Shown: piece after piece, positions 1 to 64,000 of the stretch | Position numbering within the stretch: the first letter of the stretch is position 1 | Layout: each line of letters opens with the position of its first letter | Source of the DNA: Candidatus Latescibacterota bacterium | Lineage (GTDB): Bacteria; Krumholzibacteriota; Krumholzibacteriia; WVZY01 | Assembly (NCBI GenBank): GCA_011772205.1 | Contig: WVZY01000003.1 | Location: 1 to 64,000, forward strand | Direction of reading: 5' to 3' | DNA length: 64,000 bases | Notes under the pieces: generated by a model | Told to the model about the DNA's origin: nothing | What the model saw: the letters and a program-made list of their open reading frames with translations, nothing else | The model's database searches: none | Position numbers and translations under genes: made by a program

Positions 1-162
1 GGCCCCGGTGCCATTGGCCAGACCGCTGACGTCGGGCTTGGGTTCGCTCGGTTGATTTGGGGCTTCCGGATGGGAAGGTGTTCTCACATGACATCCGGGG
101 AGAATCAGGGAGGCGACGAGAAAGAGAACGAAACCACGAAACAGGATGTGTTGTTTGGGCAT
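1..162 (-). CDS. Lipoprotein N-terminus, truncated by window edge
   Basis: Only the first 54 codons lie inside the window; the gene continues past position 1. The start ATG at 162 follows a strong ribosome site (AAGGAGGTGGGTG). The product begins MPKQHILFRGF, then a hydrophobic stretch ending in the lipobox LPGC, so it is almost certainly exported and lipid-anchored at Cys24. After the cysteine comes a Pro/Ser/Glu-rich linker, usual for lipoproteins. The mature domain is not visible, so no function can be given. It lies downstream of the aroQ terminator on the same strand and has its own sigma-54-type promoter at 249-264, so it is a separate transcription unit. Confidence 0.75.
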   Translation of the reverse strand, partial: MPKQHILFRGFVLFLVASLILPGCHVRTPSHPEAPNQPSEPKPDVSGLANGTGA

Positions 163-248
163 CACCCACCTCCTTCATACAATCCGCGACAAACAGCACA
201 ACGATGCAGAGGAAAACGGTACGCGCGTGAACGCGGGCTCGTCCAGAG

Positions 249-264
249 TGCAATCTGGATGCCA
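249..264 (-). promoter_or_regulatory. Predicted sigma-54 promoter of the lipoprotein at 162
   Basis: On the minus strand the sequence reads TGGCATCCAGATTGCA. The GG and GC pairs are separated by exactly ten bases and the -24 (TGGCA) and -12 (TTGCA) elements match the sigma-54 consensus. The expected transcript start is near 238, giving a leader of about 75 bases. It is one of four such sites in this window, all before envelope genes. Confidence 0.65.
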
Positions 265-410
265 AATGCTTGCAATAAGGAAGATGCTGATATTGCAACA
301 CATATAGCAGATGAGGCATTGCGCCTCGGAGCAATTTAACGGACCTGTCGCCGCTGCTAGGTGGGCAGGACTATGTAGTGTATATAATTGAGGAGCCGAT
401 AGGATGGAAA

Positions 411-436
411 GCGGGTGTCCGTTTCGAGACACCCGC
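411..436 (-). terminator. Probable terminator of the aro operon
   Basis: A perfect nine-base-pair stem (GCGGGTGTC / GACACCCGC) with an eight-base loop lies just after the aroQ stop. On the minus strand it is followed by a short TTTCC rather than a long T run, so it may be only moderately efficient. Confidence 0.55.
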
Positions 437-441
437 GCGGA

Positions 442-885
442 TTACCCTGCTATTTCACCCAGCGCATCGATCGCAAGCAGGTACCCTCGGTAACCGAGGC
501 CGGTAATTCGGCCGCGGCAGACGGGCGCAATGACGGATGTCTGCCTGAAAGGCTCCCTGGCGTCAAGGTTGCTCAGGTGCACCTCGATTGCGGGGAGGCC
601 GGTTCCCTGGATGGCATCCCGGATGGCAATGCTGTAATGGGTGAAAGCACCCGGATTGATCACCAGGGCATCGCATCTTTCGGGGCCCTCACTTGCGGCC
701 CTGTGAATTCGATCGATGATGTCGCCTTCGTGGTTGCTTTGATAGAAATCAATAGATATGTCTTTCACGGAGGCATGCTCTTGGATGAGGCCGTTGATCT
801 GTTCGAGGCTATCCGACCCATATATGTCGGGTTCCCGCTTGCCGAGCAGGTTGAGGTTCGGTCCGTGTATGACAAGTATCTTCAT
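442..885 (-). CDS. aroQ: Type II 3-dehydroquinate dehydratase
   Basis: Catalyses the third shikimate-pathway step, 3-dehydroquinate to 3-dehydroshikimate, in the cytoplasm. The 147-residue product has the normal type II length. It begins MKILVIHGPNLNLLGKREP, the family signature with the active-site Tyr replaced in register by Asp-Ile-Tyr a few residues later (DIYG), and carries FYQSNHEGDIIDRIH, NPGAFTHYS and EVHLSNLDARE, which hold the catalytic His and substrate-binding residues. The start is the ATG at 885, after GGAAAGGAG; an in-frame upstream ATG at 900 is less well placed. The start overlaps the aroKB stop by four bases (ATGA), so translation is probably coupled. It is the last gene of the aromatic operon. 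Confidence 0.95.
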   Translation of the reverse strand: MKILVIHGPNLNLLGKREPDIYGSDSLEQINGLIQEHASVKDISIDFYQSNHEGDIIDRIHRAASEGPERCDALVINPGAFTHYSIAIRDAIQGTGLPAIEVHLSNLDAREPFRQTSVIAPVCRGRITGLGYRGYLLAIDALGEIAG

Positions 886-2612
886 TCTGCTCCTTTCCAC
901 AGGGCGGCCAGCATTTCCGCCTCGGAGACGTCGGTTACCACCCTTGCAGCCATGATGGATCCAATGCGGACGGGAAGTACGAAATGGAACCTGCCTGATT
1001 GCTTCTTCTTATCCAGATGGAGACTTTGCGCGATCGACTTTTCATTATAGGGAGGGGCGGTCACGGGCAAGCCGCATCGATTGAGAATCGTCATCGTGCG
1101 CCGGAGAAACTCCTCATCGACGAGGCCTCTCGAAACGGCAATGCGCACCGCTGCGACAAGCCCGATGGACACGGCTTCTCCGTGGGATAGCTCGAAATAC
1201 TCCCCCACTGCCTCGAGTGCATGACCGAGCGTGTGGCCGAGATTGAGGATCTTCCGTTCGTCCTGATCAAAAGGATCCTTCTCGACGATCGATGCTTTGA
1301 TGGCGGCGCACTCCGTGATGCATCGTTCGAGGAAAGACGTTTGCTTTAGTTCATCGCTGGGATATTCATGAAGTTTCCTCTCGATGAAATCGAACAGGTT
1401 GGGGGAGCCGATGATCGCTGTTTTGACGACTTCCGCCATACCGCTCGAGATCTCTTCGATAGGGAGCGTGCGAAGCAAACACGGATCCGTTAGCACTAAA
1501 AGCGGCTGATAAAAGCTCCCGATGAGGTTCTTCGCCCATGCGTGATTCACGCCGACTTTCCCCCCAATGCTTGAATCCACTTGTGCCAGCAGTGTCGTCG
1601 GAACGTGGACCAGAGGGATCCCCCGCATGTAGGTCGAAGCGGCGAACCCGCCAATGTCTCCCGTTACGCCACCGCCCATTGCGACTATGACGGAATCTCT
1701 CTCGGCCCCATGGGAGGCGAGTTCTTCGATGACCTTGCTCACCTGTTCGAGAGTCTTTTCCGAATCGCCGTCGTGGATGAAGATTTTCTCGTAGGGGATC
1801 GAAACGGCATCGAGCGATGCGGCGATCTGGTCCAGATAAAGCTCCCAGATCGTGTTTGGAACGATCAGGAAGGCCCCCGATGTAAGTCCAAGTGATTTCA
1901 AACGATCACCCAATTTGGACAGGACGCCGCAGCCGATCTCGATGGTGGAGAGAGCAGTGTGGGATTTCCGCCCTTTTGGCTGCGGAGTGTCGGACGGCCT
2001 GGCCCATATCGAACCTGCCGGCACTCGGATGTTGATTGTCCGGGAAGGAATGTTGATAGAAGAAGCAATTCGAACAGCGGCCTCATGCGGGTTGAGATAT
2101 GTGGTATCGACCCTTGTCCGTATTCGCCTGTAGACGGGTTCGCGTTCGGAAAGAATCCGTAGAATCCGCTCGCGGAACTGATCGTCCGGCAACTCGATCT
2201 TGTCCTCGAGCAATAGAGGGCGTAGGGGACTCTCTCTTATCCTTGTGCAAATCATATCCACCGAAGCGGTGAGGAGGATGATCTGACCTGTCTGGGAAAA
2301 TGCGGCAAACGTCTTCTCGTTGAGAAGGGTTCCACCTCCTGTCGCTATGACAAGACCTGAGCGCTTCGACAGCTTGGCACATATTTCTTCTTCGCGAGCG
2401 CGGAAATATTCCTCACCGCGTGTCTGGAATATCCCGGTGACCGTCATCCCCTCGAGCTCCTCGATGAGCAGATCCGTATCGACGAACTCCAATCCGAGAA
2501 TCTCTGCGAGTTGTCGGCCCACCTCTGTTTTTCCGGTTCCCATGAAACCGGTTACCACGACCAGAGGTGGCTTCGCTCTTCGCGTCGTTTTTCTACTCTT
2601 TTTTTCGCTCAC
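882..2612 (-). CDS. aroKB: Fused shikimate kinase / 3-dehydroquinate synthase
   Basis: A 576-residue fusion of two shikimate enzymes. The N-terminal part (about residues 15-185) is shikimate kinase, with P-loop GFMGTGKTEVG, the DTD shikimate-binding motif and ATGGGTLL. The C-terminal part (about 215-576) is 3-dehydroquinate synthase, with the NAD-binding GGGVTGDIGGFAAS, PTTLLAQVDSSIGGKVGVN, the metal-ligand region NLGHTLGHALE and a second metal His in LSHGEAVSIG. The chosen start is GTG at 2612, which overlaps the aroC stop by four bases (GTGA) behind GGAAAGAG; the longer reading frame upstream only runs across aroC. One polypeptide therefore carries steps 2 and 5 of the pathway. AroK-AroB fusions occur in scattered bacteria. 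Confidence 0.93.
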   Translation of the reverse strand: MSEKKSRKTTRRAKPPLVVVTGFMGTGKTEVGRQLAEILGLEFVDTDLLIEELEGMTVTGIFQTRGEEYFRAREEEICAKLSKRSGLVIATGGGTLLNEKTFAAFSQTGQIILLTASVDMICTRIRESPLRPLLLEDKIELPDDQFRERILRILSEREPVYRRIRTRVDTTYLNPHEAAVRIASSINIPSRTINIRVPAGSIWARPSDTPQPKGRKSHTALSTIEIGCGVLSKLGDRLKSLGLTSGAFLIVPNTIWELYLDQIAASLDAVSIPYEKIFIHDGDSEKTLEQVSKVIEELASHGAERDSVIVAMGGGVTGDIGGFAASTYMRGIPLVHVPTTLLAQVDSSIGGKVGVNHAWAKNLIGSFYQPLLVLTDPCLLRTLPIEEISSGMAEVVKTAIIGSPNLFDFIERKLHEYPSDELKQTSFLERCITECAAIKASIVEKDPFDQDERKILNLGHTLGHALEAVGEYFELSHGEAVSIGLVAAVRIAVSRGLVDEEFLRRTMTILNRCGLPVTAPPYNEKSIAQSLHLDKKKQSGRFHFVLPVRIGSIMAARVVTDVSEAEMLAALWKGAE

Positions 2613-3763
2613 CTCTTTGTTCTCTTTCCAATGGATTTGACGTAAGCGATGAAGTTCGCTTGGGTTTCCTCGATGTGGTCGCCACCGAATTTTTCGAGAA
2701 TCGCACAGAGAAGCTCCCAAGCGACGACGGCCTCCGCGATGACGCCCAGCGCGGGAATCACACACACATCGGAACGCACGTAGGGGCTTTCACGGGATTC
2801 GAGCGTGCTCATGTCGATTGTCGGAGCTTGTTTCGGGGCGGTTGCAATGGGCTTGGCATATGAGCGAATGACAATATTCTCACCGTTCGATATGCCGCCC
2901 TCGATGCCGCCGGCGTAGTTCGTCGGCCGCTTGATTTTACCCCGATAGAGGACGATTGCGTCCTGTGACTCGATGCCACGCTTTTTATATGTCTCGAGCC
3001 CTGCACCGATTTCGACCGCCTTCACCGTTTGGATGCTCATCAGTGCACCGGCGAGACGTGCATCGAGTTTGCGATCCCAATGAGCATGACTCCCAAGACC
3101 CGGTGGAACGCCGGAAGCGATCACTTCGATCGATCCTCCGAGTGTGTGGCCTTCTTTCCACGCCGTTTTGATGAGGCCGATCATCTTCCGCTCTGCCGCG
3201 GCGTCTGCACAATATAATTGAGAGCGTGCCACACGGCTCATCAGTCGATCGAGGGACGATGTATCCGGATCGGCATCGATATCGCCGATCGATCGGACGT
3301 GGGAAAGTATCTCAACCGAAAACCGTTTCAACACGCCCTTTGCCACGGCGCCGATAGCGACGCGCATGGCCGTGCTGCGGGCGCTTGCACGTTCAGCAAT
3401 TGGCTGAATGTCATCCAGACCGTACTTCAGACACCCCGCCAGGTCTGCATGTCCAGGCCGGGGGACGGTGCCAGGAGCTCCACCCCTTTTACCGCCCGGC
3501 GCTTTTCCCAGATTGAGTATCCGGATGCCTACGGGAGCTCCCGTCGTTCTGCCACGCCACATGCCGGAAACAATCTCGACCGGGTCCGTCTCGATCCTCT
3601 GCCGCCCGCTTCGTCCGTATGTTTTTCGCCGCCTTTTGAGGTCGCGCTGGATATCACGAATCGGGATGGGGATGCCGGCCGGGAGGCCTTCGATGATCCC
3701 AACAAGGGCGTCTCCATGTGAATCACCGGCCGTTAGAAAACGAAGGGGCATCTTTCCGTTCAT
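2609..3763 (-). CDS. aroC: Chorismate synthase
   Basis: Makes chorismate from EPSP by anti-1,4-elimination, using reduced FMN. The 384-residue protein shows the family blocks in order: RFLTAGDSHG, RASARST (residues near 127), GLGSHAHWDRKLDARLAG, QTVKAVEIGAG, GGISNGENIVIRS and RSDVCVIPALGVIAEAV. The start at 3763 (MNGKMPLRF) follows AGAGG closely; the second ATG at 3751 behind GGAAAG is also possible and gives a length nearer the family norm at the N-terminus. It sits between a short intergenic segment after aroE and the overlapping aroKB start. Inference: co-transcribed and translationally coupled to aroKB. Confidence 0.95.
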   Translation of the reverse strand: MNGKMPLRFLTAGDSHGDALVGIIEGLPAGIPIPIRDIQRDLKRRRKTYGRSGRQRIETDPVEIVSGMWRGRTTGAPVGIRILNLGKAPGGKRGGAPGTVPRPGHADLAGCLKYGLDDIQPIAERASARSTAMRVAIGAVAKGVLKRFSVEILSHVRSIGDIDADPDTSSLDRLMSRVARSQLYCADAAAERKMIGLIKTAWKEGHTLGGSIEVIASGVPPGLGSHAHWDRKLDARLAGALMSIQTVKAVEIGAGLETYKKRGIESQDAIVLYRGKIKRPTNYAGGIEGGISNGENIVIRSYAKPIATAPKQAPTIDMSTLESRESPYVRSDVCVIPALGVIAEAVVAWELLCAILEKFGGDHIEETQANFIAYVKSIGKRTKR

Positions 3764-3768
3764 TCCTC

Positions 3769-3861
3769 TTATTGCTGTGGTTTTGCGCAGCCCACGACTT
3801 TAGAAATCAGGCACGAGTGCAAATCAGACGCGAGCTTCAAGGTGAGTTCTATTGGTGTCAT
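3769..3861 (-). CDS. Possible 30-residue small protein between aroE and aroC
   Basis: The 124-base gap between aroE and aroC is filled by a short reading frame starting at ATG 3861, eight to nine bases after GGAG, and ending with TAA six bases before the aroC start. The peptide begins MTPIELTLKLAS and has a plausible amphipathic composition with two cysteines. Its placement and ribosome site suggest it may be translated, perhaps only to couple aroE and aroC translation. No homology is recognised. It may equally be a chance frame. Confidence 0.3.
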   Translation of the reverse strand: MTPIELTLKLASDLHSCLISKVVGCAKPQQ

Positions 3862-3887
3862 AGAAAGATCTCCATGCGGCAACTCAT

Positions 3888-4844
3888 TTAATACTGCCGC
3901 AAGCCGCCGCCACCGGCAAGATGGGATTCCAGTGCGTCGGTCATTTTGTCCAGGTCGAACGGTCGTCCCGTCCAACAGCGAAATCCTTCCGAAGCCTGCG
4001 CGACCAGCAACTTGAGTCCATCCAGGCGCTTCGCGCCCCGCGCCTTTGCCATTTTGAGAAACTCCGTTTCCCGGGGATGATACACAAAATCGAAGCAGCA
4101 GTGCGCTGGTCGAATCCAACCAGGATCCTTGACGAGCGAGGGGGATGGGCCAAGGCTCCCGGCAATCGCACCGGACCGGGCGCCGTCGCCGGCCGCCTCC
4201 GGGGATTCTCCCACCATCCCCACCGGTGTTGCGTTGATCAGGATATCCGAGCCGATGATCGCCGCCTCCCTCCGGGAGTGCATTTTCTTGCTCTTCGTAG
4301 AGAGGATGCTAATGTTCTTGCCGGCGAAAAAGATACGGAGATGTGAAATGCTTTCCTCCGCTCTGGATGGATCCCGTACCAAAAAAGTGACGGTTTCGGC
4401 CCCCGCCTCGAGAACGCCGTATGCCGCGGCCCGGGCCGCGCCCCCGGCGCCGAAGATCAACACCTTTTTGCCTTCCAATTCGATGTTTCCGAACCGTTGC
4501 AGAGCGACGACCGTTCCGGTGGCATCCGTATTGTAAGCGAGGATTTCGTCCTTCGTGAAGTGGAGCGTATTGGCCGCTTTCAGGACTTCCACATGTTTCG
4601 ATGGACGGTCGACACATGCGAGAATGGCTTCCTTGTGAGGATAGGTGACATTCACCCCGGTAAAATCCATGTCTCGGAGATCATCGATGGTTTGGAGCAG
4701 ACTGTCGGACTCGACTCGGAGGGATGTGTAAGTTGCCGCGATGCCGCTTTCCGAGAATGCGCGGTTCATGATGAAAGGGGACAGGCTGTGCTCAACTGGG
4801 TCCCCTATGAGGCAGTAGAGTTGCTCGGGTTCAGAACTGGGCAA
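3888..4844 (-). CDS. aroE: Shikimate dehydrogenase
   Basis: Reduces 3-dehydroshikimate to shikimate with NADPH. The 318 residues include the substrate-binding GDPVEHSLSP near the start, the catalytic Lys in NVTYPHKEA, AANTLHF, the catalytic Asp in NTDATGTV, and a glycine-rich nucleotide loop GAGGAARAAAYG (about residue 133). The family is usually about 270-290 residues. The excess is an insertion near residues 200-240, rich in Gly/Ser/Pro, between the NATPVGM motif and the FDFVYHP motif. The C-terminal region GLKLLVAQASEGFRCWTG is typical. It lies 61 bases after aroA in the same operon. Confidence 0.93.
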   Translation of the reverse strand: MPSSEPEQLYCLIGDPVEHSLSPFIMNRAFSESGIAATYTSLRVESDSLLQTIDDLRDMDFTGVNVTYPHKEAILACVDRPSKHVEVLKAANTLHFTKDEILAYNTDATGTVVALQRFGNIELEGKKVLIFGAGGAARAAAYGVLEAGAETVTFLVRDPSRAEESISHLRIFFAGKNISILSTKSKKMHSRREAAIIGSDILINATPVGMVGESPEAAGDGARSGAIAGSLGPSPSLVKDPGWIRPAHCCFDFVYHPRETEFLKMAKARGAKRLDGLKLLVAQASEGFRCWTGRPFDLDKMTDALESHLAGGGGLRQY

Positions 4845-4905
4845 TTTGATTCCTTCTGGTGTTCCGAGTTCGCTTGATTCTTGCCATGCACAACTCCCCC
4901 TGCTG

Positions 4906-6177
4906 TCATGCTGCCAGGGTGATCAGGTCTCGATAAAAATCCGGGTAAGAAACACCGACAACGTCACTGTTTTCGATTCGAGTGGTTCCCTCGGCGAAGA
5001 GACCGGCTATGGACGACGCCATCGCGATACGATGGTCGCCGAATGAGGAAACCGCCCGCCCTTTCAAACTGCAGGGACCCATTACGGAGAAGCCGTCTTC
5101 GAGCTCCGTCACTTTCGCGCCGAGCAGGGAGAGGTTTTGGACGATTGCCCGGATTCTGTCCGATTCTTTGTGCCGGAGTTCTCCCGCTCCCCGCACGGTC
5201 GTCACACCTTCGGCTTGCGTGGCCGCAACGGCGAGGATTGGCAGTTCATCTATTAGAGTGGGTACGAGCGCTGGATCGATGTCGATGCCGTGAAGCGAGC
5301 TCGACCGGGCGATGATGTCGCCCGCGGGTTCGCCAGCCTCCGTGTCAACGTTTTCGATGGAGATATCCGCCCCCATCTCTTGCAGCACCTTTATGGCTCC
5401 TGTGCGGGTCGGATTTACTCCTGTGTGGATGAAATATATTTCGGAGTCGGAAAGGCAAACAGCTGCTGTGATAAAAAACAGCGCAGAGGAAATATCAGCT
5501 GGCACCGTTACGTAAATTCCTTTTAGAGACGATCCCCCCGTTACGGTCACTGTGCCCTCATCTCTGCTGATCGTTGCTTCCATCGCCTCGAGCAAATTCT
5601 CGGTGTGATCCCTCGATGGTTGCTCTTCGATCACCGTTGTATCGCCATCCGCGGAGAGCCCAGCGATCAGCACGGCGCTCTTTACCTGCGCACTTGGCAT
5701 GGGCATCCTGTAAGTGATTCCGGACAGTTTTTTTCTCGTAATCTGCAACGGCAAGTGGTCACCGCCCGTCAAATGGATGTCGGCGCCCATCTGCCTGAGG
5801 GGCTCTACGACGCGGGACATCGGGCGCTTGCGGAGAGATTCGTCTCCATCGATGATGCAGTCGAGTCCTTTTCCCGCAGCGAGGCCCAGGAGGAGGCGGG
5901 CCGCTGTGGCGGAGTTGCCCGCATCGAGATTCTGTCCTGTGATCCAGCGCTTGGAGATCGTCAACACCTGTCCGTCGGGCATTTCCTCTACGAAACAACC
6001 GAGCGTGCGGAGGCAAGATGCCGTTCTCCCCACGTCCTCCGCTCGCGGGATGCCTTCGATAACTTGTTTCCCGCGGGCCAGAGCGCCGAGAATCAGGGCT
6101 CGATGAGCGATGGATTTATCCCCGGGCACCCTCAGGGTGCCGCGAATTTTCGTGGCTTTTTGAACGGAAGTATCCAT
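4906..6177 (-). CDS. aroA: 5-enolpyruvylshikimate-3-phosphate synthase, class II-like
   Basis: Transfers enolpyruvyl from PEP to shikimate-3-phosphate. The 423-residue protein has the normal length and motifs: RVPGDKSIAHRALILGAL, the PEP-loop GNSATAARLL (about residue 82), PSAQVKSAVLIAGL, DELPILAVAATQAEG, ELRHKESDRI and SFGDHRIAMA. In the PEP loop the glycine that contacts glyphosate in E. coli AroA (Gly96) is alanine here. RPMSRVVEPLRQMG also resembles class II enzymes, so reduced glyphosate sensitivity is expected from family knowledge. It is 21 bases after aroF and 61 before aroE. Confidence 0.95.
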   Translation of the reverse strand: MDTSVQKATKIRGTLRVPGDKSIAHRALILGALARGKQVIEGIPRAEDVGRTASCLRTLGCFVEEMPDGQVLTISKRWITGQNLDAGNSATAARLLLGLAAGKGLDCIIDGDESLRKRPMSRVVEPLRQMGADIHLTGGDHLPLQITRKKLSGITYRMPMPSAQVKSAVLIAGLSADGDTTVIEEQPSRDHTENLLEAMEATISRDEGTVTVTGGSSLKGIYVTVPADISSALFFITAAVCLSDSEIYFIHTGVNPTRTGAIKVLQEMGADISIENVDTEAGEPAGDIIARSSSLHGIDIDPALVPTLIDELPILAVAATQAEGVTTVRGAGELRHKESDRIRAIVQNLSLLGAKVTELEDGFSVMGPCSLKGRAVSSFGDHRIAMASSIAGLFAEGTTRIENSDVVGVSYPDFYRDLITLAA

Positions 6178-6198
6178 ATCGGATTGGAGTTGATCAGA

Positions 6199-7230
6199 TC
6201 AGCGGTCGGCAGTGCCAACCCGCCTCCCCACTGCTGCGGCGATTCGCCGAATCTCGTCCATCATCGTTTTGAACTCGCCGAAGGAGAGGCTCTGGATGCC
6301 GTCGGACAGTGCATGTTCAGGAGAGGGGTGGACTTCGACAAGGATTCCGTCCGCGCCGGCAGCCACCGCGGCCTTTGCGGCGGCCGGAATGTACTCACGG
6401 CGGCCGGTGGCGTGGCTGGGATCCACGATAACGGGAAGGTGACAGCTATGCTTGAGCACCGGGACGGCGGAAATGTCGAGCGTGTTGCGCGTTGCCTTTT
6501 CGAACGTCCGTATTCCGCGCTCACAAAGTATGACCTGGTTGTTCCCGTTTGCAAGTACGTATTCTGCGGCCAGCAGGAGTTCCTCGATCGTCGACATCAT
6601 TCCACGCTTCAGGAGGATCGGTTTGTTCGCTTTTCCAGCAGCTTCGAGGAGAAAGTAGTTCTGCATGTTCCGCGAGCCGATCTGAAGGATATCCGCGTAC
6701 TCACTCACCACGGGAACCAGTTCCGGAGTGATCACTTCGGTGACGATTGGCAGTCCCGTCTCGCGCTTGGCGGCGAGCAAGATCTTCAGAGCGTCTTCGC
6801 CGAGCCCCTGGAAGCTGTAAGGCGAAGAACGCGGTTTGAAGGCGCCGCCCCTGAGTATTCTCGCTCCGGCTTCGTGCACCATTTTGGCCGTCGACATGGC
6901 TTGTTCATGAGATTCAACGGCGCATGGCCCGGCCATCACCACGAACTCCTCGCCGCCGATTGGGACGTCGCCGGCGTTAACGATGGTCCGCTCCGGTTTG
7001 TGCTTGAGGGTGACGAGGGTGAACGGATCTGCGGAAGGGATGATCTGCGCCACGCCGGGCATTGCTTGGATATGTGAAAGCTCAATGTTCTCGTTCGACC
7101 CGACAATACTGATGACCGCATGGTCGGCATTGCGGGAGGCCTGAGGCTTCAAGCCGAGTGATTCGATCTTTTGGATTACGTCGTCTGTTTCGGAGACCGA
7201 CGCATCAGTTTTCATAACGACCAGCATCAT
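6199..7230 (-). CDS. aroF: 3-deoxy-7-phosphoheptulonate (DAHP) synthase
   Basis: First enzyme of the shikimate pathway, condensing PEP and erythrose-4-phosphate. The 343 residues comprise an N-terminal ferredoxin-like regulatory domain (about 1-70, MMLVVMKTDASVSETDD) and a type I-beta barrel with VMAGPCAVES, LRGGAFKPRSSPYSFQG, IGSRNMQN, LLKRGM, CERGIRTFE, and the metal-ligand motif DPSHATGRR. The Thermotoga-type architecture suggests feedback inhibition by Tyr or Phe through the N-terminal domain (established for relatives; inferred here). The start may be ATG 7230 or 7227, behind AAGGAA. A sigma-70-like internal promoter at 7380-7409 could let it be expressed apart from trpF. Confidence 0.93.
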   Translation of the reverse strand: MMLVVMKTDASVSETDDVIQKIESLGLKPQASRNADHAVISIVGSNENIELSHIQAMPGVAQIIPSADPFTLVTLKHKPERTIVNAGDVPIGGEEFVVMAGPCAVESHEQAMSTAKMVHEAGARILRGGAFKPRSSPYSFQGLGEDALKILLAAKRETGLPIVTEVITPELVPVVSEYADILQIGSRNMQNYFLLEAAGKANKPILLKRGMMSTIEELLLAAEYVLANGNNQVILCERGIRTFEKATRNTLDISAVPVLKHSCHLPVIVDPSHATGRREYIPAAAKAAVAAGADGILVEVHPSPEHALSDGIQSLSFGEFKTMMDEIRRIAAAVGRRVGTADR

Positions 7231-7646
7231 TTATGTCTGTTTCCTTCTGGGCGCGAAGTGGGTGGGGGGACCCTCATGATGTAACCCTGACGCATGACGT
7301 GAGCCTGCCGCACTGGCGGATACCGGATCGGCCCTGGATAATCGCAGGGATCCCTCGACACTCGATACACGGAGCCCCCATTTTACGCCATGCAGGCCTA
7401 ACATTTCAAGGTGCTGTGTGTTTGGAGCGTTGTATTGAGAGGGGATGGGACTGCTGTCCCCCTGAGCGCCCGCAATGCTGCAGTTCCGGGGTGGGGGGCA
7501 TCGGACGGGGTGGTCGGGGCCTGGGCGTAAGCTCAGGGGGAGGACACGACCACCCCTCTTGGGTCGGGTCGGTCCCACGGGAAAGCTTCAGGGTCTTGGA
7601 TCTCCCCGCAGTGACCAACCCGACTCCACTACTCTTATGGCGGTTG
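7231..7646. other. 416-base gap between aroF and trpF, no convincing gene
   Basis: Frames open through this segment are proline- and arginine-rich and have no usable ribosome site or recognisable motif. It contains a candidate minus-strand promoter at 7380-7409 and therefore a leader of about 143 bases ahead of aroF. A relic of a lost trp gene is possible but nothing in the translations proves it. Confidence 0.5.
7380..7409 (-). promoter_or_regulatory. Internal promoter before aroF
   Basis: On the minus strand TTGAAA, an 18-base spacer and TAAAAT form a good sigma-70-type promoter. The expected start is near 7373, giving a leader of about 143 bases to aroF. Confidence 0.5.
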
Positions 7647-8288
7647 CTACGCGAAGCAGCCTCTTGCCTCGGCGACAAACTGCTTCACAGCTTCGAAATC
7701 TTTGAGACCGGGGGCCTTTTCGACCCCATGACAAACGTCCACGCAGTACGGCCTTGTGGCCTCGACAGCACCACGGACATTCGAGGGATCGAGACCCCCG
7801 GCGAGAATGATCCGGTACCCCATTTTCCTCGCCTTGGCGGCCTTCGCCCAAAACCCCCGCGACGCATCTTTTTGAGCCGGATCTGCAGATGGCCGGTCCA
7901 GGTCGAAAAGGAAATAACTGATCGTTTGGTACAAGGCAAGCCTGGCAGGGTCCCATGTCTCGTGCTGGCGAAACGTTTTGACAATCGGAAGCAGCGTTTT
8001 AGATAGGAGCCCCTCGCAATACTCCGGGGATTCGTGGCCGTTCAATTGGATCATGCTGAGCTTGCAAGCTCTGGCGGCTTCGACGATTGAGTCTTGATCA
8101 GCATCAGCGAAGACGCCTACGAGATTCGCTCTCGGCACCGCAGCGCGGATCTTCTTGGCGCTTTCCAGCGTGACGCGTCTTGGGCTGTCTTCGAAAACAA
8201 TCCCAAGGTAGTCGGTTCCCAACGCGTTGCACGCAACCGCGTCTTCTGGTGTGGTGAGCCCGCATATTTTTATTTTCGTATCGATCAT
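7647..8288 (-). CDS. trpF: Phosphoribosylanthranilate isomerase
   Basis: Third enzyme of tryptophan synthesis from chorismate: phosphoribosylanthranilate to CdRP. The 213-residue TIM-barrel protein starts MIDTKIKICGLTTPEDA, which has the family's catalytic Cys in KICG, and carries GIVFEDSPRRV, IQLNGHE, FLFDLD and the phosphate-binding LAGGLDPSNV followed by VDVCHGVE (usually VDVSSGVE). The start at 8288 follows AGGAGG by nine bases. It is the first enzyme gene after the Trp attenuator; the other trp genes are not in the window. Inference: trpF and the aro genes are controlled together by tryptophan supply. Confidence 0.93.
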   Translation of the reverse strand: MIDTKIKICGLTTPEDAVACNALGTDYLGIVFEDSPRRVTLESAKKIRAAVPRANLVGVFADADQDSIVEAARACKLSMIQLNGHESPEYCEGLLSKTLLPIVKTFRQHETWDPARLALYQTISYFLFDLDRPSADPAQKDASRGFWAKAAKARKMGYRIILAGGLDPSNVRGAVEATRPYCVDVCHGVEKAPGLKDFEAVKQFVAEARGCFA

Positions 8289-8512
8289 TTCATGTTTCCT
8301 CCTGGTATCTTGGTAACAGCCCCAGCCTACAACCGGTTATCATGGGCGAGCTCTGGCCAGGCGGAGACAGGGGATTCCAATTCGGCGGGAGTCCTTCTGC
8401 CGAAGATGCTTGGCTGCCCTGCTCCACCCGTCCAAGTAACTGCTGCAACGATGGGGTGTGAAAACCGAGCTCCTTTTCGTGTTCGGCTGCGGCCAAAATC
8501 GACCTCCAGGGC
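8289..8512. other. Segment between the attenuator and trpF
   Basis: About 220 bases on the minus strand separate the attenuator T run from trpF. A 68-codon frame (8290-8496) starts MAAAEHEKELGF and ends just before trpF, but it has no clear ribosome site and no recognised homologue. It could be a translated spacer, or the remnant of a gene such as trpE, trpD or trpC deleted from a once longer trp operon. Confidence 0.35.
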
Positions 8513-8549
8513 CCAAAAAAAGACCCACCATCCGTTGGATAGTGGGTCT
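8513..8549 (-). terminator. Trp attenuator terminator hairpin
   Basis: On the minus strand AGACCCACTATCC, a three-base loop and GGATGGTGGGTCT form a 13-pair stem with one mismatch, followed directly by seven Ts. This is a textbook intrinsic terminator placed between the leader peptide and trpF. Its left arm can instead pair with the antiterminator segment at 8601-8609. Confidence 0.9.
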
Positions 8550-8571
8550 CGCGTAAGAGAATTTTTCAGAT

Positions 8572-8688
8572 TCAATCACAACCGGGCGAACGCGCAGACG
8601 CCACTATCCCCATACCGGTGGGACACCAAAAACCCCACCAGTGTGCGGCATTGTGGACATTACGCATTGACATCGGTTGTCTTCCCAT
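8572..8688 (-). CDS. trpL: Trp operon leader peptide
   Basis: A 38-residue frame between the promoter at 8758-8786 and the terminator at 8513-8549. Near its middle it reads HWWGFW, with three Trp codons within five positions (8640-8626), the hallmark of a trp leader peptide. The stop lies 23 bases before the terminator stem. The likely start is ATG 8688 (about nine bases after TGGAG), but in-frame ATGs at 8673 (behind GGAAG) and 8667 are also possible; all keep the Trp codons. Its role is to sense charged tRNA-Trp: ribosome stalling at the Trp codons favours the antiterminator and read-through into trpF and the aro genes. No other function is expected for the peptide. Confidence 0.88.
   Translation of the reverse strand: MGRQPMSMRNVHNAAHWWGFWCPTGMGIVASARSPGCD
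8601..8642 (-). promoter_or_regulatory. Trp leader pause hairpin and antiterminator segment
   Basis: On the minus strand ACTGGTGGG (8642-8634), which contains the Trp codons, can pair with CCCACCGGT (8622-8614) to make the 1:2 hairpin. Further on, GGATAGTGG (8609-8601) is perfectly complementary to CCACTATCC in the left arm of the terminator (8545-8537), giving a nine-pair antiterminator. The two structures are mutually exclusive with the terminator, as in classical trp attenuation. Confidence 0.8.
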
Positions 8689-8757
8689 CACCCTGCGCTC
8701 CAGGTCGCCAGATTTATCATCTTTGATAAAAGCCTATTAGATGCCTATCTAGAGTTC

Positions 8758-8786
8758 ATTCTACTACAAATGAGAATCAGAGTCAA
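8758..8786 (-). promoter_or_regulatory. Promoter of the trp/aro operon
   Basis: TTGACT, a 17-base spacer and TAGAAT on the minus strand form a strong sigma-70-type promoter. The transcript would start near 8751, about 63 bases before the leader peptide start. No TrpR-like palindrome was recognised. Confidence 0.75.
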
Positions 8787-8952
8787 GGCGGAAACCTCGT
8801 CGTGCTCTTTCAATTCAATCGCCTGGAATCGAGCCGGCCATCGGTGAACTCCTCCATTGGGGAAAGCCCAGCTTTCTCAGCTCGTCCTCTGCGGAGATTG
8901 TCTCCGGCCGCAGGGTGGGATAAAGTCTCATTTCCTCGCAGCACCAAATGCG

Positions 8953-8981
8953 TTGCAAAATCGAACGATATCGGCTAAGAT
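8953..8981 (+). promoter_or_regulatory. Promoter of the dehydrogenase gene
   Basis: TTGCAA, 17 bases, TAAGAT. It is divergent from the trp/aro promoter and lies about 100 bases before the chosen start of the dehydrogenase gene. This also argues against starts upstream of about 8988. Confidence 0.5.
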
Positions 8982-9078
8982 GCTTTGGGTCGATTCTCAT
9001 CGTCGACCTTTTTACCGTAATGCAGACTCAATGCTAGAGAAACATAATGGTGTGTTTCTTGGAGGGAGGCGGATTATC

Positions 9079-10275
9079 GTGCCGTACGATGATGCAATCG
9101 AAAAAGCAAAAGCTCATTTCGAAAATCTTCTCCGCGGGCAGATCGAGCGCGTGGAGCGGATGAAAGCCGGGGAGGACTGGATCAACTACAGCACTCTCGA
9201 CGAGATCAAAGTCGGAATTCTTGGGGGAGATGGGATAGGGCCTTATATCGCCAAGCATTCCAGAAATATCCTCGAGTTTCTCCTCCAGAAGGAACTCGAG
9301 TTGGGGAAAGTTGCTTTCAATGACATTGAGGGATTGACGATCGAGAATCGGGCAGCGCACAACAAATCCATCCCGGATGATGTTCTCGAGGAGATCAAGA
9401 AGCATCACGTACTGTTGAAGGGCCCCACAACAACACCTCGAAAAGGTGATCCATGGCCGAATCTCGAGTCCTGCAACGTGGCGATGCGGCGTTACCTGGA
9501 TCTGTTTGCCAATGTGCGGCCGGTGAAAGTTCCCAGCGAAGGCATCGACTGGGTGTTTTTCCGTGAGAACACCGAAGGGGCTTATGTCCTGGGTAGTCAC
9601 GGCTTGAACGCAACAGAAGACATCGCGTTCGATTTCAAAGTGATCACCACGCAAGGAGCGGAACGGATCTGCCGACTGGCTTTCGAATATGCAAGAAGAA
9701 ACAAAATCAACCGGGTAACATGCGTCACCAAAGCGAATGTGGTAAAAACTACCGACGGGAAATTCCTGAGCGTTGCCCAGGAGATTGCCAAAGAGTATCC
9801 GGAGATCCAGTTCGATGATTGGTACATCGATATCATGACGGCTAAGCTCGTCGATACCAAGCGCCGCACGGACTTCAAGGTCTTCGTGCTCCCGAATCTC
9901 TACGGCGACATTCTCACCGATGAGGCGGCCGAGTTCCAGGGCGGTGTGGGAACAGCCGGAAGCGCGAACATCGGGAAACGCTACGCGATGTTCGAAGCGA
10001 TTCACGGCTCCGCGCCGCGGATGGTGAAAGAAGGGCGAGCAATATATGCCGATCCCTGCAGCATGATCCGGGCGGGTGCGATGCTGCTTCGCCACATTGG
10101 CTTCGAGGATCGGGCGAAGAAGCTCGAGATGGCGCTCGATATCTGCGGCAACCACGAGAAGAAAATGGTAATGACGGGCCGCGACACGGGTGCGACTGCG
10201 GAAGAGTATGTGCAGTATCTGATGGATACGATGAACAATCCCGCACTCGAGGAGAAGTGGAACAGCTATCAATAG
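9079..10275 (+). CDS. Isocitrate/isopropylmalate-family dehydrogenase, probably isocitrate dehydrogenase
   Basis: A 398-residue member of the beta-decarboxylating dehydrogenase family. It shows GILGGDGIGP, substrate-binding FFRENTEGAYVLGS, the catalytic Lys/Asp region VTKANVVKTTDGKF, metal-binding NLYGDILTDEAAEFQGGVGTA and EAIHGSAPRM. An N-terminal helical extension (about 50 residues, IEKAKAHFENLLRGQIERVERM) precedes the nucleotide fold. The start is taken as GTG 9079, about ten bases after GGAGGGAGG; an ATG at 9031 is less well supported. EGAYVLGSHG and the overall layout favour isocitrate over 3-isopropylmalate, but substrate and NAD/NADP choice cannot be fixed by eye. It is monocistronic, with its own promoter and terminator. 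Confidence 0.85.
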   Translation: MPYDDAIEKAKAHFENLLRGQIERVERMKAGEDWINYSTLDEIKVGILGGDGIGPYIAKHSRNILEFLLQKELELGKVAFNDIEGLTIENRAAHNKSIPDDVLEEIKKHHVLLKGPTTTPRKGDPWPNLESCNVAMRRYLDLFANVRPVKVPSEGIDWVFFRENTEGAYVLGSHGLNATEDIAFDFKVITTQGAERICRLAFEYARRNKINRVTCVTKANVVKTTDGKFLSVAQEIAKEYPEIQFDDWYIDIMTAKLVDTKRRTDFKVFVLPNLYGDILTDEAAEFQGGVGTAGSANIGKRYAMFEAIHGSAPRMVKEGRAIYADPCSMIRAGAMLLRHIGFEDRAKKLEMALDICGNHEKKMVMTGRDTGATAEEYVQYLMDTMNNPALEEKWNSYQ

Positions 10276-10327
10276 AAATGCTCGGGGGATGTTGTTAAGG
10301 CATCCCGTTCCTTCAAACCCTGAAGAT

Positions 10328-10365
10328 AATGGCGGAGCGAAATGAGACGCTCCGCCATTTTATTG
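10328..10365 (+). terminator. Terminator of the dehydrogenase gene
   Basis: AATGGCGGAGCG, an eight-base loop and CGCTCCGCCATT form a perfect 12-pair stem followed by TTATT. It lies between two convergent genes. Confidence 0.85.
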
Positions 10366-10422
10366 GCACCGTATCGGCGATGGCAGGCCACCCAATTGGC
10401 CGCATTCAAGTCTCTGTGACGA

Positions 10423-11286
10423 CTATTCCTGCAATCTCAGCAGGTCGCATGCATGATCGGCTTGCTGCTCGGCGTGTTCGCCGAGGAATATGTCGAGGCA
10501 TGCATCAGGAGGATCCGCCACCATGATCCCCACCTGGTGCGGCCCACCGCAGCACTCTTCGTGGCGGCAGCATTGCCGTTTCTCTCGCAGCAGCTCCCTC
10601 TGCTCCTCCGTGAGCACATTTTTTGCCTCGATCATCGAAGTGATCCGTTTGTATTTGATATTAACTTCGGCTTGAGCAATCGCTTCGAGCTGCCGCTTGA
10701 TCTCTCTGGGGCTCGGTTCTTCTGCGCTCAGGAGTTTTTTCAGCTGGAGCTTCTCTTTCTGGAGCGCTGCTTTGAGATCGATCATCTCCTGTTTCGTGTT
10801 GAAGGCGATATCTTTGAGCTTCGTCTTCTGCTCTTCGGAAAGCCCGAGCTCGCGTGCGTGTTCCAAGAACCGCCATGTAGCGAATCCTTTACCGTGATGA
10901 GCCTTTCTCCGGATGTGGCGGCGCTCGCGGACGAACTCCCGCTCGCCGCCTTCGTGGAGGATCCGGACTTTCGGGGGCGCGGCTTTACCCCGACCCTGGC
11001 CGAGCAATGGCCGGTAGAACTCATCCTTGGCCCACGGCTTGCCATGCCCTGCCGTTCCGCAGCAGCAACAACAGCAGCAGTGTTCGCACTGGTGGACGGG
11101 AACGGGTGGTTTGATTTCCGGACGCGCGGGACTGACCTCCGTTGGGGGTGAGGGGGGAGGCTTTTCTTTCTGGGCGATCCCCTGCTGGGGAGTCTCTTCG
11201 GGTGCGGCAAAGCACAAGCCCGCAAGCATCAATAAGAAGCCCAAGATAACTAGAGTGATGATCGGAAATAAGAATTTTGCTTTCAT
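10423..11286 (-). CDS. Spy/CpxP-like periplasmic protein with a polycysteine tract
   Basis: The 287-residue product starts with a signal peptide (MKAKFLFPIITLVILGF to LCFAAPEE), then a Pro-rich linker and the motif HQCEHCCCCCCCG, seven cysteines in a row plus two nearby histidines. The C-terminal half (about 135-240) is helical and has two LTXXQ-like motifs, LGLSEEQKTKLKDI and LTEEQRELLREK, the signature of Spy/CpxP/ZraP-type periplasmic chaperones and metal-responsive proteins. A further CCRHEECCGG follows the second motif. Metal (Zn or Cu) or redox binding is likely. The start follows GGGAGGAACA. It ends convergent to the dehydrogenase gene. The metal role is inferred from family and composition. 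Confidence 0.75.
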   Translation of the reverse strand: MKAKFLFPIITLVILGFLLMLAGLCFAAPEETPQQGIAQKEKPPPSPPTEVSPARPEIKPPVPVHQCEHCCCCCCCGTAGHGKPWAKDEFYRPLLGQGRGKAAPPKVRILHEGGEREFVRERRHIRRKAHHGKGFATWRFLEHARELGLSEEQKTKLKDIAFNTKQEMIDLKAALQKEKLQLKKLLSAEEPSPREIKRQLEAIAQAEVNIKYKRITSMIEAKNVLTEEQRELLREKRQCCRHEECCGGPHQVGIMVADPPDACLDIFLGEHAEQQADHACDLLRLQE

Positions 11287-11631
11287 TGTTCCTCCCTTGT
11301 TGCGGTGGCGCTGCCACCCTTACAATATGATGCTGATTGCATAAAACTTTCTGATCGCTCGGTTGCCTCCCCATTGCAGAGGAGCAAGTAGCGAAGGTGC
11401 GTTGAAAATAATAACGGATACCGATTGCATATACCTCCAACCGGACCCGCTTTATTCTACCGTCTATAGAGGATCGAGTTCCTCAAAATAATAAAAGGGT
11501 TTTATGCCCGAAATAGACTCAATAAGCACATACCTATTTGCTCTCATTGATCCACTCCCCGACCACTGGACTGCGATCGGTTCAAATACATTGGGTTGTC
11601 CCATTTTTGGCGTACGGCGCACTTGCGCTGG
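11287..11631. other. Intergenic region between divergent genes
   Basis: No coding frame worth reporting. It should hold the promoter of the polycysteine protein gene (reading left), for which no clear -35/-10 pair was found, and it ends at the promoter of the WYL regulator. Confidence 0.5.
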
Positions 11632-11660
11632 TTGAAAAAGTATCTATTACCGGATAAAAT
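11632..11660 (+). promoter_or_regulatory. Promoter of the WYL regulator gene
   Basis: TTGAAA, 17 bases, TAAAAT. The predicted start near 11667 leaves a leader of about 140 bases. Confidence 0.55.
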
Positions 11661-11806
11661 ACAGATAAAGACATTGATTCACAAATTGACTCGGTTGATG
11701 TCCTGAGCATCACCGATGTTCGCCGACCTTGCCACGAACGATTGGAGCGGATGACATTCGGCCGCCGTTCAATCCCCGTTGATACCCAAGGAAGGGAGGT
11801 GATGAA

Positions 11807-12778
11807 ATGTCCAAGAAAACCGCCTTTGATAGATATCTATGGTTCCACAAACAGGTGAAGCGTGGAAAGTATTCGAATGCTGGTGACATCGCCGATCGGT
11901 TCGATGTGAGTCAGAAAACTGCGCAGCGAGACATCCAGTTTGTTATCGAGCGGTTGGATGCACCGCTCCACTATGACTCGAGCCGCCATGGCTATTATTA
12001 CACGGACGATAGCTTTGAACTTCCTTCGATGTGGCTTCACAGAGACGAAGTCATCGCCTTTGCCCTCGCAAAGCGTCTTGCAGCAACAATACCCAGCCAG
12101 CAGATCAAAGCGGCACTACAGGATTTCCTGGAAAAAATCTCTATGCACTTTCCCTCAGCTGGGGAATTCGATCTCGACAATCTCGAGAAAAAAGTAACGC
12201 TCAAAAGTATCGAGTACTTCGGCGTGGATGAAGCGATATTCAATAAAGTGCTCCATGCATTGATCCCCCCGCGCACTCTTGAGATTGTCTATTGTTTACC
12301 ATTTAGAAGCGAAAGGACCGATCGGAGAATCGTTCCTCTTCACTTGCTCAATTACATGGGCGAGTGGCACATCATTGCGTATTGTGGGAAAATGCACAAG
12401 CTGCGGCACTTTATGCTCTCACGGGTAAGGCAGATAAGGTTTTCTGAACGAAGGCTTCCAGTGCCGGGGAATCTTCCCACAATAAAGGAATACATAGATA
12501 AACATTTCGGCGTATTCACCGGCAAGAGCCCGGTTGCTGTGAGTCTTCGCTTTTCGCCCCAGGCCTCTCGGCAGGTGAAGGAGCAGGTGTGGCATCCCGA
12601 TCAAAAGCTAAAATGGGATCGGGATGAGCGGCTCACCCTCACCATTCCGGTGAGCGATTTCCGGGAGGTCAAGAGGGAAGTGTTAAAGTACGGCGAGGAG
12701 GTGGAAGTGTTGAAGCCTGCGGCCCTCCGGCGGGAGGTCATGAGAGAGATCGAGCGGATGGGGGGGCTGTACCGCTGA
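11807..12778 (+). CDS. WYL-domain transcriptional regulator
   Basis: A 323-residue DNA-binding protein. The N-terminal HTH (about 1-65) has KYSNAGDIADRFDVSQKTAQRDIQFV, typical of DeoR-like winged helices in WYL regulators. The middle region (about 140-225) is the WYL domain, with IVPLHLLNYMGEWHIIAYCGK and LRHFMLSRVRQI. The C-terminal WCX-like extension closes the protein. Such proteins bind ligands, often nucleotides or nucleic acids, and regulate stress, DNA-damage or defence genes. The start at 11807 follows GGAAGGGAGGTGATGAA. There is no neighbouring defence system, so the target is unknown. Confidence 0.85.
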   Translation: MSKKTAFDRYLWFHKQVKRGKYSNAGDIADRFDVSQKTAQRDIQFVIERLDAPLHYDSSRHGYYYTDDSFELPSMWLHRDEVIAFALAKRLAATIPSQQIKAALQDFLEKISMHFPSAGEFDLDNLEKKVTLKSIEYFGVDEAIFNKVLHALIPPRTLEIVYCLPFRSERTDRRIVPLHLLNYMGEWHIIAYCGKMHKLRHFMLSRVRQIRFSERRLPVPGNLPTIKEYIDKHFGVFTGKSPVAVSLRFSPQASRQVKEQVWHPDQKLKWDRDERLTLTIPVSDFREVKREVLKYGEEVEVLKPAALRREVMREIERMGGLYR

Positions 12779-12828
12779 CCATTCGATTATCCTCAATTCG
12801 GCACATCATAAAGCGATTCACAATAGTA

Positions 12829-12920
12829 AGCCTGCCTTGGTCGCCTCGAGGCGATTTCCACAGCGCGCTATAACTTTAGACGCGCGCGAGGACCATGAGC
12901 CGAGGGGCGATCATGGCAGG
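12829..12920. repeat. Imperfect long inverted repeat between convergent genes
   Basis: GCCTGCCTTGGTCGCC at the left end pairs imperfectly with GGGCGATCATGGCAGGC at the right end, with about 45 bases between. It lies downstream of both the WYL gene and the S9 peptidase gene and may act as a shared terminator. The 14-mer GCCTGCCTTGGTCG recurs in another intergenic hairpin at 17972-17985. Confidence 0.5.
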
Positions 12921-12996
12921 CCGCTCAATGTATATTAAATGTACTCAAATTACCCTGAAGCGATTTTCGGACACTTGAAGGGTAAGTTCTGTCACC

Positions 12997-15105
12997 TCAC
13001 TGCACCCACTCGGCGATCCACTCGTGCACCGTTTTCCACCACAGTTCGGCGTTCTGAGGTTTGAGCACGAAATGGTTTTCATCAGGGAAATAGAGAAGCT
13101 TCGCCGGCACGCCCTGCCGTCTCAATGCGGTGAATACCTGCATCGCCTCGCCGAACGGGACGCGGTAATCGAGTTGGCCGTGCACGATCAGCATCGGCGT
13201 CTTGAAATTTTTCGCAAAAGTGTGAGGAGAAAATTTTGCGTATCCCTCGGGATTCTCCCAGGGAGTATTGCCGAGGTCCCATTCGGGAAACCAGAGTTCC
13301 TCAGTGGTACCGTACATGCTTGTTAAATTGTAGACACCGTCGTGGTTCACGAGACATTTGAAACGGTCCGTGTGACCTTCGATCCAGTTGATCATGTACC
13401 CGCCGTATGAAGCGCCCGCTGCGGCAATCCTATCGGGATCGATCATATCGCTGTATTCGGCGAGCACGTAATCGAGCCCTTTCATCAAATCCTCGTAAAC
13501 TTTTCCTCCCCAGTCCCGCGAGATTTCGTCCGTGAACTTCTGGCCGTACCCGGTACTCCCGCGTGGATTGATTGCCACTACCACGTAGCCTGGTGAGGCG
13601 AACATCTGGTAGTTCCATCTGAAATGAAACTCGTCTTCCCAAGCGCCTTGGGGACCACCATGAACGAGAAAGATCATGGGATACTTTGTCCCCTTTTTGA
13701 ATCCCGGTGGCTTGAGCAGCCAGCCGTGGACATCCGCGTTCTCGGCGCCTTTGAACCAGAATTCTTCGAGAGGGTTCATTTTGAGTGAAGCCAGGATCTC
13801 ATCGTTTATATGGGAAAGCATCTTTATTTTTTTGAATGATCGATCGGCGGCGAAGACCTCGTACGGCATCGAGGCGTTCTGTCTAACGAACGCCACTCGC
13901 TTTTTATCAGAACATATGCGTACCGATGCGATCGTCATCTTCTCCGTCAGCTGTTTTACTTTCCCGTTTTTCGCCTCGATCAGATAGACGGATATGTATC
14001 CCTGATCCTGACAAGTTACGTAGATATCTTTGCTGTTCGGCGACCAAGCAATACTCCCGACGGAGCGCCTGTATTTGTCGGCAAGCTCGATTCCAAGATC
14101 GTTGAACTCGTTTTTCTTCCTGTCGTACAGCATCAGCCGATATTGGTCGGCTTCAAATCCGGGCCGTGCCATTGCACGGTAGGCAATGTACCGTCCATTG
14201 GGCGAGTAAACAGGATGATTGTCGTTCGCAGGGTTGTTGGTCAGGCGTTTCGGCTTTTCTATTTCAGTACTCTCCCCTGTCTTTTTGGATAGAACGTCTT
14301 CGATCGACAAAAGCAGCAAGTCGTTGTTCGTGCTCCACGCGGGATTGGGATCCGTATTCGAAACAACGCAGAGCTCTTTGCCGTCGGGTGAGATCGCAAT
14401 GTCATGCCCGCTACCCAGAGCAAATGTCGGTACATCGTAGGAGACCGGCGTTAGATCCATGGGCTTGCCACCCTCGGAGGGAACGGCGAATACGTGCGAT
14501 CTTCTTTCGCCCCGCCAGTGATCCCAGTGACGGTACAATAGATCGGTAATGATTCTCGCCTTGACGGGACTCTTTTCCTTTTCTTCGATGCGCTTTGCAT
14601 TGCAATCGTCATCCGGGCAGTCGGGATACACTTTCGATGTAAACAAGATGTGCTTCCCATTGGGCGTCCACTGTGGATTCGAAGCACCTGTCGAGAGATG
14701 CGTAAGCTGCCAGGCCTCGCCGCCGTCCATCGGGAGCATCCACACCTGCGACTTCCCCGATCGAGATGAAGTGAAGGCGATGTTCCGTCCATCCGGTGAA
14801 AACCTAGGGTGGGAGTCACCTCCCGGGCTGTTCGTGAGCTTTATGGGCTCGGCGCCCTCCTCGAGGCCTTTTATCGGCACGAGGTAGATGTCGCTGTTGC
14901 TGTCGTTCGTCTCTTTGCTGTGCCAGGTAACCACGAAGGCTACGTGCTCCCCGTCCGGTGAAATCTGCGGGTCGGATATCCTGCCGAGTGAGAAGAATTC
15001 GTCGAAGGTGATCCCCTTCGACCACACATTCCCATTACCCGCGGCGATCAATATCATCATCGCGATTGCGCAAAAAAAGCTGATCCTGAAACGTTTCGGT
15101 CTCAT
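12997..15105 (-). CDS. Exported S9-family (prolyl oligopeptidase-like) peptidase
   Basis: A 702-residue serine peptidase with a signal peptide (MRPKRFRISFF to VWSKG). The N-terminal half is a beta-propeller of TolB/WD40-like blades, each with a variant of SPDGRNIAFTS (for example residues near 110, 310 and 370). The C-terminal alpha/beta-hydrolase domain carries the oxyanion segment FLVHGGPQGAWED, the nucleophile in GASYGGY (Ser about 566), the Asp in HGQLDYRVP (about 646) and the His in DENHFVL (about 678). This is the dipeptidyl/acylaminoacyl-peptidase type, probably periplasmic and scavenging oligopeptides. The start is ATG 15105 after AAAGGAGGAGAG rather than the longer frame from 15138. 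Confidence 0.9.
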   Translation of the reverse strand: MRPKRFRISFFCAIAMMILIAAGNGNVWSKGITFDEFFSLGRISDPQISPDGEHVAFVVTWHSKETNDSNSDIYLVPIKGLEEGAEPIKLTNSPGGDSHPRFSPDGRNIAFTSSRSGKSQVWMLPMDGGEAWQLTHLSTGASNPQWTPNGKHILFTSKVYPDCPDDDCNAKRIEEKEKSPVKARIITDLLYRHWDHWRGERRSHVFAVPSEGGKPMDLTPVSYDVPTFALGSGHDIAISPDGKELCVVSNTDPNPAWSTNNDLLLLSIEDVLSKKTGESTEIEKPKRLTNNPANDNHPVYSPNGRYIAYRAMARPGFEADQYRLMLYDRKKNEFNDLGIELADKYRRSVGSIAWSPNSKDIYVTCQDQGYISVYLIEAKNGKVKQLTEKMTIASVRICSDKKRVAFVRQNASMPYEVFAADRSFKKIKMLSHINDEILASLKMNPLEEFWFKGAENADVHGWLLKPPGFKKGTKYPMIFLVHGGPQGAWEDEFHFRWNYQMFASPGYVVVAINPRGSTGYGQKFTDEISRDWGGKVYEDLMKGLDYVLAEYSDMIDPDRIAAAGASYGGYMINWIEGHTDRFKCLVNHDGVYNLTSMYGTTEELWFPEWDLGNTPWENPEGYAKFSPHTFAKNFKTPMLIVHGQLDYRVPFGEAMQVFTALRRQGVPAKLLYFPDENHFVLKPQNAELWWKTVHEWIAEWVQ

Positions 15106-15410
15106 CTCTCCTCCTTTGAATTTTTTTCTGTTTAACACGGTTTCTCGTGGCTTTCAAGGGGCAATCTGATGTGCCTTGCGCGGTTGCCTTTGGGAAGCCC
15201 AACGAGTTAAGTGCCAGATCTTTTGTCACGTAAACACAGGCGTACCGAGAAAATTCACCGTGCCGTGTTTATTGCTCGAATCCGGACCTGCAGGGTCCGC
15301 GAAGCGAGCAGCCGGCTGGATAAGCGGATACATTGCACTTCCAATTGCCTCGTTTTTGCCGTATATTTCAGGTATCCCCACCCTCAGGTCCTTTCAGGAG
15401 GTTACTGGTC

Positions 15411-16655
15411 ATGTTCGGGCTGAAGCGATCATTCATCCACTATTTCCTTGTCCCGGCCCTGCTCCTCCCACTTGTGATGCTCGCGTTTTCGTGCAGTGAG
15501 CGGCCAACAATGGTGGGAGAACGGGCCGAGTCGCCCAGCGGCTTTTCCGGAAAAGGTGAAGTCGACCCGGATGCGGGCGACAGTTTTCTTCTCGGAACGG
15601 CGACCGATTCGACTATCGCCGAGGGTTATATCGCGGTATGGGCCTATAATCTCTCCTATGATGACACGGCCGGTGTCGTTTCTTTCGACGTGGAACTGGT
15701 GAACTACACCGACATGCCTATTCCAGCGCCAATTCATTTCGTCATCACGTGGATAATGCCGCGGGATATCGCCGTGATGGAGTTCGACGGCGTTTCGGGC
15801 GACGGCTTTCCTTTCTATGATTACAGCTCGAAGCTCGGGCCGGATAACGTGCTGGAGCCGCTGGAAAAAACCGAACCGGTAACTATGAAATTCCACACCG
15901 GAGAGCCGCGGTCGTTTAGTATCGGTTTTCGGATCGACCTTGGTATCGCTCCTGGGATGGGGACGATCGCCGGTGTCGTATTCAGGGATGACAACAGGAA
16001 CGGCGTGAGAGATCGGTGTGACAGGTGTGAGCCCGGAATTCCCGGCATCACGGTGACTCTCGAGGTGATGGGGGACGACGTTCCTGAAGTGATCTTTATC
16101 CGGCAGACGGACCGTGATGGGTACTTTGAGTTTTCGGGCTGCAAGGAGGGGCTCTACAAAGTCCGAGTGCATCCGGCACCCGAAATGTGGGAAATTACTT
16201 CACCGAATCCGCTGATCGTTACGCTCGTTAAAGGACCGGATGGGAAGGTTCAGAATTTCATGAACGCGAACTTTGGACTTTACCCGATAGGCGGTCCCCT
16301 TGAGCGCACGCTTTTTGGCCCAATCACCATAGGAACAATGACTCCCTATGGATCTCTTTTGGATTCGACGTTCGTAAATCCGCCTTCCATGTTGCCGATT
16401 GTGTACACATTTTTCCTGGAGGTACTGCTCCCGCCGATCATGGGGCCGTTCCCAATCATCGTAGATTCAGCGGCAGCGTGGATCAATGATGTGCAGGTGT
16501 TTGATTTCAGCGCGGAGCTTCCGGATACGGTGTTCATCGGCGAGCTGATTGAACTGCCGGAAGGGTTGATCCAACCCGATAACACCATCCGGTTGTATAC
16601 AAACGGGGGCGAATTCGCCGCATTACGGTTTCGCGTCTTCCGGGTGCCGTTTTAG
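15411..16655 (+). CDS. Lipoprotein with an SdrD-type B domain
   Basis: A 414-residue secreted protein. It has a signal peptide ending in the lipobox LAFSC, a beta-rich domain of unknown type, then (about residues 180-270) an SdrD/Cna-B-like fold with GVVFRDDNRNGVRDRCDRC, PGIPGITVTLE, QTDRDGYFEFSG and YKVRVHP. The DxNxNGxxD segment looks like a calcium-binding turn, and the CDRCEPG cysteines may form a disulphide. A further beta domain follows. The start is ATG 15411, nine bases after AGGAGG. The role is probably structural or surface-exposed; no enzyme motif is visible. It is divergent from the S9 peptidase gene. Confidence 0.75.
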   Translation: MFGLKRSFIHYFLVPALLLPLVMLAFSCSERPTMVGERAESPSGFSGKGEVDPDAGDSFLLGTATDSTIAEGYIAVWAYNLSYDDTAGVVSFDVELVNYTDMPIPAPIHFVITWIMPRDIAVMEFDGVSGDGFPFYDYSSKLGPDNVLEPLEKTEPVTMKFHTGEPRSFSIGFRIDLGIAPGMGTIAGVVFRDDNRNGVRDRCDRCEPGIPGITVTLEVMGDDVPEVIFIRQTDRDGYFEFSGCKEGLYKVRVHPAPEMWEITSPNPLIVTLVKGPDGKVQNFMNANFGLYPIGGPLERTLFGPITIGTMTPYGSLLDSTFVNPPSMLPIVYTFFLEVLLPPIMGPFPIIVDSAAAWINDVQVFDFSAELPDTVFIGELIELPEGLIQPDNTIRLYTNGGEFAALRFRVFRVPF

Positions 16656-16740
16656 GGGCGATATCCGGACCAGAATCAATTCTTGATGTGATGAATATGT
16701 GAAACGGGGAGCGGGTACCCCACGCAAAGGCTATATGAGA

Positions 16741-16777
16741 CGATCCCCGCCTCGATCAGACATCGAAGCGGGGATCG
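16741..16777. terminator. Bidirectional hairpin between convergent lipoprotein genes
   Basis: CGATCCCCGCCTCGAT and ATCGAAGCGGGGATCG form a 16-pair stem with one mismatch and a five-base loop. There is no long T run on either side, but its position between two gene ends suits a terminator. Confidence 0.65.
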
Positions 16778-16805
16778 CTCTTCATCGGCAGTATTATGAA
16801 TGATG

Positions 16806-17714
16806 TTACTGCGAACAAGAAACGTCGTGCTGCCGCTCGTCCCAGCATGCCTTTTCTCCATTATTGTAATCGGGAACTTCAATGCTTCCCGAACCGTCGG
16901 CATACCAGGTGATGTTCGCAACCAATCCTTCGGAAACGTCGTGATACTCCAGGTAACTCAACGCGGGTGATTCGAAGAATTCGACCGTATCACCTTCGTC
17001 GGGGCTGCCGGACTTGTTCACGAGTATTGCCAGCATGTGCGTATCCCCCGGTAGGTTTTCATAGTCTATCCGAACGGAGGGAACGCCCGGCGTTTCGGAG
17101 ATTACCTCTTCTGCTGAGGTGACCGTCACGGACATCGCATCCGCAGGCTCATAGAACTGCCAGTATCCAGCACTGTCGTCAATCATTACTTCACCCTCGA
17201 ACCACAGGAAATGGTCGAGCGGCATGTCCGGGTCCGAAGAGGACACCCTCATGCTCCATTCGGTTCGGTCGGGCAGCTTTTTCCCTCTGAGAAAAATGCT
17301 GTACTCGATGTCACCATCGACAAAGATATAGGTCCACAGCCACGAGCCATCCGGCTGCTGCTGCGGTATGGAGTGGGCCGCCACGAGAAACGCTGCAATC
17401 GGCGGTTCGAGTGCGGCGTACACGAGCAGCTGCACGTACAGTACCCGGACGGCGGCATTGATGAAGTTGTATTTTGTCGGATACTGGGAAAGCAGCTCCT
17501 GTTCCACGATACCTGTTTGGATCGACGTCTCGCTAACAGGTGCGCTGGCGAAGAAAGAGAGATCCATCTTCATGGTCGAGACGGGTGGAAGCTTCGGGGG
17601 TTGGCTTTGATCGAGCGGGAGCAGAGGATCGTTGCTGGAACACCCCGCCATATACATGAGCGCGACGAGAACTACGAGACATGTACTGCTGGGTTTTGAA
17701 AAACGTTTCGACAT
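16806..17714 (-). CDS. Lipoprotein of unknown function
   Basis: A 302-residue protein with a signal peptide and lipobox MAGC (Cys about 25), followed by a Pro/Gln-rich linker. The mature part appears beta-rich and acidic with many aromatic residues (for example SWLWTYIFVDGDIEYS), suggesting a beta-sandwich or half-barrel lipoprotein. No known family is recognised. Its start follows AGGAGGTTTAGTC. A close sigma-54 promoter match lies 65-80 bases upstream, so it probably belongs to the same control circuit as the barrel protein and the kinase/regulator operon to its right. Confidence 0.7.
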   Translation of the reverse strand: MSKRFSKPSSTCLVVLVALMYMAGCSSNDPLLPLDQSQPPKLPPVSTMKMDLSFFASAPVSETSIQTGIVEQELLSQYPTKYNFINAAVRVLYVQLLVYAALEPPIAAFLVAAHSIPQQQPDGSWLWTYIFVDGDIEYSIFLRGKKLPDRTEWSMRVSSSDPDMPLDHFLWFEGEVMIDDSAGYWQFYEPADAMSVTVTSAEEVISETPGVPSVRIDYENLPGDTHMLAILVNKSGSPDEGDTVEFFESPALSYLEYHDVSEGLVANITWYADGSGSIEVPDYNNGEKACWDERQHDVSCSQ

Positions 17715-17777
17715 GACTAAACCTCCTATCCGTTCTGTGTCAGTGCGTCGCGAATCGTCATACCGTCCATTTGCTAA

Positions 17778-17793
17778 AGCAGAGCACGTGCCA
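17778..17793 (-). promoter_or_regulatory. Predicted sigma-54 promoter of the lipoprotein at 17714
   Basis: On the minus strand TGGCACGTGCTCTGCT, with exact GG-N10-GC spacing, a perfect TGGCACG -24 element and CTGC in place of TTGC at -12. The expected start is near 17767, about 53 bases before the gene. Confidence 0.72.
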
Positions 17794-17940
17794 AACAGGA
17801 TCGGCGTATTATGTTGTTATATATAAGGATGCGCGATCGCGGAAATCGGGAAAAAAGTGAGAAAAAATCACACCTGTGGTGATGCGGAAACACTCGCGAG
17901 GTTGATGGGGCACATGAGGTATGAGACCGTATTCGCGAAG

Positions 17941-17985
17941 CGACCAAGGCATTCTCGGTGATCATTGGTGGGCCTGCCTTGGTCG
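17941..17985. repeat. Hairpin with 11-pair perfect arms downstream of the barrel gene
   Basis: CGACCAAGGCA and TGCCTTGGTCG flank a 23-base loop, 16 bases after the end of the barrel protein gene. It may be its terminator, although no T run follows. The right arm is part of a 14-mer also found in the inverted repeat at 12829. Confidence 0.5.
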
Positions 17986-18000
17986 GTAGATAAATAGAGA

Positions 18001-18663
18001 TCAGAAGTAGAAGGTGAGCGCCATGCCGAGCGAGGTCATCGAGCCTTCTTCGTCGATTTCAAGACCGACGCTGAAACCCTCCGCCTCGAGGCTCACTTCT
18101 TCGTAGTTGATGAGGTTATGTGTGAAATCCGCACCCAGGGAAAAACGCGGTGAGAAGAAATAATCGAAGCCGCCGCCGAACGCAATCCCGCCTCCTTCGA
18201 TCCTCACATCGACCGACTGTTCTTCCAGCTCGAGCGTGTATCCCCCGATGCCGCCTTTTATATAAGGACGGAAGGGGCGCCCCGGGACAAAACGGTACAG
18301 CGCAAAAATCTGAATCGAGCCGATTTTCGCATCCAGCCTTGGATCCGACGTGTCATGCCTGGCACCGCCCAGCGTCACGTCGAGCGCGAAAACGCTGTTG
18401 AATCGGTAGCCGGTATGAAGCTGCATCCCCGCTCCATCGTCCTTTATAAAGAAATCCGAACCCGGCTGGTCATCCAAATGGAGAGATGAACCGATGAGTT
18501 TGACGCCGATAAAGGCGCCTTTTTCATCCATGCTATCTTTCGCTTCTTCCGCATGGAGCGGCGAAGCGATAACAAGTAGAAGTGAGATGAGAATCCCGAC
18601 AAGAGTTCTCAACGGCGGTTTGCGTCGGGAAAAGCGTTGCTCTCGAAGATTGTCGATCATCAT
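18001..18663 (-). CDS. Small outer-membrane beta-barrel protein
   Basis: A 220-residue protein with a signal peptide (LLLVIASPLHAEE). The rest alternates hydrophobic and polar residues as in eight-stranded OmpA/OmpX-like barrels, with GAFIGVKLIGSS, HTGYRFNSVFALDVTLGGAR, RPFRPYIKGGIGGYTLEL, AFGGGFDYFFSPRFSLGADF, and a C-terminal MALTFYF ending in Phe, the signal recognised by the BAM complex. The start is ATG 18663 after AGAGG; a GTG two codons earlier is also open. A near-consensus sigma-54 site lies 57-85 bases upstream. It is downstream of and parallel to the regulator gene, which suggests it is a target of that system. Confidence 0.8.
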   Translation of the reverse strand: MMIDNLREQRFSRRKPPLRTLVGILISLLLVIASPLHAEEAKDSMDEKGAFIGVKLIGSSLHLDDQPGSDFFIKDDGAGMQLHTGYRFNSVFALDVTLGGARHDTSDPRLDAKIGSIQIFALYRFVPGRPFRPYIKGGIGGYTLELEEQSVDVRIEGGGIAFGGGFDYFFSPRFSLGADFTHNLINYEEVSLEAEGFSVGLEIDEEGSMTSLGMALTFYF

Positions 18664-18730
18664 GCTCACCTCTTTATTTCCCTCCGCGCCATTTGTTAGA
18701 TACGCAGTTGATACATCCGATAATACCTAT

Positions 18731-18746
18731 TCCAACAATCGTGCCA
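18731..18746 (-). promoter_or_regulatory. Probable sigma-54 promoter of the barrel gene
   Basis: On the minus strand TGGCACGATTGTTGGA. The -24 element TGGCACG is perfect and the spacing is right, but the -12 GC is GG. Activity is therefore less certain than for the other three sites. Confidence 0.5.
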
Positions 18747-18876
18747 GCTATCATTGGTGCGTATAAATAATTGCCAGCTTGTGTTTCCATACGAAGTTAA
18801 GAAGTCATTCGTCTCTTCGATCAAAGGGCCAAATCGTCCATCCTGTGCCATGGGTTCACGGTAGTGTGAGATTGTT

Positions 18877-20379
18877 TCACTCTTTGTTCCTCGTTAGGCC
18901 GTATGATTTGATCTTTTTATGTAAGTTCGTTCGTTCGATAACGAGCTCTTCCGCCGTTTGCGTGATATTCCAGTCATTTCTCTCGAGTGCCTGGAGTATG
19001 AGATCCCGTTCGAACCGGCGCTTGGCTTCTTGAAACGAGCGAATTCCAGGATCGGGTACAAAGCCTGCTTGTATATCTTGCGCCTGTGTTTGTAGTTCGC
19101 CGGTGGACGGTGGTGCTTGTACGCCGCCCTCGCGCGGCTCGGCTTCGCCACGAGCCGGTTCGCCTGCCGTCGAATCAGCCCCGGGCGTGAAACCGGGGAC
19201 GGCGACGGTCGGTGTGCCCTGGCGGAGCTCGGCAGTTAAGTCTCCGATGTGGATGGTTTTTCCGGACGACATGATGACCATCCGCTCCACCTGGTTTCGG
19301 AGCTCGCGAACGTTCCCGGGCCATGGATATCGCTTGAGTTGGTCGGTAACTCTGTCATCGAGCGTTTTTGGCGGCAGGCCGTTTTCTTCGCAGTAATCCT
19401 TTATAAATGCTTCGGCCAGTAGAGGGATATCCTCCGGATGTTCCCGGAGCGCCGGGACCGCAATCGGAACCACGTTCAGGCGGAAGTAGAGATCCTCGCG
19501 AAAGGAGCCTGCCTCAATTTCCTTTTCGAGATTTTTGTTCGTGGCGGCGATCACGCGAACGTCCACCTGGATCGTTTTGTCGCTCCCCACCCTCGCGATC
19601 TCCCCCTCCTGAATGGCGCGCAGCACCTTCGTTTGAACGCGAAGGCTCATATCGCCCACCTCGTCGAGAAAAAGCGTGCCGCCGTGCGCCGCCTGAAATT
19701 TGCCGACTCTCGATTCGACGGAACCCGTGTACGCGCCTTTTTCGCTTCCAAACAGCTCCGCTTCGATCAGTTCCTCCGGGATCGCGGCGCAGTTGACCTT
19801 GACGAACGGCCCGTCGGATCGCTTGCTCCGTTCGTGAATGGCCTGGGCGATCAGCTCTTTCCCCGTGCCGGACTCGCCGCGGATCAGGATCCGCGCGTTC
19901 GTCGGAGCGGCGCGGGCGATCTGTTCGAAAATCTCTTTCACAGCGCGCCCCCTTCCGACGAATTCCTGCTTGCCCATCACCTTCGTCTTGAGCAGCCGGT
20001 TCTCGTCGGCAAGCGTCCGGTGTTCCAGAGCGTTCCGTGATACGAGCAGTATCTTTTCTTTTCCGCAGTCCTTCTCGAGAAAATCGAACGCGCCGAGCTT
20101 GGTCGCTTCCACTGCTTTTTCGATCGTCCCCTGACCGGTGAGAATCACGACCATTTGATCCGGGCGCTTGAGCTTGATTTCACGGAGCACATCGATGCCG
20201 TCCCGACCCGGCATGGCAAGGTCGAGGTAGACGACATCGAAGCTCTCCTTCTCCATGAGGTCGAGGGCTTCGTCGCCCCCGGCGGCCGATGCCGTTTCCC
20301 AACCCGCGTTTTTGTGAATCATTTCCATGGTCCGGCGGATATTGGCTTCATCGTCAACAATCAGCACGCGCTTGATCAT
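18877..20379 (-). CDS. NtrC-family sigma-54-dependent response regulator
   Basis: A 500-residue activator. The receiver domain (1-120) has phospho-acceptor Asp53 in YLDLAMPG, acidic DDE at 9-11 and the conserved Lys region LEKDCGKEK. The AAA+ domain (about 130-370) has Walker A GESGTGKE, Walker B GGTLFLDEVGD, the arginine-finger region FREDLYFRLNVV and WPGNVRELRN. The sigma-54-contacting loop reads GAYTGS rather than GAFTGA. After a long Pro/Gly/Glu-rich linker (about 395-450) comes a Fis-type HTH, ILQALERNDWNITQTAEEL. The start ATG 20379 follows AAGGAG. It lies 70 bases after the histidine kinase. It most resembles NtrX/NtrC-type regulators, and the four sigma-54 sites in the window are its obvious candidate targets (inference). 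Confidence 0.9.
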   Translation of the reverse strand: MIKRVLIVDDEANIRRTMEMIHKNAGWETASAAGGDEALDLMEKESFDVVYLDLAMPGRDGIDVLREIKLKRPDQMVVILTGQGTIEKAVEATKLGAFDFLEKDCGKEKILLVSRNALEHRTLADENRLLKTKVMGKQEFVGRGRAVKEIFEQIARAAPTNARILIRGESGTGKELIAQAIHERSKRSDGPFVKVNCAAIPEELIEAELFGSEKGAYTGSVESRVGKFQAAHGGTLFLDEVGDMSLRVQTKVLRAIQEGEIARVGSDKTIQVDVRVIAATNKNLEKEIEAGSFREDLYFRLNVVPIAVPALREHPEDIPLLAEAFIKDYCEENGLPPKTLDDRVTDQLKRYPWPGNVRELRNQVERMVIMSSGKTIHIGDLTAELRQGTPTVAVPGFTPGADSTAGEPARGEAEPREGGVQAPPSTGELQTQAQDIQAGFVPDPGIRSFQEAKRRFERDLILQALERNDWNITQTAEELVIERTNLHKKIKSYGLTRNKE

Positions 20380-20449
20380 TTTGACATCTCCTTGCAAGGC
20401 GAACGCTCGCTTCCATCCTCGAATTTTTTTGAAAACCTGTGGTCCTTTT

Positions 20450-22120
20450 TCATTCGTACTCCGGTGTTCGCTCCGACCCATCTTCGGGACCGGTGATGGG
20501 GATTCTTATAATAAAGGTTGTCCCTTTGCCTTCACTGCTCTCGACATCAATGGACCCACCGTGCAGTAGAACGATGTTTTTGACCATCGCAAGTCCCAGC
20601 CCCATTCCCTCGCGCCGCGAGGTGAAGTAGGGATCAAAAATTTTCGGGAGATGCTCCGGAGAAATCCCGGTGCCGTTGTCCGAAAACACGAGCACCGCGT
20701 CTTCACCTGTCTTGCTGATGGTGATTCGTATGCGACCACCCTTTGTCGCTTCCAGAGCTGTCACACTGTTGTCGAACAGATTAACGAGAACGCGCCTCAT
20801 GTGATCGGGATCGAATCGAAATTCGGGGAGCTCGGGATCGGCCGCGATGTCGATCGAGATCTGCGGATAGAGCTTTGCCACATCAGCGACAAGCTGCTCC
20901 ATCGATGCCATGCTGGGAGATATTTCGGGGAGTTTTGCAAATGATGAAAACTCCTTTACGAGCCGCTGCAAACTGTTGAGCTCGTCCCCAATCACGCGAA
21001 CGGACTCGGTGAGAAGCTCATGGTAACGGTCGTCCCCGCCGCCATACTGGTCCTTTAATTCTTCTACCGTGAGACGAATCGGCAGCAATGGATTTTTGAT
21101 CTCGTGAGCGAGACGTCTTGCCAGATCTCTCCATGCGGCCATCTTTTCCATGTCGATCAGTCTCCGCCGCTGGTCTTCGAGCCGCGATACCATGCCATTG
21201 AATGCCTCGACGAGACGTCCTACCTCGCCGCCCGTTTTTGTTTCCAGTCGGTAGTCCCAATTCCCTTCCGCCACGACTTTGGTTCCATGGACGAGGCGCC
21301 GGATGGGAGAAGCCAACCGCTCGGCCATCAGGAGCGCAAAGCCCAGAGAGAGAAAGAGAATCGCCGCATATATAATGACAAAGGGATAGAAGAAACTTCG
21401 GCTCAACCAGCCCCGTTCCAGGCGGAGCTGCGCAAAAATCTGGCGTCCAGCCAGCAGCCTGTCGGCCTGTGCGAGAAATTCCGGGTCCGTTCGCGAGTAT
21501 AATATAAGCAGATCGCCATCACTCTGGTTCGATGACGGTCGCGAGCCTGGAGGCGAGGGAGACCAGCTTGCGTCATTTCGATCCATTTCAATTTTGCTGC
21601 TACCGCGTGGTTTCCACAGAGCGAACTGGACCGAGCGGTCGGCCGTCTCATAAAAAGACAGCTCCGGCGATGGGATTGCAGGGCGACGATGAATGATCTC
21701 ATTTCGATCGGTGAGCTGCAAAAAGACCGGGTGGCCGGCGAATGCGCCGGGCTCTTCCGGGAGATCCGGTCTTTTTGAATCATCAATGGTTCTCTGGCCA
21801 GCTCCAAAAAGAATGAACCCGTCCAGCTCGCCAGAAAATTCCGGGTCGCGTGAAAGCACTGTTGCAACCGTGGAAGAGTCGACGGCGCTTGGCGTGAATT
21901 TGGAAATGACACGACTCGCTTTTTTCTCGAAAGTCATTCGTATTTGTTCGAGGCGCTCGCGTGATATCACGATACCGCTCTGCAGCGCTTCCTCGATCGT
22001 TTCGCTCAGCCCGACGTTGAAGCTTTTCTCGAGGAGGCTCTGCACCAGAAGGCTCGAGGGAATCGCGGGCAGAAGCGCGAACACGAGGCACATCACGACC
22101 AGACGAATCCGAATCGACAT
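20450..22120 (-). CDS. NtrY-like membrane sensor histidine kinase
   Basis: A 556-residue kinase. It has an N-terminal membrane segment (MSIRIRLVVMCLVFALLPAI), an extracytoplasmic sensor region of about 230 residues, a second membrane segment (YPFVIIYAAILFLSLGF), a HAMP linker (LASPIRRLVHGTKVVAEG), the dimerisation H-box RRLAHEIKNPLLPI (His about 339), and ATPase motifs N (LVNLFDNSVTAL), G1 (FSDNGTGIS), F and G2 (GMGLGLAMV). ARRLAHEIKNPL is the form found in NtrY-type kinases. The start ATG 22120 overlaps the stop of the DUF4390 gene (TGATG), which excludes the longer upstream frame. It should phosphorylate the regulator encoded next; the coupled DUF4390 and BamA-like genes suggest an outer-membrane-biogenesis signal. 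Confidence 0.9.
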   Translation of the reverse strand: MSIRIRLVVMCLVFALLPAIPSSLLVQSLLEKSFNVGLSETIEEALQSGIVISRERLEQIRMTFEKKASRVISKFTPSAVDSSTVATVLSRDPEFSGELDGFILFGAGQRTIDDSKRPDLPEEPGAFAGHPVFLQLTDRNEIIHRRPAIPSPELSFYETADRSVQFALWKPRGSSKIEMDRNDASWSPSPPGSRPSSNQSDGDLLILYSRTDPEFLAQADRLLAGRQIFAQLRLERGWLSRSFFYPFVIIYAAILFLSLGFALLMAERLASPIRRLVHGTKVVAEGNWDYRLETKTGGEVGRLVEAFNGMVSRLEDQRRRLIDMEKMAAWRDLARRLAHEIKNPLLPIRLTVEELKDQYGGGDDRYHELLTESVRVIGDELNSLQRLVKEFSSFAKLPEISPSMASMEQLVADVAKLYPQISIDIAADPELPEFRFDPDHMRRVLVNLFDNSVTALEATKGGRIRITISKTGEDAVLVFSDNGTGISPEHLPKIFDPYFTSRREGMGLGLAMVKNIVLLHGGSIDVESSEGKGTTFIIRIPITGPEDGSERTPEYE

Positions 22121-22794
22121 CACTCCACCTTCTCTTCTCGCACCGGGAGTTTCTCCGGGCTGAAGAAATCGGTTTGGAACCATTCGCTTTGATTGGTGCC
22201 GGTCTTTCTTCTCGCGAAGAAGTGCTTGATCAAATCGTTCAGGTTCAGCACCTGCTCGCGCCACGATTCGGTAGACTTGCCGCGGACGGTTTCACCCAAC
22301 CAGCCGGTGATCTTCTGCCGGTCGGAACCGCTCAATGGATTGACGGTAACACCGAGGCGAACCGAGTACTCTTTGTTCGTCGCAATCTCGTGCACAGGTG
22401 CAAGAGCAAGATTCCGGATGTGTTGCACGGCCTGACGCAGCGCATCGAATGTCGGATAAAATGCAGTCGTATCCGTTGCCTCGATGGAATACCGGTCATC
22501 CCACACATCGTAACAGAGCTCGTAGGAAAAGATCCCTTTCTTGACCGAACCGTTGTTTCGTGCATCCAGGCTGTAATACAGTTCCACGATGGCGGGTAAA
22601 CCGCTTTGAACGGTACCGACGATCTGGTCGGAGAAGAGTCCCGTGCTTTTGACATCACTCGTCAACATGCCATCGGATATATAAAGGCGCACGGCGAGAA
22701 TCGTGGGTCTCGCTTCCGTTTCCTCGCCGGAGGCGGTGCTGCCCCACAGTTGGAACAAAACGAAGAACGCTATCGCCGCAGCGCGTCTATACAC
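22120..22794 (-). CDS. Exported DUF4390-family protein
   Basis: A 224-residue protein with a signal peptide (RRAAAIAFFVLFQLWGSTASG) and a mature part that begins with beta strands of the type ILAVRLYISDGMLTSDVKSTGLF, matching the DUF4390 pattern as I know it. DUF4390 genes commonly sit beside NtrY/NtrX-like pairs, as here. The chosen start is GTG 22794 behind AGAGG; GTG 22800 is also open. The stop overlaps the kinase start, so the two are translationally coupled. A periplasmic ligand or sensor accessory for the kinase is a reasonable inference; no biochemical function is known to me. Confidence 0.7.
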   Translation of the reverse strand: MYRRAAAIAFFVLFQLWGSTASGEETEARPTILAVRLYISDGMLTSDVKSTGLFSDQIVGTVQSGLPAIVELYYSLDARNNGSVKKGIFSYELCYDVWDDRYSIEATDTTAFYPTFDALRQAVQHIRNLALAPVHEIATNKEYSVRLGVTVNPLSGSDRQKITGWLGETVRGKSTESWREQVLNLNDLIKHFFARRKTGTNQSEWFQTDFFSPEKLPVREEKVE

Positions 22795-22877
22795 AACCAC
22801 CTCTGTGTTCAGCCCGGCACCTTGATCGCCTGTTTCTGGTCTTTGGTGGTATTGACATTCCGTGCACGAGCCGCTCC

Positions 22878-24446
22878 TTAAAAAGAGAAGCCCAGCGATC
22901 CGTGAACTCTGAAACTTTCTCCTGTCTTTCCGTCGGTGAAAGGGATGCCCGCGTCGATCCCGAGGATGCCGAGCCAGGGAAGTCTTATGCGGATTCCGTA
23001 TCCGACGGCCGACTCGATCGTGTCCGATGAAAAAACCTCTCCGCGTTTCCACCCTTGGCCGGCGTCGATGAAGACGAGACCGGTCAGTCGCGGAGGCTTT
23101 CCAGGTGAAGCGACGAGCGGCCAGCGGAGCTCGGCGCTTCCCAGCCAGAACCCATCATCGCCCGTCGTGCGCGACAAGCTGAGCTCTCTGAAGCCGCGAA
23201 TCGAATAAATGCCCCCAAGATAAAAACGCTCGTAGTAAGGCGTTCCTCTCGAGGTCACCCCACCATTCAGCCGAGCGGAAATGGTCCATTCGTTCTTTAT
23301 GTGAATGTGTTTGCGGTAGTCCGCGACAACCTTTGAGAAGATTTCGTCGCCGCCGAGGAGCGAGCTGTTCGCTTCCAGTGTCAATCGTGCGAGCGAACCT
23401 GATCGGGGGAAGGCCGGAACATCCCGGGTGTCCCGATGAATTCTGAAGAGAAATCCAGTGATCAACGTTCGATCGGTGTTTGGCTGCAAATCCGGAGGCA
23501 AGCTGTTGAACGGGAGATCCAGATCATTGTCCCTGTCGACGAACGTGCTCTCCGGGTCGACGGACTCCGCTTTAATGCCGAATGAAAAGCGCGTCGACCG
23601 GCCCGCGCGGTATCGAAGCGCGAGTTCCCCGCCGTAACGATTGACTTTCTGCTTGAACTCCCGCCAGTCGGTTCCCTGCCAATCGCCAACGCTTTGGGAT
23701 GTATCCGGGCCGCTGCCAAAGAACAAATGCTCCTGGCTGTAGAGATGCCCCCTCGCGACGAGGCCGAATCCGCCGCCCGGTGGTTCTGGTTTTTCCCACT
23801 CGGCGTCGACGCCCGCGATGTGAAATCCCAGACGAAGCCCCAACCTCATTCGCGATTCGATGCCGAACGTGTGATCGAACCGAAAACCAATCAGAGTGAG
23901 AAACCATCCATGGAGGTCGTGGTACCCAAATCCGGTCTCGATCAATGGGTAGCTTCGCTCGGTGACCTCGATCACCAGAATCACGGCCCCTCGCTCCGAA
24001 CCCGGACGCGTGGAAAAATGAACGTCAGTGAAATAATCGGTGGCCAGCAGTCGGAGCCGCTCCTTTTTGAGAACAGATACGCTGATGGTATCCCCGGGGC
24101 TCAGATGGATATGCCGCAGGATGTCTTTTTCCTTGGCCCGCTTGTTTCCCGACACGCGGATCGCTTCGAGCCAGAGGACGCGGCGGATCGGTGACTTGGT
24201 GGGGAGCGGCTGGAGAAGTTGGGCCAGCCGGACGGCCTGTGCTCGAGGCAGCTTGAGTGCCAGAGGATCCTCGTCTAGTGGCACTTGAAATGGGTGGATC
24301 TCCTTGGGAGCGTCATCAGCTGGGGCTGCTACCGATCCGATGAGTGTTGCCGAACTGGCGGTGGCCGCTGCCGGAGCTGGCAGCATGAGGGCAATGATCA
24401 GGATGATATGCGCGAATCTTATGGAATGTGCCCGGTGTTTCTTCAT
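22878..24446 (-). CDS. BamA/TamA-like outer-membrane protein with a single POTRA domain
   Basis: A 522-residue Omp85-superfamily protein. After the signal peptide (MKKHRAHSIRFAH to PAAA) and a short linker comes one POTRA-like domain (about 85-160, IRVSGNKRAKEKDILRHIHL to VIEVTERSYP), then a 16-strand-type barrel. The barrel has the L6-loop motif YSIRGF (about 420) and ends in LGFSF with a terminal Phe. Full BamA has five POTRA domains, so this is a short paralogue, closer in design to TamA-like or FhaC-like proteins, that probably assists insertion or secretion of a subset of envelope proteins. It is first in the operon with DUF4390, the kinase and the sigma-54 activator. The sigma-54 site at 24463-24478 would start transcription only about six bases before this ATG. 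Confidence 0.85.
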   Translation of the reverse strand: MKKHRAHSIRFAHIILIIALMLPAPAAATASSATLIGSVAAPADDAPKEIHPFQVPLDEDPLALKLPRAQAVRLAQLLQPLPTKSPIRRVLWLEAIRVSGNKRAKEKDILRHIHLSPGDTISVSVLKKERLRLLATDYFTDVHFSTRPGSERGAVILVIEVTERSYPLIETGFGYHDLHGWFLTLIGFRFDHTFGIESRMRLGLRLGFHIAGVDAEWEKPEPPGGGFGLVARGHLYSQEHLFFGSGPDTSQSVGDWQGTDWREFKQKVNRYGGELALRYRAGRSTRFSFGIKAESVDPESTFVDRDNDLDLPFNSLPPDLQPNTDRTLITGFLFRIHRDTRDVPAFPRSGSLARLTLEANSSLLGGDEIFSKVVADYRKHIHIKNEWTISARLNGGVTSRGTPYYERFYLGGIYSIRGFRELSLSRTTGDDGFWLGSAELRWPLVASPGKPPRLTGLVFIDAGQGWKRGEVFSSDTIESAVGYGIRIRLPWLGILGIDAGIPFTDGKTGESFRVHGSLGFSF

Positions 24447-24462
24447 AGCGAAAACCTGTAAG

Positions 24463-24478
24463 CGCAAGTGTTATGCCA
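24463..24478 (-). promoter_or_regulatory. Predicted sigma-54 promoter of the BamA-like/kinase/regulator operon
   Basis: On the minus strand TGGCATAACACTTGCG: perfect GG-N10-GC spacing, TGGCA and TTGC. The predicted start is about 24452, so the leader to the ATG at 24446 would be only about six bases, nearly leaderless. Confidence 0.65.
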
Positions 24479-24686
24479 TGCGGGCGAGTTTGTCCAGCTT
24501 CATTATTTTGTTGTTATTAAATGAGTTACGGGATTGCGCCCAACTGCATCAGCCCCGCCTCTCGAGAAAGTGTGAAAAAAATATACATCCAACGCTGGGG
24601 CTGAGCCGCTTTGGAAGCACTTGTGTCAGGGAACTGTGAAGAAAAGCGACATCTGATTTAAGCGCTTCAAAATGTGATCATGACTC

Positions 24687-24854
24687 ATGTGGCCACCAAC
24701 AAATGTTTCGAAAGATTTGCTATTTGTCAGGGCTTTGCCGAGCGATTTTGCGTCAGACAAGACAGCTGGGGATCTCTACCTTTGGCTGGATCAGTTTTTG
24801 CGTGAGCTTGAGAGTAATGCTAATATTACCTCAAGGTTAGGTAAAATAATTTAA
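24687..24854 (+). CDS. Possible 55-residue protein in a 480-base intergenic region
   Basis: The only plausible coding frame between the BamA-like gene and the aminotransferase gene. The peptide starts MWPPTNVSKDLLFVRALP and continues with a helix-like segment (GDLYLWLDQFLRELES). Its composition is protein-like, but there is no clear ribosome site and no recognised family. It could be a remnant of a longer gene. A weak sigma-54-like sequence (TGGATCAGTTTTTGCG, 24787-24802) lies inside it. Confidence 0.28.
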   Translation: MWPPTNVSKDLLFVRALPSDFASDKTAGDLYLWLDQFLRELESNANITSRLGKII

Positions 24855-24928
24855 CGCGGATCATTGGCCCTGCACAGATTGAGTGGCGTTAAAAATGTCA
24901 TCGCTTTAATGAGAAGGCTTCCTCACCA

Positions 24929-26173
24929 ATGGACTATTTCCGCAGTGTAGCCGGCATTCCGAAGAGGCAGCTAAAAAACGTTCGAAATGTCCTAACCCGC
25001 CGCCCGCTGACATCTCCCTCGCTCGGCTCGGTCACGCTCGATCAGGATGATATCGACCTGGCCCGAGCCGCGCTCCGTGACAGATCACGCTGGTACGAAC
25101 CGGAAGAAACCGCCACCTACGAAGAGGCCTTCGCACGCTGGAACGGTTCGAAGGCGGCGTTTGCCCTTATGGGCGGCCGGGTGGCGCTAAGCGCATGCCT
25201 CCATGCGCTCGGCCTGAAAGAAGGGGATGAGGTGATCGTTCCCGGTTACACCTGCGTCGTCGTTGCGAACGCGTTCCTGTTCGCCGGGGTGAAGGCTGTT
25301 TATAGCGACATCGAGCTCGAATCCTATGGCCTCGATGCGGACCCGCTGGAAAAAAAGATCACGTCGAGAACACGCGCCGTCGTGGTGCAGCATCTCTATG
25401 GGTTGGTGTCTCGCGACTATGAAGCGGTGATCGATCTGGCCAGGAGGAAGGGACTGTTCGTGATCGAAGACTGCGCGCACGCCACGGGTGCCGAGTTCAA
25501 AGGTATCAAAGTCGGAAACTGCGGTGACGTTGCGATCTACTCGGGCGAGCAATCCAAGGTCTTCACGACCATTCATGGGGGATTCGCCGTCGCGAACGAC
25601 GAGAGTCTCATAAAAGGCCTCAGGGCGTACAAGGAAAAGGCTCCTTATCCGGACGAAACATGGATCGAGCGTCAGCTCCACACCGTGATATTGAACTACT
25701 ATCTGTTCAAGCATCCGCAGCGCTGGTGGCGCGGGGACCTTGCGAGAATAATGCACGGCCGCTATCGGGTTGGACCTCTGGTGGGGGATGAAATGCGCGG
25801 CGTCCAGCCGGAGCACTATGGGCGGAAGATGCCGGCACCGATCGCAGCGATCGGGATGAACCAGCTCGGCAAAATCGATGAGTACAACGAGCGGAGACGC
25901 CGGAACGCCGAACGATGGCACCGCTGGTGCGACGAAAACGGTTACAAACGGCCGCTCGTAATCGAGGGATCCGTTCCCGTTTACCTGAGATACCCCGTGC
26001 TGGTCGAGCCGGAAAAGAAGCAGGACTTTTCCTGGGCGAAAAAGACGCTCAACGTCACACCCGGCGTTTGGTACGAGAGCCACATCCATCCCACCGAGCG
26101 TCCCGTCGAGGGATGTCCCAATGCGGATAAAGCGATAAAAAGCTGCATCAATTTTCCCTGTCTACTGGATTAG
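24929..26173 (+). CDS. DegT/DnrJ/EryC1/StrS-family PLP aminotransferase
   Basis: A 414-residue sugar-aminotransferase-type enzyme. Visible features are GGRVALSACLHALGL, EVIVPGYTCVVVANAF (cofactor ring stacking), VIEDCAHATGAEFKG with the pyridine-N-binding Asp, and YSGEQSKVFTTIHGGF with the Schiff-base Lys in SKVFTT. Such enzymes aminate keto-sugars for cell-surface polysaccharides or secondary metabolites. No other polysaccharide gene adjoins it in the window, so its substrate is unknown and it may be an orphan. The ribosome site is weak (GAAGG 11 bases before ATG). Confidence 0.85.
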   Translation: MDYFRSVAGIPKRQLKNVRNVLTRRPLTSPSLGSVTLDQDDIDLARAALRDRSRWYEPEETATYEEAFARWNGSKAAFALMGGRVALSACLHALGLKEGDEVIVPGYTCVVVANAFLFAGVKAVYSDIELESYGLDADPLEKKITSRTRAVVVQHLYGLVSRDYEAVIDLARRKGLFVIEDCAHATGAEFKGIKVGNCGDVAIYSGEQSKVFTTIHGGFAVANDESLIKGLRAYKEKAPYPDETWIERQLHTVILNYYLFKHPQRWWRGDLARIMHGRYRVGPLVGDEMRGVQPEHYGRKMPAPIAAIGMNQLGKIDEYNERRRRNAERWHRWCDENGYKRPLVIEGSVPVYLRYPVLVEPEKKQDFSWAKKTLNVTPGVWYESHIHPTERPVEGCPNADKAIKSCINFPCLLD

Positions 26174-26292
26174 GTGCCAAGAGAAGAATTATCCAGCTGG
26201 TATTCGGCTGCTTCATCCTTTGGACCCCTCCACAAAATCATACACATCTAGGCATCCTGCATTGGGTGAAGAGCAACCGATTTGGAGAACGG

Positions 26293-27612
26293 TCATTCCC
26301 ATGATAGCAAGACACGTATATCGCGCACGTTGTTGCCTGTCGGTCCGCAGGTAATGTCATCCCCTAATCTCTTGAAGAATGAATAGGAATCCGAGTTTCG
26401 TGAGAAGCTTGCCGAATCCAATCCCATGCGTTTGGCACGCTGCGCGCTGGAACCATCAGCCAATGCACCAGCGGCTGGGGAATTGCCGTCGATGCCATCG
26501 GTTCCGGCGCTCAACACCGCTATTTTTTCACCGGCGATGCGCGGGACACATTCCAGTACGAAAGCTTGATTCCGGCCACCAACTCCGGAGCCGACGACCG
26601 GTGATCGTAATTCTCCACCTGAGATGACGCACACGGGCGTTCCCGGCGACGTTTCTCTCAATTGTCCCAGGTGCTTGAGCAACACATCAGCCGCAGTGGA
26701 AATCTCAAGATCATCCGGTGAGTCGTCTACAACCACTTTCCATCCTGCATTATCAGCGAAGCGTCGCATTGCATCGACCGCGTGTCGGTTTGCGAGCACG
26801 CAGGACCATGCGGATCGGCGAAACGCTGGATCACCGGGCTTGGGTGTATCGGGAAGGGTGGAATCGTTCATCAGCTCTATAACCGACGCGGGAAGCTTCT
26901 GCCGAAGCTCATAGCGTTCAGCGATCTGACGGAATTCTTCCAGGGTCGATTCATCAGGCATGGTAGGCCCCGAGGCAACGCTGGATTCACATCCCTCCGG
27001 TACGTCGGATACGTACAGCGTCACCTGACGTGCCGGCGATGCTGCGAGTGCCAGGCGGCCGCCTTTGACTCGAGAAAGGTGTTTCCGTATTACGTTTGTC
27101 TCCACGATGTCTGCACCACATGTAACTAGAGTACCGTACATCGATTCCGTATCCCTGAGCGATACGCTGTCGTCAAAGGGGAGTTCCATAAGCGCAGAGC
27201 CTCCACCTGACATTAAAAACAGCACCAAGTCATTTTCAACAGCCGCGTTGGCGATCTCCAGTGCTGCTCGCGCTGCTTGCAGACTTTGTTTATTTGGAAC
27301 GGGATGCCCACCAGCAAAGCATTTGAAGCCAGCCCATTCTCGCTGCGGTAATCTCGGTGCAGATATAACTACCCTGATCCCAGATAACTCGAAAGTGTCG
27401 ATCAACCAGCTCGTCATTGGGACAGCGGCTTTTCCAAAGGCAATCAACCGCACTCGTTCTGCATTGGTAGTGATGTTTTGAAGATACCCCGATAAGACCG
27501 CTTCAAGGTCACTCCGAAAGCGTTCCATGGCTTTCACGAGATCGATTTCTTTTATCGTATGGGAAAATCCTTCCCGGAGAAGCTTTTTAGCGTTGTTTGA
27601 AGTTACTCTCAT
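26293..27612 (-). CDS. Glycerate 2-kinase (GckA/TtuD, MOFRL family)
   Basis: A 439-residue kinase that phosphorylates D-glycerate to 2-phosphoglycerate, feeding it to glycolysis. The N-terminal DUF4147 domain has LIAFGKAAVPM, FAGGHPVPNKQS and LFLMSGGGSALMELP; the C-terminal MOFRL domain has CVISGGELRSPVVGSGVGGRNQAFVL and LSAGTDGIDGNSPAAGA, the family signatures. In this neighbourhood its likely source of glycerate is hydrolysis of mannosylglycerate by the GH38 enzyme at 40171-42702 (inference). It is on the same strand as, and downstream of, the Cys-less amidotransferase-like gene. Confidence 0.92.
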   Translation of the reverse strand: MRVTSNNAKKLLREGFSHTIKEIDLVKAMERFRSDLEAVLSGYLQNITTNAERVRLIAFGKAAVPMTSWLIDTFELSGIRVVISAPRLPQREWAGFKCFAGGHPVPNKQSLQAARAALEIANAAVENDLVLFLMSGGGSALMELPFDDSVSLRDTESMYGTLVTCGADIVETNVIRKHLSRVKGGRLALAASPARQVTLYVSDVPEGCESSVASGPTMPDESTLEEFRQIAERYELRQKLPASVIELMNDSTLPDTPKPGDPAFRRSAWSCVLANRHAVDAMRRFADNAGWKVVVDDSPDDLEISTAADVLLKHLGQLRETSPGTPVCVISGGELRSPVVGSGVGGRNQAFVLECVPRIAGEKIAVLSAGTDGIDGNSPAAGALADGSSAQRAKRMGLDSASFSRNSDSYSFFKRLGDDITCGPTGNNVRDIRVLLSWE

Positions 27613-27789
27613 CGCGACTGTTTAGGAAGTTTATTTTTTCGCTTGAGCATAGGGGCGCGCATGTAATGTGGAGCTGAATTGGCGAACTTTTTCGCTCCAT
27701 TACAGCAAAAGATGCAAAAAACAGTTTGGAACATCAGTCATGAACTCTTCATGATGTACGTGTGGTCATGCTTCACATCTTTGTAATGC

Positions 27790-29334
27790 TCATATTTTTT
27801 CCAAATATGTTTCGATTTTTTTTCTTTCAGATTCGTTCAGTATCCCCTTTCTATGCGCTACCGAATCTATATAAAACTGAATGTGTTCGTCAACAAGCCA
27901 CAATTTCTTATCCGCATAACGATAACCATAGCGTGCCGAGCTCGACAGATATTCATCACTAATATCTGCGCTCTTGTAGTTTACCTTTCTAACGAGATCT
28001 GGTGTGAAATCATTCTGCTTGGCAACTGCATCCAAAAGATCATGAATCCCGGTGCCATGTTGAGCGGCGTCCTTCCCGCGGTCGGCAAACTCTTGGGGTA
28101 TGCCAACTTTTTTTGCCAAAGCCCGATGGGGTCGCTTCCCCATCGCGTCATTCGGTGAGTTGATTTTGAGTTGCGGAGGAACGCTCATTGCGAGGTTCAC
28201 AAAAGCAGTATCAATATAAGGGAAAACTGCTTTCAGTCCGTTTGCCCATGCGAGCTTGTTCTCCCGGTCCAGCGTTTCGATATCTGCTCGTGTTAAATCC
28301 CCCCAATTCTTTTCGGAGTAAGCGTCGTATCCTTCTTCGGCGATGACCCTGGGATACCAGCGATAACCTCCCCATAACTCATCCGGCCCCTGGCCCGACA
28401 CAATCAATTCCACGCCATCATGAGCGGCCATCTCTTCAGCCGCATAAACGCCAATGCCGGCTTCAACCTGGACAAAATCTCTCTCCTCCACAGCCTTTAC
28501 GACTTTAGGGATTAAGTTAGCGACATCCGAGACGTCTAGTTTTCGAACCTTATGGTTCAGGCCGAATTCTCGCGTGAAGCGTTCAGCGAAGGCCACGTCA
28601 ATTGCGTCCTTGGTACCTGCCGTATAAACGATGATCTCTTCACCCATTTCCCGGGCATACTTTGACGTCAACATGGTCGAGAGCGTGCTGTCCACTCCGC
28701 CGGATAGCAAGGCTCCAATTTTTTTCTGCCCCTCGAGCCGTTTTTCAAACGCTTGAATAAGAAGCTGCTCGTACTCCTTGACAATACTGTCAAAGTCTTG
28801 CTGCTTGAAATCTCTTTTCTTAAAGTGAGCAGCTTCAACGATCTTGATACCATTTTCGTCCAACACGGCTGACGTACCCGCCCGTAGTGGTTTTACGTTT
28901 CTCAGGCCGATGGACCACAAAGCCTTTTTCTCGCATGCATAGGCTAGAATCTCTTCGTTTTTTGCATAAAAAATAGGCCTTCGGCCAAGAGAATCTCGCG
29001 CAACCGCGATTTTATTGCCATCGGTCGCAGCTAATGAGTATTCTCCGCCAAGTGTCTGTATTGTTGATCTGAATATTTTTTCAAGATCACCGGGCATTTC
29101 TTTTATATCACCAAAGATTTGCCCATCGTAAACGTAGGCATGTTGTTTTTTAACTGGTTCATTGAAGGATACCAAAGCTAATATTCCAATCGAGGCAAGC
29201 ATTTTAGAGCTCTGGATCACAGCCATTTCTGATGTCACCACCCAAGCATGTTTGTTTTTTCGAGATAGATTGTGCAGCATCGTGTTGGCATATTCGAATA
29301 CATCGCTTTTGCGCGTGCTTAGGATCCCGAGCAT
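27790..29334 (-). CDS. Asparagine-synthetase-like protein lacking the glutaminase cysteine
   Basis: A 514-residue relative of AsnB. The N-terminus reads MLGILS where active glutamine amidotransferases have MCGI, and the RGPD and NGEIYN motifs are absent, so the glutaminase site is dead. The start is secure because AAGGAGATTTGTA directly precedes it. The C-terminal synthetase domain is intact, with PP-loop LSGGVDSTL (about 212), SGQGPDELWGGY and FPYIDTAFVNLA. Its C-terminus SSSARYGYRYADKKLW matches the same region of the active paralogue at 36172-37899. It may use free ammonia, work as a partner subunit of that paralogue, or act on another acid. AT-richer than the flanking genes. Confidence 0.8.
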   Translation of the reverse strand: MLGILSTRKSDVFEYANTMLHNLSRKNKHAWVVTSEMAVIQSSKMLASIGILALVSFNEPVKKQHAYVYDGQIFGDIKEMPGDLEKIFRSTIQTLGGEYSLAATDGNKIAVARDSLGRRPIFYAKNEEILAYACEKKALWSIGLRNVKPLRAGTSAVLDENGIKIVEAAHFKKRDFKQQDFDSIVKEYEQLLIQAFEKRLEGQKKIGALLSGGVDSTLSTMLTSKYAREMGEEIIVYTAGTKDAIDVAFAERFTREFGLNHKVRKLDVSDVANLIPKVVKAVEERDFVQVEAGIGVYAAEEMAAHDGVELIVSGQGPDELWGGYRWYPRVIAEEGYDAYSEKNWGDLTRADIETLDRENKLAWANGLKAVFPYIDTAFVNLAMSVPPQLKINSPNDAMGKRPHRALAKKVGIPQEFADRGKDAAQHGTGIHDLLDAVAKQNDFTPDLVRKVNYKSADISDEYLSSSARYGYRYADKKLWLVDEHIQFYIDSVAHRKGILNESERKKIETYLEKI

Positions 29335-29534
29335 TACAAATCTCCTTGAGTTAGTGGAAAGACGCAGTCACTACAACACCTTGTATAACTTGACATATCT
29401 GGAATCGTAATTAAAATAATATGCAAATATATAATGATATAAATATAATCTCAAAATAATGATAATACCAGCCTGCATATTCTGATCGATATTGAACCTA
29501 GTAAATCACGATCGAGTGAAATTTAATTGTGAAG

Positions 29535-30254
29535 ATGAAAAAACAGCTAAATCTAAACTCACACCTTATTGGCAAGCTTGAAGACAGGTATCGTTCAAAG
29601 TGGCATCGACTGAGCATATATCCTAAAGAAGCTGCTAATGATTCATTCAAACTATTAATATTAACGATCCTATCCCAGCATACCAGCGGCGAAAATTGTG
29701 TTAGTGCCTATAATAACCTGTCCGCGCGATTTGCGATTACACCAAGCGCTCTTGCGAATGGCGATGAAGAAGAGATTAGCAATGCGATCAAAACCGGCGG
29801 ATTATATAAAACAAAAACGAGAATAATAAAGGGCGTATCTAAGGAAATATTAAATAAATTCAATGGCAATATTGAAAAGATACTCAGACTGAAAAAGGAA
29901 GAGTCAAAAAAAAGGCTCATGAGATTACCTGGTGTTGGCAATAAAACAGCGGATATTCTTCTCGCTAATCGATATAGCTATCGAGAAGTAATTCCGATCG
30001 ATACGCATATGAGCAGACTTGTCAAACGTCTTGGTTTGGTTGGTAATGAAGCGCGCTACGAAGAAATGCAACAGGCTCTGATGAACTTCATACCAGCGAG
30101 GAAGAGAGAAAGAGTCGCCAGGCTGCTCTGGTTCATGGGCAAATATACTTGCCGTGCACAAAATCCGGAGTGCCAAGGGTGTTTGTTTGGGCATGCTTGC
30201 AAATATGGTGAAAAGATTCGAGTCAATGGCATTTCGACTTTTCATAAATCTTAG
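29535..30254 (+). CDS. Endonuclease III-like DNA glycosylase
   Basis: A 239-residue base-excision-repair enzyme. The helix-hairpin-helix is LPGVGNKTADILL, preceded by the catalytic-Lys region GGLYKTKTRIIKG and followed by the catalytic Asp in IDTHMSRLVKRLGLV. The C-terminus holds a 4Fe-4S motif with cysteines spaced C-x6-C-x2-C-x5-C (CRAQNPECQGCLFGHAC). Family members remove oxidised pyrimidines; some divergent ones act on other lesions. ATG 29535 is chosen; a GTG two codons upstream is open. The gene and its 190-base upstream region are clearly more AT-rich than the window average, which hints at separate acquisition. Confidence 0.88.
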   Translation: MKKQLNLNSHLIGKLEDRYRSKWHRLSIYPKEAANDSFKLLILTILSQHTSGENCVSAYNNLSARFAITPSALANGDEEEISNAIKTGGLYKTKTRIIKGVSKEILNKFNGNIEKILRLKKEESKKRLMRLPGVGNKTADILLANRYSYREVIPIDTHMSRLVKRLGLVGNEARYEEMQQALMNFIPARKRERVARLLWFMGKYTCRAQNPECQGCLFGHACKYGEKIRVNGISTFHKS

Positions 30255-30305
30255 TTTAACTCCAAGTAGTTAACAAGGCAGCAAGGGATTCGATAACTTT
30301 GGATC

Positions 30306-31715
30306 TCAGTAAGCTATTCTGTAGATCACATAATACTTGTTGATATTGCTTACATAGCGAGTAGGTTCACGACCTATGCGATGCAGTGCAGCAAGCTCAA
30401 CATTGCGGAACCAGCGATCCGGGTCCAGGCCGATCTCTCGCGCGTGCATCCTGGCCCGGGCGATGGCCGTGGGACCTGCATTGTAAGAAGCCAGGGCGAA
30501 ACGAATGCGATCGCGGGGTCTGATCTCTGGCGAATCAAAGTAGTGATCGCGCAGAAACGCAGGATACCTCACACCGGCATGAATATTGTTATCCAACTTA
30601 TATACATCCTCAATGTTCACATTCTCGTCTGTTGACGTTTCCTGTCTGATCTGCATCAAACCAATTGCTCCAGCTTGGCTTTTCTTACCATGATCGAGCC
30701 TCGATTCCTGGTATGCGAGCGCCATAATCAACCGCCAATCGAAGCCGTAACGTTCGGCGTATTTCTTGAACAGTTCCTCATACTGCATGGCTTTACGCCG
30801 GTCTTTCTCATCCAGCGGATTTGTGATCCAAGACGTCTCCCTGTAATATCGATTGAAGTAGATGTTGCCTAGCAGGGTTCCCCTCCGACGCGTCTTGAGG
30901 AATTTGTTGCAACTTGCCTTCAGCTTGGGATTGTTCTTGCGCACCATCCAGGCGATGTTGACATTGGAACGGAGCACGATGTTTTCATGCACAGCTATAT
31001 GGTTGAGCAAGCGCTTCCATATACCTGCGATGTAACTATCGCAGACCGTCATGCTGACTGCGCCGCTGCTGACCATTTCCAGGATGTCCTCCGTTTCGAG
31101 ATCCCCACTCGATTCAAGGATGCGTACCAATTCCTTTCCCTCACGGGCGAACCGTTCATTGAGCGAAAGCAGAGAGTGGTAATAGCTACTGTTCTTTCTG
31201 ACGAAAACCTCCTTACCCGCAAGTTCCTCAATGCTTCGGGGCGCCGCAGTCCACTCGTTAGTTATCAGGACTTCCTTTATCCCGGTGAGATAAGGCCGAG
31301 TGAAATCAACTAGCTTTTTCCGCTCGGGTATGCTCGTCATTTGAGCGGCAACGATGTCACCGTATCCATCTAGTAGTTTTTCGATCAGCTGATCGCGCTG
31401 GCAAGGTATGAACTCGAGCACAACATTGAGTCCACTGCGCCCAATCCGTTTGTTCAAGTATTGCTCGTAGTCTTCGAGCAGCTCGTACTCGAATCCAAAG
31501 AAACGGCCCTTCTCGGTAAAAAATCCAGTCTTGTTGAAAACCGTGAGCACGCGGATGTACCGGCGCTCTAGCAGACTGTCCAAATCATCCGTGTAGGTCC
31601 GTAGCAGATGTGCACCAAGAGGGTGAGAGGGATTTTTATCCTGTGCCTCGCAGTATGAAAGGCTACAAAGAAAGCCGAGCACCAACACAATTGATGAACT
31701 AATTGTATATCTCAT
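30306..31715 (-). CDS. MltF-like lytic transglycosylase with a substrate-binding domain
   Basis: A 469-residue periplasmic protein. Signal peptide (ISSSIVLVLGFLCSLSYC), then a family-3 solute-binding-like domain (about 50-290; RVLTVFNKTGFF, FEYELLEDYEQYL, GYGDIVAAQMTSIPERKKLVDFTRPY), then an SLT domain (about 325-460) with catalytic Glu in ALAYQESRLDHGKKS, GAIGLMQI and FALASYNAGPTAIARA. MltF cleaves peptidoglycan glycan strands to 1,6-anhydro-muropeptides, and the binding domain controls activity. The start abuts the stop of the PRC-barrel gene, so it belongs to the mannosylglycerate operon, perhaps linking wall remodelling to turgor change (inference). Not preceded by its own promoter as far as I can see. 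Confidence 0.88.
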   Translation of the reverse strand: MRYTISSSIVLVLGFLCSLSYCEAQDKNPSHPLGAHLLRTYTDDLDSLLERRYIRVLTVFNKTGFFTEKGRFFGFEYELLEDYEQYLNKRIGRSGLNVVLEFIPCQRDQLIEKLLDGYGDIVAAQMTSIPERKKLVDFTRPYLTGIKEVLITNEWTAAPRSIEELAGKEVFVRKNSSYYHSLLSLNERFAREGKELVRILESSGDLETEDILEMVSSGAVSMTVCDSYIAGIWKRLLNHIAVHENIVLRSNVNIAWMVRKNNPKLKASCNKFLKTRRRGTLLGNIYFNRYYRETSWITNPLDEKDRRKAMQYEELFKKYAERYGFDWRLIMALAYQESRLDHGKKSQAGAIGLMQIRQETSTDENVNIEDVYKLDNNIHAGVRYPAFLRDHYFDSPEIRPRDRIRFALASYNAGPTAIARARMHAREIGLDPDRWFRNVELAALHRIGREPTRYVSNINKYYVIYRIAY

Positions 31716-32438
31716 TTATCTTTTTGCGGATATATTCTCGTTAGCTCGCAAATTTGCGAAATATTTAAAGAAAGCATCGGTCTCCGATGAGCTCAGGTGA
31801 ATGGACGGATCATAACGTGGTGCGCTCCTCAAAACGCCACTGGAAATGTCTGTAGTTACTCTCGCTTTTTGAATATTGATACCGGTAATCCAAGGCACGG
31901 GGAGAAGCACGTTCTTTCTGAAGGGCCATGCTCGCGTATTGATGAGAATACATTGAATGATCCATGTATCGGCATTTACAACAAAGTTTTTTATACGGTT
32001 CAAAACGCGATCGGAAGTCTCGATGCGGTATCTGGAAAGCACCTTCATAGTCAGTAAATCCGGATCGCGAATCATATCAGGTTGTTCGCTGCCCGTTTCC
32101 GTGTTCGCGACCTTGAGAGAAGCGGGTTGTGATGCTGCACGACGGCCTTCAATGACGACAAATTTCCCTTTCACGAGTTGGTGGGGAACATGAATGATGT
32201 CATCAGCTAAAAGATCTTTTCTTAAAGCCGATACCTCAATTTCATTTCTTTGCTTTGACTTCTGGATGATCGTATGCGGAATGAGGATTTTCTTACGACG
32301 GAATCGTTTCCCAACGCTACATACGATGTACTGGACAGTCCAGACAACGTGATCAATTATCAAGTCATGGGATTTGCCTATTTTGCCATCCTCTGCAATG
32401 ACATCCTTGTCTATCAGGTCCTTTATCTCGAGCAGCAT
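31716..32438 (-). CDS. PRC-barrel domain protein, two repeats
   Basis: A 240-residue protein with two PRC-barrel-like segments: one at about 1-75 (LLEIKDLIDKDVIAEDGKIGKSHDLIIDHVVWTV broken by family-typical turns) and one at about 125-200 (KVLSRYRIETSDRVLNRIKNFVVNADTW and IQCILINTR). This duplicated PRC arrangement occurs in many soluble stress-related proteins of unknown function. There is no signal peptide. It is co-transcribed with the phosphatase upstream (16-base gap) and the lytic transglycosylase downstream (no gap). No catalytic residues are apparent. Confidence 0.65.
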   Translation of the reverse strand: MLLEIKDLIDKDVIAEDGKIGKSHDLIIDHVVWTVQYIVCSVGKRFRRKKILIPHTIIQKSKQRNEIEVSALRKDLLADDIIHVPHQLVKGKFVVIEGRRAASQPASLKVANTETGSEQPDMIRDPDLLTMKVLSRYRIETSDRVLNRIKNFVVNADTWIIQCILINTRAWPFRKNVLLPVPWITGINIQKARVTTDISSGVLRSAPRYDPSIHLSSSETDAFFKYFANLRANENISAKR

Positions 32439-32454
32439 TTGCTAGTATCAACCC

Positions 32455-33279
32455 CTAATGCGATAAAAAATCAATAACAAATCGGTTCCAACCCAATGGA
32501 CCGACACCCAGGACTTTAATGATGTTGTCCGGGCGCTCGATTGTTTCCCATGTGTTAGGCGATTTCTGAACGAGTACAGGGATGTCGACTGCATTGAAAA
32601 GGGGAACGTCATTGTAACTATCACCAATGCCAATGAGTGAAATCTCACCTAAGAGTTGACGATACAGGCTTGCGAGAATAGTTACTGCCTTTCCTTTATC
32701 GTTCTGACCTGATATATTGCAAAATCTTCTGCCTTTATTGAGTCTTAAGCCATGCTTCTTTAGCGCAGCTTCTACCTTCAATGCCTCATTGGGCTCCAGC
32801 ACTGTTACCAGGGTTTCTTGATATTCTCTGGCCATTGCAAGGGATGCTTCTTGTTTATCGAGCCCTGTAATGTTCGAGACTTCCTCAATGGACAAATCAC
32901 CATAACCATTGAGCTGAATTCCTGTTTCATTCTGTACTGAAAGGAGAGCTTCTCGTATAACCGGATAAGATGTCCCTAATTCAAAGACTTTGAAAATACC
33001 GATTGATTTATCGTATTCGAATTCAAAGGGAAAGTAATCGGCTTCAATGAATATAGCACCGCCGTCTTCGACGATGAATGGATGATTTATGCCGAGTTTC
33101 GCCCGGTATATCATCTGCTCACTGCGTGTTTTTGAAGAACAAAATACTAGCGGTATATCTTTGTATTGTATAAGATTGAGCCCGGCAAGCGCTTGACGGT
33201 ATTCATATGATTTTTGGTCCAGGAGAGTGCCGTCGAGATCTGTGAAAATAACGTATGGGTTAGAATCTGGATGGTCCAT
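32455..33279 (-). CDS. mpgP: Mannosyl-3-phosphoglycerate phosphatase
   Basis: A HAD-superfamily phosphatase of 274 residues that would remove the phosphate of mannosyl-3-phosphoglycerate to give mannosylglycerate. Motif I is FTDLDGTLLD (nucleophile and acid Asp), followed by VFCSSKTRSEQ, the substrate-specificity cap (FIVEDGGAIF, EEVSNITGL), the Lys in NDKGKAV and the metal-ligand motif IGDSYNDVPLF. The cap motifs match the MPGP subgroup. ATG 33279 sits behind AAGGTGG; an in-frame GTG at 33288 gives three more residues. It is separated from the upstream symporter gene by about ten bases. The neighbouring mpgS gene strongly supports the assignment. Confidence 0.92.
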   Translation of the reverse strand: MDHPDSNPYVIFTDLDGTLLDQKSYEYRQALAGLNLIQYKDIPLVFCSSKTRSEQMIYRAKLGINHPFIVEDGGAIFIEADYFPFEFEYDKSIGIFKVFELGTSYPVIREALLSVQNETGIQLNGYGDLSIEEVSNITGLDKQEASLAMAREYQETLVTVLEPNEALKVEAALKKHGLRLNKGRRFCNISGQNDKGKAVTILASLYRQLLGEISLIGIGDSYNDVPLFNAVDIPVLVQKSPNTWETIERPDNIIKVLGVGPLGWNRFVIDFLSH

Positions 33280-33289
33280 GATTACCACC

Positions 33290-34930
33290 TTACACGATGG
33301 ACTGAATGAGATATGAAAATAAAATGATCAAAAAGAAAAACATGATAACCGATACATATGTGGATTCGATTCTTCCTGCATAGCCGAAACTGGGGCGAAA
33401 CAGAACCACTCCCCGACGGTAGCTCCCCCAAAATGCTCTCAGTGAATGAAGGCCAACAGCAATAACAAAGACAACCATAAATCCGATGAAGTTCCACCAT
33501 AGCCAAGATATATCAGTTAATCGCCAGAGACCGATATTTACTATGATCCCGGTGATTACCCCTACTTTAACCTGAATTGGTGAGACGGAGCGTGTTGCCA
33601 TTCCAATAAAAAAAGCAGCCAAAACAGGTCCGTAAAGCAAGCTGCCAACAGCGTTGATCAATACAATCGTTGTTTGACGTGTTGCTTCAGCGGCATGTGC
33701 GAAGTTTAGTGCAACAAGAACACAGAAGGCACCCCAAAATACCGTCAGCCCTTTGGAGACAATTAGATAATGCCTTTCCGAAGCTCTTGGTTTGAAGTAT
33801 GTGCGATAGAAATCTTGCATTGTTACGGCACTAAGGGAGTTGATGGCGGAGTCGAGACTCGACATCAGCGCAGACATAATGGATACAAAAATTAATCCAA
33901 CAACGCCTGCGGGAAGAAAAGCTAAGATAAACATCGGTACCATTCGGTCGGGATCATCTTGAAGCACATTCATGATGCCCTTTATGTCGGTATCCAGCTG
34001 TGCCGCCATACTGCTCACATGCTCAGGATTTGCAAAAACGGCGCCGATGAAAACTCCCATCAAACAATATAATAGTACGATCGGAAATCGGCTGAATGCA
34101 TTGAACAATAGAGACCTCTTTACATTGCGAATCGTCCCGACTGACAGCTCTCTCTGTACTTGGCTCTGGTCGCAGCCATAGTATGATGCGTAAAGAAATA
34201 TTCCCCCGATTGTCATCGGCCAAAATGCGTATTCTCCTCCGCTTGATGTTCCCCAGCGGCTGAAATCCAAAATACGCAAACGATCTGGACTCAATGCTCC
34301 CCATGCATTCCCCCAGCCAGCGAGCGACAACGCAGCGATCCCGCAAATCAAAATACCTGCAAAAATGATCGACATCTGGAAAACATCACTGATGATGACT
34401 ATCTTCATCCCACCAAGCGCATCGTAGATGACAGTAACTGCCCCGATAAGTAGGATCGCTTCGCTGGTCGAAAGAGGTAATGCAGTGGAGAGTATCAAAC
34501 CTCCGGCTAAGACGGACACCGCTGTTGCCAGAGCACGCCCAAGCTGAAAGAGCATGCTTACCAAGGCCCTTGTGCTCCGGTCGAATCGCTGCTCCAGGTA
34601 TTCGTAAATGCTAACGTATCTTCCCTGGTGGAGTCTTGGGATGATCCAGATTATTACGAACAGAATACCAAGGGGAACGCCGAACTCGTAACAGAGCCAT
34701 TTCAGACCACCGTTTTCCTTTAGTGCAACGAATGCAGGTGCCGATACGAAACTGATGGCTCCCAACTGGGTTGCCATTGTTGACAATCCTGATTGCCACC
34801 ACCGAATTTTTCGGCCTGCCAAATAATAGTCGCTGAGATTGTGATGACCTCGGCCGAACACGAAAGCAAGAACGACTAGGCCAGCAAAATAGCCTGCTAT
34901 CACCATCCAATCGAATATTGTCATGATCAA
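33290..34930 (-). CDS. Sodium/solute symporter (SSS family)
   Basis: A 546-residue integral membrane protein with about 13 hydrophobic segments. SSS-type features are NLSDYYLAGRKIRWWQSGLSTMATQLGAISFVSAPAFVA at the first helices (read in parts), GGMKIVIISDVFQM, YYGCDQSQVQRELS and a Ser-rich SIMSALMSSLDSAINSLSAV, the region that binds sodium in relatives. It lies inside the mannosylglycerate operon between mpgS and mpgP, so Na+-driven uptake of mannosylglycerate, its amide or another compatible solute is the natural inference; substrates in this family (sugars, proline, others) cannot be read from sequence. Confidence 0.85.
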   Translation of the reverse strand: MIMTIFDWMVIAGYFAGLVVLAFVFGRGHHNLSDYYLAGRKIRWWQSGLSTMATQLGAISFVSAPAFVALKENGGLKWLCYEFGVPLGILFVIIWIIPRLHQGRYVSIYEYLEQRFDRSTRALVSMLFQLGRALATAVSVLAGGLILSTALPLSTSEAILLIGAVTVIYDALGGMKIVIISDVFQMSIIFAGILICGIAALSLAGWGNAWGALSPDRLRILDFSRWGTSSGGEYAFWPMTIGGIFLYASYYGCDQSQVQRELSVGTIRNVKRSLLFNAFSRFPIVLLYCLMGVFIGAVFANPEHVSSMAAQLDTDIKGIMNVLQDDPDRMVPMFILAFLPAGVVGLIFVSIMSALMSSLDSAINSLSAVTMQDFYRTYFKPRASERHYLIVSKGLTVFWGAFCVLVALNFAHAAEATRQTTIVLINAVGSLLYGPVLAAFFIGMATRSVSPIQVKVGVITGIIVNIGLWRLTDISWLWWNFIGFMVVFVIAVGLHSLRAFWGSYRRGVVLFRPSFGYAGRIESTYVSVIMFFFLIILFSYLIQSIV

Positions 34931-34948
34931 AATCTGGGGAGTATCTTT

Positions 34949-36175
34949 CTAAACGATTCGCCACTCTTGACGCGTAACGGATCTATCGGCCAAAAGCCTG
35001 CCGTATGGTGTGGATGCGATTTCTTGCAGAAATATTTCCGTGTCTATCGAAGACAGAGCGGGGAAATTGCGACATCTATCGAGCTCTATTTTGTTTGTAC
35101 CGATAAAACCCCTTTTGAGTGCATCAGTTTTTATTTCCCGCTTGATGCTATCAGGACAAATCGGTGAATGATAGATTACCTGCATCGCTTCGCGGCGCAT
35201 TTCATCTATATGAGTTTGGTCTCCAGCTTCGTGCAGATGCGGATTGCGCGATTCAATCTGGTATATTTCAATGCTTTTCATCATTATATCTGGAAGGGGA
35301 CTCTCCAAAATCCCGCCAAACTTTTCCAAAATATTGACGATATGGTATGGTTCAATCGAATACCCCGCTGAGTAATCAATGTTCAGTGCAAGGTCTGCTG
35401 TGAGCGCATGCTCACCAGCATTACCAGTTTTGATTATCTCGGTCTCGTATCCCGTGTAGTGGGCAATTAGTTTGTTCAGTAACTGATTCGTGTTGGAAGT
35501 TGTGCGACCCCATTTTCTGAAGAATAATTTTGATTCAGCGATTTTTGGTTTGCTGTGCCAAGCGATTCGGACCATTGAATATTTAGACTGACTGATGATG
35601 AATCCAGCGGCGTATTCACGAATGTACTCCTCGACTGCACCAGGAAAGTAGTTATCTGCATCAACAAAACCGATATATTTTTTGCCAGCAAGACGTGCCA
35701 GCATTGTCCCGATCAGCATCCCTTCTGCTTTTCCATCATAGACGAGACCTTGTTCATCCAGGATGCCCGTATAACCGGCTTTTTCGAAAGCTCTGGCGAT
35801 ATTGGGATCCTTTTGATGCACGATCAATGCGCTCTTGCCGACAAAGTTACAGAAATCATTCAAAGCATCTTGTTCCATACTGAATCGGTCGATCGGAAGG
35901 ATCGGGCTGTTTGAAACTACTATAATCAGGCAAGGATGGGGAACGCCGCTCAAAACACCCTCGATCAGTTTCAAGCGCTCACTGCGGACGGGTATTATTA
36001 TCGCCATATTTTTGAAGATCGCATACAGTTCTCGATGCGGTATCGCTTGGATAGCTTGCGTTGCACTCGGCATAGATCCGTTGCCCGGACCAGCGTCCAA
36101 TTCAAACACTTTTTGCAAATCGCCGAATCGAATTGCTCCAAAACGCTCTACATTTTTTGGTAACTCGAGTCTCAT
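34949..36175 (-). CDS. mpgS: Mannosyl-3-phosphoglycerate synthase (GT55)
   Basis: A 408-residue glycosyltransferase that joins mannose from GDP-mannose to 3-phosphoglycerate. Family features include ELPKNVERFGAIRFGDLQKV at the N-terminus (in parts), MAIIIPVRSERLKLIEGVLSG for nucleotide-sugar binding, the DAD metal motif in GFVDADNYFPGAV (about residue 174), MVRIAWHSKPK, and NAGEHALTADLALNIDYSAGYSIEP (in parts). The length suits GT55 enzymes. The start overlaps the stop of the amidotransferase gene by four bases (ATGA) behind GGAAGGA, so the two are translationally coupled. Together with mpgP it forms the two-step route to mannosylglycerate known from thermophiles such as Pyrococcus and Thermus. 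Confidence 0.93.
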   Translation of the reverse strand: MRLELPKNVERFGAIRFGDLQKVFELDAGPGNGSMPSATQAIQAIPHRELYAIFKNMAIIIPVRSERLKLIEGVLSGVPHPCLIIVVSNSPILPIDRFSMEQDALNDFCNFVGKSALIVHQKDPNIARAFEKAGYTGILDEQGLVYDGKAEGMLIGTMLARLAGKKYIGFVDADNYFPGAVEEYIREYAAGFIISQSKYSMVRIAWHSKPKIAESKLFFRKWGRTTSNTNQLLNKLIAHYTGYETEIIKTGNAGEHALTADLALNIDYSAGYSIEPYHIVNILEKFGGILESPLPDIMMKSIEIYQIESRNPHLHEAGDQTHIDEMRREAMQVIYHSPICPDSIKREIKTDALKRGFIGTNKIELDRCRNFPALSSIDTEIFLQEIASTPYGRLLADRSVTRQEWRIV

Positions 36176-37899
36176 GATTTACTCGTCCTTCCATTGCTGA
36201 GTCCAAGGGCGGTTAATTTCTCTCTTGTGGCATTCCATTGCAATTTTGGCAAGCCTGTCAGCAGTCCAATCTCTGCAGCAAGCGTATCGAGGTAGTATTG
36301 TACATGCGGTGACGGTTTCCAGAGACTCCTGTCACCGTAGCGATAGCCATAGCGAGAGGAGCTGCCAAGCTTTTCCTGCACCGATATGTTCGAGTCATAA
36401 TTGGCTGCATTTAGGAGATCTTTTGAATATCCATGACTCCTTGCGAGCTCCTCGAAAACATCATGAACGTTGGCTCCATGCTGCGCGGCTTCCTTTTCCC
36501 GAAAAGCTACTTCTTCAGGAACTCCTAAAACTATTGAAAGAGCTCGATGTATTCGTTTCTGTAACGGATCCCCTCCCTTACGGATCTTCAGCTGAGGTGC
36601 AATTGCGAACGCTACTTCGATAACCTGTGGATCAACGTAAGGGACTCTGAGCTCCATACTGTGGTTCATCGCGATTTTGTCCTCGCGCTCGAGGCACTCC
36701 TTATACAAGAGAAATGTGTCTTCCCACGAACGTTCAACGAACTGATCGTATCCTTCACGATCGACGATCGCAGCGTACCAAGGATATCCCCCGAACAACT
36801 CATCAGCACCTTGCCCGGTAAGGATCACGCGCTCCCCTGCTTCCTGAGCCATGCGAATCGATGCGAAAATCGGGATCGCAACTTCCACTTGATTCAGGCT
36901 GTGATCTTCAATGGCTTTCATGACTTCAGGGATGAGTTCTTCGATTTCATTCTTGGACAGGGTCTTGACTCGCAGTGGAAAACCATGTTCTTTAGCGGTT
37001 TTTTTCGCCCACGTGATATCCGGAGCATCTTCGCCTCTTCCAGCTGTGTAGCACGTAAAGGGCACTCCCAACTGCTTTACAAGAGAAGCGATCATAAAGC
37101 TATCTATCCCACCCGAGTAGATGATTCCGACGTGATCCCTATCATGTATCCTTTTCCATACCGCTTCCTTCAATTCATTTTTATAAGCACTAAGTGCTTT
37201 ACTCACATCTTCAATTGTATCATTTGTTCTAATTTGATCAGGCGTCCAGAAAGCGCGAAGTTCATGACCGTTCTCTCCTAGAATCATCATATGCCCCGGA
37301 GGGAGCCGATGGATTTCCACGTCATTTCCAAAAAGAGCTTTCAAGGATTTTTTTTCAGAGGCAAATGCAGTCAATCCTTTTCCGAAGCAGTAGTAAAGTT
37401 GTCGCACGCCGATTCGGTCACGGGCTATGATTGTGTGATGCTGATCGGTGACCGCGGTTCCATACACTCCGTCTAAATGGGGGAGCACCTTTTCGAGTGC
37501 ATACACCAAATCACCGCGGTATTCATTTGCGAGAAGCTTAAAGAAAACTTCGCTATCGCTGCTGCTCGCCGGCTGAGCCGGTCCCATGAGGCTTTTCCAC
37601 AACTTACGGTAGTTATAGATCTCTCCATTGTGGAGCAAGCTCAAGCGACCGTCCGGTGTTTGAAATGGTTGGACTCCTGTTGCCCCCCCCGTTATAGCAA
37701 GCCTCACATGTCCCAACGCAATCGTCCCAAATTGATTTCGAAAATCAAGTGCTTCGACAGTTGATTTCCGCTGGCAATGAGTTCCAACGACCATACCGGC
37801 GCCATCCGGGCCACGGTGGTGCTGCGCTCGAAGCATTGCTTCCAGCAGAGGACCGAGGTCTCTGGACGTTTTGCTGACGATACCTGCTATTCCACACAT
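36172..37899 (-). CDS. Asparagine-synthetase-like glutamine amidotransferase
   Basis: A 575-residue class II amidotransferase/ATP-pyrophosphatase. The glutaminase half is intact: MCGIAGI with the catalytic Cys2, QHHRGPDGAG and LLHNGEIYNYRK. The synthetase half has YSGGIDSFM (PP-loop, about 266), LTGQGADELFGGYPWY and SMELRVPYVDP. Ordinary AsnB makes asparagine, but here the gene is locked between a MarR gene (3-base gap) and mpgS (4-base overlap). By analogy with AsnO, which amidates the osmolyte NAGGN, I infer it amidates mannosylglycerate (or its phosphate) to mannosylglyceramide. Plain asparagine synthesis remains the alternative. The C-terminal SSSRYGYRYGDRSLW is shared with the Cys-less paralogue at 27790. 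Confidence 0.82.
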   Translation of the reverse strand: MCGIAGIVSKTSRDLGPLLEAMLRAQHHRGPDGAGMVVGTHCQRKSTVEALDFRNQFGTIALGHVRLAITGGATGVQPFQTPDGRLSLLHNGEIYNYRKLWKSLMGPAQPASSSDSEVFFKLLANEYRGDLVYALEKVLPHLDGVYGTAVTDQHHTIIARDRIGVRQLYYCFGKGLTAFASEKKSLKALFGNDVEIHRLPPGHMMILGENGHELRAFWTPDQIRTNDTIEDVSKALSAYKNELKEAVWKRIHDRDHVGIIYSGGIDSFMIASLVKQLGVPFTCYTAGRGEDAPDITWAKKTAKEHGFPLRVKTLSKNEIEELIPEVMKAIEDHSLNQVEVAIPIFASIRMAQEAGERVILTGQGADELFGGYPWYAAIVDREGYDQFVERSWEDTFLLYKECLEREDKIAMNHSMELRVPYVDPQVIEVAFAIAPQLKIRKGGDPLQKRIHRALSIVLGVPEEVAFREKEAAQHGANVHDVFEELARSHGYSKDLLNAANYDSNISVQEKLGSSSRYGYRYGDRSLWKPSPHVQYYLDTLAAEIGLLTGLPKLQWNATREKLTALGLSNGRTSKS

Positions 37900-37902
37900 A
37901 GT

Positions 37903-38577
37903 TTAACTGCCTTCATTTTCACTGCTTGGATGGGTGCGTTTGGTGTTTGGCTCATCGGCCGGCAAGGACCCGCTCTCACCCTCCTCAGCAGAGCTCAACT
38001 GGCCTGTTTCCAGGATCGGGGTCGCCTCGATGTGACGGACTTCCATCAAATCGACGATCCGCTCTAGTGCCAATGCGATAGTGGATTGCTCTATATCAGG
38101 TAGATTCTTCAAGGCATTGGCAAGCCCCTCATGCAAAGGAGATGGTGCTTTCTGTACGATTTGAATCCCGCTCGGCGTTGCCCTGACATTCACCACCCTG
38201 CGATCCTTGGTATCTCGAAGCCTCAGCACCAGGCCTTTGCTCTCCAACCGGTCCAGCACGCCAACGACCGTGCTAGGGCTCAAATGGATATGTTGCGCAA
38301 TTTGTCCTATCGATAGAGGCCCATGCTCGACGATCGCAATGAGGCAAATAAGCTGTGGACCCGTGATCTGGTGGGTTGACTTGAGCTTTTGGGAATGGAT
38401 ATCTACAGCACGAATGATTCTCCTGAGTGCTTGCAGGATTAGCTGATCATAATGCATTGCACGAGCAGGCATATCCCCGGTGCCGTTTTGGATTGCATTG
38501 TCACCAGTACTGGATCCAGCAGCGGACTTCTCCTCGCCGCCGTTCGGGTCAGGTGCATCTTTCCCATTCGGTGTCAT
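37903..38577 (-). CDS. MarR-family transcriptional regulator
   Basis: A 224-residue regulator. A hydrophilic N-terminal tail (about 1-38) precedes the winged-helix domain, with TGPQLICLIAIVEHGPLSIGQIAQHIHLSPSTVVGVLDRLESKGLVLRLRDTKDRRVVNVRATPSG (read in parts) as recognition helix and wing. A disordered acidic tail ends the protein. The start follows AAAGGAATACCAGAA. It is first in the operon, and its own promoter carries a palindrome over the -10 region, so autorepression is likely. MarR regulators (EctR) control ectoine clusters in other halophiles; by analogy this one probably responds to osmotic state and controls both divergent operons. Confidence 0.88.
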   Translation of the reverse strand: MTPNGKDAPDPNGGEEKSAAGSSTGDNAIQNGTGDMPARAMHYDQLILQALRRIIRAVDIHSQKLKSTHQITGPQLICLIAIVEHGPLSIGQIAQHIHLSPSTVVGVLDRLESKGLVLRLRDTKDRRVVNVRATPSGIQIVQKAPSPLHEGLANALKNLPDIEQSTIALALERIVDLMEVRHIEATPILETGQLSSAEEGESGSLPADEPNTKRTHPSSENEGS

Positions 38578-38662
38578 TTCTGGTATTCCTTTGCTAAAAA
38601 TATGCCAATAATATCAGGTGAAATAATTAATAAACAAATATTTTGTATTGAAAATATATTTC

Positions 38663-38695
38663 TTACATGCTAACGATGTAACTATAGGCTGTCAA
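38663..38695 (-). promoter_or_regulatory. Promoter and candidate MarR operator of the mannosylglycerate operon
   Basis: On the minus strand TTGACA (38695-38690), 17 bases and TAGCAT (38672-38667) form a promoter. The palindrome TTACAT-N7-ATGTAA at 38663-38681 covers its -10 region, a typical place for a repressor site. A related sequence occurs at 38733-38750. Confidence 0.65.
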
Positions 38696-38732
38696 GGTCT
38701 AATCGAGAATTAACCGATTAAGCAACAATTAG

Positions 38733-38766
38733 TTACATTTTAGCGAGTTAGAGGCTGGAATATAAT
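38733..38766 (+). promoter_or_regulatory. Promoter and second operator-like site for the divergent operon
   Basis: A perfect TATAAT at 38761-38766 is preceded, 16 bases upstream, by TTTAGC as a weak -35. The sequence TTACATTTTAGCGAGTTA (38733-38750) overlaps that -35 and resembles the left part of the palindrome at 38663 (TTACATGCTAACGATGTAA), so the same regulator may bind here. Confidence 0.5.
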
Positions 38767-38801
38767 GATCGAAAAGCAAATGCTTCTTTATAAGGGATAA
38801 T

Positions 38802-40154
38802 ATGTGTGATATCTTAATAGCACTCCCGGACGTGTCACAGACCGGTCGCGTCATCTTTGGCAAGAACAGCGACCGGCCGGTTGGAGAATGCCAGGTTCTG
38901 TACCGCTCTCGGGGTGGATCTCGCGGTACCAAGGCACCCATCAAATGTGCCTATGTGGAGGTTCCTGGAGTCCGAACCACTCTAGCCACTCTGGGCTGCA
39001 GGCCTTACTGGTGCTGGGGATATGAGACTGGCATGAACGAGGCGGGCGTCATCGGGGGCAATACCGCTATTTACACCCGTTCATTCTGGCTGGAGGAAAA
39101 CCAGGAGTTACGCGGTTTGATAGGAATGGAGTTGCTCAGGCTCGGGCTGGAGCGTGGCCATACAGCTGAGGAAGCCGTCTCCGTGATTGTTGGGCTCCTG
39201 GAAAAATACGGACAATGGGGTTCCGCCGTCCACGGAAAACGACATCCCGAAGGCTGCTATGAGAATGCATTTCTGCTCGCCGACAAGGACGAAGCATGGA
39301 TTCTGGAAACTACGGGGCGCCGCTGGGCTGCATCCCGATATACGACGGGAGTACATGCGCTGTCAAACCAATTAACCATTCGGAACCACTGGACGAAAGG
39401 CAGCGATGACCTCCTGGAGTATGGGATGGCACAGAAATGGTGGAACCCAGAGCAAGGACCGCTCGATTTTGCCCTTGCCTACAGTGATCATGAACACTAC
39501 CCGCGCCAAGTCTCCCACATTCGATGGCGGAGGGCAATTCGGCTTCTAGAAAAAAACGCTGGTAACATCGATGCAGCTTTGATGATGGCATTCCTGCGTG
39601 ACCACTACGAAAGCACATTCCTTGAAGGGCCGCAGTTCAATCCTTACCTCCCTGACTTTCTCACGATATGCATGCACGATTCTCCCGCCGACTTCACATG
39701 GGGCAACACGGCGACCTCTGTCGTGGCCGAGATCAATCCAGAAAACCCTGCTTTAACGCCGTTCTGGTGCTGCTATCAGCCCCCCTGCTCGAGTGTTTAC
39801 CTTGTGTACTTTCTCAATGAAGCTATACCGGAAATTGTGGCGTCTCCTGGGTCAGCGGGTCTTCACTCCGCATCGCCGCTCGATGCACCAAAGGACTTCT
39901 TCGACGAGAAATCGCTCTGGTGGCGCCTTTACCGCATTGTCGGTGCCGTGCTGCAATCAACGATCGAGAGAATGGAAACCATTCGTGCACTTCTTGATCC
40001 GATTGAAGACATGGGTTTATCGCGAGTAAAATCGTTATTCAGCCAAGAAACGACTATACAAACAGGATCCATGCGTGCGTTAATCGATGAGCAGAGCGCG
40101 GAATTGGAAAACGCGATCAATCGCATAGAGTTCGAATGGAAGTTGTGGAAATGA
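38802..40154 (+). CDS. Secernin/C69-like Ntn-hydrolase
   Basis: A 450-residue protein starting MCDILIALP, so removal of Met would expose Cys2 as the N-terminal nucleophile, the arrangement of Ntn-hydrolases of the secernin/C69 group. Other family features are GRVIFGKNSDRPVGE, GYETGMNEAGVIGGNTAIYTR, CYENAFLLADKDEAWILETTGRRW and HALSNQLTI. Relatives cleave amide or peptide bonds, but many have unknown substrates. It has no signal peptide. It is first in the operon divergent from the mannosylglycerate genes and 16 bases before the GH38 gene. I infer it may hydrolyse the amide of mannosylglyceramide, reversing the amidotransferase; dipeptidase activity is the alternative. Confidence 0.8.
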   Translation: MCDILIALPDVSQTGRVIFGKNSDRPVGECQVLYRSRGGSRGTKAPIKCAYVEVPGVRTTLATLGCRPYWCWGYETGMNEAGVIGGNTAIYTRSFWLEENQELRGLIGMELLRLGLERGHTAEEAVSVIVGLLEKYGQWGSAVHGKRHPEGCYENAFLLADKDEAWILETTGRRWAASRYTTGVHALSNQLTIRNHWTKGSDDLLEYGMAQKWWNPEQGPLDFALAYSDHEHYPRQVSHIRWRRAIRLLEKNAGNIDAALMMAFLRDHYESTFLEGPQFNPYLPDFLTICMHDSPADFTWGNTATSVVAEINPENPALTPFWCCYQPPCSSVYLVYFLNEAIPEIVASPGSAGLHSASPLDAPKDFFDEKSLWWRLYRIVGAVLQSTIERMETIRALLDPIEDMGLSRVKSLFSQETTIQTGSMRALIDEQSAELENAINRIEFEWKLWK

Positions 40155-40170
40155 ATGGCTTGAACAAAGG

Positions 40171-42702
40171 ATGGCGATAATTAAACGATCAAGGATGAAA
40201 ACAATCTATCTGGTTCCACACGCACACTACGATGTGGTTTGGGCGATGACGAAGGAGGATTATGTAAATATCCACAAAAAGCTTTTGCGCCAGGCATTGG
40301 AAATGATTCACAAGTCTGATTTCAAATTTATCATCGAACAAACCCACCTCCTCGAACAAGTCGAATCCGACGATCCTCAGTTATTCTCCGAAATTGAATC
40401 CGCGATTCTCGATGGACAAATAGAAATCGTCGATGGGGAGTATCTTATGCCTGATCCGATGATTCCTGCTGAGGAGGTACTGGTTAGAGAAATTCTCATC
40501 GGAAAGATGTATTGTAAAGACAAGTTCGGCATCGAAGTTCCCGTCGCTTGGATGTCCGATGGTTTTGGACTCAACGCGCAACTGCCCCAGATATACAAAA
40601 AATCAGGTTACAAATGGCTCGCCTTCCGACGAGGGCTCCCAAAGTCCATCGGGATGCGCGCGAGTGAATTCCAATGGGAAGGCATCGACGGGACGAGGAT
40701 CCCTGCCCATTGGATGCCGCTCGGTTATCGCGCAGGTCTCGATCTGAGTAAATGGGACGAAAGCTACTCAAAACTGGAGAAGTTGGCTACAACTCAGAAT
40801 ATCTTGATGCCGTGCGGGAGTGGCGGCATGCTCATCCAGGAAGATATCCCCAAGGCTGTCGAGAATTGGAACAACAGCAATAGAAAAGCCAGGATGGTGA
40901 TCGCTACTCCTCGTGAGTTCTTTGAAGCCGTGCAAGAAGAGGGCGAGCCTTCGACAGTCTTTCGTGGTGAATTGTACAGCTCGGAATTGGAAGACATTTT
41001 CCCCGATGTCGTTTCCAGTCGCATATCGCTCAAACTGGCCATTCGAGAATGCGAAGATTTGATAAAGTCTATCGAAAAAGCTGCGGCCCTCGCTTATCTC
41101 CAAGGCAATCGATATCCACAAGGGCGATTGGCGGATTCATGGAGAAAAATGCTTTTTCTTGCGTTTCATGATGTTATGCCGAGTTGTGGTATCGATGAGA
41201 TCTACGACGAGGCCTGGCAGTATGTGTCCGATATCAAAAAAATGGCCTCTTCTTTTTACCACTCGGCCGTCAATTCCTTGCCTATGGATCAGGTTCCCGG
41301 CATTGGAATCATGGTGTTCAATCCCCACAGTTGGAAGATAACCGACTGGGTGGAGGTCGATCTCCGGCTGGGAACGGGATGGAGTAAAGAGCCAGGTGTC
41401 TACTTCAACGAAAAGGAGGTCGTGAGCGAGGCAAGGGATATTGAACGCTGGGACGACGGCAGTATTCAGCATGCAAAGCTGGGCTTTGTAGCAACGGTTC
41501 CACCGCTTGGATATCGTATCTACGAAGTCCGTCCAGCCAGCAAACAATTCAAGAGTAAAAAGATCAAGATCAAAGAGAACGACGTGTCGACGAGATTCTT
41601 TGATCTTCGAATCGATCCGGATACTGGGATCATTGAGGTATTCGACAAAGAGGGATCTGAGATACTCAAGGGGAATGAGGTGGTAATCGATGCGGAACTC
41701 GGTGACTTATATTTCCACAAGAGCTATCTCGACCAGTGCATTGGCTCTGAAAGCGGCGAAGGCATCCGCTTTGGCGCATTCAAACCTCAGGAACCAAGAA
41801 TCGAAAAAGGGCCCCTTAGAACAGTGATTTCGTTTACAAATTCTTACCATTGTTTGCGATGGCCTTATTATTTAACAGATAAATTTGAATCCATTCTCCA
41901 CAGACATAATACGCTCGACATCGTAAAGCGCGTAATTGTGTACAACGATATTCCCAGAATCGATTTCTTCACCGAGCTTGATTCGAGGCAATCCCACATC
42001 CGTGTAAGGCTCCGATTCGACACATGTATGGCAGCACCCGTATACACCAGGGAGACACAGTTCGGTGCCATTGAGCTACCTCATGCACGCACAATGGAAG
42101 AAGGAGTCAAGATGCCTTCTCTGACCTGGCTTAGTGCCGAAGATGGGGAGCGCGGTCTTGCGTTTTTATCAAAGGGCGTTCCGATCAACGAGGTTCGAGG
42201 CGGAGAGATCTACTGCACGCTTCTGCGCAGCGTGTCGGTTCTTTCGGCGGATGGTGTGAGTGGCCCCCTGATACCAACACCAGGCGCATTGGAGCTGGGT
42301 AAGCATACTTACTATTACTCCGTTTATCCTCACAAAGGAGATTGGAGGTCGGCGCGAGTTCCCCGAGAAGCATACCGGTTTGGCGAGGGTCTCGTAGGCT
42401 TCCAAGTGGATCGACTTGCTACTCCGCGCGAGTATGAGACATTTCGGCTGCAGCCCGATAATCTCATCGTCTCGGCCGTAAAAAAGGCTGAGAGTGAAGA
42501 AGCTCTAATCCTTCGATTCTTTGAAACAGACGGGCAGGCATGCCGGGCGAAGCTTAGAACACCACCCAATATTCGCAGTGTTTCGACCGTAAATCTGCTC
42601 GAGGAGGAGATAAAAGATGAGAATAACATCCTCTTTCGAAAAAGTAATTTAGAACTTGATGTAAGGCCTTTTGAAATCGTAACTCTCAAGATGCTCTTTT
42701 GA
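40171..42702 (+). CDS. GH38 alpha-mannosidase, probable mannosylglycerate hydrolase
   Basis: An 843-residue cytoplasmic glycosidase. The GH38 zinc-binding motif is VPHAHYDVVW (His17, His19, Asp21) and the nucleophile is Asp130 in WMSDGFGLNAQLPQI. The mid and C-terminal beta domains of GH38 follow, with LAFHDVMPSCGIDEIYDEAW as the helical middle domain and zinc His region. E. coli MngB, a GH38 enzyme of similar length, cleaves (phospho)mannosylglycerate, and the gene context here points the same way: products would be mannose and glycerate, the latter taken up by the glycerate 2-kinase. The start may be 40171 or 40195 (MKTIYLVPHAH), neither with a well-spaced ribosome site. Confidence 0.88.
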   Translation: MAIIKRSRMKTIYLVPHAHYDVVWAMTKEDYVNIHKKLLRQALEMIHKSDFKFIIEQTHLLEQVESDDPQLFSEIESAILDGQIEIVDGEYLMPDPMIPAEEVLVREILIGKMYCKDKFGIEVPVAWMSDGFGLNAQLPQIYKKSGYKWLAFRRGLPKSIGMRASEFQWEGIDGTRIPAHWMPLGYRAGLDLSKWDESYSKLEKLATTQNILMPCGSGGMLIQEDIPKAVENWNNSNRKARMVIATPREFFEAVQEEGEPSTVFRGELYSSELEDIFPDVVSSRISLKLAIRECEDLIKSIEKAAALAYLQGNRYPQGRLADSWRKMLFLAFHDVMPSCGIDEIYDEAWQYVSDIKKMASSFYHSAVNSLPMDQVPGIGIMVFNPHSWKITDWVEVDLRLGTGWSKEPGVYFNEKEVVSEARDIERWDDGSIQHAKLGFVATVPPLGYRIYEVRPASKQFKSKKIKIKENDVSTRFFDLRIDPDTGIIEVFDKEGSEILKGNEVVIDAELGDLYFHKSYLDQCIGSESGEGIRFGAFKPQEPRIEKGPLRTVISFTNSYHCLRWPYYLTDKFESILHRHNTLDIVKRVIVYNDIPRIDFFTELDSRQSHIRVRLRFDTCMAAPVYTRETQFGAIELPHARTMEEGVKMPSLTWLSAEDGERGLAFLSKGVPINEVRGGEIYCTLLRSVSVLSADGVSGPLIPTPGALELGKHTYYYSVYPHKGDWRSARVPREAYRFGEGLVGFQVDRLATPREYETFRLQPDNLIVSAVKKAESEEALILRFFETDGQACRAKLRTPPNIRSVSTVNLLEEEIKDENNILFRKSNLELDVRPFEIVTLKMLF

Positions 42703-42793
42703 TCGAGCATCCTCATATAAATGTTGGTGCAAGATCCTCTCAACAATTTTGAATAATATTAAACCTCGGAAGCATAAAGGGGGGAGGCGTGAC

Positions 42794-43960
42794 ATGGATT
42801 TAATGGATTTAGTAAGTAAAGATGAATTGAAAGCTTTGATCGATGTTCGAGAGGGACCGTGTATCTCGTTGTATATGCCAACATTCAAAGCGGGGAGGCA
42901 AGTTGAACAAAATCGTATTCGCTATAAAAACCTGTTGCGTTCTGCGGAACGACGCTTGCTGGGTTACGGGATGCGCTCAAAAGAAGTCCGGTTTCAGATG
43001 GATCCTTTTTTGTCCCTCCTGGAGGACAGCCTGTTCTGGCAATATCAATGTGACGGATTAGCCATTTTTGCGAGTCGAGAAGATTTTTGTTGTTACCGCT
43101 TGCCGCTGAGTTTCAATGAGCTTGTAGTTGTAACAGATCGTTTCCACATCAAACCTCTGCTGCCACTTCTGTATGGAGATGGCCGATTCTATGTTCTTGC
43201 AATTAGTCAAAACAATATTCGTTTGTTCCAAAGCACAAGAGATAATATGAACGAAATGAAGCTATCAGATTCTCCCAGAAGCCTCGGTGAGGCCCTCAAA
43301 TATGATCTGAATCAAAAGCAACTCCAATTTCATACAGGAACGCCACCGAGAACCGGAAAGCGGGATGCTGTGTATTATGGTACAGGCGCTGGTGACTTCG
43401 ATGTGAAAAATGCCATATTGAGATATTTTCGAGATGTTGATAAAGGTATCCATTACCTGCTAAAAGAAGAGAGAGCTCCCTTGATATTAGCCGGTGTTGA
43501 TTATCTGTTCCCTATTTATAAAGAAACGAATTCCTATCCTTATTTGATGGATAATGGAATTGCTGGTAATCCGGAAAAATTGAATTTAACGGAGCTGCAT
43601 GATCGAGCTTGGCAGATTGTCCAGCCCTACTTTCAAAAAGAAAAGAATCAAGCTGAAGAAAAGTGCGCGGAATTGAGAAGTATAAAGAGCAAATTGATTT
43701 CAAATGATGTTAGAGAAATAGCTCCTGCGGCGTTTCATGCCCGCATCAAGAGTCTATTTGTAGCAATTGGCATTCAACTTTGGGGTTCATTCAACTTGCG
43801 AACAAGTGAAGTGTACCTGCACGATGAACCGGCAACAGGTGATGAAGATCTATTGGATTTTTCAGCTATTCATACGTTTCTGAATGGTGGTTTTGTTTAT
43901 GCAGCCGCACCAGAACAAATACCAAATTATGAACCTCTAGCCGCTGTGTTTCGTTATTAA
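42794..43960 (+). CDS. baeRF7-type release-factor-like protein
   Basis: A 388-residue protein that matches, as I recognise it, the bacterial archaeo-eukaryotic-release-factor family 7. It has an N-terminal domain LMDLVSKDELKALIDVREGPCISLYMPTF (in parts) with RYKNLLRSAERRL, a middle segment FYVLAISQNNIRLFQST, and a C-terminal L7Ae-like part (PLILAGVDYLFPIYKE, INS-like FLNGGFVYAAAP). The family is related to eRF1/Vms1 and is thought to act at stalled or dormant ribosomes, but its function is unproven. The start ATG 42794 follows GGAGG by eight bases. It is probably co-transcribed with the GH38 gene and may adjust translation during osmotic stress (inference). Confidence 0.75.
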   Translation: MDLMDLVSKDELKALIDVREGPCISLYMPTFKAGRQVEQNRIRYKNLLRSAERRLLGYGMRSKEVRFQMDPFLSLLEDSLFWQYQCDGLAIFASREDFCCYRLPLSFNELVVVTDRFHIKPLLPLLYGDGRFYVLAISQNNIRLFQSTRDNMNEMKLSDSPRSLGEALKYDLNQKQLQFHTGTPPRTGKRDAVYYGTGAGDFDVKNAILRYFRDVDKGIHYLLKEERAPLILAGVDYLFPIYKETNSYPYLMDNGIAGNPEKLNLTELHDRAWQIVQPYFQKEKNQAEEKCAELRSIKSKLISNDVREIAPAAFHARIKSLFVAIGIQLWGSFNLRTSEVYLHDEPATGDEDLLDFSAIHTFLNGGFVYAAAPEQIPNYEPLAAVFRY

Positions 43961-44100
43961 GAATTCTACCGCCAATCTTCCCTGGCAGTTCGATATCAAA
44001 ATGATTTTCGTGCAAGTTTATGAGCCGCATAAGGTCCGCGGCTTCGTGTAGATATTTCCAATAGGTTAATTGATATTAATTTGAGATATTTGTCAAACTC

Positions 44101-44106
44101 TATAAT
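44101..44106 (+). promoter_or_regulatory. -10 element before the BON-domain gene
   Basis: A perfect TATAAT lies 36 bases before the GTG start in an AT-rich segment. No -35 at ideal spacing is convincing, so an activator or a general-stress sigma factor may be needed. Confidence 0.4.
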
Positions 44107-44142
44107 AAAGTGGACTTAGAATAAATATGAAAGGAGTATTCA

Positions 44143-44811
44143 GTGAACGCAGGTAATGATATTCAATTAGCATTATTGATTCGCAACTCTCTGATGAAAG
44201 ATGAGCGTCTGTCTGCTCATTCAATAGAAGTTGCAGTAGTCAACGGAGCAGCTACGCTTACGGGCTCTGTTCCGTCGTATCGACGAAAGCTCGCAGCAAT
44301 ACATATTGCAGAGTCGATACGCGGGTGCTTGGATGTCGTTGACAAAATCATAGTTGAGCCTCCCGGTGGAGTTTCAGACGAGGAAATCGCTGAGAACACA
44401 CGAAGCGCTTTGGAAACAAGTGCTGACATAACGAAGGAGGCGATTACCGTGTTAGTCAAGGATGGTGTTGTTACTCTCCAGGGGACGGTCTCCAGCCAGT
44501 GGGAGAGCGTTCTAGCTGAAGATATAACTCTCAACTCCCGTGGCGTACGAAAAGTTCGGAATCTCCTCCTCGTGGAACCTGCGTGCAAGGCGGAAGATGT
44601 AGAGCTTACCAGAAGTATCATGGATACGCTGTCCCATACTGCTAACCTCGAAAATCAAGAAGTGCGCGTGGCTGTGACCGGAAATAAAGCAGTCCTTTCC
44701 GGCAGAGTATCCGAGCTTTGGCAGAAAAAAAGAGCTGATGAGGTTACCAAAAGATTTCCGGTGGTTCTGTTGCGCAATGAAATCGCCGTAGGACAGGATG
44801 GAAAACAATAG
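44143..44811 (+). CDS. Triple BON-domain protein
   Basis: A 222-residue protein made of three consecutive BON domains (about 1-75, 76-147 and 148-220). Each has the pattern IxxAL...I.V.V.nG.vtLtG.V, for example IEVAVVNGAATLTGSVPS, ITVLVKDGVVTLQGTVSS and VRVAVTGNKAVLSGRVSE. BON domains bind phospholipid or maintain envelope integrity; E. coli OsmY has two and is induced by hyperosmotic shock. No signal peptide is seen with the GTG start at 44143, which is fixed by AAAGGAG nine bases upstream. The BON-osmotic link fits the adjacent osmolyte island. Confidence 0.85.
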   Translation: MNAGNDIQLALLIRNSLMKDERLSAHSIEVAVVNGAATLTGSVPSYRRKLAAIHIAESIRGCLDVVDKIIVEPPGGVSDEEIAENTRSALETSADITKEAITVLVKDGVVTLQGTVSSQWESVLAEDITLNSRGVRKVRNLLLVEPACKAEDVELTRSIMDTLSHTANLENQEVRVAVTGNKAVLSGRVSELWQKKRADEVTKRFPVVLLRNEIAVGQDGKQ

Positions 44812-45112
44812 GATTTAAGGCATGGCAGGAACTTTCGCAGAAACTGGGATTGGCGCTCGTGCGTGCACAAAGTACCTCCTCGGATTGGTGTCAGGGCCAT
44901 CTTTTTGTAGGACAAATTAGCTTTGAGATGCGACGCGTATCAAAGGAGACGAATTGCCTGTTGCCAGACCGGGCTTCCAAAGCACTCAATCGCTCTCGTG
45001 TGCTGTAGTTCCGGGGAGATAATCACCTTTTGTGCGGACCGGTTTCTTGCTAGAATTCCCCAACCAGGTTAACGAGTGAGCTGTCAATCATTCGCACATG
45101 GGAGGGCCTCCG
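44812..45112. other. 300-base intergenic region
   Basis: No gene, RNA or repeat was recognised. A weak promoter-like pair TTTTGT-17-TAGAAT (45032-45060) precedes the TonB receptor gene. Confidence 0.4.
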
Positions 45113-47669
45113 ATGAAACTCGTCGTTGTTTCCATTATTGCGTTTATCGTGGTGCTCCACACCATCCCACTTTTAGCACAGGAAATTACCGGAAACATAG
45201 AAGGACGCATTGTGGACCAGGCCGGCGAGCCGGTCGCGTTTGCCAACGTGAATGTGTCAAGCCCGAGTCTCCAGGGCATGCGCGGGATGATGTCGACGGC
45301 CGACGGGCACTTTGGGATCTTCAAGCTCCCGGTGGGTGTCTACACCGTCAGGATCTCGCACGTGAGCTATCATGAAGCGACCTATGAAGACGTGGCCGTC
45401 CGTCTGGGGCGGACGACCACGCTAGGGGAGATCCGGTTGACGCTCAAGGTTCACGAGGTACCGGCGGTGGTTGTGACGGAAGAGAGGAAGCTGATCGATC
45501 CCACGTCGACAGCGATCGGCGTCAACCTGTCTGCGGAACAATTCAAAGAACTGCCTCTCGATCGCAATTACCAGAACATCACCACGCTCCTTCCTCATGC
45601 GAACGAGAGTTTTTTCGGCGATGGGGTAAACTTCGCGGGTTCTACCGGCCAGGAGAACAAATACTTCATTGACGGCGTTGAAACCACCGACCCGCATATG
45701 GGAATAACCGGCACGACGCTTCCGTACAACTTCCTCCAGGAACTCGAGGTGAAAACCGGCGGTTACGAGGCGGAGTATCGGAGCTCATTGGGTGGCATCG
45801 TAAACGTCATTTCCCGCTCGGGCGGAAACGAGTTCCATGGGCAGGCATTTGGTTTCTTCGTGAACAATGAGCTGACAGGGACTACCCGCCACTCATTTAT
45901 GGATCCACCAACGGGTGATTTTGCAAACTACGATGTCGGGTTGAGTTTGGGAGGACCGATCAAGCGGGATAAGTTATGGTTCTTTGCAGCATACAACCCT
46001 TCCTTCGTTATAGAAAACGTGAATATTCCGGGGATCGGGTTCCACGAGGACAAGAGCATCACGCACATCTTCGCGGGCAAGCTCACGTGGAGAGCGACGA
46101 ATAAGACGAATCTGGACTTCACGATTACCGGCGATCCGCGCAAACGAGAAGCCGTTGAAGACATAGCGGCATACGGTGTTGTATCTCTGGAAAATCCGGA
46201 CCCGTCACTGGGAGAACATACAACCGGTGGTATCAACCTGCTGGTTAATGGCAGGCACCTATTCAGCGATAAGTTCTTTCTGGAGGCCGCGGTTTCCAGG
46301 GTTACGCGCAGGCAGAAGATCGAGGCGTCAACAGAGCGTGGGCGAAACGAGGTCGTCTTCGTAGATCGCGAAACAGGAATAGCGTCGGGTGGTTACTCGG
46401 GATTTGGCCCCAGCGATGCCTACAGCGCTCAAATGACGGCCAATGCCAAAGCCACGCTCATTCTGGGGAAGCATATGCTCAAGACGGGCCTCGAATATAG
46501 AGACAGCCGACTCGATTTCGCGAACGATCTGATAATAATCGAGCGATATGATGACTCTACTTACACGGAAACAATCATACTTTCACGGCCCGGAACCGTC
46601 CACAACCGCATTCCCTCCGCTTTTATCCAGGAATCGTGGCGGATCACTGATAGGATACGGATTAATGCCGGTTTTCGCTGGGACGGGCAATACCTCATCG
46701 ATACGAACGGCGATGTTGCCCAGAAGATCACCGATCAGTATCAGCCGAGGATCGGCTTTGTTTACCAGCCAGGCGAATTGGGTTCCCAAAAGATCTTTGG
46801 CTCATTTGGCCGGTTCTATCAGGAACTACACCTGGAGTTATCGAACCGCGCCCATACTGACCGTAGTGTCTTTTCAGTCACTGAATTTGATCACGATCCT
46901 CGGGTTGATCCGACGGGAGGTACTGTGTCCCTCGCCTTCAGTGGGGAAATCCACCCTGAGGTGGAAGGATTGGATGGGCAGCATTATGACGAGTTCACGC
47001 TGGGGTATGAGCGGCAAGTTGGCAACCGTTTCACACTCGGGGCGCGCGGTATTTACCGGACGCTTAGGGAGGGGATCGAAGATGGGTTTGTTGAGGATAT
47101 TGGGGATTTCCGTTATGGGAATCCGGGGAAAGGGTACTTAAGCGATTTTCCAGAAATGAAACGCGAATACACAGCCCTCGAACTTACGGCACAGATGTTT
47201 GGCGGCGCAAGATACAACGCCCGCGCCTCGTATGTTCTGTCGAGAAACTATGGCAATTACCCGGGCTTAATAGGCCTCCCGAATCTCGAACAATTTGAAC
47301 TTGTTGAATCGATGAAGAACGCCGAAGGGCTACTGGACAACGATCGAACCCACGTATTCAAGCTATCAGGTTCCTATCGACCGGGATTCGGATTCGCTGC
47401 AGGCGCATCGTTCACGTGGCAGCGCCGGCCGGACGCCGTCCATATGGGATCTGAGCTTCCGGTTTGTGTACGATCTAGCCCATGTAGTTAATACAACGAT
47501 TCAACCACGACTGATCGTGGACGTGTTGCATCTCGGCAGCCAGCGCGAGCCGGTGAACTTTGATCAGGTAAAGAATTACGATGGGATCAATCCAAATCCA
47601 ACCTTTGGTATGCCCATACGATTTCAATCGCCAACAGCAGTCCGCTTAGGGCTCGAAGTCGATTTTTGA
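45113..47669 (+). pseudogene. TonB-dependent receptor, disrupted near the C-terminus
   Basis: An outer-membrane receptor with signal peptide (MKLVVVSIIAFIVVL), a carboxypeptidase-regulatory-like domain (about 25-105; GRIVDQAGEPVAFANVNV), a plug (ELPLDRNYQNITTLLP; KYFIDGVETTDP; YEAEYRSSLGGIVNVISRSGGNEF) and a long barrel. The first frame runs to 47491, but from about 47418 it encodes unrelated residues. The true end, GSAGRTPSIWDLSFRFVYDL through RLGLEVDF, continues in another frame to 47669. FTW joined directly to GSAGRTPS suggests loss of a loop of roughly 20-30 codons with a frame change, not a simple base slip. A full-length functional receptor is unlikely unless this is an assembly error. 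The substrate is unknown. Confidence 0.8.
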
Positions 47670-47717
47670 AATTGTGTGAACGTCAGCGACCTATCATCAC
47701 TTCGCGCGTCCAGTGGT

Positions 47718-50049
47718 TCAATCGACCGCAAAACCGAGTTTGCGCATTAGTTCCCGATGCCGGTCCCTATACCCCCCTTCTTCGGGGGGTCCCAGCCTTG
47801 GGCAAAAACCATGGATGGCGACTCTTCCTCATAGCCACGCTCCAGCCAGTCCATGGCGTTACCCCACTCGCCCAGTGCCCGGTAGGCGCAGCCGACATAG
47901 ACGGGATCGAGCCATCGATGCTCCGATAACGCCAACAGCTCATCCAACAACTCCCGCGCCCTCTCCAGACGGCCCGCTTCTGCATATAATTCGACGGACT
48001 CGCTCAGAACGACTTGATTCTTTTCCATCACGCTTAATGCTGTGTCTGCATATGCCAGCGCTTCCTCTACCATCCCCTTTTTCATGTAGGCCATGGCGAG
48101 GTACCCGAACCCGAATTCCGGAACGGTCTCCCGGACTTTTGTGACATGCGCGATCACCTCATCCGGCTTGCCGGCCATGTTATATGACCACACAACAGCC
48201 TCTTCTTTGCTGACGGTGAGGGGGTCCAGTTCCAGAGATCGCTTGGCGGCAGCGATCGCCTCGTCGAAGCGTCCGACGGTCGCCAGGTATACACGGTACC
48301 CCTCGTATATCATCGCACTGTTAGGGCTGAGCTCTATAGCGCGCTGAAAATCTGCTTCGGGCCCCACCCAATCCCAGTCGTACGTTAACTTGAGCCAGGC
48401 GAGAATCGCGTGGGCCTCTCCGATCGTATCGTCCAACTCCAACGCTTTCTCCACTGCGGCCCTAGCTTTTGCAGCCGATTCTTGCGGCGGTGCAAGCGCC
48501 ATAAAGCTGCGAGCGCTATAGGCCTCAGAAAGCCCGACATAGGCCATCGCGTATGTCGGGTCGATGTCGATGGCCTGACGGAAATATTGTATTGCTTTGT
48601 TGAAGCTTTCCTCGGTCTAAATGTCTGCGTAATACCGTCCTTTGAGGTATGCTTCGAGCGCGTTGGGATCGACTGTTCGAACCCTCGTTAGGTGCTCTTC
48701 CTCCTGTGATGTCAAGGCCACCTCGATCCGGTCCGCAATAGCCCGCGTCACCTCGCTGAGTAATATGGTCACATCTCTCCCGTCTCGGTTGTAAGCTTCC
48801 GACCACAACATCTCTTCCGGTTCCGCCCGGTACAGTTGCGCCGTGATCCGAATCCGGTCGCCGGGCAGGCGCTGCACCGATGCTTCAACGACCGCATCCA
48901 CGTCGAGCTCCCGCGCAATCTCCGGGAGCGGTTTGTCGGTCTTCTTGAACTGCATGACCGATGTCCGGGAGATCACGCGCAATGCACTGATCTGACCCAC
49001 TTCGTTGATCAACAACTCCGTCATCCCGTCGGAGAAGTACTCCTGCTCTTCATCCCCCGAGAGGTTCGCAAACGGCAATACCGCCACCGAAGCGATCCCT
49101 GTGCCGGGGTGGTAGAACATCTGTACCAAGAATAATGCCACGGCGATGACCACAGCGGCCGCCACCGCAGCCGTCAGCCGTTTGCGTCGGCGTAGTTTGC
49201 GCATCGCCCTGAACCGCCGCTCCTTGATCCCCAGTGTGATCTGATCCCGCTGCGTCTCGAGTTCGGCGAGCAGCTCGTCCGTCGTCTGGTAGCGCTTCGC
49301 CGGATCCTTCGAGAGCGTTTTCTCGATGATGTCTTCTATTGCCACCGGCATGTCCCCCCGCGTCGATGTCACCGGCTCGGGGTCCTTGTTCAATATCGAG
49401 TAGAGGACCGCCGTCTCCGCCTCCCCCTGAAACGGCAATCGCCCCGTGAGCATCTCATAGAGCATCGCACCCAGAGACCAGATGTCGGTCCGGTGATCCA
49501 CCTCTTGCCCCTGTGCTTGTTCGGGCGACATGTACGCCACGGTGCCCACGGCCATACCGGTCCTCGTGATTCGGGTTTGCGTGGCAAGTTTGGCTAGCCC
49601 GAAGTCCACGACCTTCGCCTGTCCCTCCGGTGTGACGATCACGTTGCCCGGCTTTATGTCCCGGTGAACGATCCCCTCGCCGTGCGCCTTCGCGAGCCCC
49701 CGTGCTACTTGCACGGTGATATCCAGCGCTTCTTCGATCGGCAGCGGCCCGAGGCGATCTTTTCCCCCAGGCTCTCGCCTTGGATGTACGCCATCACCAT
49801 GAACGTGTGGCCCTCGGCCTCGTGGACTTCGTGGATCGTGGAGATGTTGGGGTGATCGAGTGCGGCGGCCGCCTGGGCTTCGTGGAGGAAGCGTTTCTTA
49901 ACCTGGTCATTCGCCACGAGGTGGGGCGACAAGAACTTCAAGGCGACGGTGCGTTTGAGCTTCGTGTCCTCGGCCTTGTACACGACACCCATCCCGCCTT
50001 CGCCGAGCTTTTCGGTGATTTTGTAGTGAGAGATGGTTTGGCCGATCAT
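47718..50049 (-). pseudogene. Decayed Ser/Thr kinase-TolB-like-TPR gene
   Basis: Close paralogue of the intact gene at 54494-56863, with three lesions. First, near 49743 the codons after EKIASG carry three Gs where the intact copy has seven, shifting the frame. Second, an in-frame TAG at 48619-48617 follows GRYYADI and the protein continues in the same frame with TEESFNKAIQYF. Third, near 47785-47800 a shift between the C6 and G6 runs diverts the end, whose genuine sequence RHRELMRKLGFAVD ends at 47718. The pieces include HRDIKPGNVIV, VDFGLAKL, a membrane segment, the SVAVLPFANLSGD segment and TPR repeats. The separate stop makes true decay more likely than homopolymer sequencing error alone. 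Confidence 0.85.
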
Positions 50050-50187
50050 GCGGTCATACTCCAGTCATGAAAAGGACTGCCGGAACAGATTGCAATCCAA
50101 TCATGTGCAGTCCAGAAACGATAGTATACTCTCTCGGCGCTGCCTGCGCCAACAAATCAAATTCTTATCCGAATACGCTCCTATCAC

Positions 50188-51702
50188 TCATTTTATCTTT
50201 CGCGCGCCCGGCAGCACCGCTTCGGTGACTTTTGGCAGCTTTCCAAAAACGCGCTTATAGATTTCATTGTACGCATCCTTCCCGCCGAGAAGAGTGCACA
50301 TGAGCGGCATTACGCGTCTGGCTTGTTCGCTCATCGCTCGTGAAATATTCTGGATATCCCACTGAGCATGAGAGTCTTCCCTCAAACGGGACATATGATA
50401 CAGCTCCCGCGCATTCATCTTGATGAGCACGCGTTTCCTGTGCGCGTTTGTCAAAATATACGGTGCCGCTGCCGGTATCTCTTTCTCGATGGTACTGTAA
50501 ACTTCATTTGTCTCATCGATGACTTCTTGAAAGAACTCACCCATGCCGATTCTCTCAATCGACTCAGGAACGGTAACACCCAGGCCGGGATCATAGGGTT
50601 GAGCCGTAATCGTCGCCATCCGGTGCCGCTTGAGCTGTCCGAAGCAGGCGGCTGATACAACCACGTTGAATGTGAGGTCGACATATTCGAATTCGCGCAG
50701 CATGGAATCGTAAAACTGCGCATTCTGCCATGCCGTTTTGAGTATCTTTCTTTTCTCGTCAGTATCCATTGTTTTTACCAGGGATCGACATTGTTCATAG
50801 GACCGATTCGAGGAAACATGGAGCAGGGATGCTACTACGATGTCATCAGCGTCTCTTGTGTATTCGATCAACTGTACTTCCTGCGGGGGAGCGTCGATGG
50901 GTTGTTCCGCAGCTGCGTTCATGATGTCGCGTGCGAGGTTTTTGAGTTGGGGATACGTGTCACGGTCGTAATCATTCGCCTCATGAAAAATTACGATGGA
51001 AGGGGCAACCTCCGCGATTAACTCGTATATCGTCCGACCCAGGCTTCTAAGCTCTGCCAATGGATGCGAAGCAAATCTTCTCAGCATAAGTTCCAGATTA
51101 CGGGCATTCACGGTGAGTCCAACCTGTGATTCCGTTGCCAGCGAAGTGACATAGCGGGCATCCTCTTTTGCCCACCCTTCGAGAAGGTTGTGTTTCTTTC
51201 GGTCAGCGGCGAGATCTGGGTGCTTCTTGAAAACATGATCTTTCAAGCGGTCGAATAATTTGAAGTACGCTTCGTTCTGGCGGCGGATCATTTTGACAAA
51301 TGCTTTCTCGTGGCTCGTTCCCTTGATTTCTACTGGAAGCACGAAATCCTTATCCAGTGTGATATACCTCTGGGATTTTTCGGTGTAAGAAGCCAGGCGG
51401 AACTTCTCGATTTCCTCCATGATGAGGCGCGAAACGCCTAAGATATCCAGATTGAACACGGCATGCTCTGCAACGGAGTGATGTCCCATTTTGAATATGA
51501 TGGTGGAATTCGATTTGCGGCTGCGTTCCACCTCTTCTCTCGCATCCTTCCTGATCTCGTTGACCGGCCGGGGATCTCTGCTGATTCGTGCGTATGCCGC
51601 GGAAATCACCTCGGGTGTCAAGTCATCACGTTTGCCCGCTTTTTTTTCGAGCTCGTGCAGAACGCTCGTATCCACATTGAAGCCGGCTAGATAAACTTTC
51701 AT
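50188..51702 (-). CDS. Two-domain ThyX-like flavin-dependent thymidylate synthase
   Basis: A 504-residue protein made of two ThyX-like halves; normal ThyX is about 220-250 residues. The first half (about 60-250) has GHHSVAEHAVFNLDILGVSR and FRLASYTEKSQRY, which keeps the ExS-R part of the RHRxxSxNExSxR signature. The second half (about 265-490) has QLKRHRMATITAQPYD, which keeps RHR but loses the rest, and ARELYHMSRLREDSHAQWDI. ThyX makes dTMP from dUMP with FAD, NADPH and methylene-THF. Because ThyX active sites form between subunits, the halves could complement each other; loss of the classical activity is also possible. Start at 51702. A kinase-type promoter lies about 190 bases upstream. 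Confidence 0.82.
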   Translation of the reverse strand: MKVYLAGFNVDTSVLHELEKKAGKRDDLTPEVISAAYARISRDPRPVNEIRKDAREEVERSRKSNSTIIFKMGHHSVAEHAVFNLDILGVSRLIMEEIEKFRLASYTEKSQRYITLDKDFVLPVEIKGTSHEKAFVKMIRRQNEAYFKLFDRLKDHVFKKHPDLAADRKKHNLLEGWAKEDARYVTSLATESQVGLTVNARNLELMLRRFASHPLAELRSLGRTIYELIAEVAPSIVIFHEANDYDRDTYPQLKNLARDIMNAAAEQPIDAPPQEVQLIEYTRDADDIVVASLLHVSSNRSYEQCRSLVKTMDTDEKRKILKTAWQNAQFYDSMLREFEYVDLTFNVVVSAACFGQLKRHRMATITAQPYDPGLGVTVPESIERIGMGEFFQEVIDETNEVYSTIEKEIPAAAPYILTNAHRKRVLIKMNARELYHMSRLREDSHAQWDIQNISRAMSEQARRVMPLMCTLLGGKDAYNEIYKRVFGKLPKVTEAVLPGARKIK

Positions 51703-51893
51703 GGCATCATCTCCAGGTCTTCAGCTCTTCTTCTATATTTGTACCTTGAAGCGCTTTTCATTGAACCATATTTGGTTGAATCTCTCAAAGAGATTAGCGA
51801 CGGATAATCGAGATCGCCGTACTAATCAAAAGATCGCGTTTAGATGAAGTTATATTCGGAACTCGATACAAAGGAACCTCTGGAATCACTGAT

Positions 51894-51930
51894 ATTCTAG
51901 CAGGCATACAAACAAGAATCAAAGAGGATA
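51894..51930 (-). promoter_or_regulatory. Kinase-type extended promoter upstream of thyX
   Basis: On the minus strand TTGATT (51922-51917), 17 bases, TAGAAT (51899-51894), preceded by TATCCTC. The same extended box occurs before the two intact kinase genes. The leader to thyX would be about 185 bases. Confidence 0.65.
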
Positions 51931-51940
51931 TTGGTTGCTC

Positions 51941-51970
51941 TTGACTTGCCTGTGAAGCATTGCGGATAAT
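51941..51970 (+). promoter_or_regulatory. Promoter of the membrane spermidine-synthase-like gene
   Basis: TTGACT, 18 bases, GATAAT, divergent from the preceding promoter. A start near 51977 would exclude the upstream ATG at 51969 and supports ATG 52044 as the translation start. Confidence 0.6.
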
Positions 51971-52043
51971 GGGCAATCCTGCTTTGGGAGAACGACCGTC
52001 ACTGCGCTTGCACGGAAAACCCTTTGCTCGGGAACATCGAATC

Positions 52044-54461
52044 ATGCAGGGCAGACTCAAAGGTGTCCAGCCTCACGCTCTCTGTGTTATCGGACTCATT
52101 GCTTGTTCGATGCTCATCTACGAGATCCTGCTCACGCGCATTTGCGCCCTTCGTTTGCATTTTCATTTCAGCTTTCTCATTATCAGTAACTGCTTGTTGG
52201 GAATCGGTGCCAGCGGAACCCTGATCTTCATTTTTCAAGAGAAATGGAGACCCCGGGCACGTCTCTGGATCTGGCTGTTTTGTTTGCTCTATTTGATCTC
52301 TCTAATTTTTACTTATGCATTCCTTCTAAGCTATAAGCTCCCCGAAACAGCTGAATACGTCCAGGAAGCGGGTATGTTTACTTCTACCATGGTGGAGATC
52401 GCTCGTTCGATGGCCCTGTTCAACCTGGTGGCCGCTCTTCCGTTCTTTTTTGCCGGCGGGATTATCGGAATGATCTTGACCTTCAATGCCGAGGCGGTGA
52501 ACACCGTATACGGAGTCGACTTGCTCGGTGCCGGCCTCGGATGTTTGCTTTGCCCGCTGTTCCTTTCGAAGTATGGCGCGGGAGGCACCTTTGTGTTTCT
52601 CTCCTTGCTCGCATTGGCGGGATTGGTCGTGGCCTTGCCTCCGGAACGGAGAAAAGCAGCAATCGGGACAGGTGTAATCCTGGGCGCCATAGGTCTCTGG
52701 CTTCTGCCCACGCTGGATCAGAAGTTCCCCGTTCCCAGCAAAGCCGTGCTGAGAATAACCAAGAGCAAGGATGCCCAGGTCGCTCGAAACATCGAGTATT
52801 CACGCTGGAGCTCCAACAGCCGAATTGATCTCGTATCCATTCCCGCCATTGAGCGATTTATTTACTGCCGGGGCGCGAACGCCAGAGAGATCCCACTGCC
52901 GGATGAAAAGTTCATCCTTCAAGACGGATCGTCGGCCACGTTTATTGTGGATTTCTCCGAGCATCCGGACGCACTCGATGCGATAAGGGAGTCGGCCTAC
53001 TCTGCCACCATCAGGCTGAAAACGCGTCCTCGTGTCTTCGTCGTCGGCGTTGGTGGCGGCAACGACGTCTGGGCGGCGAAAATACACGACGCGGACTATG
53101 TCAAGGGCGTCGAACTGAACCGTCAGATCCTCGATATCCATCGAAAGGTGCTGCCCCATTTTTCCAGGATGCTGATCGAAGATCCGAAGATAGAACTCCT
53201 CCACGCGGAGGGGAGAAATGCCCTGATGCGTGAAAAAGACACGTATGATGTCATTCAAATGACGGGCATAGATACCTGGACGGCGTTGACCTCGGGTGCC
53301 TATATCCTTGCCGAAAACTATCTATATACCCGGGAAGCCATTGAGGACATGTACGATTGCCTGGCGCCCGGAGGCATTATACAGATCGTGCGCTTTGCCG
53401 CGGATATGGAAGCGTTACGGCTCATGTCCAATGTCCATGCGGCATTCGAGGCCAAAGGGGTTCCGGACTTCGAGAAGTCCGTCATTGCACTGCTCTTCGA
53501 GCCGGATTTCCTGCTGGCAACGATGGTGAAAAAGGGAACCTTCACCGAGAAAGAGCTGAGGAGCGTGAGTGCGTTTGCTTCTGAATCCGGATTCGAGGTA
53601 GTTTATATGCCGGGACGCAGCACCGGGACTCTGGTGGAGACGTTTGTTCGCAGTCCGGACAAAGCCGATTTCATCCGGGGCTTTCCGAGGGATATCAGTC
53701 CCACGACGGACAATCGGCCGTATTTCTTCAATTTTTCAAAATGGCGCAATCCACTCGCCAGTGTGAAATACATTGCCGAGCCCACGTCCGTCTCCCAGGG
53801 AAATCCCGCTTTTCTGCTTGGACAGTTTGCGTTGAGCACATTTCTTTCCATGCTATTCATTGTCCTGCCCCTCGTCATTTACCGCCGCAAAGATCTCGAG
53901 CGTAAATACGTGGGCCGCTTCCTCATTTATTTTTGCGGTCTCGGTATCGGCTTTATTACTATCGAGATCGCTCTCATGCAGAAGCTCGTCTTGTTTCTCG
54001 GTCATCCTCTTTACTCGATTACCGTAACGCTCTTTTCAATCCTGGTGTTCACTGGTCTCGGCAGCATGATCTCCGGGAGATGGTTCCGTGCACCGGGAAG
54101 GCGCGCTGCATTGGTTCCGATCGCGCTGGCCGTTTTGTTGGGGCTATTTATCCTGTTTGCCTCCCGGATGACCTCCACCTTCGTTGCTCTGCCGCTTATC
54201 CCGCGGATATTGATCGCGGTGGGCACGCTGGCACCAATAGCCCTCGTTCTGGGGGTGCCGTTTGCATTCGGTATCCGTCTGTTGAATCGATTCAATCCCT
54301 CCATCATTCCCTGGGCGTGGGCGGTAAACGGTTTTTGTACCGTTATCGGTTCGATCCTCACCGTTGTGCTGACTATGAACCTCGGATTCAACTTCGTCTT
54401 CATTGCCGCAATCGTCATCTATGCGGTTGTATTCAGCGCGCTCCGTGCGCTTCCCGCATGA
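52044..54461 (+). CDS. Membrane-embedded spermidine-synthase-like protein
   Basis: An 805-residue protein with an N-terminal membrane domain of about seven helices, a soluble spermidine-synthase-like methyltransferase fold in the middle (about 275-560; FVVGVGGGNDVWAAKIHDA as the SAM/nucleotide loop, VKGVELNRQIL with the acidic ribose-binding Glu, and YDVIQMTGIDTWTA), and a C-terminal membrane domain of about six helices. Bacterial proteins of this layout are annotated as spermidine synthase-like, but the aminopropyltransferase residues are not obviously complete: the catalytic Asp region reads MTGID. It may modify a lipid or membrane-associated substrate. ATG 52044 is chosen on promoter grounds; ATG 51969 is the longer alternative. 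Confidence 0.72.
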   Translation: MQGRLKGVQPHALCVIGLIACSMLIYEILLTRICALRLHFHFSFLIISNCLLGIGASGTLIFIFQEKWRPRARLWIWLFCLLYLISLIFTYAFLLSYKLPETAEYVQEAGMFTSTMVEIARSMALFNLVAALPFFFAGGIIGMILTFNAEAVNTVYGVDLLGAGLGCLLCPLFLSKYGAGGTFVFLSLLALAGLVVALPPERRKAAIGTGVILGAIGLWLLPTLDQKFPVPSKAVLRITKSKDAQVARNIEYSRWSSNSRIDLVSIPAIERFIYCRGANAREIPLPDEKFILQDGSSATFIVDFSEHPDALDAIRESAYSATIRLKTRPRVFVVGVGGGNDVWAAKIHDADYVKGVELNRQILDIHRKVLPHFSRMLIEDPKIELLHAEGRNALMREKDTYDVIQMTGIDTWTALTSGAYILAENYLYTREAIEDMYDCLAPGGIIQIVRFAADMEALRLMSNVHAAFEAKGVPDFEKSVIALLFEPDFLLATMVKKGTFTEKELRSVSAFASESGFEVVYMPGRSTGTLVETFVRSPDKADFIRGFPRDISPTTDNRPYFFNFSKWRNPLASVKYIAEPTSVSQGNPAFLLGQFALSTFLSMLFIVLPLVIYRRKDLERKYVGRFLIYFCGLGIGFITIEIALMQKLVLFLGHPLYSITVTLFSILVFTGLGSMISGRWFRAPGRRAALVPIALAVLLGLFILFASRMTSTFVALPLIPRILIAVGTLAPIALVLGVPFAFGIRLLNRFNPSIIPWAWAVNGFCTVIGSILTVVLTMNLGFNFVFIAAIVIYAVVFSALRALPA

Positions 54462-54493
54462 GAGGGTCGGGTCTGTCCGATCATATTTCGTCT

Positions 54494-56863
54494 CTATTTT
54501 TGAATCTCGTTGTCTAACGGGAAATTCATCCGGCGGAGTAGATCTTGGAAGCGTGGGTCGTCACGCAGCGGATCATACGATGGGCTGACTTTTAATAAAT
54601 ATAACCGTCCGGCGTGCTTTTCATAGGCCCTTTCCAACCAGGCCAATGCCTGATCCTTATCGCCCAGCTGCGCATAGTACTGGGCAGCATATGTGGGAGT
54701 GCTGTCATATTGACCTTTCAGGCTCTCGAGGTGCCACCTCCAGTAACCCCTAGGACCCGACTCGCTGTAGGCGCTATCCAAGGCGGCCACCTCTGCCGCT
54801 ACCTTCTCAGGTGGGTTTCCCTCGAGGTTTCCCTGGAGGGTCATTGCTTTTTGCTGGGCTCTGACTGCGTCTTCATACCTCTCCGTTGCCTCATATGTCC
54901 ACGCGAGTGCCCTGTATGCTCTCGCACTGTTCGGCGCCAGCTCGGTCGACTGCAGGTACTGTTTTATTGACCGATCGTACTGGCGTGCGAAGTAGTACAT
55001 AAAAGCCAAGGTCGCGTTTGTCAGAGAGGAGACAGGATCGAGCTGCAGGGCACGTTTGGCCTCGGCGATGGATTCCTCGAAGCGGCCCATTGCCGCCAAA
55101 TAATGGGCATACTCATAGTGAGATTCGGAAAGGCCCGGATTGAGTTCAATCGCTCGCTTCATTTCCTCCTCCCCCCCCAGCCAATCCCAATCGAGAAAAA
55201 ATCGCTTCCCTGACAATGCAAGGTACGCTTCTGCAATCGTGTCATCGATCTCTAGAGCCTTCCTCACGAGTGTCTCGATTTCTGTTTTGGCTTCCTCCAG
55301 CGGCCTATGACCGGCCCACGCTTGAAACTCGATGGAGGCGGCCAACCCTGCATAAGCCTGGGCGTAATTGGGATCGATCTCGATCGCTTGTTGGAAGTAG
55401 TCGTCAGCTTTCTCTAACTCTTCCTTCGTATACTTGAAATAGTGGAATTTGCCCCTCAGGTACAGTTCGTGGGCTTCGGGATTCACTGGGCGCGCGCTCA
55501 TCAGGCGTACCTGCTCCTCAGGCGTAAGTGTGACCTGGATCTCGTGAGCAATTGCCTGTGCCACTTCGCTCGATAAAATCAGGATGTCACCAAAGTCACG
55601 GTCATAATTGTCAGCCCAGAGATGCCGTTCTGGTTCCGCTCCGATTAACTGCGCCGTGATCCTCACTCGGTTCCCATCGCGGAGCACAGAACCCTCCACT
55701 ACAGCACCCACGTTCAACTCCCGTGCCATCTGCGGCAGCGGCTTGTCCGCCTTTTTATAGAGCATCGCTGAAGTCCGCGAGATCACCCGAAGTGCCCCGA
55801 TCTTTGATAACTCCGTGATCAGCGCCTCTGTCATTCCGTCCGAGAGGTACTCCTGCTCCGCATCCCCCGAGAGGTTGTCAAATGGCAGCACGGCCACCGA
55901 GTCGATCGCCACGTCCCGCCCAGAGAATGTTTGGGTCAGGACAATGGCCAGAACCACAACCGCCCCCGCCACTATCCCAGCGGCCAGCCGCTTCCGGCGC
56001 CTGAGCTTCCGAAGCGCCCTGAACCGCCGCTCCTTGATCCCCAGTGTGATCTGTTCCCGCTGCGTTTCGAGCTCGGCGAGCAACTCGTGCGTTGTCTCGT
56101 GGCGCTTCGCCGGATCCTTCGAGAGCGCCTTCTCAATGATGTCTTCTACTGCCACCGGCACATCCCCGCGCGGCGATGTCACGGGCTCGGGGGCTTCATT
56201 CAAAATCGAGTAGAGGACCGCCGTCTCCGCCTCCCCCCGAAACGGCAATTGCCCCGTGAGCATCTCGTAGAGCATTGCACCCAGAGACCAGATGTCGGTG
56301 CGATGGTCCACCTCTTGTCCCTGCGCTTGTTCGGGCGACATGTACGCCACGGTGCCCACAGCCATACCGGTTCTCGTTATTCGGGTTTGCGTGGCGAGCT
56401 TGGCCAGCCCAAAGTCCACCACCTTCGCCTGTCCCTCCGGTGTGATCAAGACGTTGCCCGGCTTGATGTCCCGGTGGACGATCCCCTCGCTGTGCGCCTT
56501 TGCGAGCCCTCGTGCTACCTGCACAGCGATATCCAGCGCTTCTTCGATTGGCAGCGGCCCCCCCGAAGCGATCTTCTCCGCGAGGCTCTCACCTTCGATG
56601 TACTCCATCACTATGAAGATGTGGCCGTCGGCCTCGTGAATCTCGTGGATCGTACAGATGCGGGGGTGGGTCAAACCGGCGGCCGCCTGGGCCTCGTGGA
56701 GAAAGCGTTTCTTTACGGGCTCGTTCGCTAGGAGTTTGGGCGAGAGGAATTTCAAGGCGACGGTGCGCTTGAGCCTCGTGTCTTCGGCTTTGTACACTAC
56801 CCCCATCCCGCCTTCGCCGAGCTTTTCCGTGATTCTGTAGTGGGATATAGTCTGGCCGATCAT
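54494..56863 (-). CDS. Ser/Thr protein kinase with TolB-like and TPR domains
   Basis: A 789-residue transmembrane kinase. The N-terminal PknB-type kinase domain (1-270) has GEGGMGVVYKAED, the Lys in TVALKFL, catalytic HRDIKPGNVLI, VDFGLAKL and GTVAYMSPEQAQG. One membrane helix (about 303-322, AAGIVAGAVVVLAIVL) follows. The outer part starts with a TolB/FlgO-like fold (about 333-450; SVAVLPFDNLSGD, RVISRTSAM, VEGSVLRDGNRVRITAQL) and ends with TPR repeats (about 475-770; IDPNYAQAYAGLA). It probably senses envelope or small-molecule signals and phosphorylates cytoplasmic targets. Its kinase region is nearly identical in DNA to the pseudogene at 47718-50049. It has its own promoter at 56932-56968. 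Confidence 0.9.
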   Translation of the reverse strand: MIGQTISHYRITEKLGEGGMGVVYKAEDTRLKRTVALKFLSPKLLANEPVKKRFLHEAQAAAGLTHPRICTIHEIHEADGHIFIVMEYIEGESLAEKIASGGPLPIEEALDIAVQVARGLAKAHSEGIVHRDIKPGNVLITPEGQAKVVDFGLAKLATQTRITRTGMAVGTVAYMSPEQAQGQEVDHRTDIWSLGAMLYEMLTGQLPFRGEAETAVLYSILNEAPEPVTSPRGDVPVAVEDIIEKALSKDPAKRHETTHELLAELETQREQITLGIKERRFRALRKLRRRKRLAAGIVAGAVVVLAIVLTQTFSGRDVAIDSVAVLPFDNLSGDAEQEYLSDGMTEALITELSKIGALRVISRTSAMLYKKADKPLPQMARELNVGAVVEGSVLRDGNRVRITAQLIGAEPERHLWADNYDRDFGDILILSSEVAQAIAHEIQVTLTPEEQVRLMSARPVNPEAHELYLRGKFHYFKYTKEELEKADDYFQQAIEIDPNYAQAYAGLAASIEFQAWAGHRPLEEAKTEIETLVRKALEIDDTIAEAYLALSGKRFFLDWDWLGGEEEMKRAIELNPGLSESHYEYAHYLAAMGRFEESIAEAKRALQLDPVSSLTNATLAFMYYFARQYDRSIKQYLQSTELAPNSARAYRALAWTYEATERYEDAVRAQQKAMTLQGNLEGNPPEKVAAEVAALDSAYSESGPRGYWRWHLESLKGQYDSTPTYAAQYYAQLGDKDQALAWLERAYEKHAGRLYLLKVSPSYDPLRDDPRFQDLLRRMNFPLDNEIQK

Positions 56864-56931
56864 GCTTTCTCCGTCACGTAGGAAGGAAAGCCCTGAGAAT
56901 CTATCGTTAAGGGATATCTATAATTGTGAAC

Positions 56932-56968
56932 ATCCTAGCAGGGAATCAAACAGAGATCAAAGGGGATA
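56932..56968 (-). promoter_or_regulatory. Promoter of the kinase gene at 56863
   Basis: On the minus strand TTGATC (56960-56955), 17 bases, TAGGAT (56937-56932), preceded by TATCCCC. One of three copies of the extended box; the leader is about 62 bases. Confidence 0.65.
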
Positions 56969-57085
56969 GTATTATAGCTCTCCAGAGGATAGAATCGAAT
57001 CTCGATAAAAGCATTGTGGTTATTGAGGCGTTGGAATCGCAAATATTAATAAATAATAATTGGTATTACAACTAGAAAATATTAG

Positions 57086-57113
57086 TTGACAAACCAACAA
57101 TCATATATATACT
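57086..57113 (+). promoter_or_regulatory. Promoter giving a leaderless transcript
   Basis: A perfect TTGACA, 16 bases, TATACT. The expected transcript start coincides with the ATG at 57120, and no ribosome site is present, so the wHTH gene is probably translated from a leaderless mRNA. Confidence 0.6.
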
Positions 57114-57119
57114 AGAGAT

Positions 57120-57458
57120 ATGGATTACATGGGCGTTCAAAAGCTTTTCGGCAGCTGCCGGCGCACAGAAGTGCTTGTTTTAGTTGCACTTTTGGGCGAA
57201 ACGTATCCGACTGAACTCGCTCGGCTATTGGAAGCCCCCCTTTATTCTATTCAATCTATTGTCGATGCGCTCGATCGGGAATGTGTTGTGGCAACGTGGA
57301 TGTCAGGCAATTCTCGGAGAGTCTCTCTCGATCCTAGATATTTTGCCCACAAGGAATTGCGGGCGTTGCTCCTTCGACTGGCTGATGCAGAACCCGAGCT
57401 TCGGGCTGCGGCGGCACGGCGACGCACGAGGCCCCGGAGAGCGGGTAAGCCGATATGA
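57120..57458 (+). CDS. Small winged-helix protein, possible antitoxin
   Basis: A 112-residue protein with an ArsR/MarR-like winged helix (about 8-75: VLVLVALLGETYPTELARLLEAPLYSIQSIVDALDRECVV, read in parts) and an Arg-rich tail. Its stop overlaps the next gene's start by four bases (ATGA). wHTH plus nucleotidyltransferase pairs of this layout are known as candidate toxin-antitoxin or abortive-infection modules. The gene is preceded by a strong promoter directly at its start codon. AT-rich upstream sequence contrasts with neighbours. DNA binding and autoregulation are inferred; direct evidence for antitoxin function is absent. Confidence 0.65.
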   Translation: MDYMGVQKLFGSCRRTEVLVLVALLGETYPTELARLLEAPLYSIQSIVDALDRECVVATWMSGNSRRVSLDPRYFAHKELRALLLRLADAEPELRAAAARRRTRPRRAGKPI

Positions 57459-58012
57459 GAATCTCCCGATCCAGCAGCCTACCAGAAGTAGCTTTCATTG
57501 TTTGCACAGCCTTGCACCGTGGCGGGATCACTGCGGTGTTAACAGGCGGGAGCGCAGCGACTGTCTATGCTCCTCATGCGTATCAATCCCGGGATCTTGA
57601 TTTTATCATCGAGTTTCGCGCTAGCAATTCGAATGCGTCTGAAACATTGGCTTCACTCGGATACCGGTTGTCCGGCGATCACTATGAACACGCTGAAAAT
57701 CCTCTTCATCTCGAGTTCCCACCCGGGCCATTAGCGGTTGGCGGCGAGCTAATTCGAGAGTGGGACACGATGCAGGAGAAAGGCCTGCTGTTGCACATCA
57801 TTACTCCTACGGATAGTTGCCGCGACCGCCTGTCTGGCTTTCTTTTTTGGAACGATCGTGGTTCCTTGGAGCAGGCAGTTGCTGTAGCTGGAGCACAAAA
57901 GGAGCGAGTGGATTTTGAAATCATTCGCCGCTGGTGCGAGTTGGAAGGGCGCTTGGAACAGTACGGTGAATTCGAACGGGCTCTCCGTCAAAAGAGGACA
58001 AACAACATTTGA
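57455..58012 (+). CDS. Nucleotidyltransferase-fold protein (DUF6036-like), possible toxin
   Basis: A 185-residue protein. The nucleotidyltransferase signature is VLTGGSAATVYAP followed by SRDLDFIIEF: GGS, then DxD in the DLD. The C-terminal part has CRDRLSGFLFWNDRGSLEQAVAVA and VDFEIIRRWCELEG, the DUF6036-like pattern as I recall it. Proteins of this kind (MNT/AbiEii relatives) can add nucleotides to RNA or protein, and some are toxins with a wHTH antitoxin encoded upstream, as here. The translational coupling to the wHTH gene supports a two-gene unit. Start ATG 57455. Confidence 0.7.
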   Translation: MRISRSSSLPEVAFIVCTALHRGGITAVLTGGSAATVYAPHAYQSRDLDFIIEFRASNSNASETLASLGYRLSGDHYEHAENPLHLEFPPGPLAVGGELIREWDTMQEKGLLLHIITPTDSCRDRLSGFLFWNDRGSLEQAVAVAGAQKERVDFEIIRRWCELEGRLEQYGEFERALRQKRTNNI

Positions 58013-58088
58013 ATCCTTCCTGATGGCTGCATCCGGAAAGATTTCCGCTCGAAGTAAGAGTCGGTTCTTTGAGTTGGCATCTGGGAGC

Positions 58089-58128
58089 GTGGTGTCGTGG
58101 CGTCGAAGTGTCGTGGTGTCGTGGGATC
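58089..58128 (+). repeat. Short GTGTCGTG tandem-like repeats
   Basis: Degenerate repeats of GTGTCGTGG occur between 58089 and 58128, at the convergent end of the nucleotidyltransferase gene and the large kinase gene. This looks like slippage-generated satellite DNA. Confidence 0.6.
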
Positions 58129-58174
58129 GAAAAGACCGGAGATGGGACATGGAAAAAAGGGATCCACAACGCCC

Positions 58175-61102
58175 CTAAGGGGAGATGCTCTTTAGCGCGG
58201 TCAATCGCTGGCGTGCGTCCGCCATTTGCGGCAGCCCTTCATCCGCCCGGGACCACATTTCCAGAAATTTCGCATATTCTTTTTTCGCATCAGCCTTGCG
58301 GCCCATCTCCTCGTAGAATTGTCCCAGCTCGTAATGGGATAATGCGTGTCCGCCATAAACGCGCAGCATCTCCTCGTGCACTCCAGCTGCTTCGTCCAGC
58401 CGCCCCGCCATTCTGTGGGCTCGTGCCATAGCTTCTCTGTACTCGATATCCTCCAACGCTCCTGGAAACACACCGTACCTACTCATTTCTCGGATCATCT
58501 TCAGGGCTTCTTCGGGATCTCCTTCAGCCAGCGCTATCTCTGCGGCGACCTTATGAAACCACAGCAACGCCCTTCCGCCGAATATGCGTTCCGAGGCGCG
58601 CACTTCTTCGACTGCGGCACGAGCGGCATCGAGAGAATCGAGTGCAGCGAGTGCTCTCGCCCGGATCTGAATCCCGACAATCGGTCGGTACGCGTCAGTA
58701 CATTTCGCCAACCTCTGTGCCGTGCGCATTGCTTCATCGGCCAGCCCGGCCCTCAACAGCAGAAGGCTGCGATTCAATTCGAAACGCGCCTCGACGTTCG
58801 AATCCGTAACGAACTGACGGGCTCGCTCGAATTCCTCGAGGGCCTTCTCGAGGCGGCCCTGCTCTGCATATAGCAATGCGAGGGAGGGAGACCCTACGGG
58901 ATCCGCGATCATCTCGATCATTTGATGGGGCAGCAGCTCCCTTTGATCGAGAATATCTTTGATTGTTTCAATGGCCAGGGTTAGATCGCCTCTGGAGTAT
59001 GCGCATGATGCAAGGTGCATTTCGCACCAATAGAATTCCGGATTGACTTCGAGACACTTGCGAAATGACGTCTCGGCGCTGTCGGGCAAGCCAAGAGCCA
59101 GAAACCGTGATCCCTGCTCGTCCCACGCATTCGGATTATCCGGATGCTGCTCAACGTAGGTCCTGGATGCTTGGAGAGCTTCTTCAGAGCGATCCGTAAG
59201 CGCTAGGGCGGCGCCATAAACGAGCCCGAGGGTCGCATCGTCCGGATAAAGTTGGAGCCCCTGTTCGGAGACTCGAATTGCGTCCTCGAGATACCATTGG
59301 AATACTAGAAACTCACTAAAGCTGCTGAGTATCTCCCGGTCGTCCGGCCAGCGGGCGAGCATTTCATTGTAAGTAGCCTTAGCGTCGGGAATGCGATAGT
59401 GTAATGTCTGCTGCCAGGCCTCGAGACGCATGCGGTCCTTGAGCGCGAGGTGGATCCGTTTCTCCCACGCGCTGTCTGCGTAAGCACGGGCACGATCGAT
59501 CCCCAGTACTCCAGAAGACATGGAGTACTGCACAAGGCTCAACTCGAAAAGGGCCCGCGCAAAAGCGGAATCCAGGTTGACCGCTTTTTCGAGTTCTTGA
59601 ATAGCATCCCGCGTACGATACTCGCGGCGAGCCATCGCGCCGGCAATGTAATGCTTATATGCTTCAGGGGAGGCAGTGGTCAATGCGCCAACCGATGGCG
59701 GTTCGCTTGGTGACTCGGCGCCACTCTCGCTGGCTATGAGCGGCAGAACATCGGCGATGATCTGGTCCGCAAGGCGAATCAGATTGGAACCCTCGATCCG
59801 ACGAGCTCCCAGGCTGTTTCCATTTCTTGCGTCGACCAGGCGCCACGTAGCATACTGCTCGTTTTCCAGCTGTGCGATCTTTCCCGATAGGATTAACGTA
59901 GCTCCTGAATGTCGTGCCAGCTCGAGGGCCTCGGCCTCTCGAATCGGTTCACTTGTGGTTCCAAACAGCCTCCGGCGCAAATCCTGGAGGTACTCGGGAC
60001 TGATGACGCGGATCGGGCTGCTCTCGATGAGCCCGATGTTTACGAGTTCGGTAATCCCTATGGATATTGTCATGTCATCGGAGGCCACCAGGTCCCGAAA
60101 ATCCATTATCGCCAGAGCATGCTCACTGGATGGCGTCAGTAATCCGCTTTTGAGCACGAACCTCCAGCCGATCAAAGCAACGATCAATACTACTACTATA
60201 ATAGAGAAAGCACGCAGAAGACTGATTCGCCCACCCTCACCAAAGAACCGCTTTGCTCCAGGAACGCCTGGAGATTTCTTTTTGATTGTTGCTTCTCTCA
60301 GCTCCTCCAGATCGTTCTTTAATTCAGCGATGCTTTGGTATCTCTTTTCCTTATCCTTATGCATCGCCTTATTGAGAACGTCCTGCAATCCTTCGGGGAC
60401 GTCACTCCTATATACTGAAACGGGCTCCAGATCCGTATTCATGATCCCATACAACAGCGCCGCTTCATGATCCCCGGTAAAAGGAGCACGCCCAGCGAGG
60501 AGTTCATGCAACACGGCACCCAGTGAAAATATATCGGTGCGCTCATCGATGTCTTCATCTCTCGCCTGCTCGGGGGACATATACGCCACTGTTCCGACCG
60601 TACTTCGCCAGCTTGTCGTCTTTGCCTGCGAAGTGAGCTTTGCCAGTCCAAAGTCCACGATCTTCGCCTGGTCATCCGTTGTAATGAGAATATTGGCCGG
60701 CTTGATGTCTCGATGAACGATCCCCTTCTTGTGTGCTGCCGCCAGGCCAGAGGCGATTTGAAGCACAATATCGAAGGCCTCTTCAATGCTGGACGCCCCT
60801 CGATCCAGCCTCTCCCGTAGAGACTCGCCCTCGTAATAGGACATCACGATAAAAAGCTGCCCATCGGATGTCTCGTCGATCTCATAAATGGTGCAGATGT
60901 TGGGATGTTCCAGTGAAGATGCTGCTTGCGCTTCGTGAATGAAGCGCTCCTTGGCTTCCGGGACGCTGGTCAGCTCCAGCGGGAGAAATTTCAGTGCCAC
61001 CGTGCGCTTGAGTTTGGTATCTTCCGCCCTGTAAACGACACCCATTCCGCCCTCGCCGAGCTCTTCGAGGATTTTGTAGCGGGAGATGGTTCTACCGATC
61101 AT
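58175..61102 (-). CDS. Large Ser/Thr protein kinase with TPR region
   Basis: A 975-residue transmembrane kinase. The kinase domain (1-275) has GEGGMGVVYRAED, TVALKFL, HRDIKPANILI, VDFGLAKL and GTVAYMSPEQARD. A membrane helix lies at about 300-318 (IIVVVLIVALIGWRFVL). A divergent TolB-like segment follows (HALAIMDFRDL, RVISPEYLQDL, ATLILSGKIAQL), then at least nine TPR-like helices to the C-terminus (for example DAIQELEKAVNLDSAFARAL and ALEEFERARQFV). The TPR region is longer than in the kinase at 54494 and the sequence is only distantly related, so this is an older paralogue. It probably relays an extracytoplasmic signal. Promoter at 61175-61213. Confidence 0.9.
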   Translation of the reverse strand: MIGRTISRYKILEELGEGGMGVVYRAEDTKLKRTVALKFLPLELTSVPEAKERFIHEAQAASSLEHPNICTIYEIDETSDGQLFIVMSYYEGESLRERLDRGASSIEEAFDIVLQIASGLAAAHKKGIVHRDIKPANILITTDDQAKIVDFGLAKLTSQAKTTSWRSTVGTVAYMSPEQARDEDIDERTDIFSLGAVLHELLAGRAPFTGDHEAALLYGIMNTDLEPVSVYRSDVPEGLQDVLNKAMHKDKEKRYQSIAELKNDLEELREATIKKKSPGVPGAKRFFGEGGRISLLRAFSIIVVVLIVALIGWRFVLKSGLLTPSSEHALAIMDFRDLVASDDMTISIGITELVNIGLIESSPIRVISPEYLQDLRRRLFGTTSEPIREAEALELARHSGATLILSGKIAQLENEQYATWRLVDARNGNSLGARRIEGSNLIRLADQIIADVLPLIASESGAESPSEPPSVGALTTASPEAYKHYIAGAMARREYRTRDAIQELEKAVNLDSAFARALFELSLVQYSMSSGVLGIDRARAYADSAWEKRIHLALKDRMRLEAWQQTLHYRIPDAKATYNEMLARWPDDREILSSFSEFLVFQWYLEDAIRVSEQGLQLYPDDATLGLVYGAALALTDRSEEALQASRTYVEQHPDNPNAWDEQGSRFLALGLPDSAETSFRKCLEVNPEFYWCEMHLASCAYSRGDLTLAIETIKDILDQRELLPHQMIEMIADPVGSPSLALLYAEQGRLEKALEEFERARQFVTDSNVEARFELNRSLLLLRAGLADEAMRTAQRLAKCTDAYRPIVGIQIRARALAALDSLDAARAAVEEVRASERIFGGRALLWFHKVAAEIALAEGDPEEALKMIREMSRYGVFPGALEDIEYREAMARAHRMAGRLDEAAGVHEEMLRVYGGHALSHYELGQFYEEMGRKADAKKEYAKFLEMWSRADEGLPQMADARQRLTALKSISP

Positions 61103-61174
61103 ACCGACTCCGGGGAAACACAGCCAAAAACTGAGAAAAAGATGCGCTCTGGAATGCTATCCACAATCCATAAC

Positions 61175-61213
61175 ATTCTAACAGCGACACGAGCCAGAAT
61201 CAAAGAGGATAAC
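61175..61213 (-). promoter_or_regulatory. Promoter of the large kinase gene
   Basis: On the minus strand TTGATT (61203-61198), 17 bases, TAGAAT (61180-61175), preceded by TTATCCTC. The leader is about 66 bases. It shares the extended box with the sites at 51894 and 56932. Confidence 0.7.
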
Positions 61214-61382
61214 AGCAGAATCTGCATATTATTATCGATTAAAAAGCGAAGACTTTCGGAAGGAGATGTTACGAGAGCCTTCTTTGCGCTTCTTGTCCAT
61301 TCTGATATCATGCTTTCCAGTAACTCATTTGTGACAAAAGTATTCTTAAAGCAGCGGACTCATTGATCCAAGGAGGTGTCCG

Positions 61383-62249
61383 ATGCGTGCTATCCATCTA
61401 AAATGCCTGTGCTTGATGCTCCCATTGCTGATCGTGGGTTCTTTTTTTCAATCTCGGGCTCTTGCTGGAGCATTCGTTCTCCAGGAGATGAGCTGGGTTG
61501 AGGTTGGAGAATATTTGAAAGAAAACGATATGATTATCATCCCTTTGGGAAGTACGGAGCAGCATGGTCCCCATTTACCATTGGGTTCGGATTATTATCA
61601 AGCGTTCGAAATTTCAAAGAAGATCTCCGAAAGAACCGGCGTCATCGTCGCGCCGATACTCATGGTCGGATACAGCGAGTATCATGCAGGATTTCCCGGC
61701 GTGCTCAGCATCAAACCCGAAACAATGACACAAGTTCTGTTCGAAAGCATTGAGTTCCTCATTGAGGATGGTTTTCGCCGCATCATGTTCATGAACGGAC
61801 ATGGAGGAAATGCCATCGTCCAGGAGAATTTGATTCACAGAATAAACCAAACGACGGAGGCGGTGGCAGTCGCCCTCGATACCGAGGGTACGGAGGAAGA
61901 GTATCTAGACTGGCATTCCGGTAAAACAGAAACTTCAAAAATGCTCTACTTGATGCCATCTCTTGTGAGAATGGAGAAGGCTGAAAAGCCAACGATGCGC
62001 TTTACAGCCAGGATGGAGAGGCTGCAAGCACACGCCAAAAACAATCCCGAGCTCGATAAAGTATTCACCGCTCTGCTCGGCACTCGGGAACAAACGAAGA
62101 AAGGCGGCGCGAGCCACGAGTTCTCGAGCAACGGCATTTGGACACTCAGTGATCTGCAATCGGTATCTGAAGCGCTCGGGAAGCAAAACGTCGATATCGT
62201 CGTGGACAAAGCTGTTAAATTTATCGAAGCATGGAGAGAAGCTGAATAA
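61383..62249 (+). CDS. Exported creatininase-family amidohydrolase
   Basis: A 288-residue metal hydrolase. It has a signal peptide (MRAIHLKCLCLMLPLLIVGSFF to ALAGA), unusual for the family. Metal ligands are in GSTEQHGPHLPLGSD (Glu, His, Asp), NGHGGN and HSGKTETSKML (His and Glu), all intact. Family members cleave cyclic or linear amides (creatinine, formylated pterins, mycofactocin precursor, as in MftE). The start follows AAGGAGGTGTCCG. It is monocistronic between a kinase and lipoprotein genes, so the substrate, probably a periplasmic amide, is unknown. Confidence 0.85.
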   Translation: MRAIHLKCLCLMLPLLIVGSFFQSRALAGAFVLQEMSWVEVGEYLKENDMIIIPLGSTEQHGPHLPLGSDYYQAFEISKKISERTGVIVAPILMVGYSEYHAGFPGVLSIKPETMTQVLFESIEFLIEDGFRRIMFMNGHGGNAIVQENLIHRINQTTEAVAVALDTEGTEEEYLDWHSGKTETSKMLYLMPSLVRMEKAEKPTMRFTARMERLQAHAKNNPELDKVFTALLGTREQTKKGGASHEFSSNGIWTLSDLQSVSEALGKQNVDIVVDKAVKFIEAWREAE

Positions 62250-62413
62250 CGCGTGAGAAACGTGGGCTTGGGTCTTTATTTTTTTTGTTCCATAGACGCG
62301 TGCTCCTCCAAGAAAAGATGCGATAAGTACAGTCCGTATGCGATTGCCTGCCCTGACAATGTGATATCACGAACCTTCGGTAAGCCTTTCGGAGGTCGGC
62401 ACTACGAGAAGGG

Positions 62414-62620
62414 CTAGCGGTTCTCGATCTCCCGTAGAAGCTTGTTGACGGCCCGGTCTCCGGGCTGCAGCCCGAGGGCACGGGTGAGCAAGGCCTTCGC
62501 TTCCCCCTTTCGGCCTTCACCCAATCGGACTCGTGCCAGGTCGAAAAGGATGCTTTCATCGTGCGGCGCGAGTTCTCGCACGGCTTCGAGTTCTGTCGCG
62601 GCGTCTTCAAACCGGTCCAT
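62414..62620 (-). CDS. Short TPR protein or TPR gene remnant
   Basis: A 68-residue product with two TPR-like units (FEDAATELEAVRELAPHDESI and GEAKALLTRALGLQPGD). There is no ribosome site before the ATG at 62620, and codons upstream stay open for a short stretch, so it may be the tail of a lost larger TPR or kinase-TPR gene like its neighbours. Strong coding-like composition, weak evidence for independent expression. Confidence 0.45.
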   Translation of the reverse strand: MDRFEDAATELEAVRELAPHDESILFDLARVRLGEGRKGEAKALLTRALGLQPGDRAVNKLLREIENR

Positions 62621-62665
62621 TTGGCAGCTTCTTACTAAAAATAACGCTCTGGTGGCGTTCCTTCT

Positions 62666-62696
62666 TTGATCATTATCGGCAAAATTGTGCTATAAT
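62666..62696 (+). promoter_or_regulatory. Extended -10 promoter of the lipoprotein gene at 62743
   Basis: TGCTATAAT forms an extended -10 (TATAAT 62691-62696) with TTGATC 19 bases upstream. It points to the lipoprotein gene starting at 62743. Confidence 0.55.
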
Positions 62697-62742
62697 AATG
62701 GCTGTGATGTGCATCCATCATTAGCGAACAGGCAATCCTGCG

Positions 62743-63636
62743 ATGCGAACAATCATTTTTATGAATTCCCTGGTCTATTGTATTGCTGCTCTTGCACTTG
62801 CGGCTTGTGACCGCAATTCGAGCTGCTACAGAGACCAACTCACCGGCCCCATCACCCAGAATCATCCGCCAAGCATCCAGGCTCAAAGCGACACGAACCT
62901 CGTTTTCGGCGATACGCTCAAGTTGAGAGCGTCCGCCACAGATCCCGATGGCGACGATTTAACGTACTATTTAACCGTATTCATTCGCGATATTTCGGAA
63001 TCCGACTACGTGGCGGATGCATTCTTGGATTCGCTAACAGGGGATTTCTGGTTTGTGCCGGGTCCCATGGACATGCCTGATCGCTCAATGATGTTTACGG
63101 TGATAGACGAGAAAGGTTATTCAGCGTCAACCCAGTTCAAAGTTGCAGTGAAGTACTATTTGGATCAGGTGTGTGATCTGCTTCAGCCCGATTCCTTTCA
63201 TAACATAGTACACTATCGCCCGGTTGGGCAGGAATTTGTTCCCAATATTAGCGCATTGGACATCGTACAGGTGTGGCTAGAGGTCGACTCTCCCGCCGAC
63301 TTAATCGTCAATATTCGATCCGGAACCATCACGGGGCCGATCGAAGGTACGAGCGAAGTATTGACGTTCCCGGGACGCTTCAACGGCATCGCAACTTTCG
63401 AATTCGAAAGAGTCGATTTGGTGCCGCAAGAGATGTACGTGATTGAACTGGTGCAGCAATCCGGTCAAAACTGCTTGATTGGATACCGGAGGGAAGCAAA
63501 CTACCCTTACGGCCGTTTCATTTTAAACGGTACTCCTTGGGAATATGATGATGCGTGGTTTCGTGAGGGAGTCGGTTCGCCGTATCCAGAAGAATCCAAT
63601 TCTGGGGATCTGGGGGAGTGTTTGGATACATCATAG
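62743..63636 (+). CDS. Lipoprotein with Ig/cadherin-like domain
   Basis: A 297-residue protein with a signal peptide and lipobox LAAC (about residue 22). After the Cys is a beta-sandwich start with NHPPSIQAQSDTNLVFGDTL and ASATDPDGDDLTYYL, the Asp-rich turn typical of cadherin-like or PKD/Ig-like repeats in surface proteins. A second beta-rich domain (about 140-260) follows, with no recognised family. The start ATG 62743 lacks a strong ribosome site. It is likely an outer-membrane or surface lipoprotein, 130 bases before the serpin lipoprotein on the same strand. Confidence 0.7.
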   Translation: MRTIIFMNSLVYCIAALALAACDRNSSCYRDQLTGPITQNHPPSIQAQSDTNLVFGDTLKLRASATDPDGDDLTYYLTVFIRDISESDYVADAFLDSLTGDFWFVPGPMDMPDRSMMFTVIDEKGYSASTQFKVAVKYYLDQVCDLLQPDSFHNIVHYRPVGQEFVPNISALDIVQVWLEVDSPADLIVNIRSGTITGPIEGTSEVLTFPGRFNGIATFEFERVDLVPQEMYVIELVQQSGQNCLIGYRREANYPYGRFILNGTPWEYDDAWFREGVGSPYPEESNSGDLGECLDTS

Positions 63637-63765
63637 CATGATGTTGCGATGATGATTTAACACTGGACTCATTAATGGCAAATGAAAAGCGAGCTCGTTG
63701 ATCCTACGCGCGCACGTGAACAGCGTGAACGAATTTTCGGGAATATTGAATAAGGGAGGTCGACC

Positions 63766-64000
63766 ATGAGTTCTTTATCATCGATATCCAGATTTCTCAT
63801 TTGCTTCGCGGTCCTCGTGTTGATCGGATGCAGCGAAAATCCGGTTAAATGCCCCAAAAATGATGGGCAGCCACCCGCCACCCCGCCCACGCTGGAACTG
63901 AGGATCGGACGCACCAATGATTTTGCATTCGATCTTTATCACCACCTTAGCTCCTCTGAGGAAAACTCTGAGGAAAATCTGATTGTATCACCTCATAGCA
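63766..64000 (+). CDS. Serpin lipoprotein, truncated by window edge
   Basis: The first 78 codons of a gene starting at ATG 63766, behind AAGGGAGG. The signal peptide ends with the lipobox LIGC (about residue 21), followed by a Pro-rich linker. Then TNDFAFDLYHHLSS and ENLIVSPHS match the N-terminal helix and first strand of serpins (typical pattern NxxFAxdLYxxL and ENxxxSPxSI). Serpins are suicide inhibitors of serine or cysteine proteases; bacterial ones are scattered and often secreted, and a lipid-anchored one would protect the cell surface from proteases. The reactive-centre loop lies outside the window, so inhibitory function cannot be checked. Confidence 0.8.
   Translation, partial: MSSLSSISRFLICFAVLVLIGCSENPVKCPKNDGQPPATPPTLELRIGRTNDFAFDLYHHLSSSEENSEENLIVSPHS

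Follow-up and report, generated by a model that had tools for sequence, protein, structure and literature searches.

Genes for tryptophan and for chorismate synthesis form a trp-aro supraoperon in Bacillus subtilis, where control is exerted by TRAP, which binds (G/U)AG repeats. In Chlamydia, reduced trp operons carry Trp-rich leaders and a predicted attenuator, and the loss of trpE moved the regulatory part beside a later gene (PMC3937554). The Chlamydiaceae operate a linear pathway from chorismate to menaquinone by the futalosine (DH6N) route, the branches to Trp, Tyr and Phe having been lost (PMC3937554). Here we describe a Trp attenuator in a window of 64,000 nt, the whole stretch of DNA analyzed, from contig WVZY01000003.1. 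We consider it very probable that this element is the ancestral attenuator of a trpEGDCFBA-aro superoperon from which trpE, trpG, trpD, trpC, trpB, and trpA were deleted around trpF, and that it now lies ahead of genes serving a route from chorismate to menaquinone. The anatomy of the element, its two folds, and its homology to the attenuators of relatives are read directly from sequence, as are the deletions, the stub of trpE, and the absence of gene families.

All attenuator coordinates refer to the minus strand of the window (Table 1). The promoter-like site, the leader reading frame, and the hairpin over the Trp codons proposed in an initial annotation of this region were all recovered, and counterparts of the promoter occupy the equivalent place in relatives (TTGACA-17-TACAAT in G002, TTGACA-18-TAAGAT in G006). 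In the putative leader peptide, the Trp run HWWGFW spans codons 16-21, with Trp codons at 8640-8635 and 8628-8626. The true start may perhaps be Met6 or Met8 rather than Met1, because GGGAAG is better spaced ahead of Met6, and the Trp codons fall inside the leader whichever of the three starts is taken. The annotated nine-pair antiterminator is perfect (9/9 pairs, 8609-8601 with 8545-8537), and none of 300 shuffles reached this pairing. As for the terminator, its run of seven Ts stood as annotated, while the count of 13 pairs rises to 14 when a terminal wobble is included; the 13-pair core amounts to -22.9 kcal/mol.

Table 1. Features of the attenuator and of the genes behind it (window coordinates)
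Feature	Position	Strand	Remarks
Sigma70-like promoter, TTGACT-17-TAGAAT	8758..8786	-	10/12 consensus matches; 5' of leader
Leader peptide ORF, 38 codons, MGRQPMSMRNVHNAAHWWGFWCPTGMGIVASARSPGCD	8572..8688	-	ATG 8688, TGA 8574-8572
1:2 hairpin over Trp codons	8642-8633 / 8623-8614	-	10 pairs, -15.4 kcal/mol
Segment 2, antiterminator 5' arm, GGATAGTGG	8601..8609	-	Pairs with 8545-8537
Segment 3, antiterminator 3' arm, CCACTATCC	8537..8545	-	Doubles as part of terminator 5' arm
Intrinsic terminator with T7	8515..8550 (helix 8550-8520)	-	14 pairs counting terminal wobble
Frameshifted relic of trpE N-terminus	8348..8457	-	Two frames, TPSLQQLLGRVEQG and RRTPAELESPVSAWPEL
trpF, phosphoribosylanthranilate isomerase, 213 aa	7647..8288	-	Intact frame; PF00697, 120.8 bits
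Spacer replacing trpB and trpA	7231..7646	-	No recognizable remnant
Promoter-like TTGAAA-18-TAAAAT in deletion spacer, upstream of DAHP synthase	7380..7409	-	10/12 match
DAHP synthase, type I-beta with ferredoxin-like domain	6199..7230	-	Curated families
aroA, EPSP synthase	4906..6177	-	Curated families
aroE, shikimate dehydrogenase	3888..4844	-	Curated families
aroC, chorismate synthase	2609..3763	-	Curated families
aroK-aroB fusion	882..2672	-	Curated families; start codon uncertain, ORF opens at 2765
aroQ, type II dehydroquinate dehydratase	442..900	-	Curated families

Folding of the leader, which the annotation had suggested as a check, gave the two mutually exclusive states expected of an attenuator. 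The whole-leader fold (z = -3.8, with no shuffle equally stable) consists of the 1:2 hairpin and the terminator. When a ribosome was taken to be stalled at one or another of the Trp codons and the RNA as far as that ribosome was masked, the minimum-energy fold flipped from terminator to antiterminator and the terminator was absent. Judged by this anatomy, the element is a classical ribosome-mediated Trp attenuator of the trpL type. A scan of the whole window at the Rfam gathering score matched no family, the curated Trp leader included, so the attenuator is filed under no Rfam family; the T-box covariance model likewise had no match in the window.

The genes behind the terminator follow in the order trpF, DAHP synthase, aroA, aroE, aroC, aroKB, and aroQ. 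All are intact, and curated families back the identities given by the initial annotation, which had named trpF and a complete chorismate pathway; the aro part covers the whole seven-step path. Among Trp biosynthesis genes, the attenuator here precedes only trpF and a stub of trpE. Farther along the window, at 47747-61102, several large proteins of the Pkn kinase type that bear TPR repeats (48617-49714, 54494-56863, and 58175-61102) and related TPR fragments are clustered as in a local expansion. A single block, at 33290-37899 and 27790-29334, read by eye from translations, encodes two asparagine-synthase-like proteins, a sodium-solute symporter, and mannosyl-3-phosphoglycerate-phosphatase-like and glycosyltransferase-like proteins, and is possibly a compatible-solute cluster.

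Relatives show what such an operon looks like when it is complete. In G002, a member of the same family, the order is trpE, trpG, trpD, trpC, trpF, trpB, trpA, DAHP synthase, aroA, aroE, aroC, aroKB, and aroQ, and the operon is divergent from an isocitrate dehydrogenase gene that is also the divergent neighbor in the window. Its leader, MKRIAEQNCYSHTVGWWWPLTL... (WWW), and terminator lie directly 5' of trpE. The same gene arrangement recurs in G006, from the same order, with the leader MRLCSAHTVLRNARQWWWCNRTIG ahead of trpE, and ten more relatives in another family of the class carry Trp-run leaders and terminators 5' of trpE. Trp-run leaders were thus found in 12 relatives overall, and the terminator helix covaries across 13 sequences; antiterminator pairing is weaker in several distant relatives. 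The annotation had held that relatives keeping the genes while lacking Trp codons and terminator would speak against an attenuator, and these relatives retain leader, Trp codons, and terminator alike.

The 13 leaders were used to build a covariance model, with which 80 genomes of the class were searched. Among the 25 strongest matches, 23 lie directly 5' of trpE, one lies before trpB (G075), and one is the window itself, whose score is not independent because its sequence is part of the model; only the window match precedes a trpE stub and trpF. In G075 (L204:1501-1650), a Trp leader, GRWSGWWPWCGSIKR, and a terminator stand directly ahead of trpB rather than trpE, so that this attenuator family is found in a rearranged setting for a second time. 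Weak matches of about 40 bits or less were inspected (L225-L231, L233, and L234) and no attenuator was recognized among them; they resemble unrelated GC-rich, TGGCGG-repeat tails beside ordinary terminators.

Set against these operons, the window differs by deletions on both sides of trpF. Between terminator and trpF there are 230 bases where relatives have trpE-G-D-C, and between trpF and the DAHP synthase gene there are 416 bases where relatives have trpB-A. The first gap holds the relic of trpE, which gave a tblastn E of 1e-5 to residues 27-54 of G002 TrpE, its two frames TPSLQQLLGRVEQG and RRTPAELESPVSAWPEL aligning with G002 TPSLQEFLKSAGQG and RRMPADLETPVSVFLKL, and which shares 15 identical bases with the start of G002 trpE. 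Measured against twelve TrpE proteins, it keeps 9 of 16 near-invariant residues and has changed the other 7. Searches for remnants of trpC ahead of trpF and of trpB or trpA in the 416-base spacer returned chance-level matches only, and no copy of this spacer was seen in the stretches of its own genome that were examined. The spacer also contains, at 7507-7556, a strong GC-rich inverted repeat with 16-base arms (88% complementary) and no T run, again without a copy in those stretches. The gene order that the initial annotation took for an alternative design appears instead to be the remainder of a trpEGDCFBA-aro superoperon. An ancestor would have had trpEGDCFBA joined to the aro genes under a Trp attenuator, and loss of trpE, trpG, trpD, trpC, trpB, and trpA from around trpF would have left the decayed trpE stub directly behind the terminator.

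What chorismate is used for depends on the rest of the genome, a draft assembly of 81 contigs that is 96.5% complete. The search covered TrpE/PabB, TrpA, TrpB, TrpC, PheA, and TyrA, and each searched family was present in all 14 control genomes. In this assembly, nothing convincing was found for the chorismate-binding family (TrpE, PabB, and MenF), and TrpA, TrpC, prephenate dehydratase (PheA), and prephenate dehydrogenase (TyrA) were not found; in place of a true TrpB there were only weak pyridoxal-enzyme relatives. Given these absent families, Trp cannot be made from chorismate in this genome. Phe and Tyr are probably not made by the usual enzymes, and the gene content suggests a probable auxotrophy for all three aromatic amino acids.

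The genome does encode a futalosine menaquinone cluster, comprising a UbiD-like decarboxylase (TIGR03701), MqnE (TIGR03700), MqnA, MqnC (TIGR03699), and MqnD, with MqnA and MqnD assigned from PF02621 and neighborhood. In the family, strong MqnA/MqnD matches accompany the aro operon in G000, G002, and G003. Both are missing from G001, G004, and G005, where a weaker third paralogue is all that was seen, G001 being just 65% complete. Retention of the aro operon only where MqnA/MqnD are kept fits a role for chorismate in making menaquinone, and the futalosine route is most likely its remaining outlet. In the single-contig assemblies G004 and G005, neither a trp-type TrpF nor this DAHP synthase is present, and the attenuator and strong MqnA/MqnD matches are missing as well, so that trp, chorismate, and menaquinone genes appear to have been lost together.

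These absences bear directly on the design first proposed for the locus, namely that the charging of Trp-tRNA would govern flux into every aromatic amino acid. An intact attenuator ahead of a complete chorismate pathway would suit such a design, and it may hold for relatives such as G002 and G006, whose trpEGDCFBA and aro genes seem to make up a single operon. With TrpE, TrpC, TrpA, a true TrpB, PheA, and TyrA all missing and a trpE stub in place, charging cannot set flux to aromatic amino acids here, and we regard that claim as very improbable for this genome. An artefact of assembly or binning, with the cell possessing a normal trp-aro superoperon, is another reading, and a draft in 81 contigs leaves some room for one. 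Yet the stub shows both frameshift and erosion, intact genes do not simply meet in the gap sequences, and the trp families are missing elsewhere in the genome too, as are PheA and TyrA, which lie outside this operon in G002. Such an artefact is very improbable.

Whether the switch still works is a closer call. If it does, low Trp-tRNA charging would stall the ribosome at HWWGFW, allow 2:3 pairing, and let transcription enter trpF and the aro genes, while high charging would favor 3:4 pairing and termination. Trp starvation would then raise the supply of quinone precursor, or would have no effect if the aro genes have a promoter of their own. A substantial possibility, to which we give somewhat less than even weight, is that aro gained a promoter of its own within the spacer (7409-7380) once trpBA had been deleted, and that the attenuator survives as a fossil controlling only a useless trpF. 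The promoter-like site is one of only two 10/12 sites on the minus strand of positions 1-8900, where shuffling predicts 0.3 (P about 0.009); it is absent at that place in G002 and G006, and G003 has a weaker 9/12 site. In TrpF, the near-invariant His of the QLHG motif, present in every clear TrpF of the class examined, has also become Asn (QLNG). However, a match to consensus does not amount to promoter evidence, no intrinsic terminator separates trpF from the DAHP synthase gene, and every part of the attenuator is still perfect beside the heavily decayed stub: 14/14 terminator pairs, 9/9 antiterminator pairs, three Trp codons, and an open leader frame. Such intact features survived in 0.9% to 0.02% of simulations at 10-20% neutral substitution, a range to be read in light of stub drift after loss being estimated only roughly. 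On balance, we think it about as likely as not that the aro genes are still under the attenuator's control. That selection keeps it, with a Trp auxotroph coupling Trp-tRNA charging to chorismate supply for menaquinone and using Trp starvation as a cue for its respiratory quinone pool, is a tentative proposal that we think somewhat doubtful. Another explanation, which we judge unlikely, is that TrpF serves a different reaction and is itself the reason why the attenuator persists. The frame is open, no catalytic position (Cys, Arg, or Asp) has changed, and trpF is not clearly faster-evolving than in relatives, so the loss of the pathway may be recent or TrpF may have another role; branch-specific change at conserved sites, examined as a sign of relaxed selection, is slightly high (16 changes versus 57 invariant sites), but in G006, too, no gene varies more than trpF. 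Against another role stand the QLNG change and the fact that TrpF is not known to serve any pathway in which TrpD and TrpC are missing.

Two further observations concern these proteins. In G000, contig C57:770-1441 (L051, minus strand) encodes another member of the TrpF family, which scores 83 bits against PF00697 and in which the catalytic Cys is Ala and the conserved Arg is Glu; it probably has a different function, and similar weak paralogues occur in many relatives, including G004 and G005, both without a trp-type TrpF. The aro proteins were also considered for selection against Trp content of the kind reported for Chlamydiaceae, and this was rejected. With 13 Trp in 2095 residues, versus 6-8 in about 2000 in relatives, their content is slightly higher, not lower, and gives no hint that these enzymes were selected to be made when Trp is scarce.

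The locus looks like a regulator caught outliving the pathway that it sensed. One family offers a series from a full trp-aro operon (G002), through loss of trp with attenuator and aro kept (this genome), to loss of both trp and aro (G004 and G005), and it raises the question of whether attenuators persist by inertia or are re-tasked. The arrangement hints that a respiratory cofactor may be supplied according to the charging of Trp-tRNA. It also widens the known range of Trp leader attenuators by an uncultivated class and warns that an attenuator with genes downstream does not imply that a cell makes the amino acid being sensed.

Like the B. subtilis supraoperon, this locus belongs to a lineage with trp and aro in one apparent transcription unit and predicted Trp-responsive attenuation, but the sensor there is the TRAP protein acting on (G/U)AG repeats, and here it would be a translated Trp-codon leader. 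That leader resembles trpL of Escherichia coli and other Proteobacteria in its Trp codons, its alternative 1:2, 2:3, and 3:4 helices, and a terminator with a T run just before the structural genes; it differs from E. coli trpL in its unrelated sequence, in belonging to another bacterial class, and in having only trpF left of the trp operon. As in the reduced trp operons of Chlamydia, a Trp-rich leader was retained after partial loss of the trp pathway, although there the element is still ahead of trp genes in use (trpB, trpBA), and here it precedes trpF alone, the rest of the transcript being the chorismate pathway. The predicted metabolic end state is that of the Chlamydiaceae, with chorismate made for menaquinone only and aromatic amino acids taken up; no Trp attenuator on aro genes is described there, the reported adaptation being low Trp content of enzymes (PMC3937554). 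Among the papers searched, none describes aro genes that retained an attenuator once trp had been lost, Chlamydia with its Trp-rich leaders being the nearest case. The trp attenuator is a known kind of element; new are its presence across an uncultivated class without an Rfam match, the trp-aro superoperon that it precedes, and the fact that in this genome it outlasted the deleted Trp pathway.

Follow-up and report, generated by a model that had tools for sequence, protein, structure and literature searches.

Gene content of the island

We analysed an island of genes for the synthesis of mannosylglycerate, a sugar acid that protects against salt and heat, in a 64,000-nucleotide stretch of DNA, hereafter the window. 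ORF and domain annotation showed that the island is present as first described, with a seven-gene, nearly gapless operon on the minus strand and two divergent genes on the plus strand (Table 1). The gene order of the initial annotation, which ran from a MarR regulator through an amidotransferase (here amdT), mpgS, a symporter, mpgP and a PRC-barrel gene to mltF, was borne out, as was the 4-bp overlap between amdT and mpgS. The remaining genes of the operon are separated by 3 bp (marR-amdT), 18 bp (mpgS-symporter), 1 bp (symporter-mpgP), 16 bp (mpgP-PRC) and 0 bp (PRC-mltF). The divergent genes for an Ntn-hydrolase with an N-terminal Cys and for a GH38 protein, and the glycerate 2-kinase gene at the far end, were each found where they had been placed. 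This inventory had, however, overlooked a second AsnB-like paralogue, which we named asnB2. The GC content of the whole block is low (0.44-0.51) compared with that of its flanks (0.53-0.59). The palindrome that forms the candidate MarR operator is, taken alone, not beyond chance.

Table 1. Features of the island and the related locus of Rhodothermus marinus. Scores are in bits; positions refer to the window unless another replicon is named.
Feature	Position	Strand	Description
type II glycerate 2-kinase	26293-27612	-	far end of island; DUF4147 211, MOFRL 106
asnB2	27790-29334	-	second amdT-family protein; degenerate glutaminase domain, synthetase motifs intact
mltF	30306-31715	-	MltF-like lytic transglycosylase with solute-binding domain; SLT and SBP_bac_3; MltF model 207 (cut-off 354)
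PRC-barrel protein	31716-32438	-	Pfam PRC 42
mpgP	32455-33288	-	mannosyl-3-phosphoglycerate phosphatase; TIGR02461 250.3 (cut-off 244.35)
SSS symporter	33290-34930	-	Na+/solute symporter between mpgS and mpgP; TIGR00813 201.6 (cut-off 184)
mpgS	34949-36175	-	mannosyl-3-phosphoglycerate synthase; TIGR02460 468 (cut-off 351); PF09488
amdT	36172-37899	-	class II Gln-dependent amidotransferase, candidate mannosylglyceramide synthetase; GATase_7 and Asn_synthase
marR	37903-38577	-	MarR regulator, opens operon; Pfam MarR 61.6
candidate MarR operator	38663-38681	.	perfect palindrome TTACATgctaacgATGTAA; overlaps -10 of promoter-like site 38695-38667 (- strand)
Ntn-hydrolase	38802-40154	+	N-terminal Cys, C69/C45-like, divergent from marR; starts MCD
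GH38	40171-42702	+	alpha-mannosidase family; Glyco_hydro_38N 176
baeRF-family protein	42749-43960	+	ribosome hibernation type; baeRF_family7 170
triple-BON, OsmY-like protein	44143-44811	+	BON 111, 3 stretches; OsmY model 70 (cut-off 174)
R. marinus amdT	DSM 4252T chromosome 2761153-2762817	-	same clade and pocket signature as window amdT

MpgS and MpgP, the equivalogs of the two-step mannosylglycerate pathway, both score above their curated cut-offs, and in this the island resembles the MpgS/MpgP pathway of Thermus, Rhodothermus and archaea. The window differs in having a symporter between the two genes and an amidotransferase upstream of them. In R. marinus, mpgS is adjoined by an MGH1-like GH63-type hydrolase, whereas the window island has the GH38 gene instead. 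R. marinus reportedly has two routes to mannosylglycerate, one of which bypasses the phosphorylated intermediate.

The acceptor pocket of AmdT

The AmdT proteins of the window and of R. marinus carry all of the class II glutaminase residues (Cys1, Arg49, Asn74, Gly75, Glu76 and Asp98), and the PP-loop SGGxDS and the catalytic Lys-466 are also present. Both proteins pass the curated asparagine synthase model TIGR01536 (cut-off 267), with 285 bits for the window protein and 334 bits for that of R. marinus. The acceptor pocket was compared in an alignment with 31 asparagine synthetases, including E. coli AsnB and human ASNS (human numbering throughout). Glu-364, Tyr-375, Asp-400 and Asp-334 were invariant in all 31. 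In the amdT clade, Glu-364 (Glu-348 in E. coli) is replaced by Gln in four of four proteins, Tyr-375 by Trp and Asp-400 by Cys or Thr, the window AmdT having Cys. Asp-334 is Ser or Gly in AmdT but is kept in AsnB2, and Arg-339 of the aspartate pocket is also replaced in AmdT. Positions 375-376 read Trp-Tyr in the window protein. Thus AmdT differs from E. coli AsnB and human ASNS at these five pocket positions, while sharing with them, besides the glutaminase and PP-loop residues and Lys-466, the fold, Asp-367, Glu-368 and Arg-403. In human ASNS the alpha-amino pocket consists of Glu-364, Asp-367 and Asp-400, and neither E364A nor E364Q shows activity with Asp (PMC6748925). Since the residues that recognize aspartate have been lost, AmdT falls outside the normal asparagine synthetases. 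Mannosylglycerate has no amino group.

Comparison with AsnO

AsnO, the N-acetylglutaminylglutamine (NAGG) amidotransferase in the synthesis of the osmolyte NAGGN (asnO-ngg in S. meliloti; in P. aeruginosa PA3459-PA3461, next to the MarR gene PA3458), is an AsnB-type class II enzyme like AmdT. It converts an anionic osmolyte precursor to a primary amide, as we propose for AmdT, and is likewise encoded in an operon with the solute synthase, although its partner is Ngg and that of AmdT is MpgS/MpgP. P. aeruginosa adds an adjacent MarR gene and a hydrolase gene, as the island does, and its NAGGN operon is under the adjacent MarR PA3458 (PMC8070244). The possibility that AmdT is itself AsnO was ruled out by its score against the AsnO model TIGR03104 (163 bits, cut-off 570) and by the tree, in which the amdT and AsnO clades form separate branches, both supported at 100/100. 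No ngg gene was found within the island. Gln-364, Trp-375 and Tyr-376 are nevertheless common to seven of seven amdT-clade and AsnO proteins, the latter from three species, and by the alignment and tree this signature has been reached separately by AsnO and AmdT. Residue 400 distinguishes the two, being Pro in AsnO and Cys or Thr in AmdT. This short signature could be used to pick out, among the many database entries called 'asparagine synthetase', those that in reality produce amide osmolytes or other amides.

Distribution of amdT

Of about 934 genomes, three were found to carry the amdT family: that of the window and those of R. marinus strains DSM 4252T and AA3-38. The only close relatives of the window amdT in this set were asnB2 of the same genome and the R. 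marinus gene. The R. marinus homologues score 332 and 325 bits and are 38-40% identical to the window protein. The next-best matches (at most 164 bits, in Bacteroidota and Verrucomicrobiota) were rejected as family members because they keep Glu-364. Among 546 genomes scored for both genes, mpgS occurs in 13, and all three amdT genomes are among these; within the genomes searched, the family is restricted to mannosylglycerate producers. The co-occurrence has a P value of about 1e-5 if counted naively and 5e-4 if the carriers are counted as two lineages, which is the number of independent lineages with amdT. R. marinus accumulates mannosylglyceramide, and NaCl favours the accumulation (PMC1224877).

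Downstream of amdT, R. marinus has an amidohydrolase-type gene of the isochorismatase family and the gene that best matches the window symporter (399 bits, the next paralogue scoring 127 bits). The symporter is also found without amdT. Four close relatives that carry mpgS have the same site without exactly two genes, amdT and the isochorismatase-family hydrolase. The R. marinus locus shares with the window the amdT clade, the pocket signature and the adjoining symporter homologue, but the isochorismatase-family amidohydrolase takes the place of the C69-like Ntn-hydrolase and amdT is unlinked to mpgS, lying ~2.2 Mb away by chromosome coordinates, near pectin-degradation-type genes.

Pairing of mpgS with the amidotransferase in other genomes had been set beforehand as the refuting test. 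As adjacency the pairing was not seen at any of 11 other mpgS loci (Puniceicoccaceae, Saprospiraceae, Rhodothermales, G013 and others, with G013 covered upstream only), whereas as co-occurrence it was found in R. marinus. A contig scan with mpgS as the query returned two relatives. In plasmids, tblastn detected no mpgS, and the amdT query matched only canonical or other AsnB types.

Proposed function of AmdT

Mannosylglyceramide was reportedly described from R. marinus decades ago, and we know of no report of it from the window organism. The literature searched yielded no gene for its amidation. Because of the altered aspartate pocket, the mpgS neighbourhood and the confinement of its relatives to asnB2 and the R. 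marinus gene, AmdT is probably the missing amide-forming enzyme, making mannosylglyceramide from mannosylglycerate, glutamine and ATP. The initial annotation had proposed this role; the occurrence of the family in R. marinus and the altered pocket speak for it, whereas the confinement of the mpgS adjacency to the window speaks against it. In such a pathway, MpgS and MpgP would convert GDP-mannose and 3-phosphoglycerate to mannosylglycerate. The N-terminal Cys of AmdT would hydrolyse glutamine, with the ammonia being channelled to the synthetase domain, where ATP would be used to adenylate the glycerate carboxylate of mannosylglycerate; neutral mannosylglyceramide, AMP and PPi would then be released. 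Under salt stress, the cell would in this way replace a solute whose negative charge calls for a counter-ion with one that carries no charge. Control of the operon by MarR is probable, on the model of PA3458 and the NAGGN amide operon. A specific, testable candidate gene for the amidation is thereby named in R. marinus DSM 4252T, a type strain that can be cultured and has been sequenced completely.

An ordinary glutamine-dependent asparagine synthetase, placed in an osmolyte operon by chance, would also pass TIGR01536 and have intact glutaminase and PP-loop residues. We found no further canonical AsnB in R. marinus and saw none in the window genome, which would suit such a role. However, AmdT has the Gln at position 364 that inactivates the human enzyme with Asp and has also lost Asp-400, Asp-334 and Arg-339. 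Moreover, both amdT and a canonical AsnB are missing from four Rhodothermus-like genomes that carry mpgS, and therefore asparagine is presumably made otherwise there. Chance placement leaves both the mpgS neighbourhood and the co-occurrence with mpgS unexplained, and we consider it very unlikely.

AmdT might instead amidate another carboxylate, such as a sugar acid, a uronate, a peptide or a secondary metabolite, with an incidental or indirect link to mannosylglycerate. AsnB-like enzymes are diverse in their substrates, and the genomic setting of amdT in R. marinus would agree with this. Yet both amdT lineages carry mannosylglycerate genes, one of them being a known mannosylglyceramide producer, and the window operon links amdT with mpgS, so that another substrate seems unlikely. 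It is most unlikely that AmdT amidates mannosyl-3-phosphoglycerate and that MpgP dephosphorylates the product afterwards. The presence of amdT, mpgS and mpgP in one operon would allow this order, but with two routes in R. marinus the separate amdT locus better suits amidation of their common end product. The substrate of AmdT would accordingly be mannosylglycerate rather than its phosphate.

Candidate recycling genes

The initial annotation also had the Ntn-hydrolase reverse the amidation and GH38 and glycerate kinase recycle the carbon; what we found in favour of these roles is the position of the three genes. The Ntn-hydrolase passes the Pfam Peptidase_C69 model (31.7 bits, cut-off 23) and looks secernin-like by eye, but it falls below the NCBIfam cut-offs for C69 dipeptidase (22 versus 250 bits) and C45 acyltransferase (34 versus 85 bits) and is only distantly C69/C45-like. 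Its structure predicted from the single sequence (pLDDT 36) was too poor for a fold search. It may de-amidate mannosylglyceramide. The GH38 protein, a candidate hydrolase of mannosylglycerate or mannosylglyceramide, contains GH38 domains and reaches 245 bits with the MngB equivalog, far under the cut-off of 1138. The glycerate 2-kinase, which may take part in the recycling, has both DUF4147 and MOFRL, and the NCBIfam glycerate 2-kinase equivalogs match it below cut-off.

The second paralogue, AsnB2

AsnB2 shares 34% identity with AmdT across 444 aa and falls in one clade with it (support 100/100). It starts with MLGI rather than MCGI, and its start, ATGCTCGGGATC, follows a good ribosome-binding site, AAGGAG. 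The Cys, Arg, Asn and Glu of the glutamine site are gone, with only Gly75 and Asp98 kept among the glutaminase residues. Beta-lactam synthetase and CarA are AsnB relatives that also lack a working glutaminase, and beta-lactam synthetase works without ammonia. Like them, AsnB2 has kept the synthetase motifs and lost the N-terminal Cys and glutamine-binding residues; unlike them, it clades with AmdT. The island might thus encode two amide-bond enzymes for mannosylglycerate-type carboxylates, with AmdT making mannosylglyceramide and AsnB2 joining another nitrogen nucleophile to give an undescribed solute, a reading that we regard as quite unlikely. The structure predicted for AsnB2 from four sequences (pLDDT 55) was too poor for a fold search. 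In the window, asnB2 adjoins the glycerate kinase gene.

Organization of the island

ORF calling and domain searches of the window recovered every gene named in the initial annotation, which had, however, overlooked an AsnB-family gene, asnB2. MpgS and MpgP scored above their NCBIfam equivalog cut-offs (468 bits versus 351 and 250.3 bits versus 244.35, respectively). A low-GC block at 26000-46000 (0.44-0.51, versus 0.53-0.59 in the flanks) nearly matches the island, and such a segment inside a higher-GC window suggests that the island came in, or has been kept, as a single unit. The marR operon has a promoter-like site whose -10 is overlapped by the perfect palindrome TTACATgctaacgATGTAA (38663-38681), a candidate operator. 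Downstream of the island, 48617-61102 contains a ThyX thymidylate synthase gene and several genes for Ser/Thr protein kinases, two of which carry fused TPR repeats.

Genes of the island and of compared loci (L-handles; window coordinates otherwise)
Feature	Position	Strand	Remarks
glycerate 2-kinase	26293-27612		DUF4147/MOFRL domains
asnB2	27790-29334	-	between glycerate kinase and endonuclease-III-like gene
mltF	30306-31715	-	last in operon order
PRC	31716-32438	-	operon; 0-bp gap to mltF
mpgP	32455-33288	-	operon; 16-bp gap to PRC
SSS symporter	33290-34930	-	operon; 1-bp gap to mpgP
mpgS	34949-36175	-	operon; 18-bp gap to symporter
amdT	36172-37899	-	operon; gap to mpgS -4 bp
marR	37903-38577	-	operon; 3-bp gap to amdT
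C69/C45-like N-terminal-Cys hydrolase			divergent from operon
GH38 protein			divergent from operon
baeRF protein			divergent from operon
triple-BON OsmY-like protein			divergent from operon
R. marinus DSM 4252T amdT	L049 8954-10618
isochorismatase-family protein	L049 8272-8937		next after R. marinus amdT
MGH1-like glycoside hydrolase	L028 10541-11899		beside mpgS
MGH1-like glycoside hydrolase	L010 8442-9800 (likeness judged by eye)		beside mpgS
AsnO (NAGGN amidotransferase)	L106 2501-4276
AsnO	L125 801-2588
AsnO	L126 801-2576

The acceptor pocket of AmdT

We aligned the AsnB-like amidotransferase AmdT with E. coli AsnB, part of human ASNS and dozens of relatives. AmdT retains the glutaminase residues, PP loop, Asp-367, Glu-368, Arg-403 and Lys-466 (human ASNS numbering). 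At positions invariant in 31 asparagine synthetases, the AmdT clade has Gln for Glu-364, Trp for Tyr-375, Cys or Thr for Asp-400, Ser or Gly for Asp-334 (but Asp in AsnB2), Glu or Gly for Arg-339 and Gln for Ser-470. These alterations make aspartate an unlikely substrate; the pocket would suit carboxylic acids that lack an amino group, mannosylglycerate among them.

AmdT is probably the mannosylglyceramide synthetase and would represent a new clade among the class II amidotransferases that form amide osmolytes; our search of open-access papers turned up no gene assignment for mannosylglyceramide formation. Some room is left for AmdT making asparagine, as we found no other canonical AsnB in R. 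marinus, but the pocket residues speak against aspartate and four relatives lack both AmdT and a canonical AsnB.

AsnB2 is 34% identical to AmdT and begins MLGI rather than MCGI, behind a clear ribosome-binding site. The alignment showed intact synthetase motifs and a glutaminase site without Cys1, Arg49, Asn74 and Glu76. In the tree the two proteins pair (support 98/92) within a 100/100 clade, AsnB2 on a long branch.

AsnO amidates the osmolyte precursor NAGG (PMC8070244), and AsnO from three species shares Gln-364, Trp-375 and Tyr-376 with AmdT. Because the tree sets the fully supported AsnO clade apart, these changes look convergent, with deep placement uncertain from long branches, and may generally mark AsnB-type enzymes with non-aspartate acceptors. 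In the P. aeruginosa NAGGN operon an adjacent MarR protein represses and a peptidase is encoded within (PMC8070244); the window shares this layout, with MarR, amidotransferase and solute synthase genes and a hydrolase gene close by.

Distribution and genomic context

We searched about 934 distinct genomes with amdT (80 of the window's phylum, 114 Rhodothermales, 396 Bacteroidota, 388 Verrucomicrobiota); in the larger searches scoring was limited to the three top candidates of each genome, and an additional low-scoring paralogue could have escaped. Family-level matches occurred in only three, the window genome (AmdT itself, and AsnB2 at 289 bits) and R. marinus DSM 4252T and AA3-38 (332 and 325 bits). 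The next-best matches (<=164 bits) retain Glu-364 and were rejected as members. R. marinus is the known source of mannosylglyceramide, which NaCl favours over mannosylglycerate (PMC1224877). All three amdT genomes were among the 13 of 546 scored that carry mpgS (naive p ~1e-5; ~5e-4 with the R. marinus strains counted once). The expected conservation of mpgS-amidotransferase adjacency did not hold, with amdT beside mpgS at 0/11 other mpgS loci.

The isochorismatase-family protein of the R. marinus locus keeps Cys at the nucleophile position, and amidohydrolases acting on ureidoacrylate and N-carbamoylsarcosine are among its nearest solved and curated relatives. At the same site, four close relatives with mpgS (G131, G139, G498, G499; L101-L104) have SSS2-porin-SSS without amdT or the hydrolase. 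The two are therefore present or absent jointly, forming a presence/absence cassette (L049 8272-10618) between porin and symporter in Rhodothermus-like genomes; one might encode a synthetase and the other an enzyme that may undo its reaction.

The third gene of this locus, an SSS symporter 40% identical to that of the window, is the latter's top R. marinus match (399 versus 127 bits). Since the symporter gene also occurs in genomes without amdT, its link is with cells that produce mannosylglycerate and not strictly with the amide. In the class-mate G013 (mpgS 65% identical), where amdT was not found, a symporter with 64% identity lies at C161:5011-6621 (L105 5011-6624).

We infer a downstream recycling scheme for the island. 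Its GH38 protein scored well under the equivalog cut-off for the mannosylglycerate hydrolase MngB; in R. marinus an MGH1-like glycoside hydrolase (Pfam match) adjoins mpgS-mpgP in place of GH38. In a Saprospiraceae genome, a gene similar by eye to this hydrolase also adjoins mpgS.
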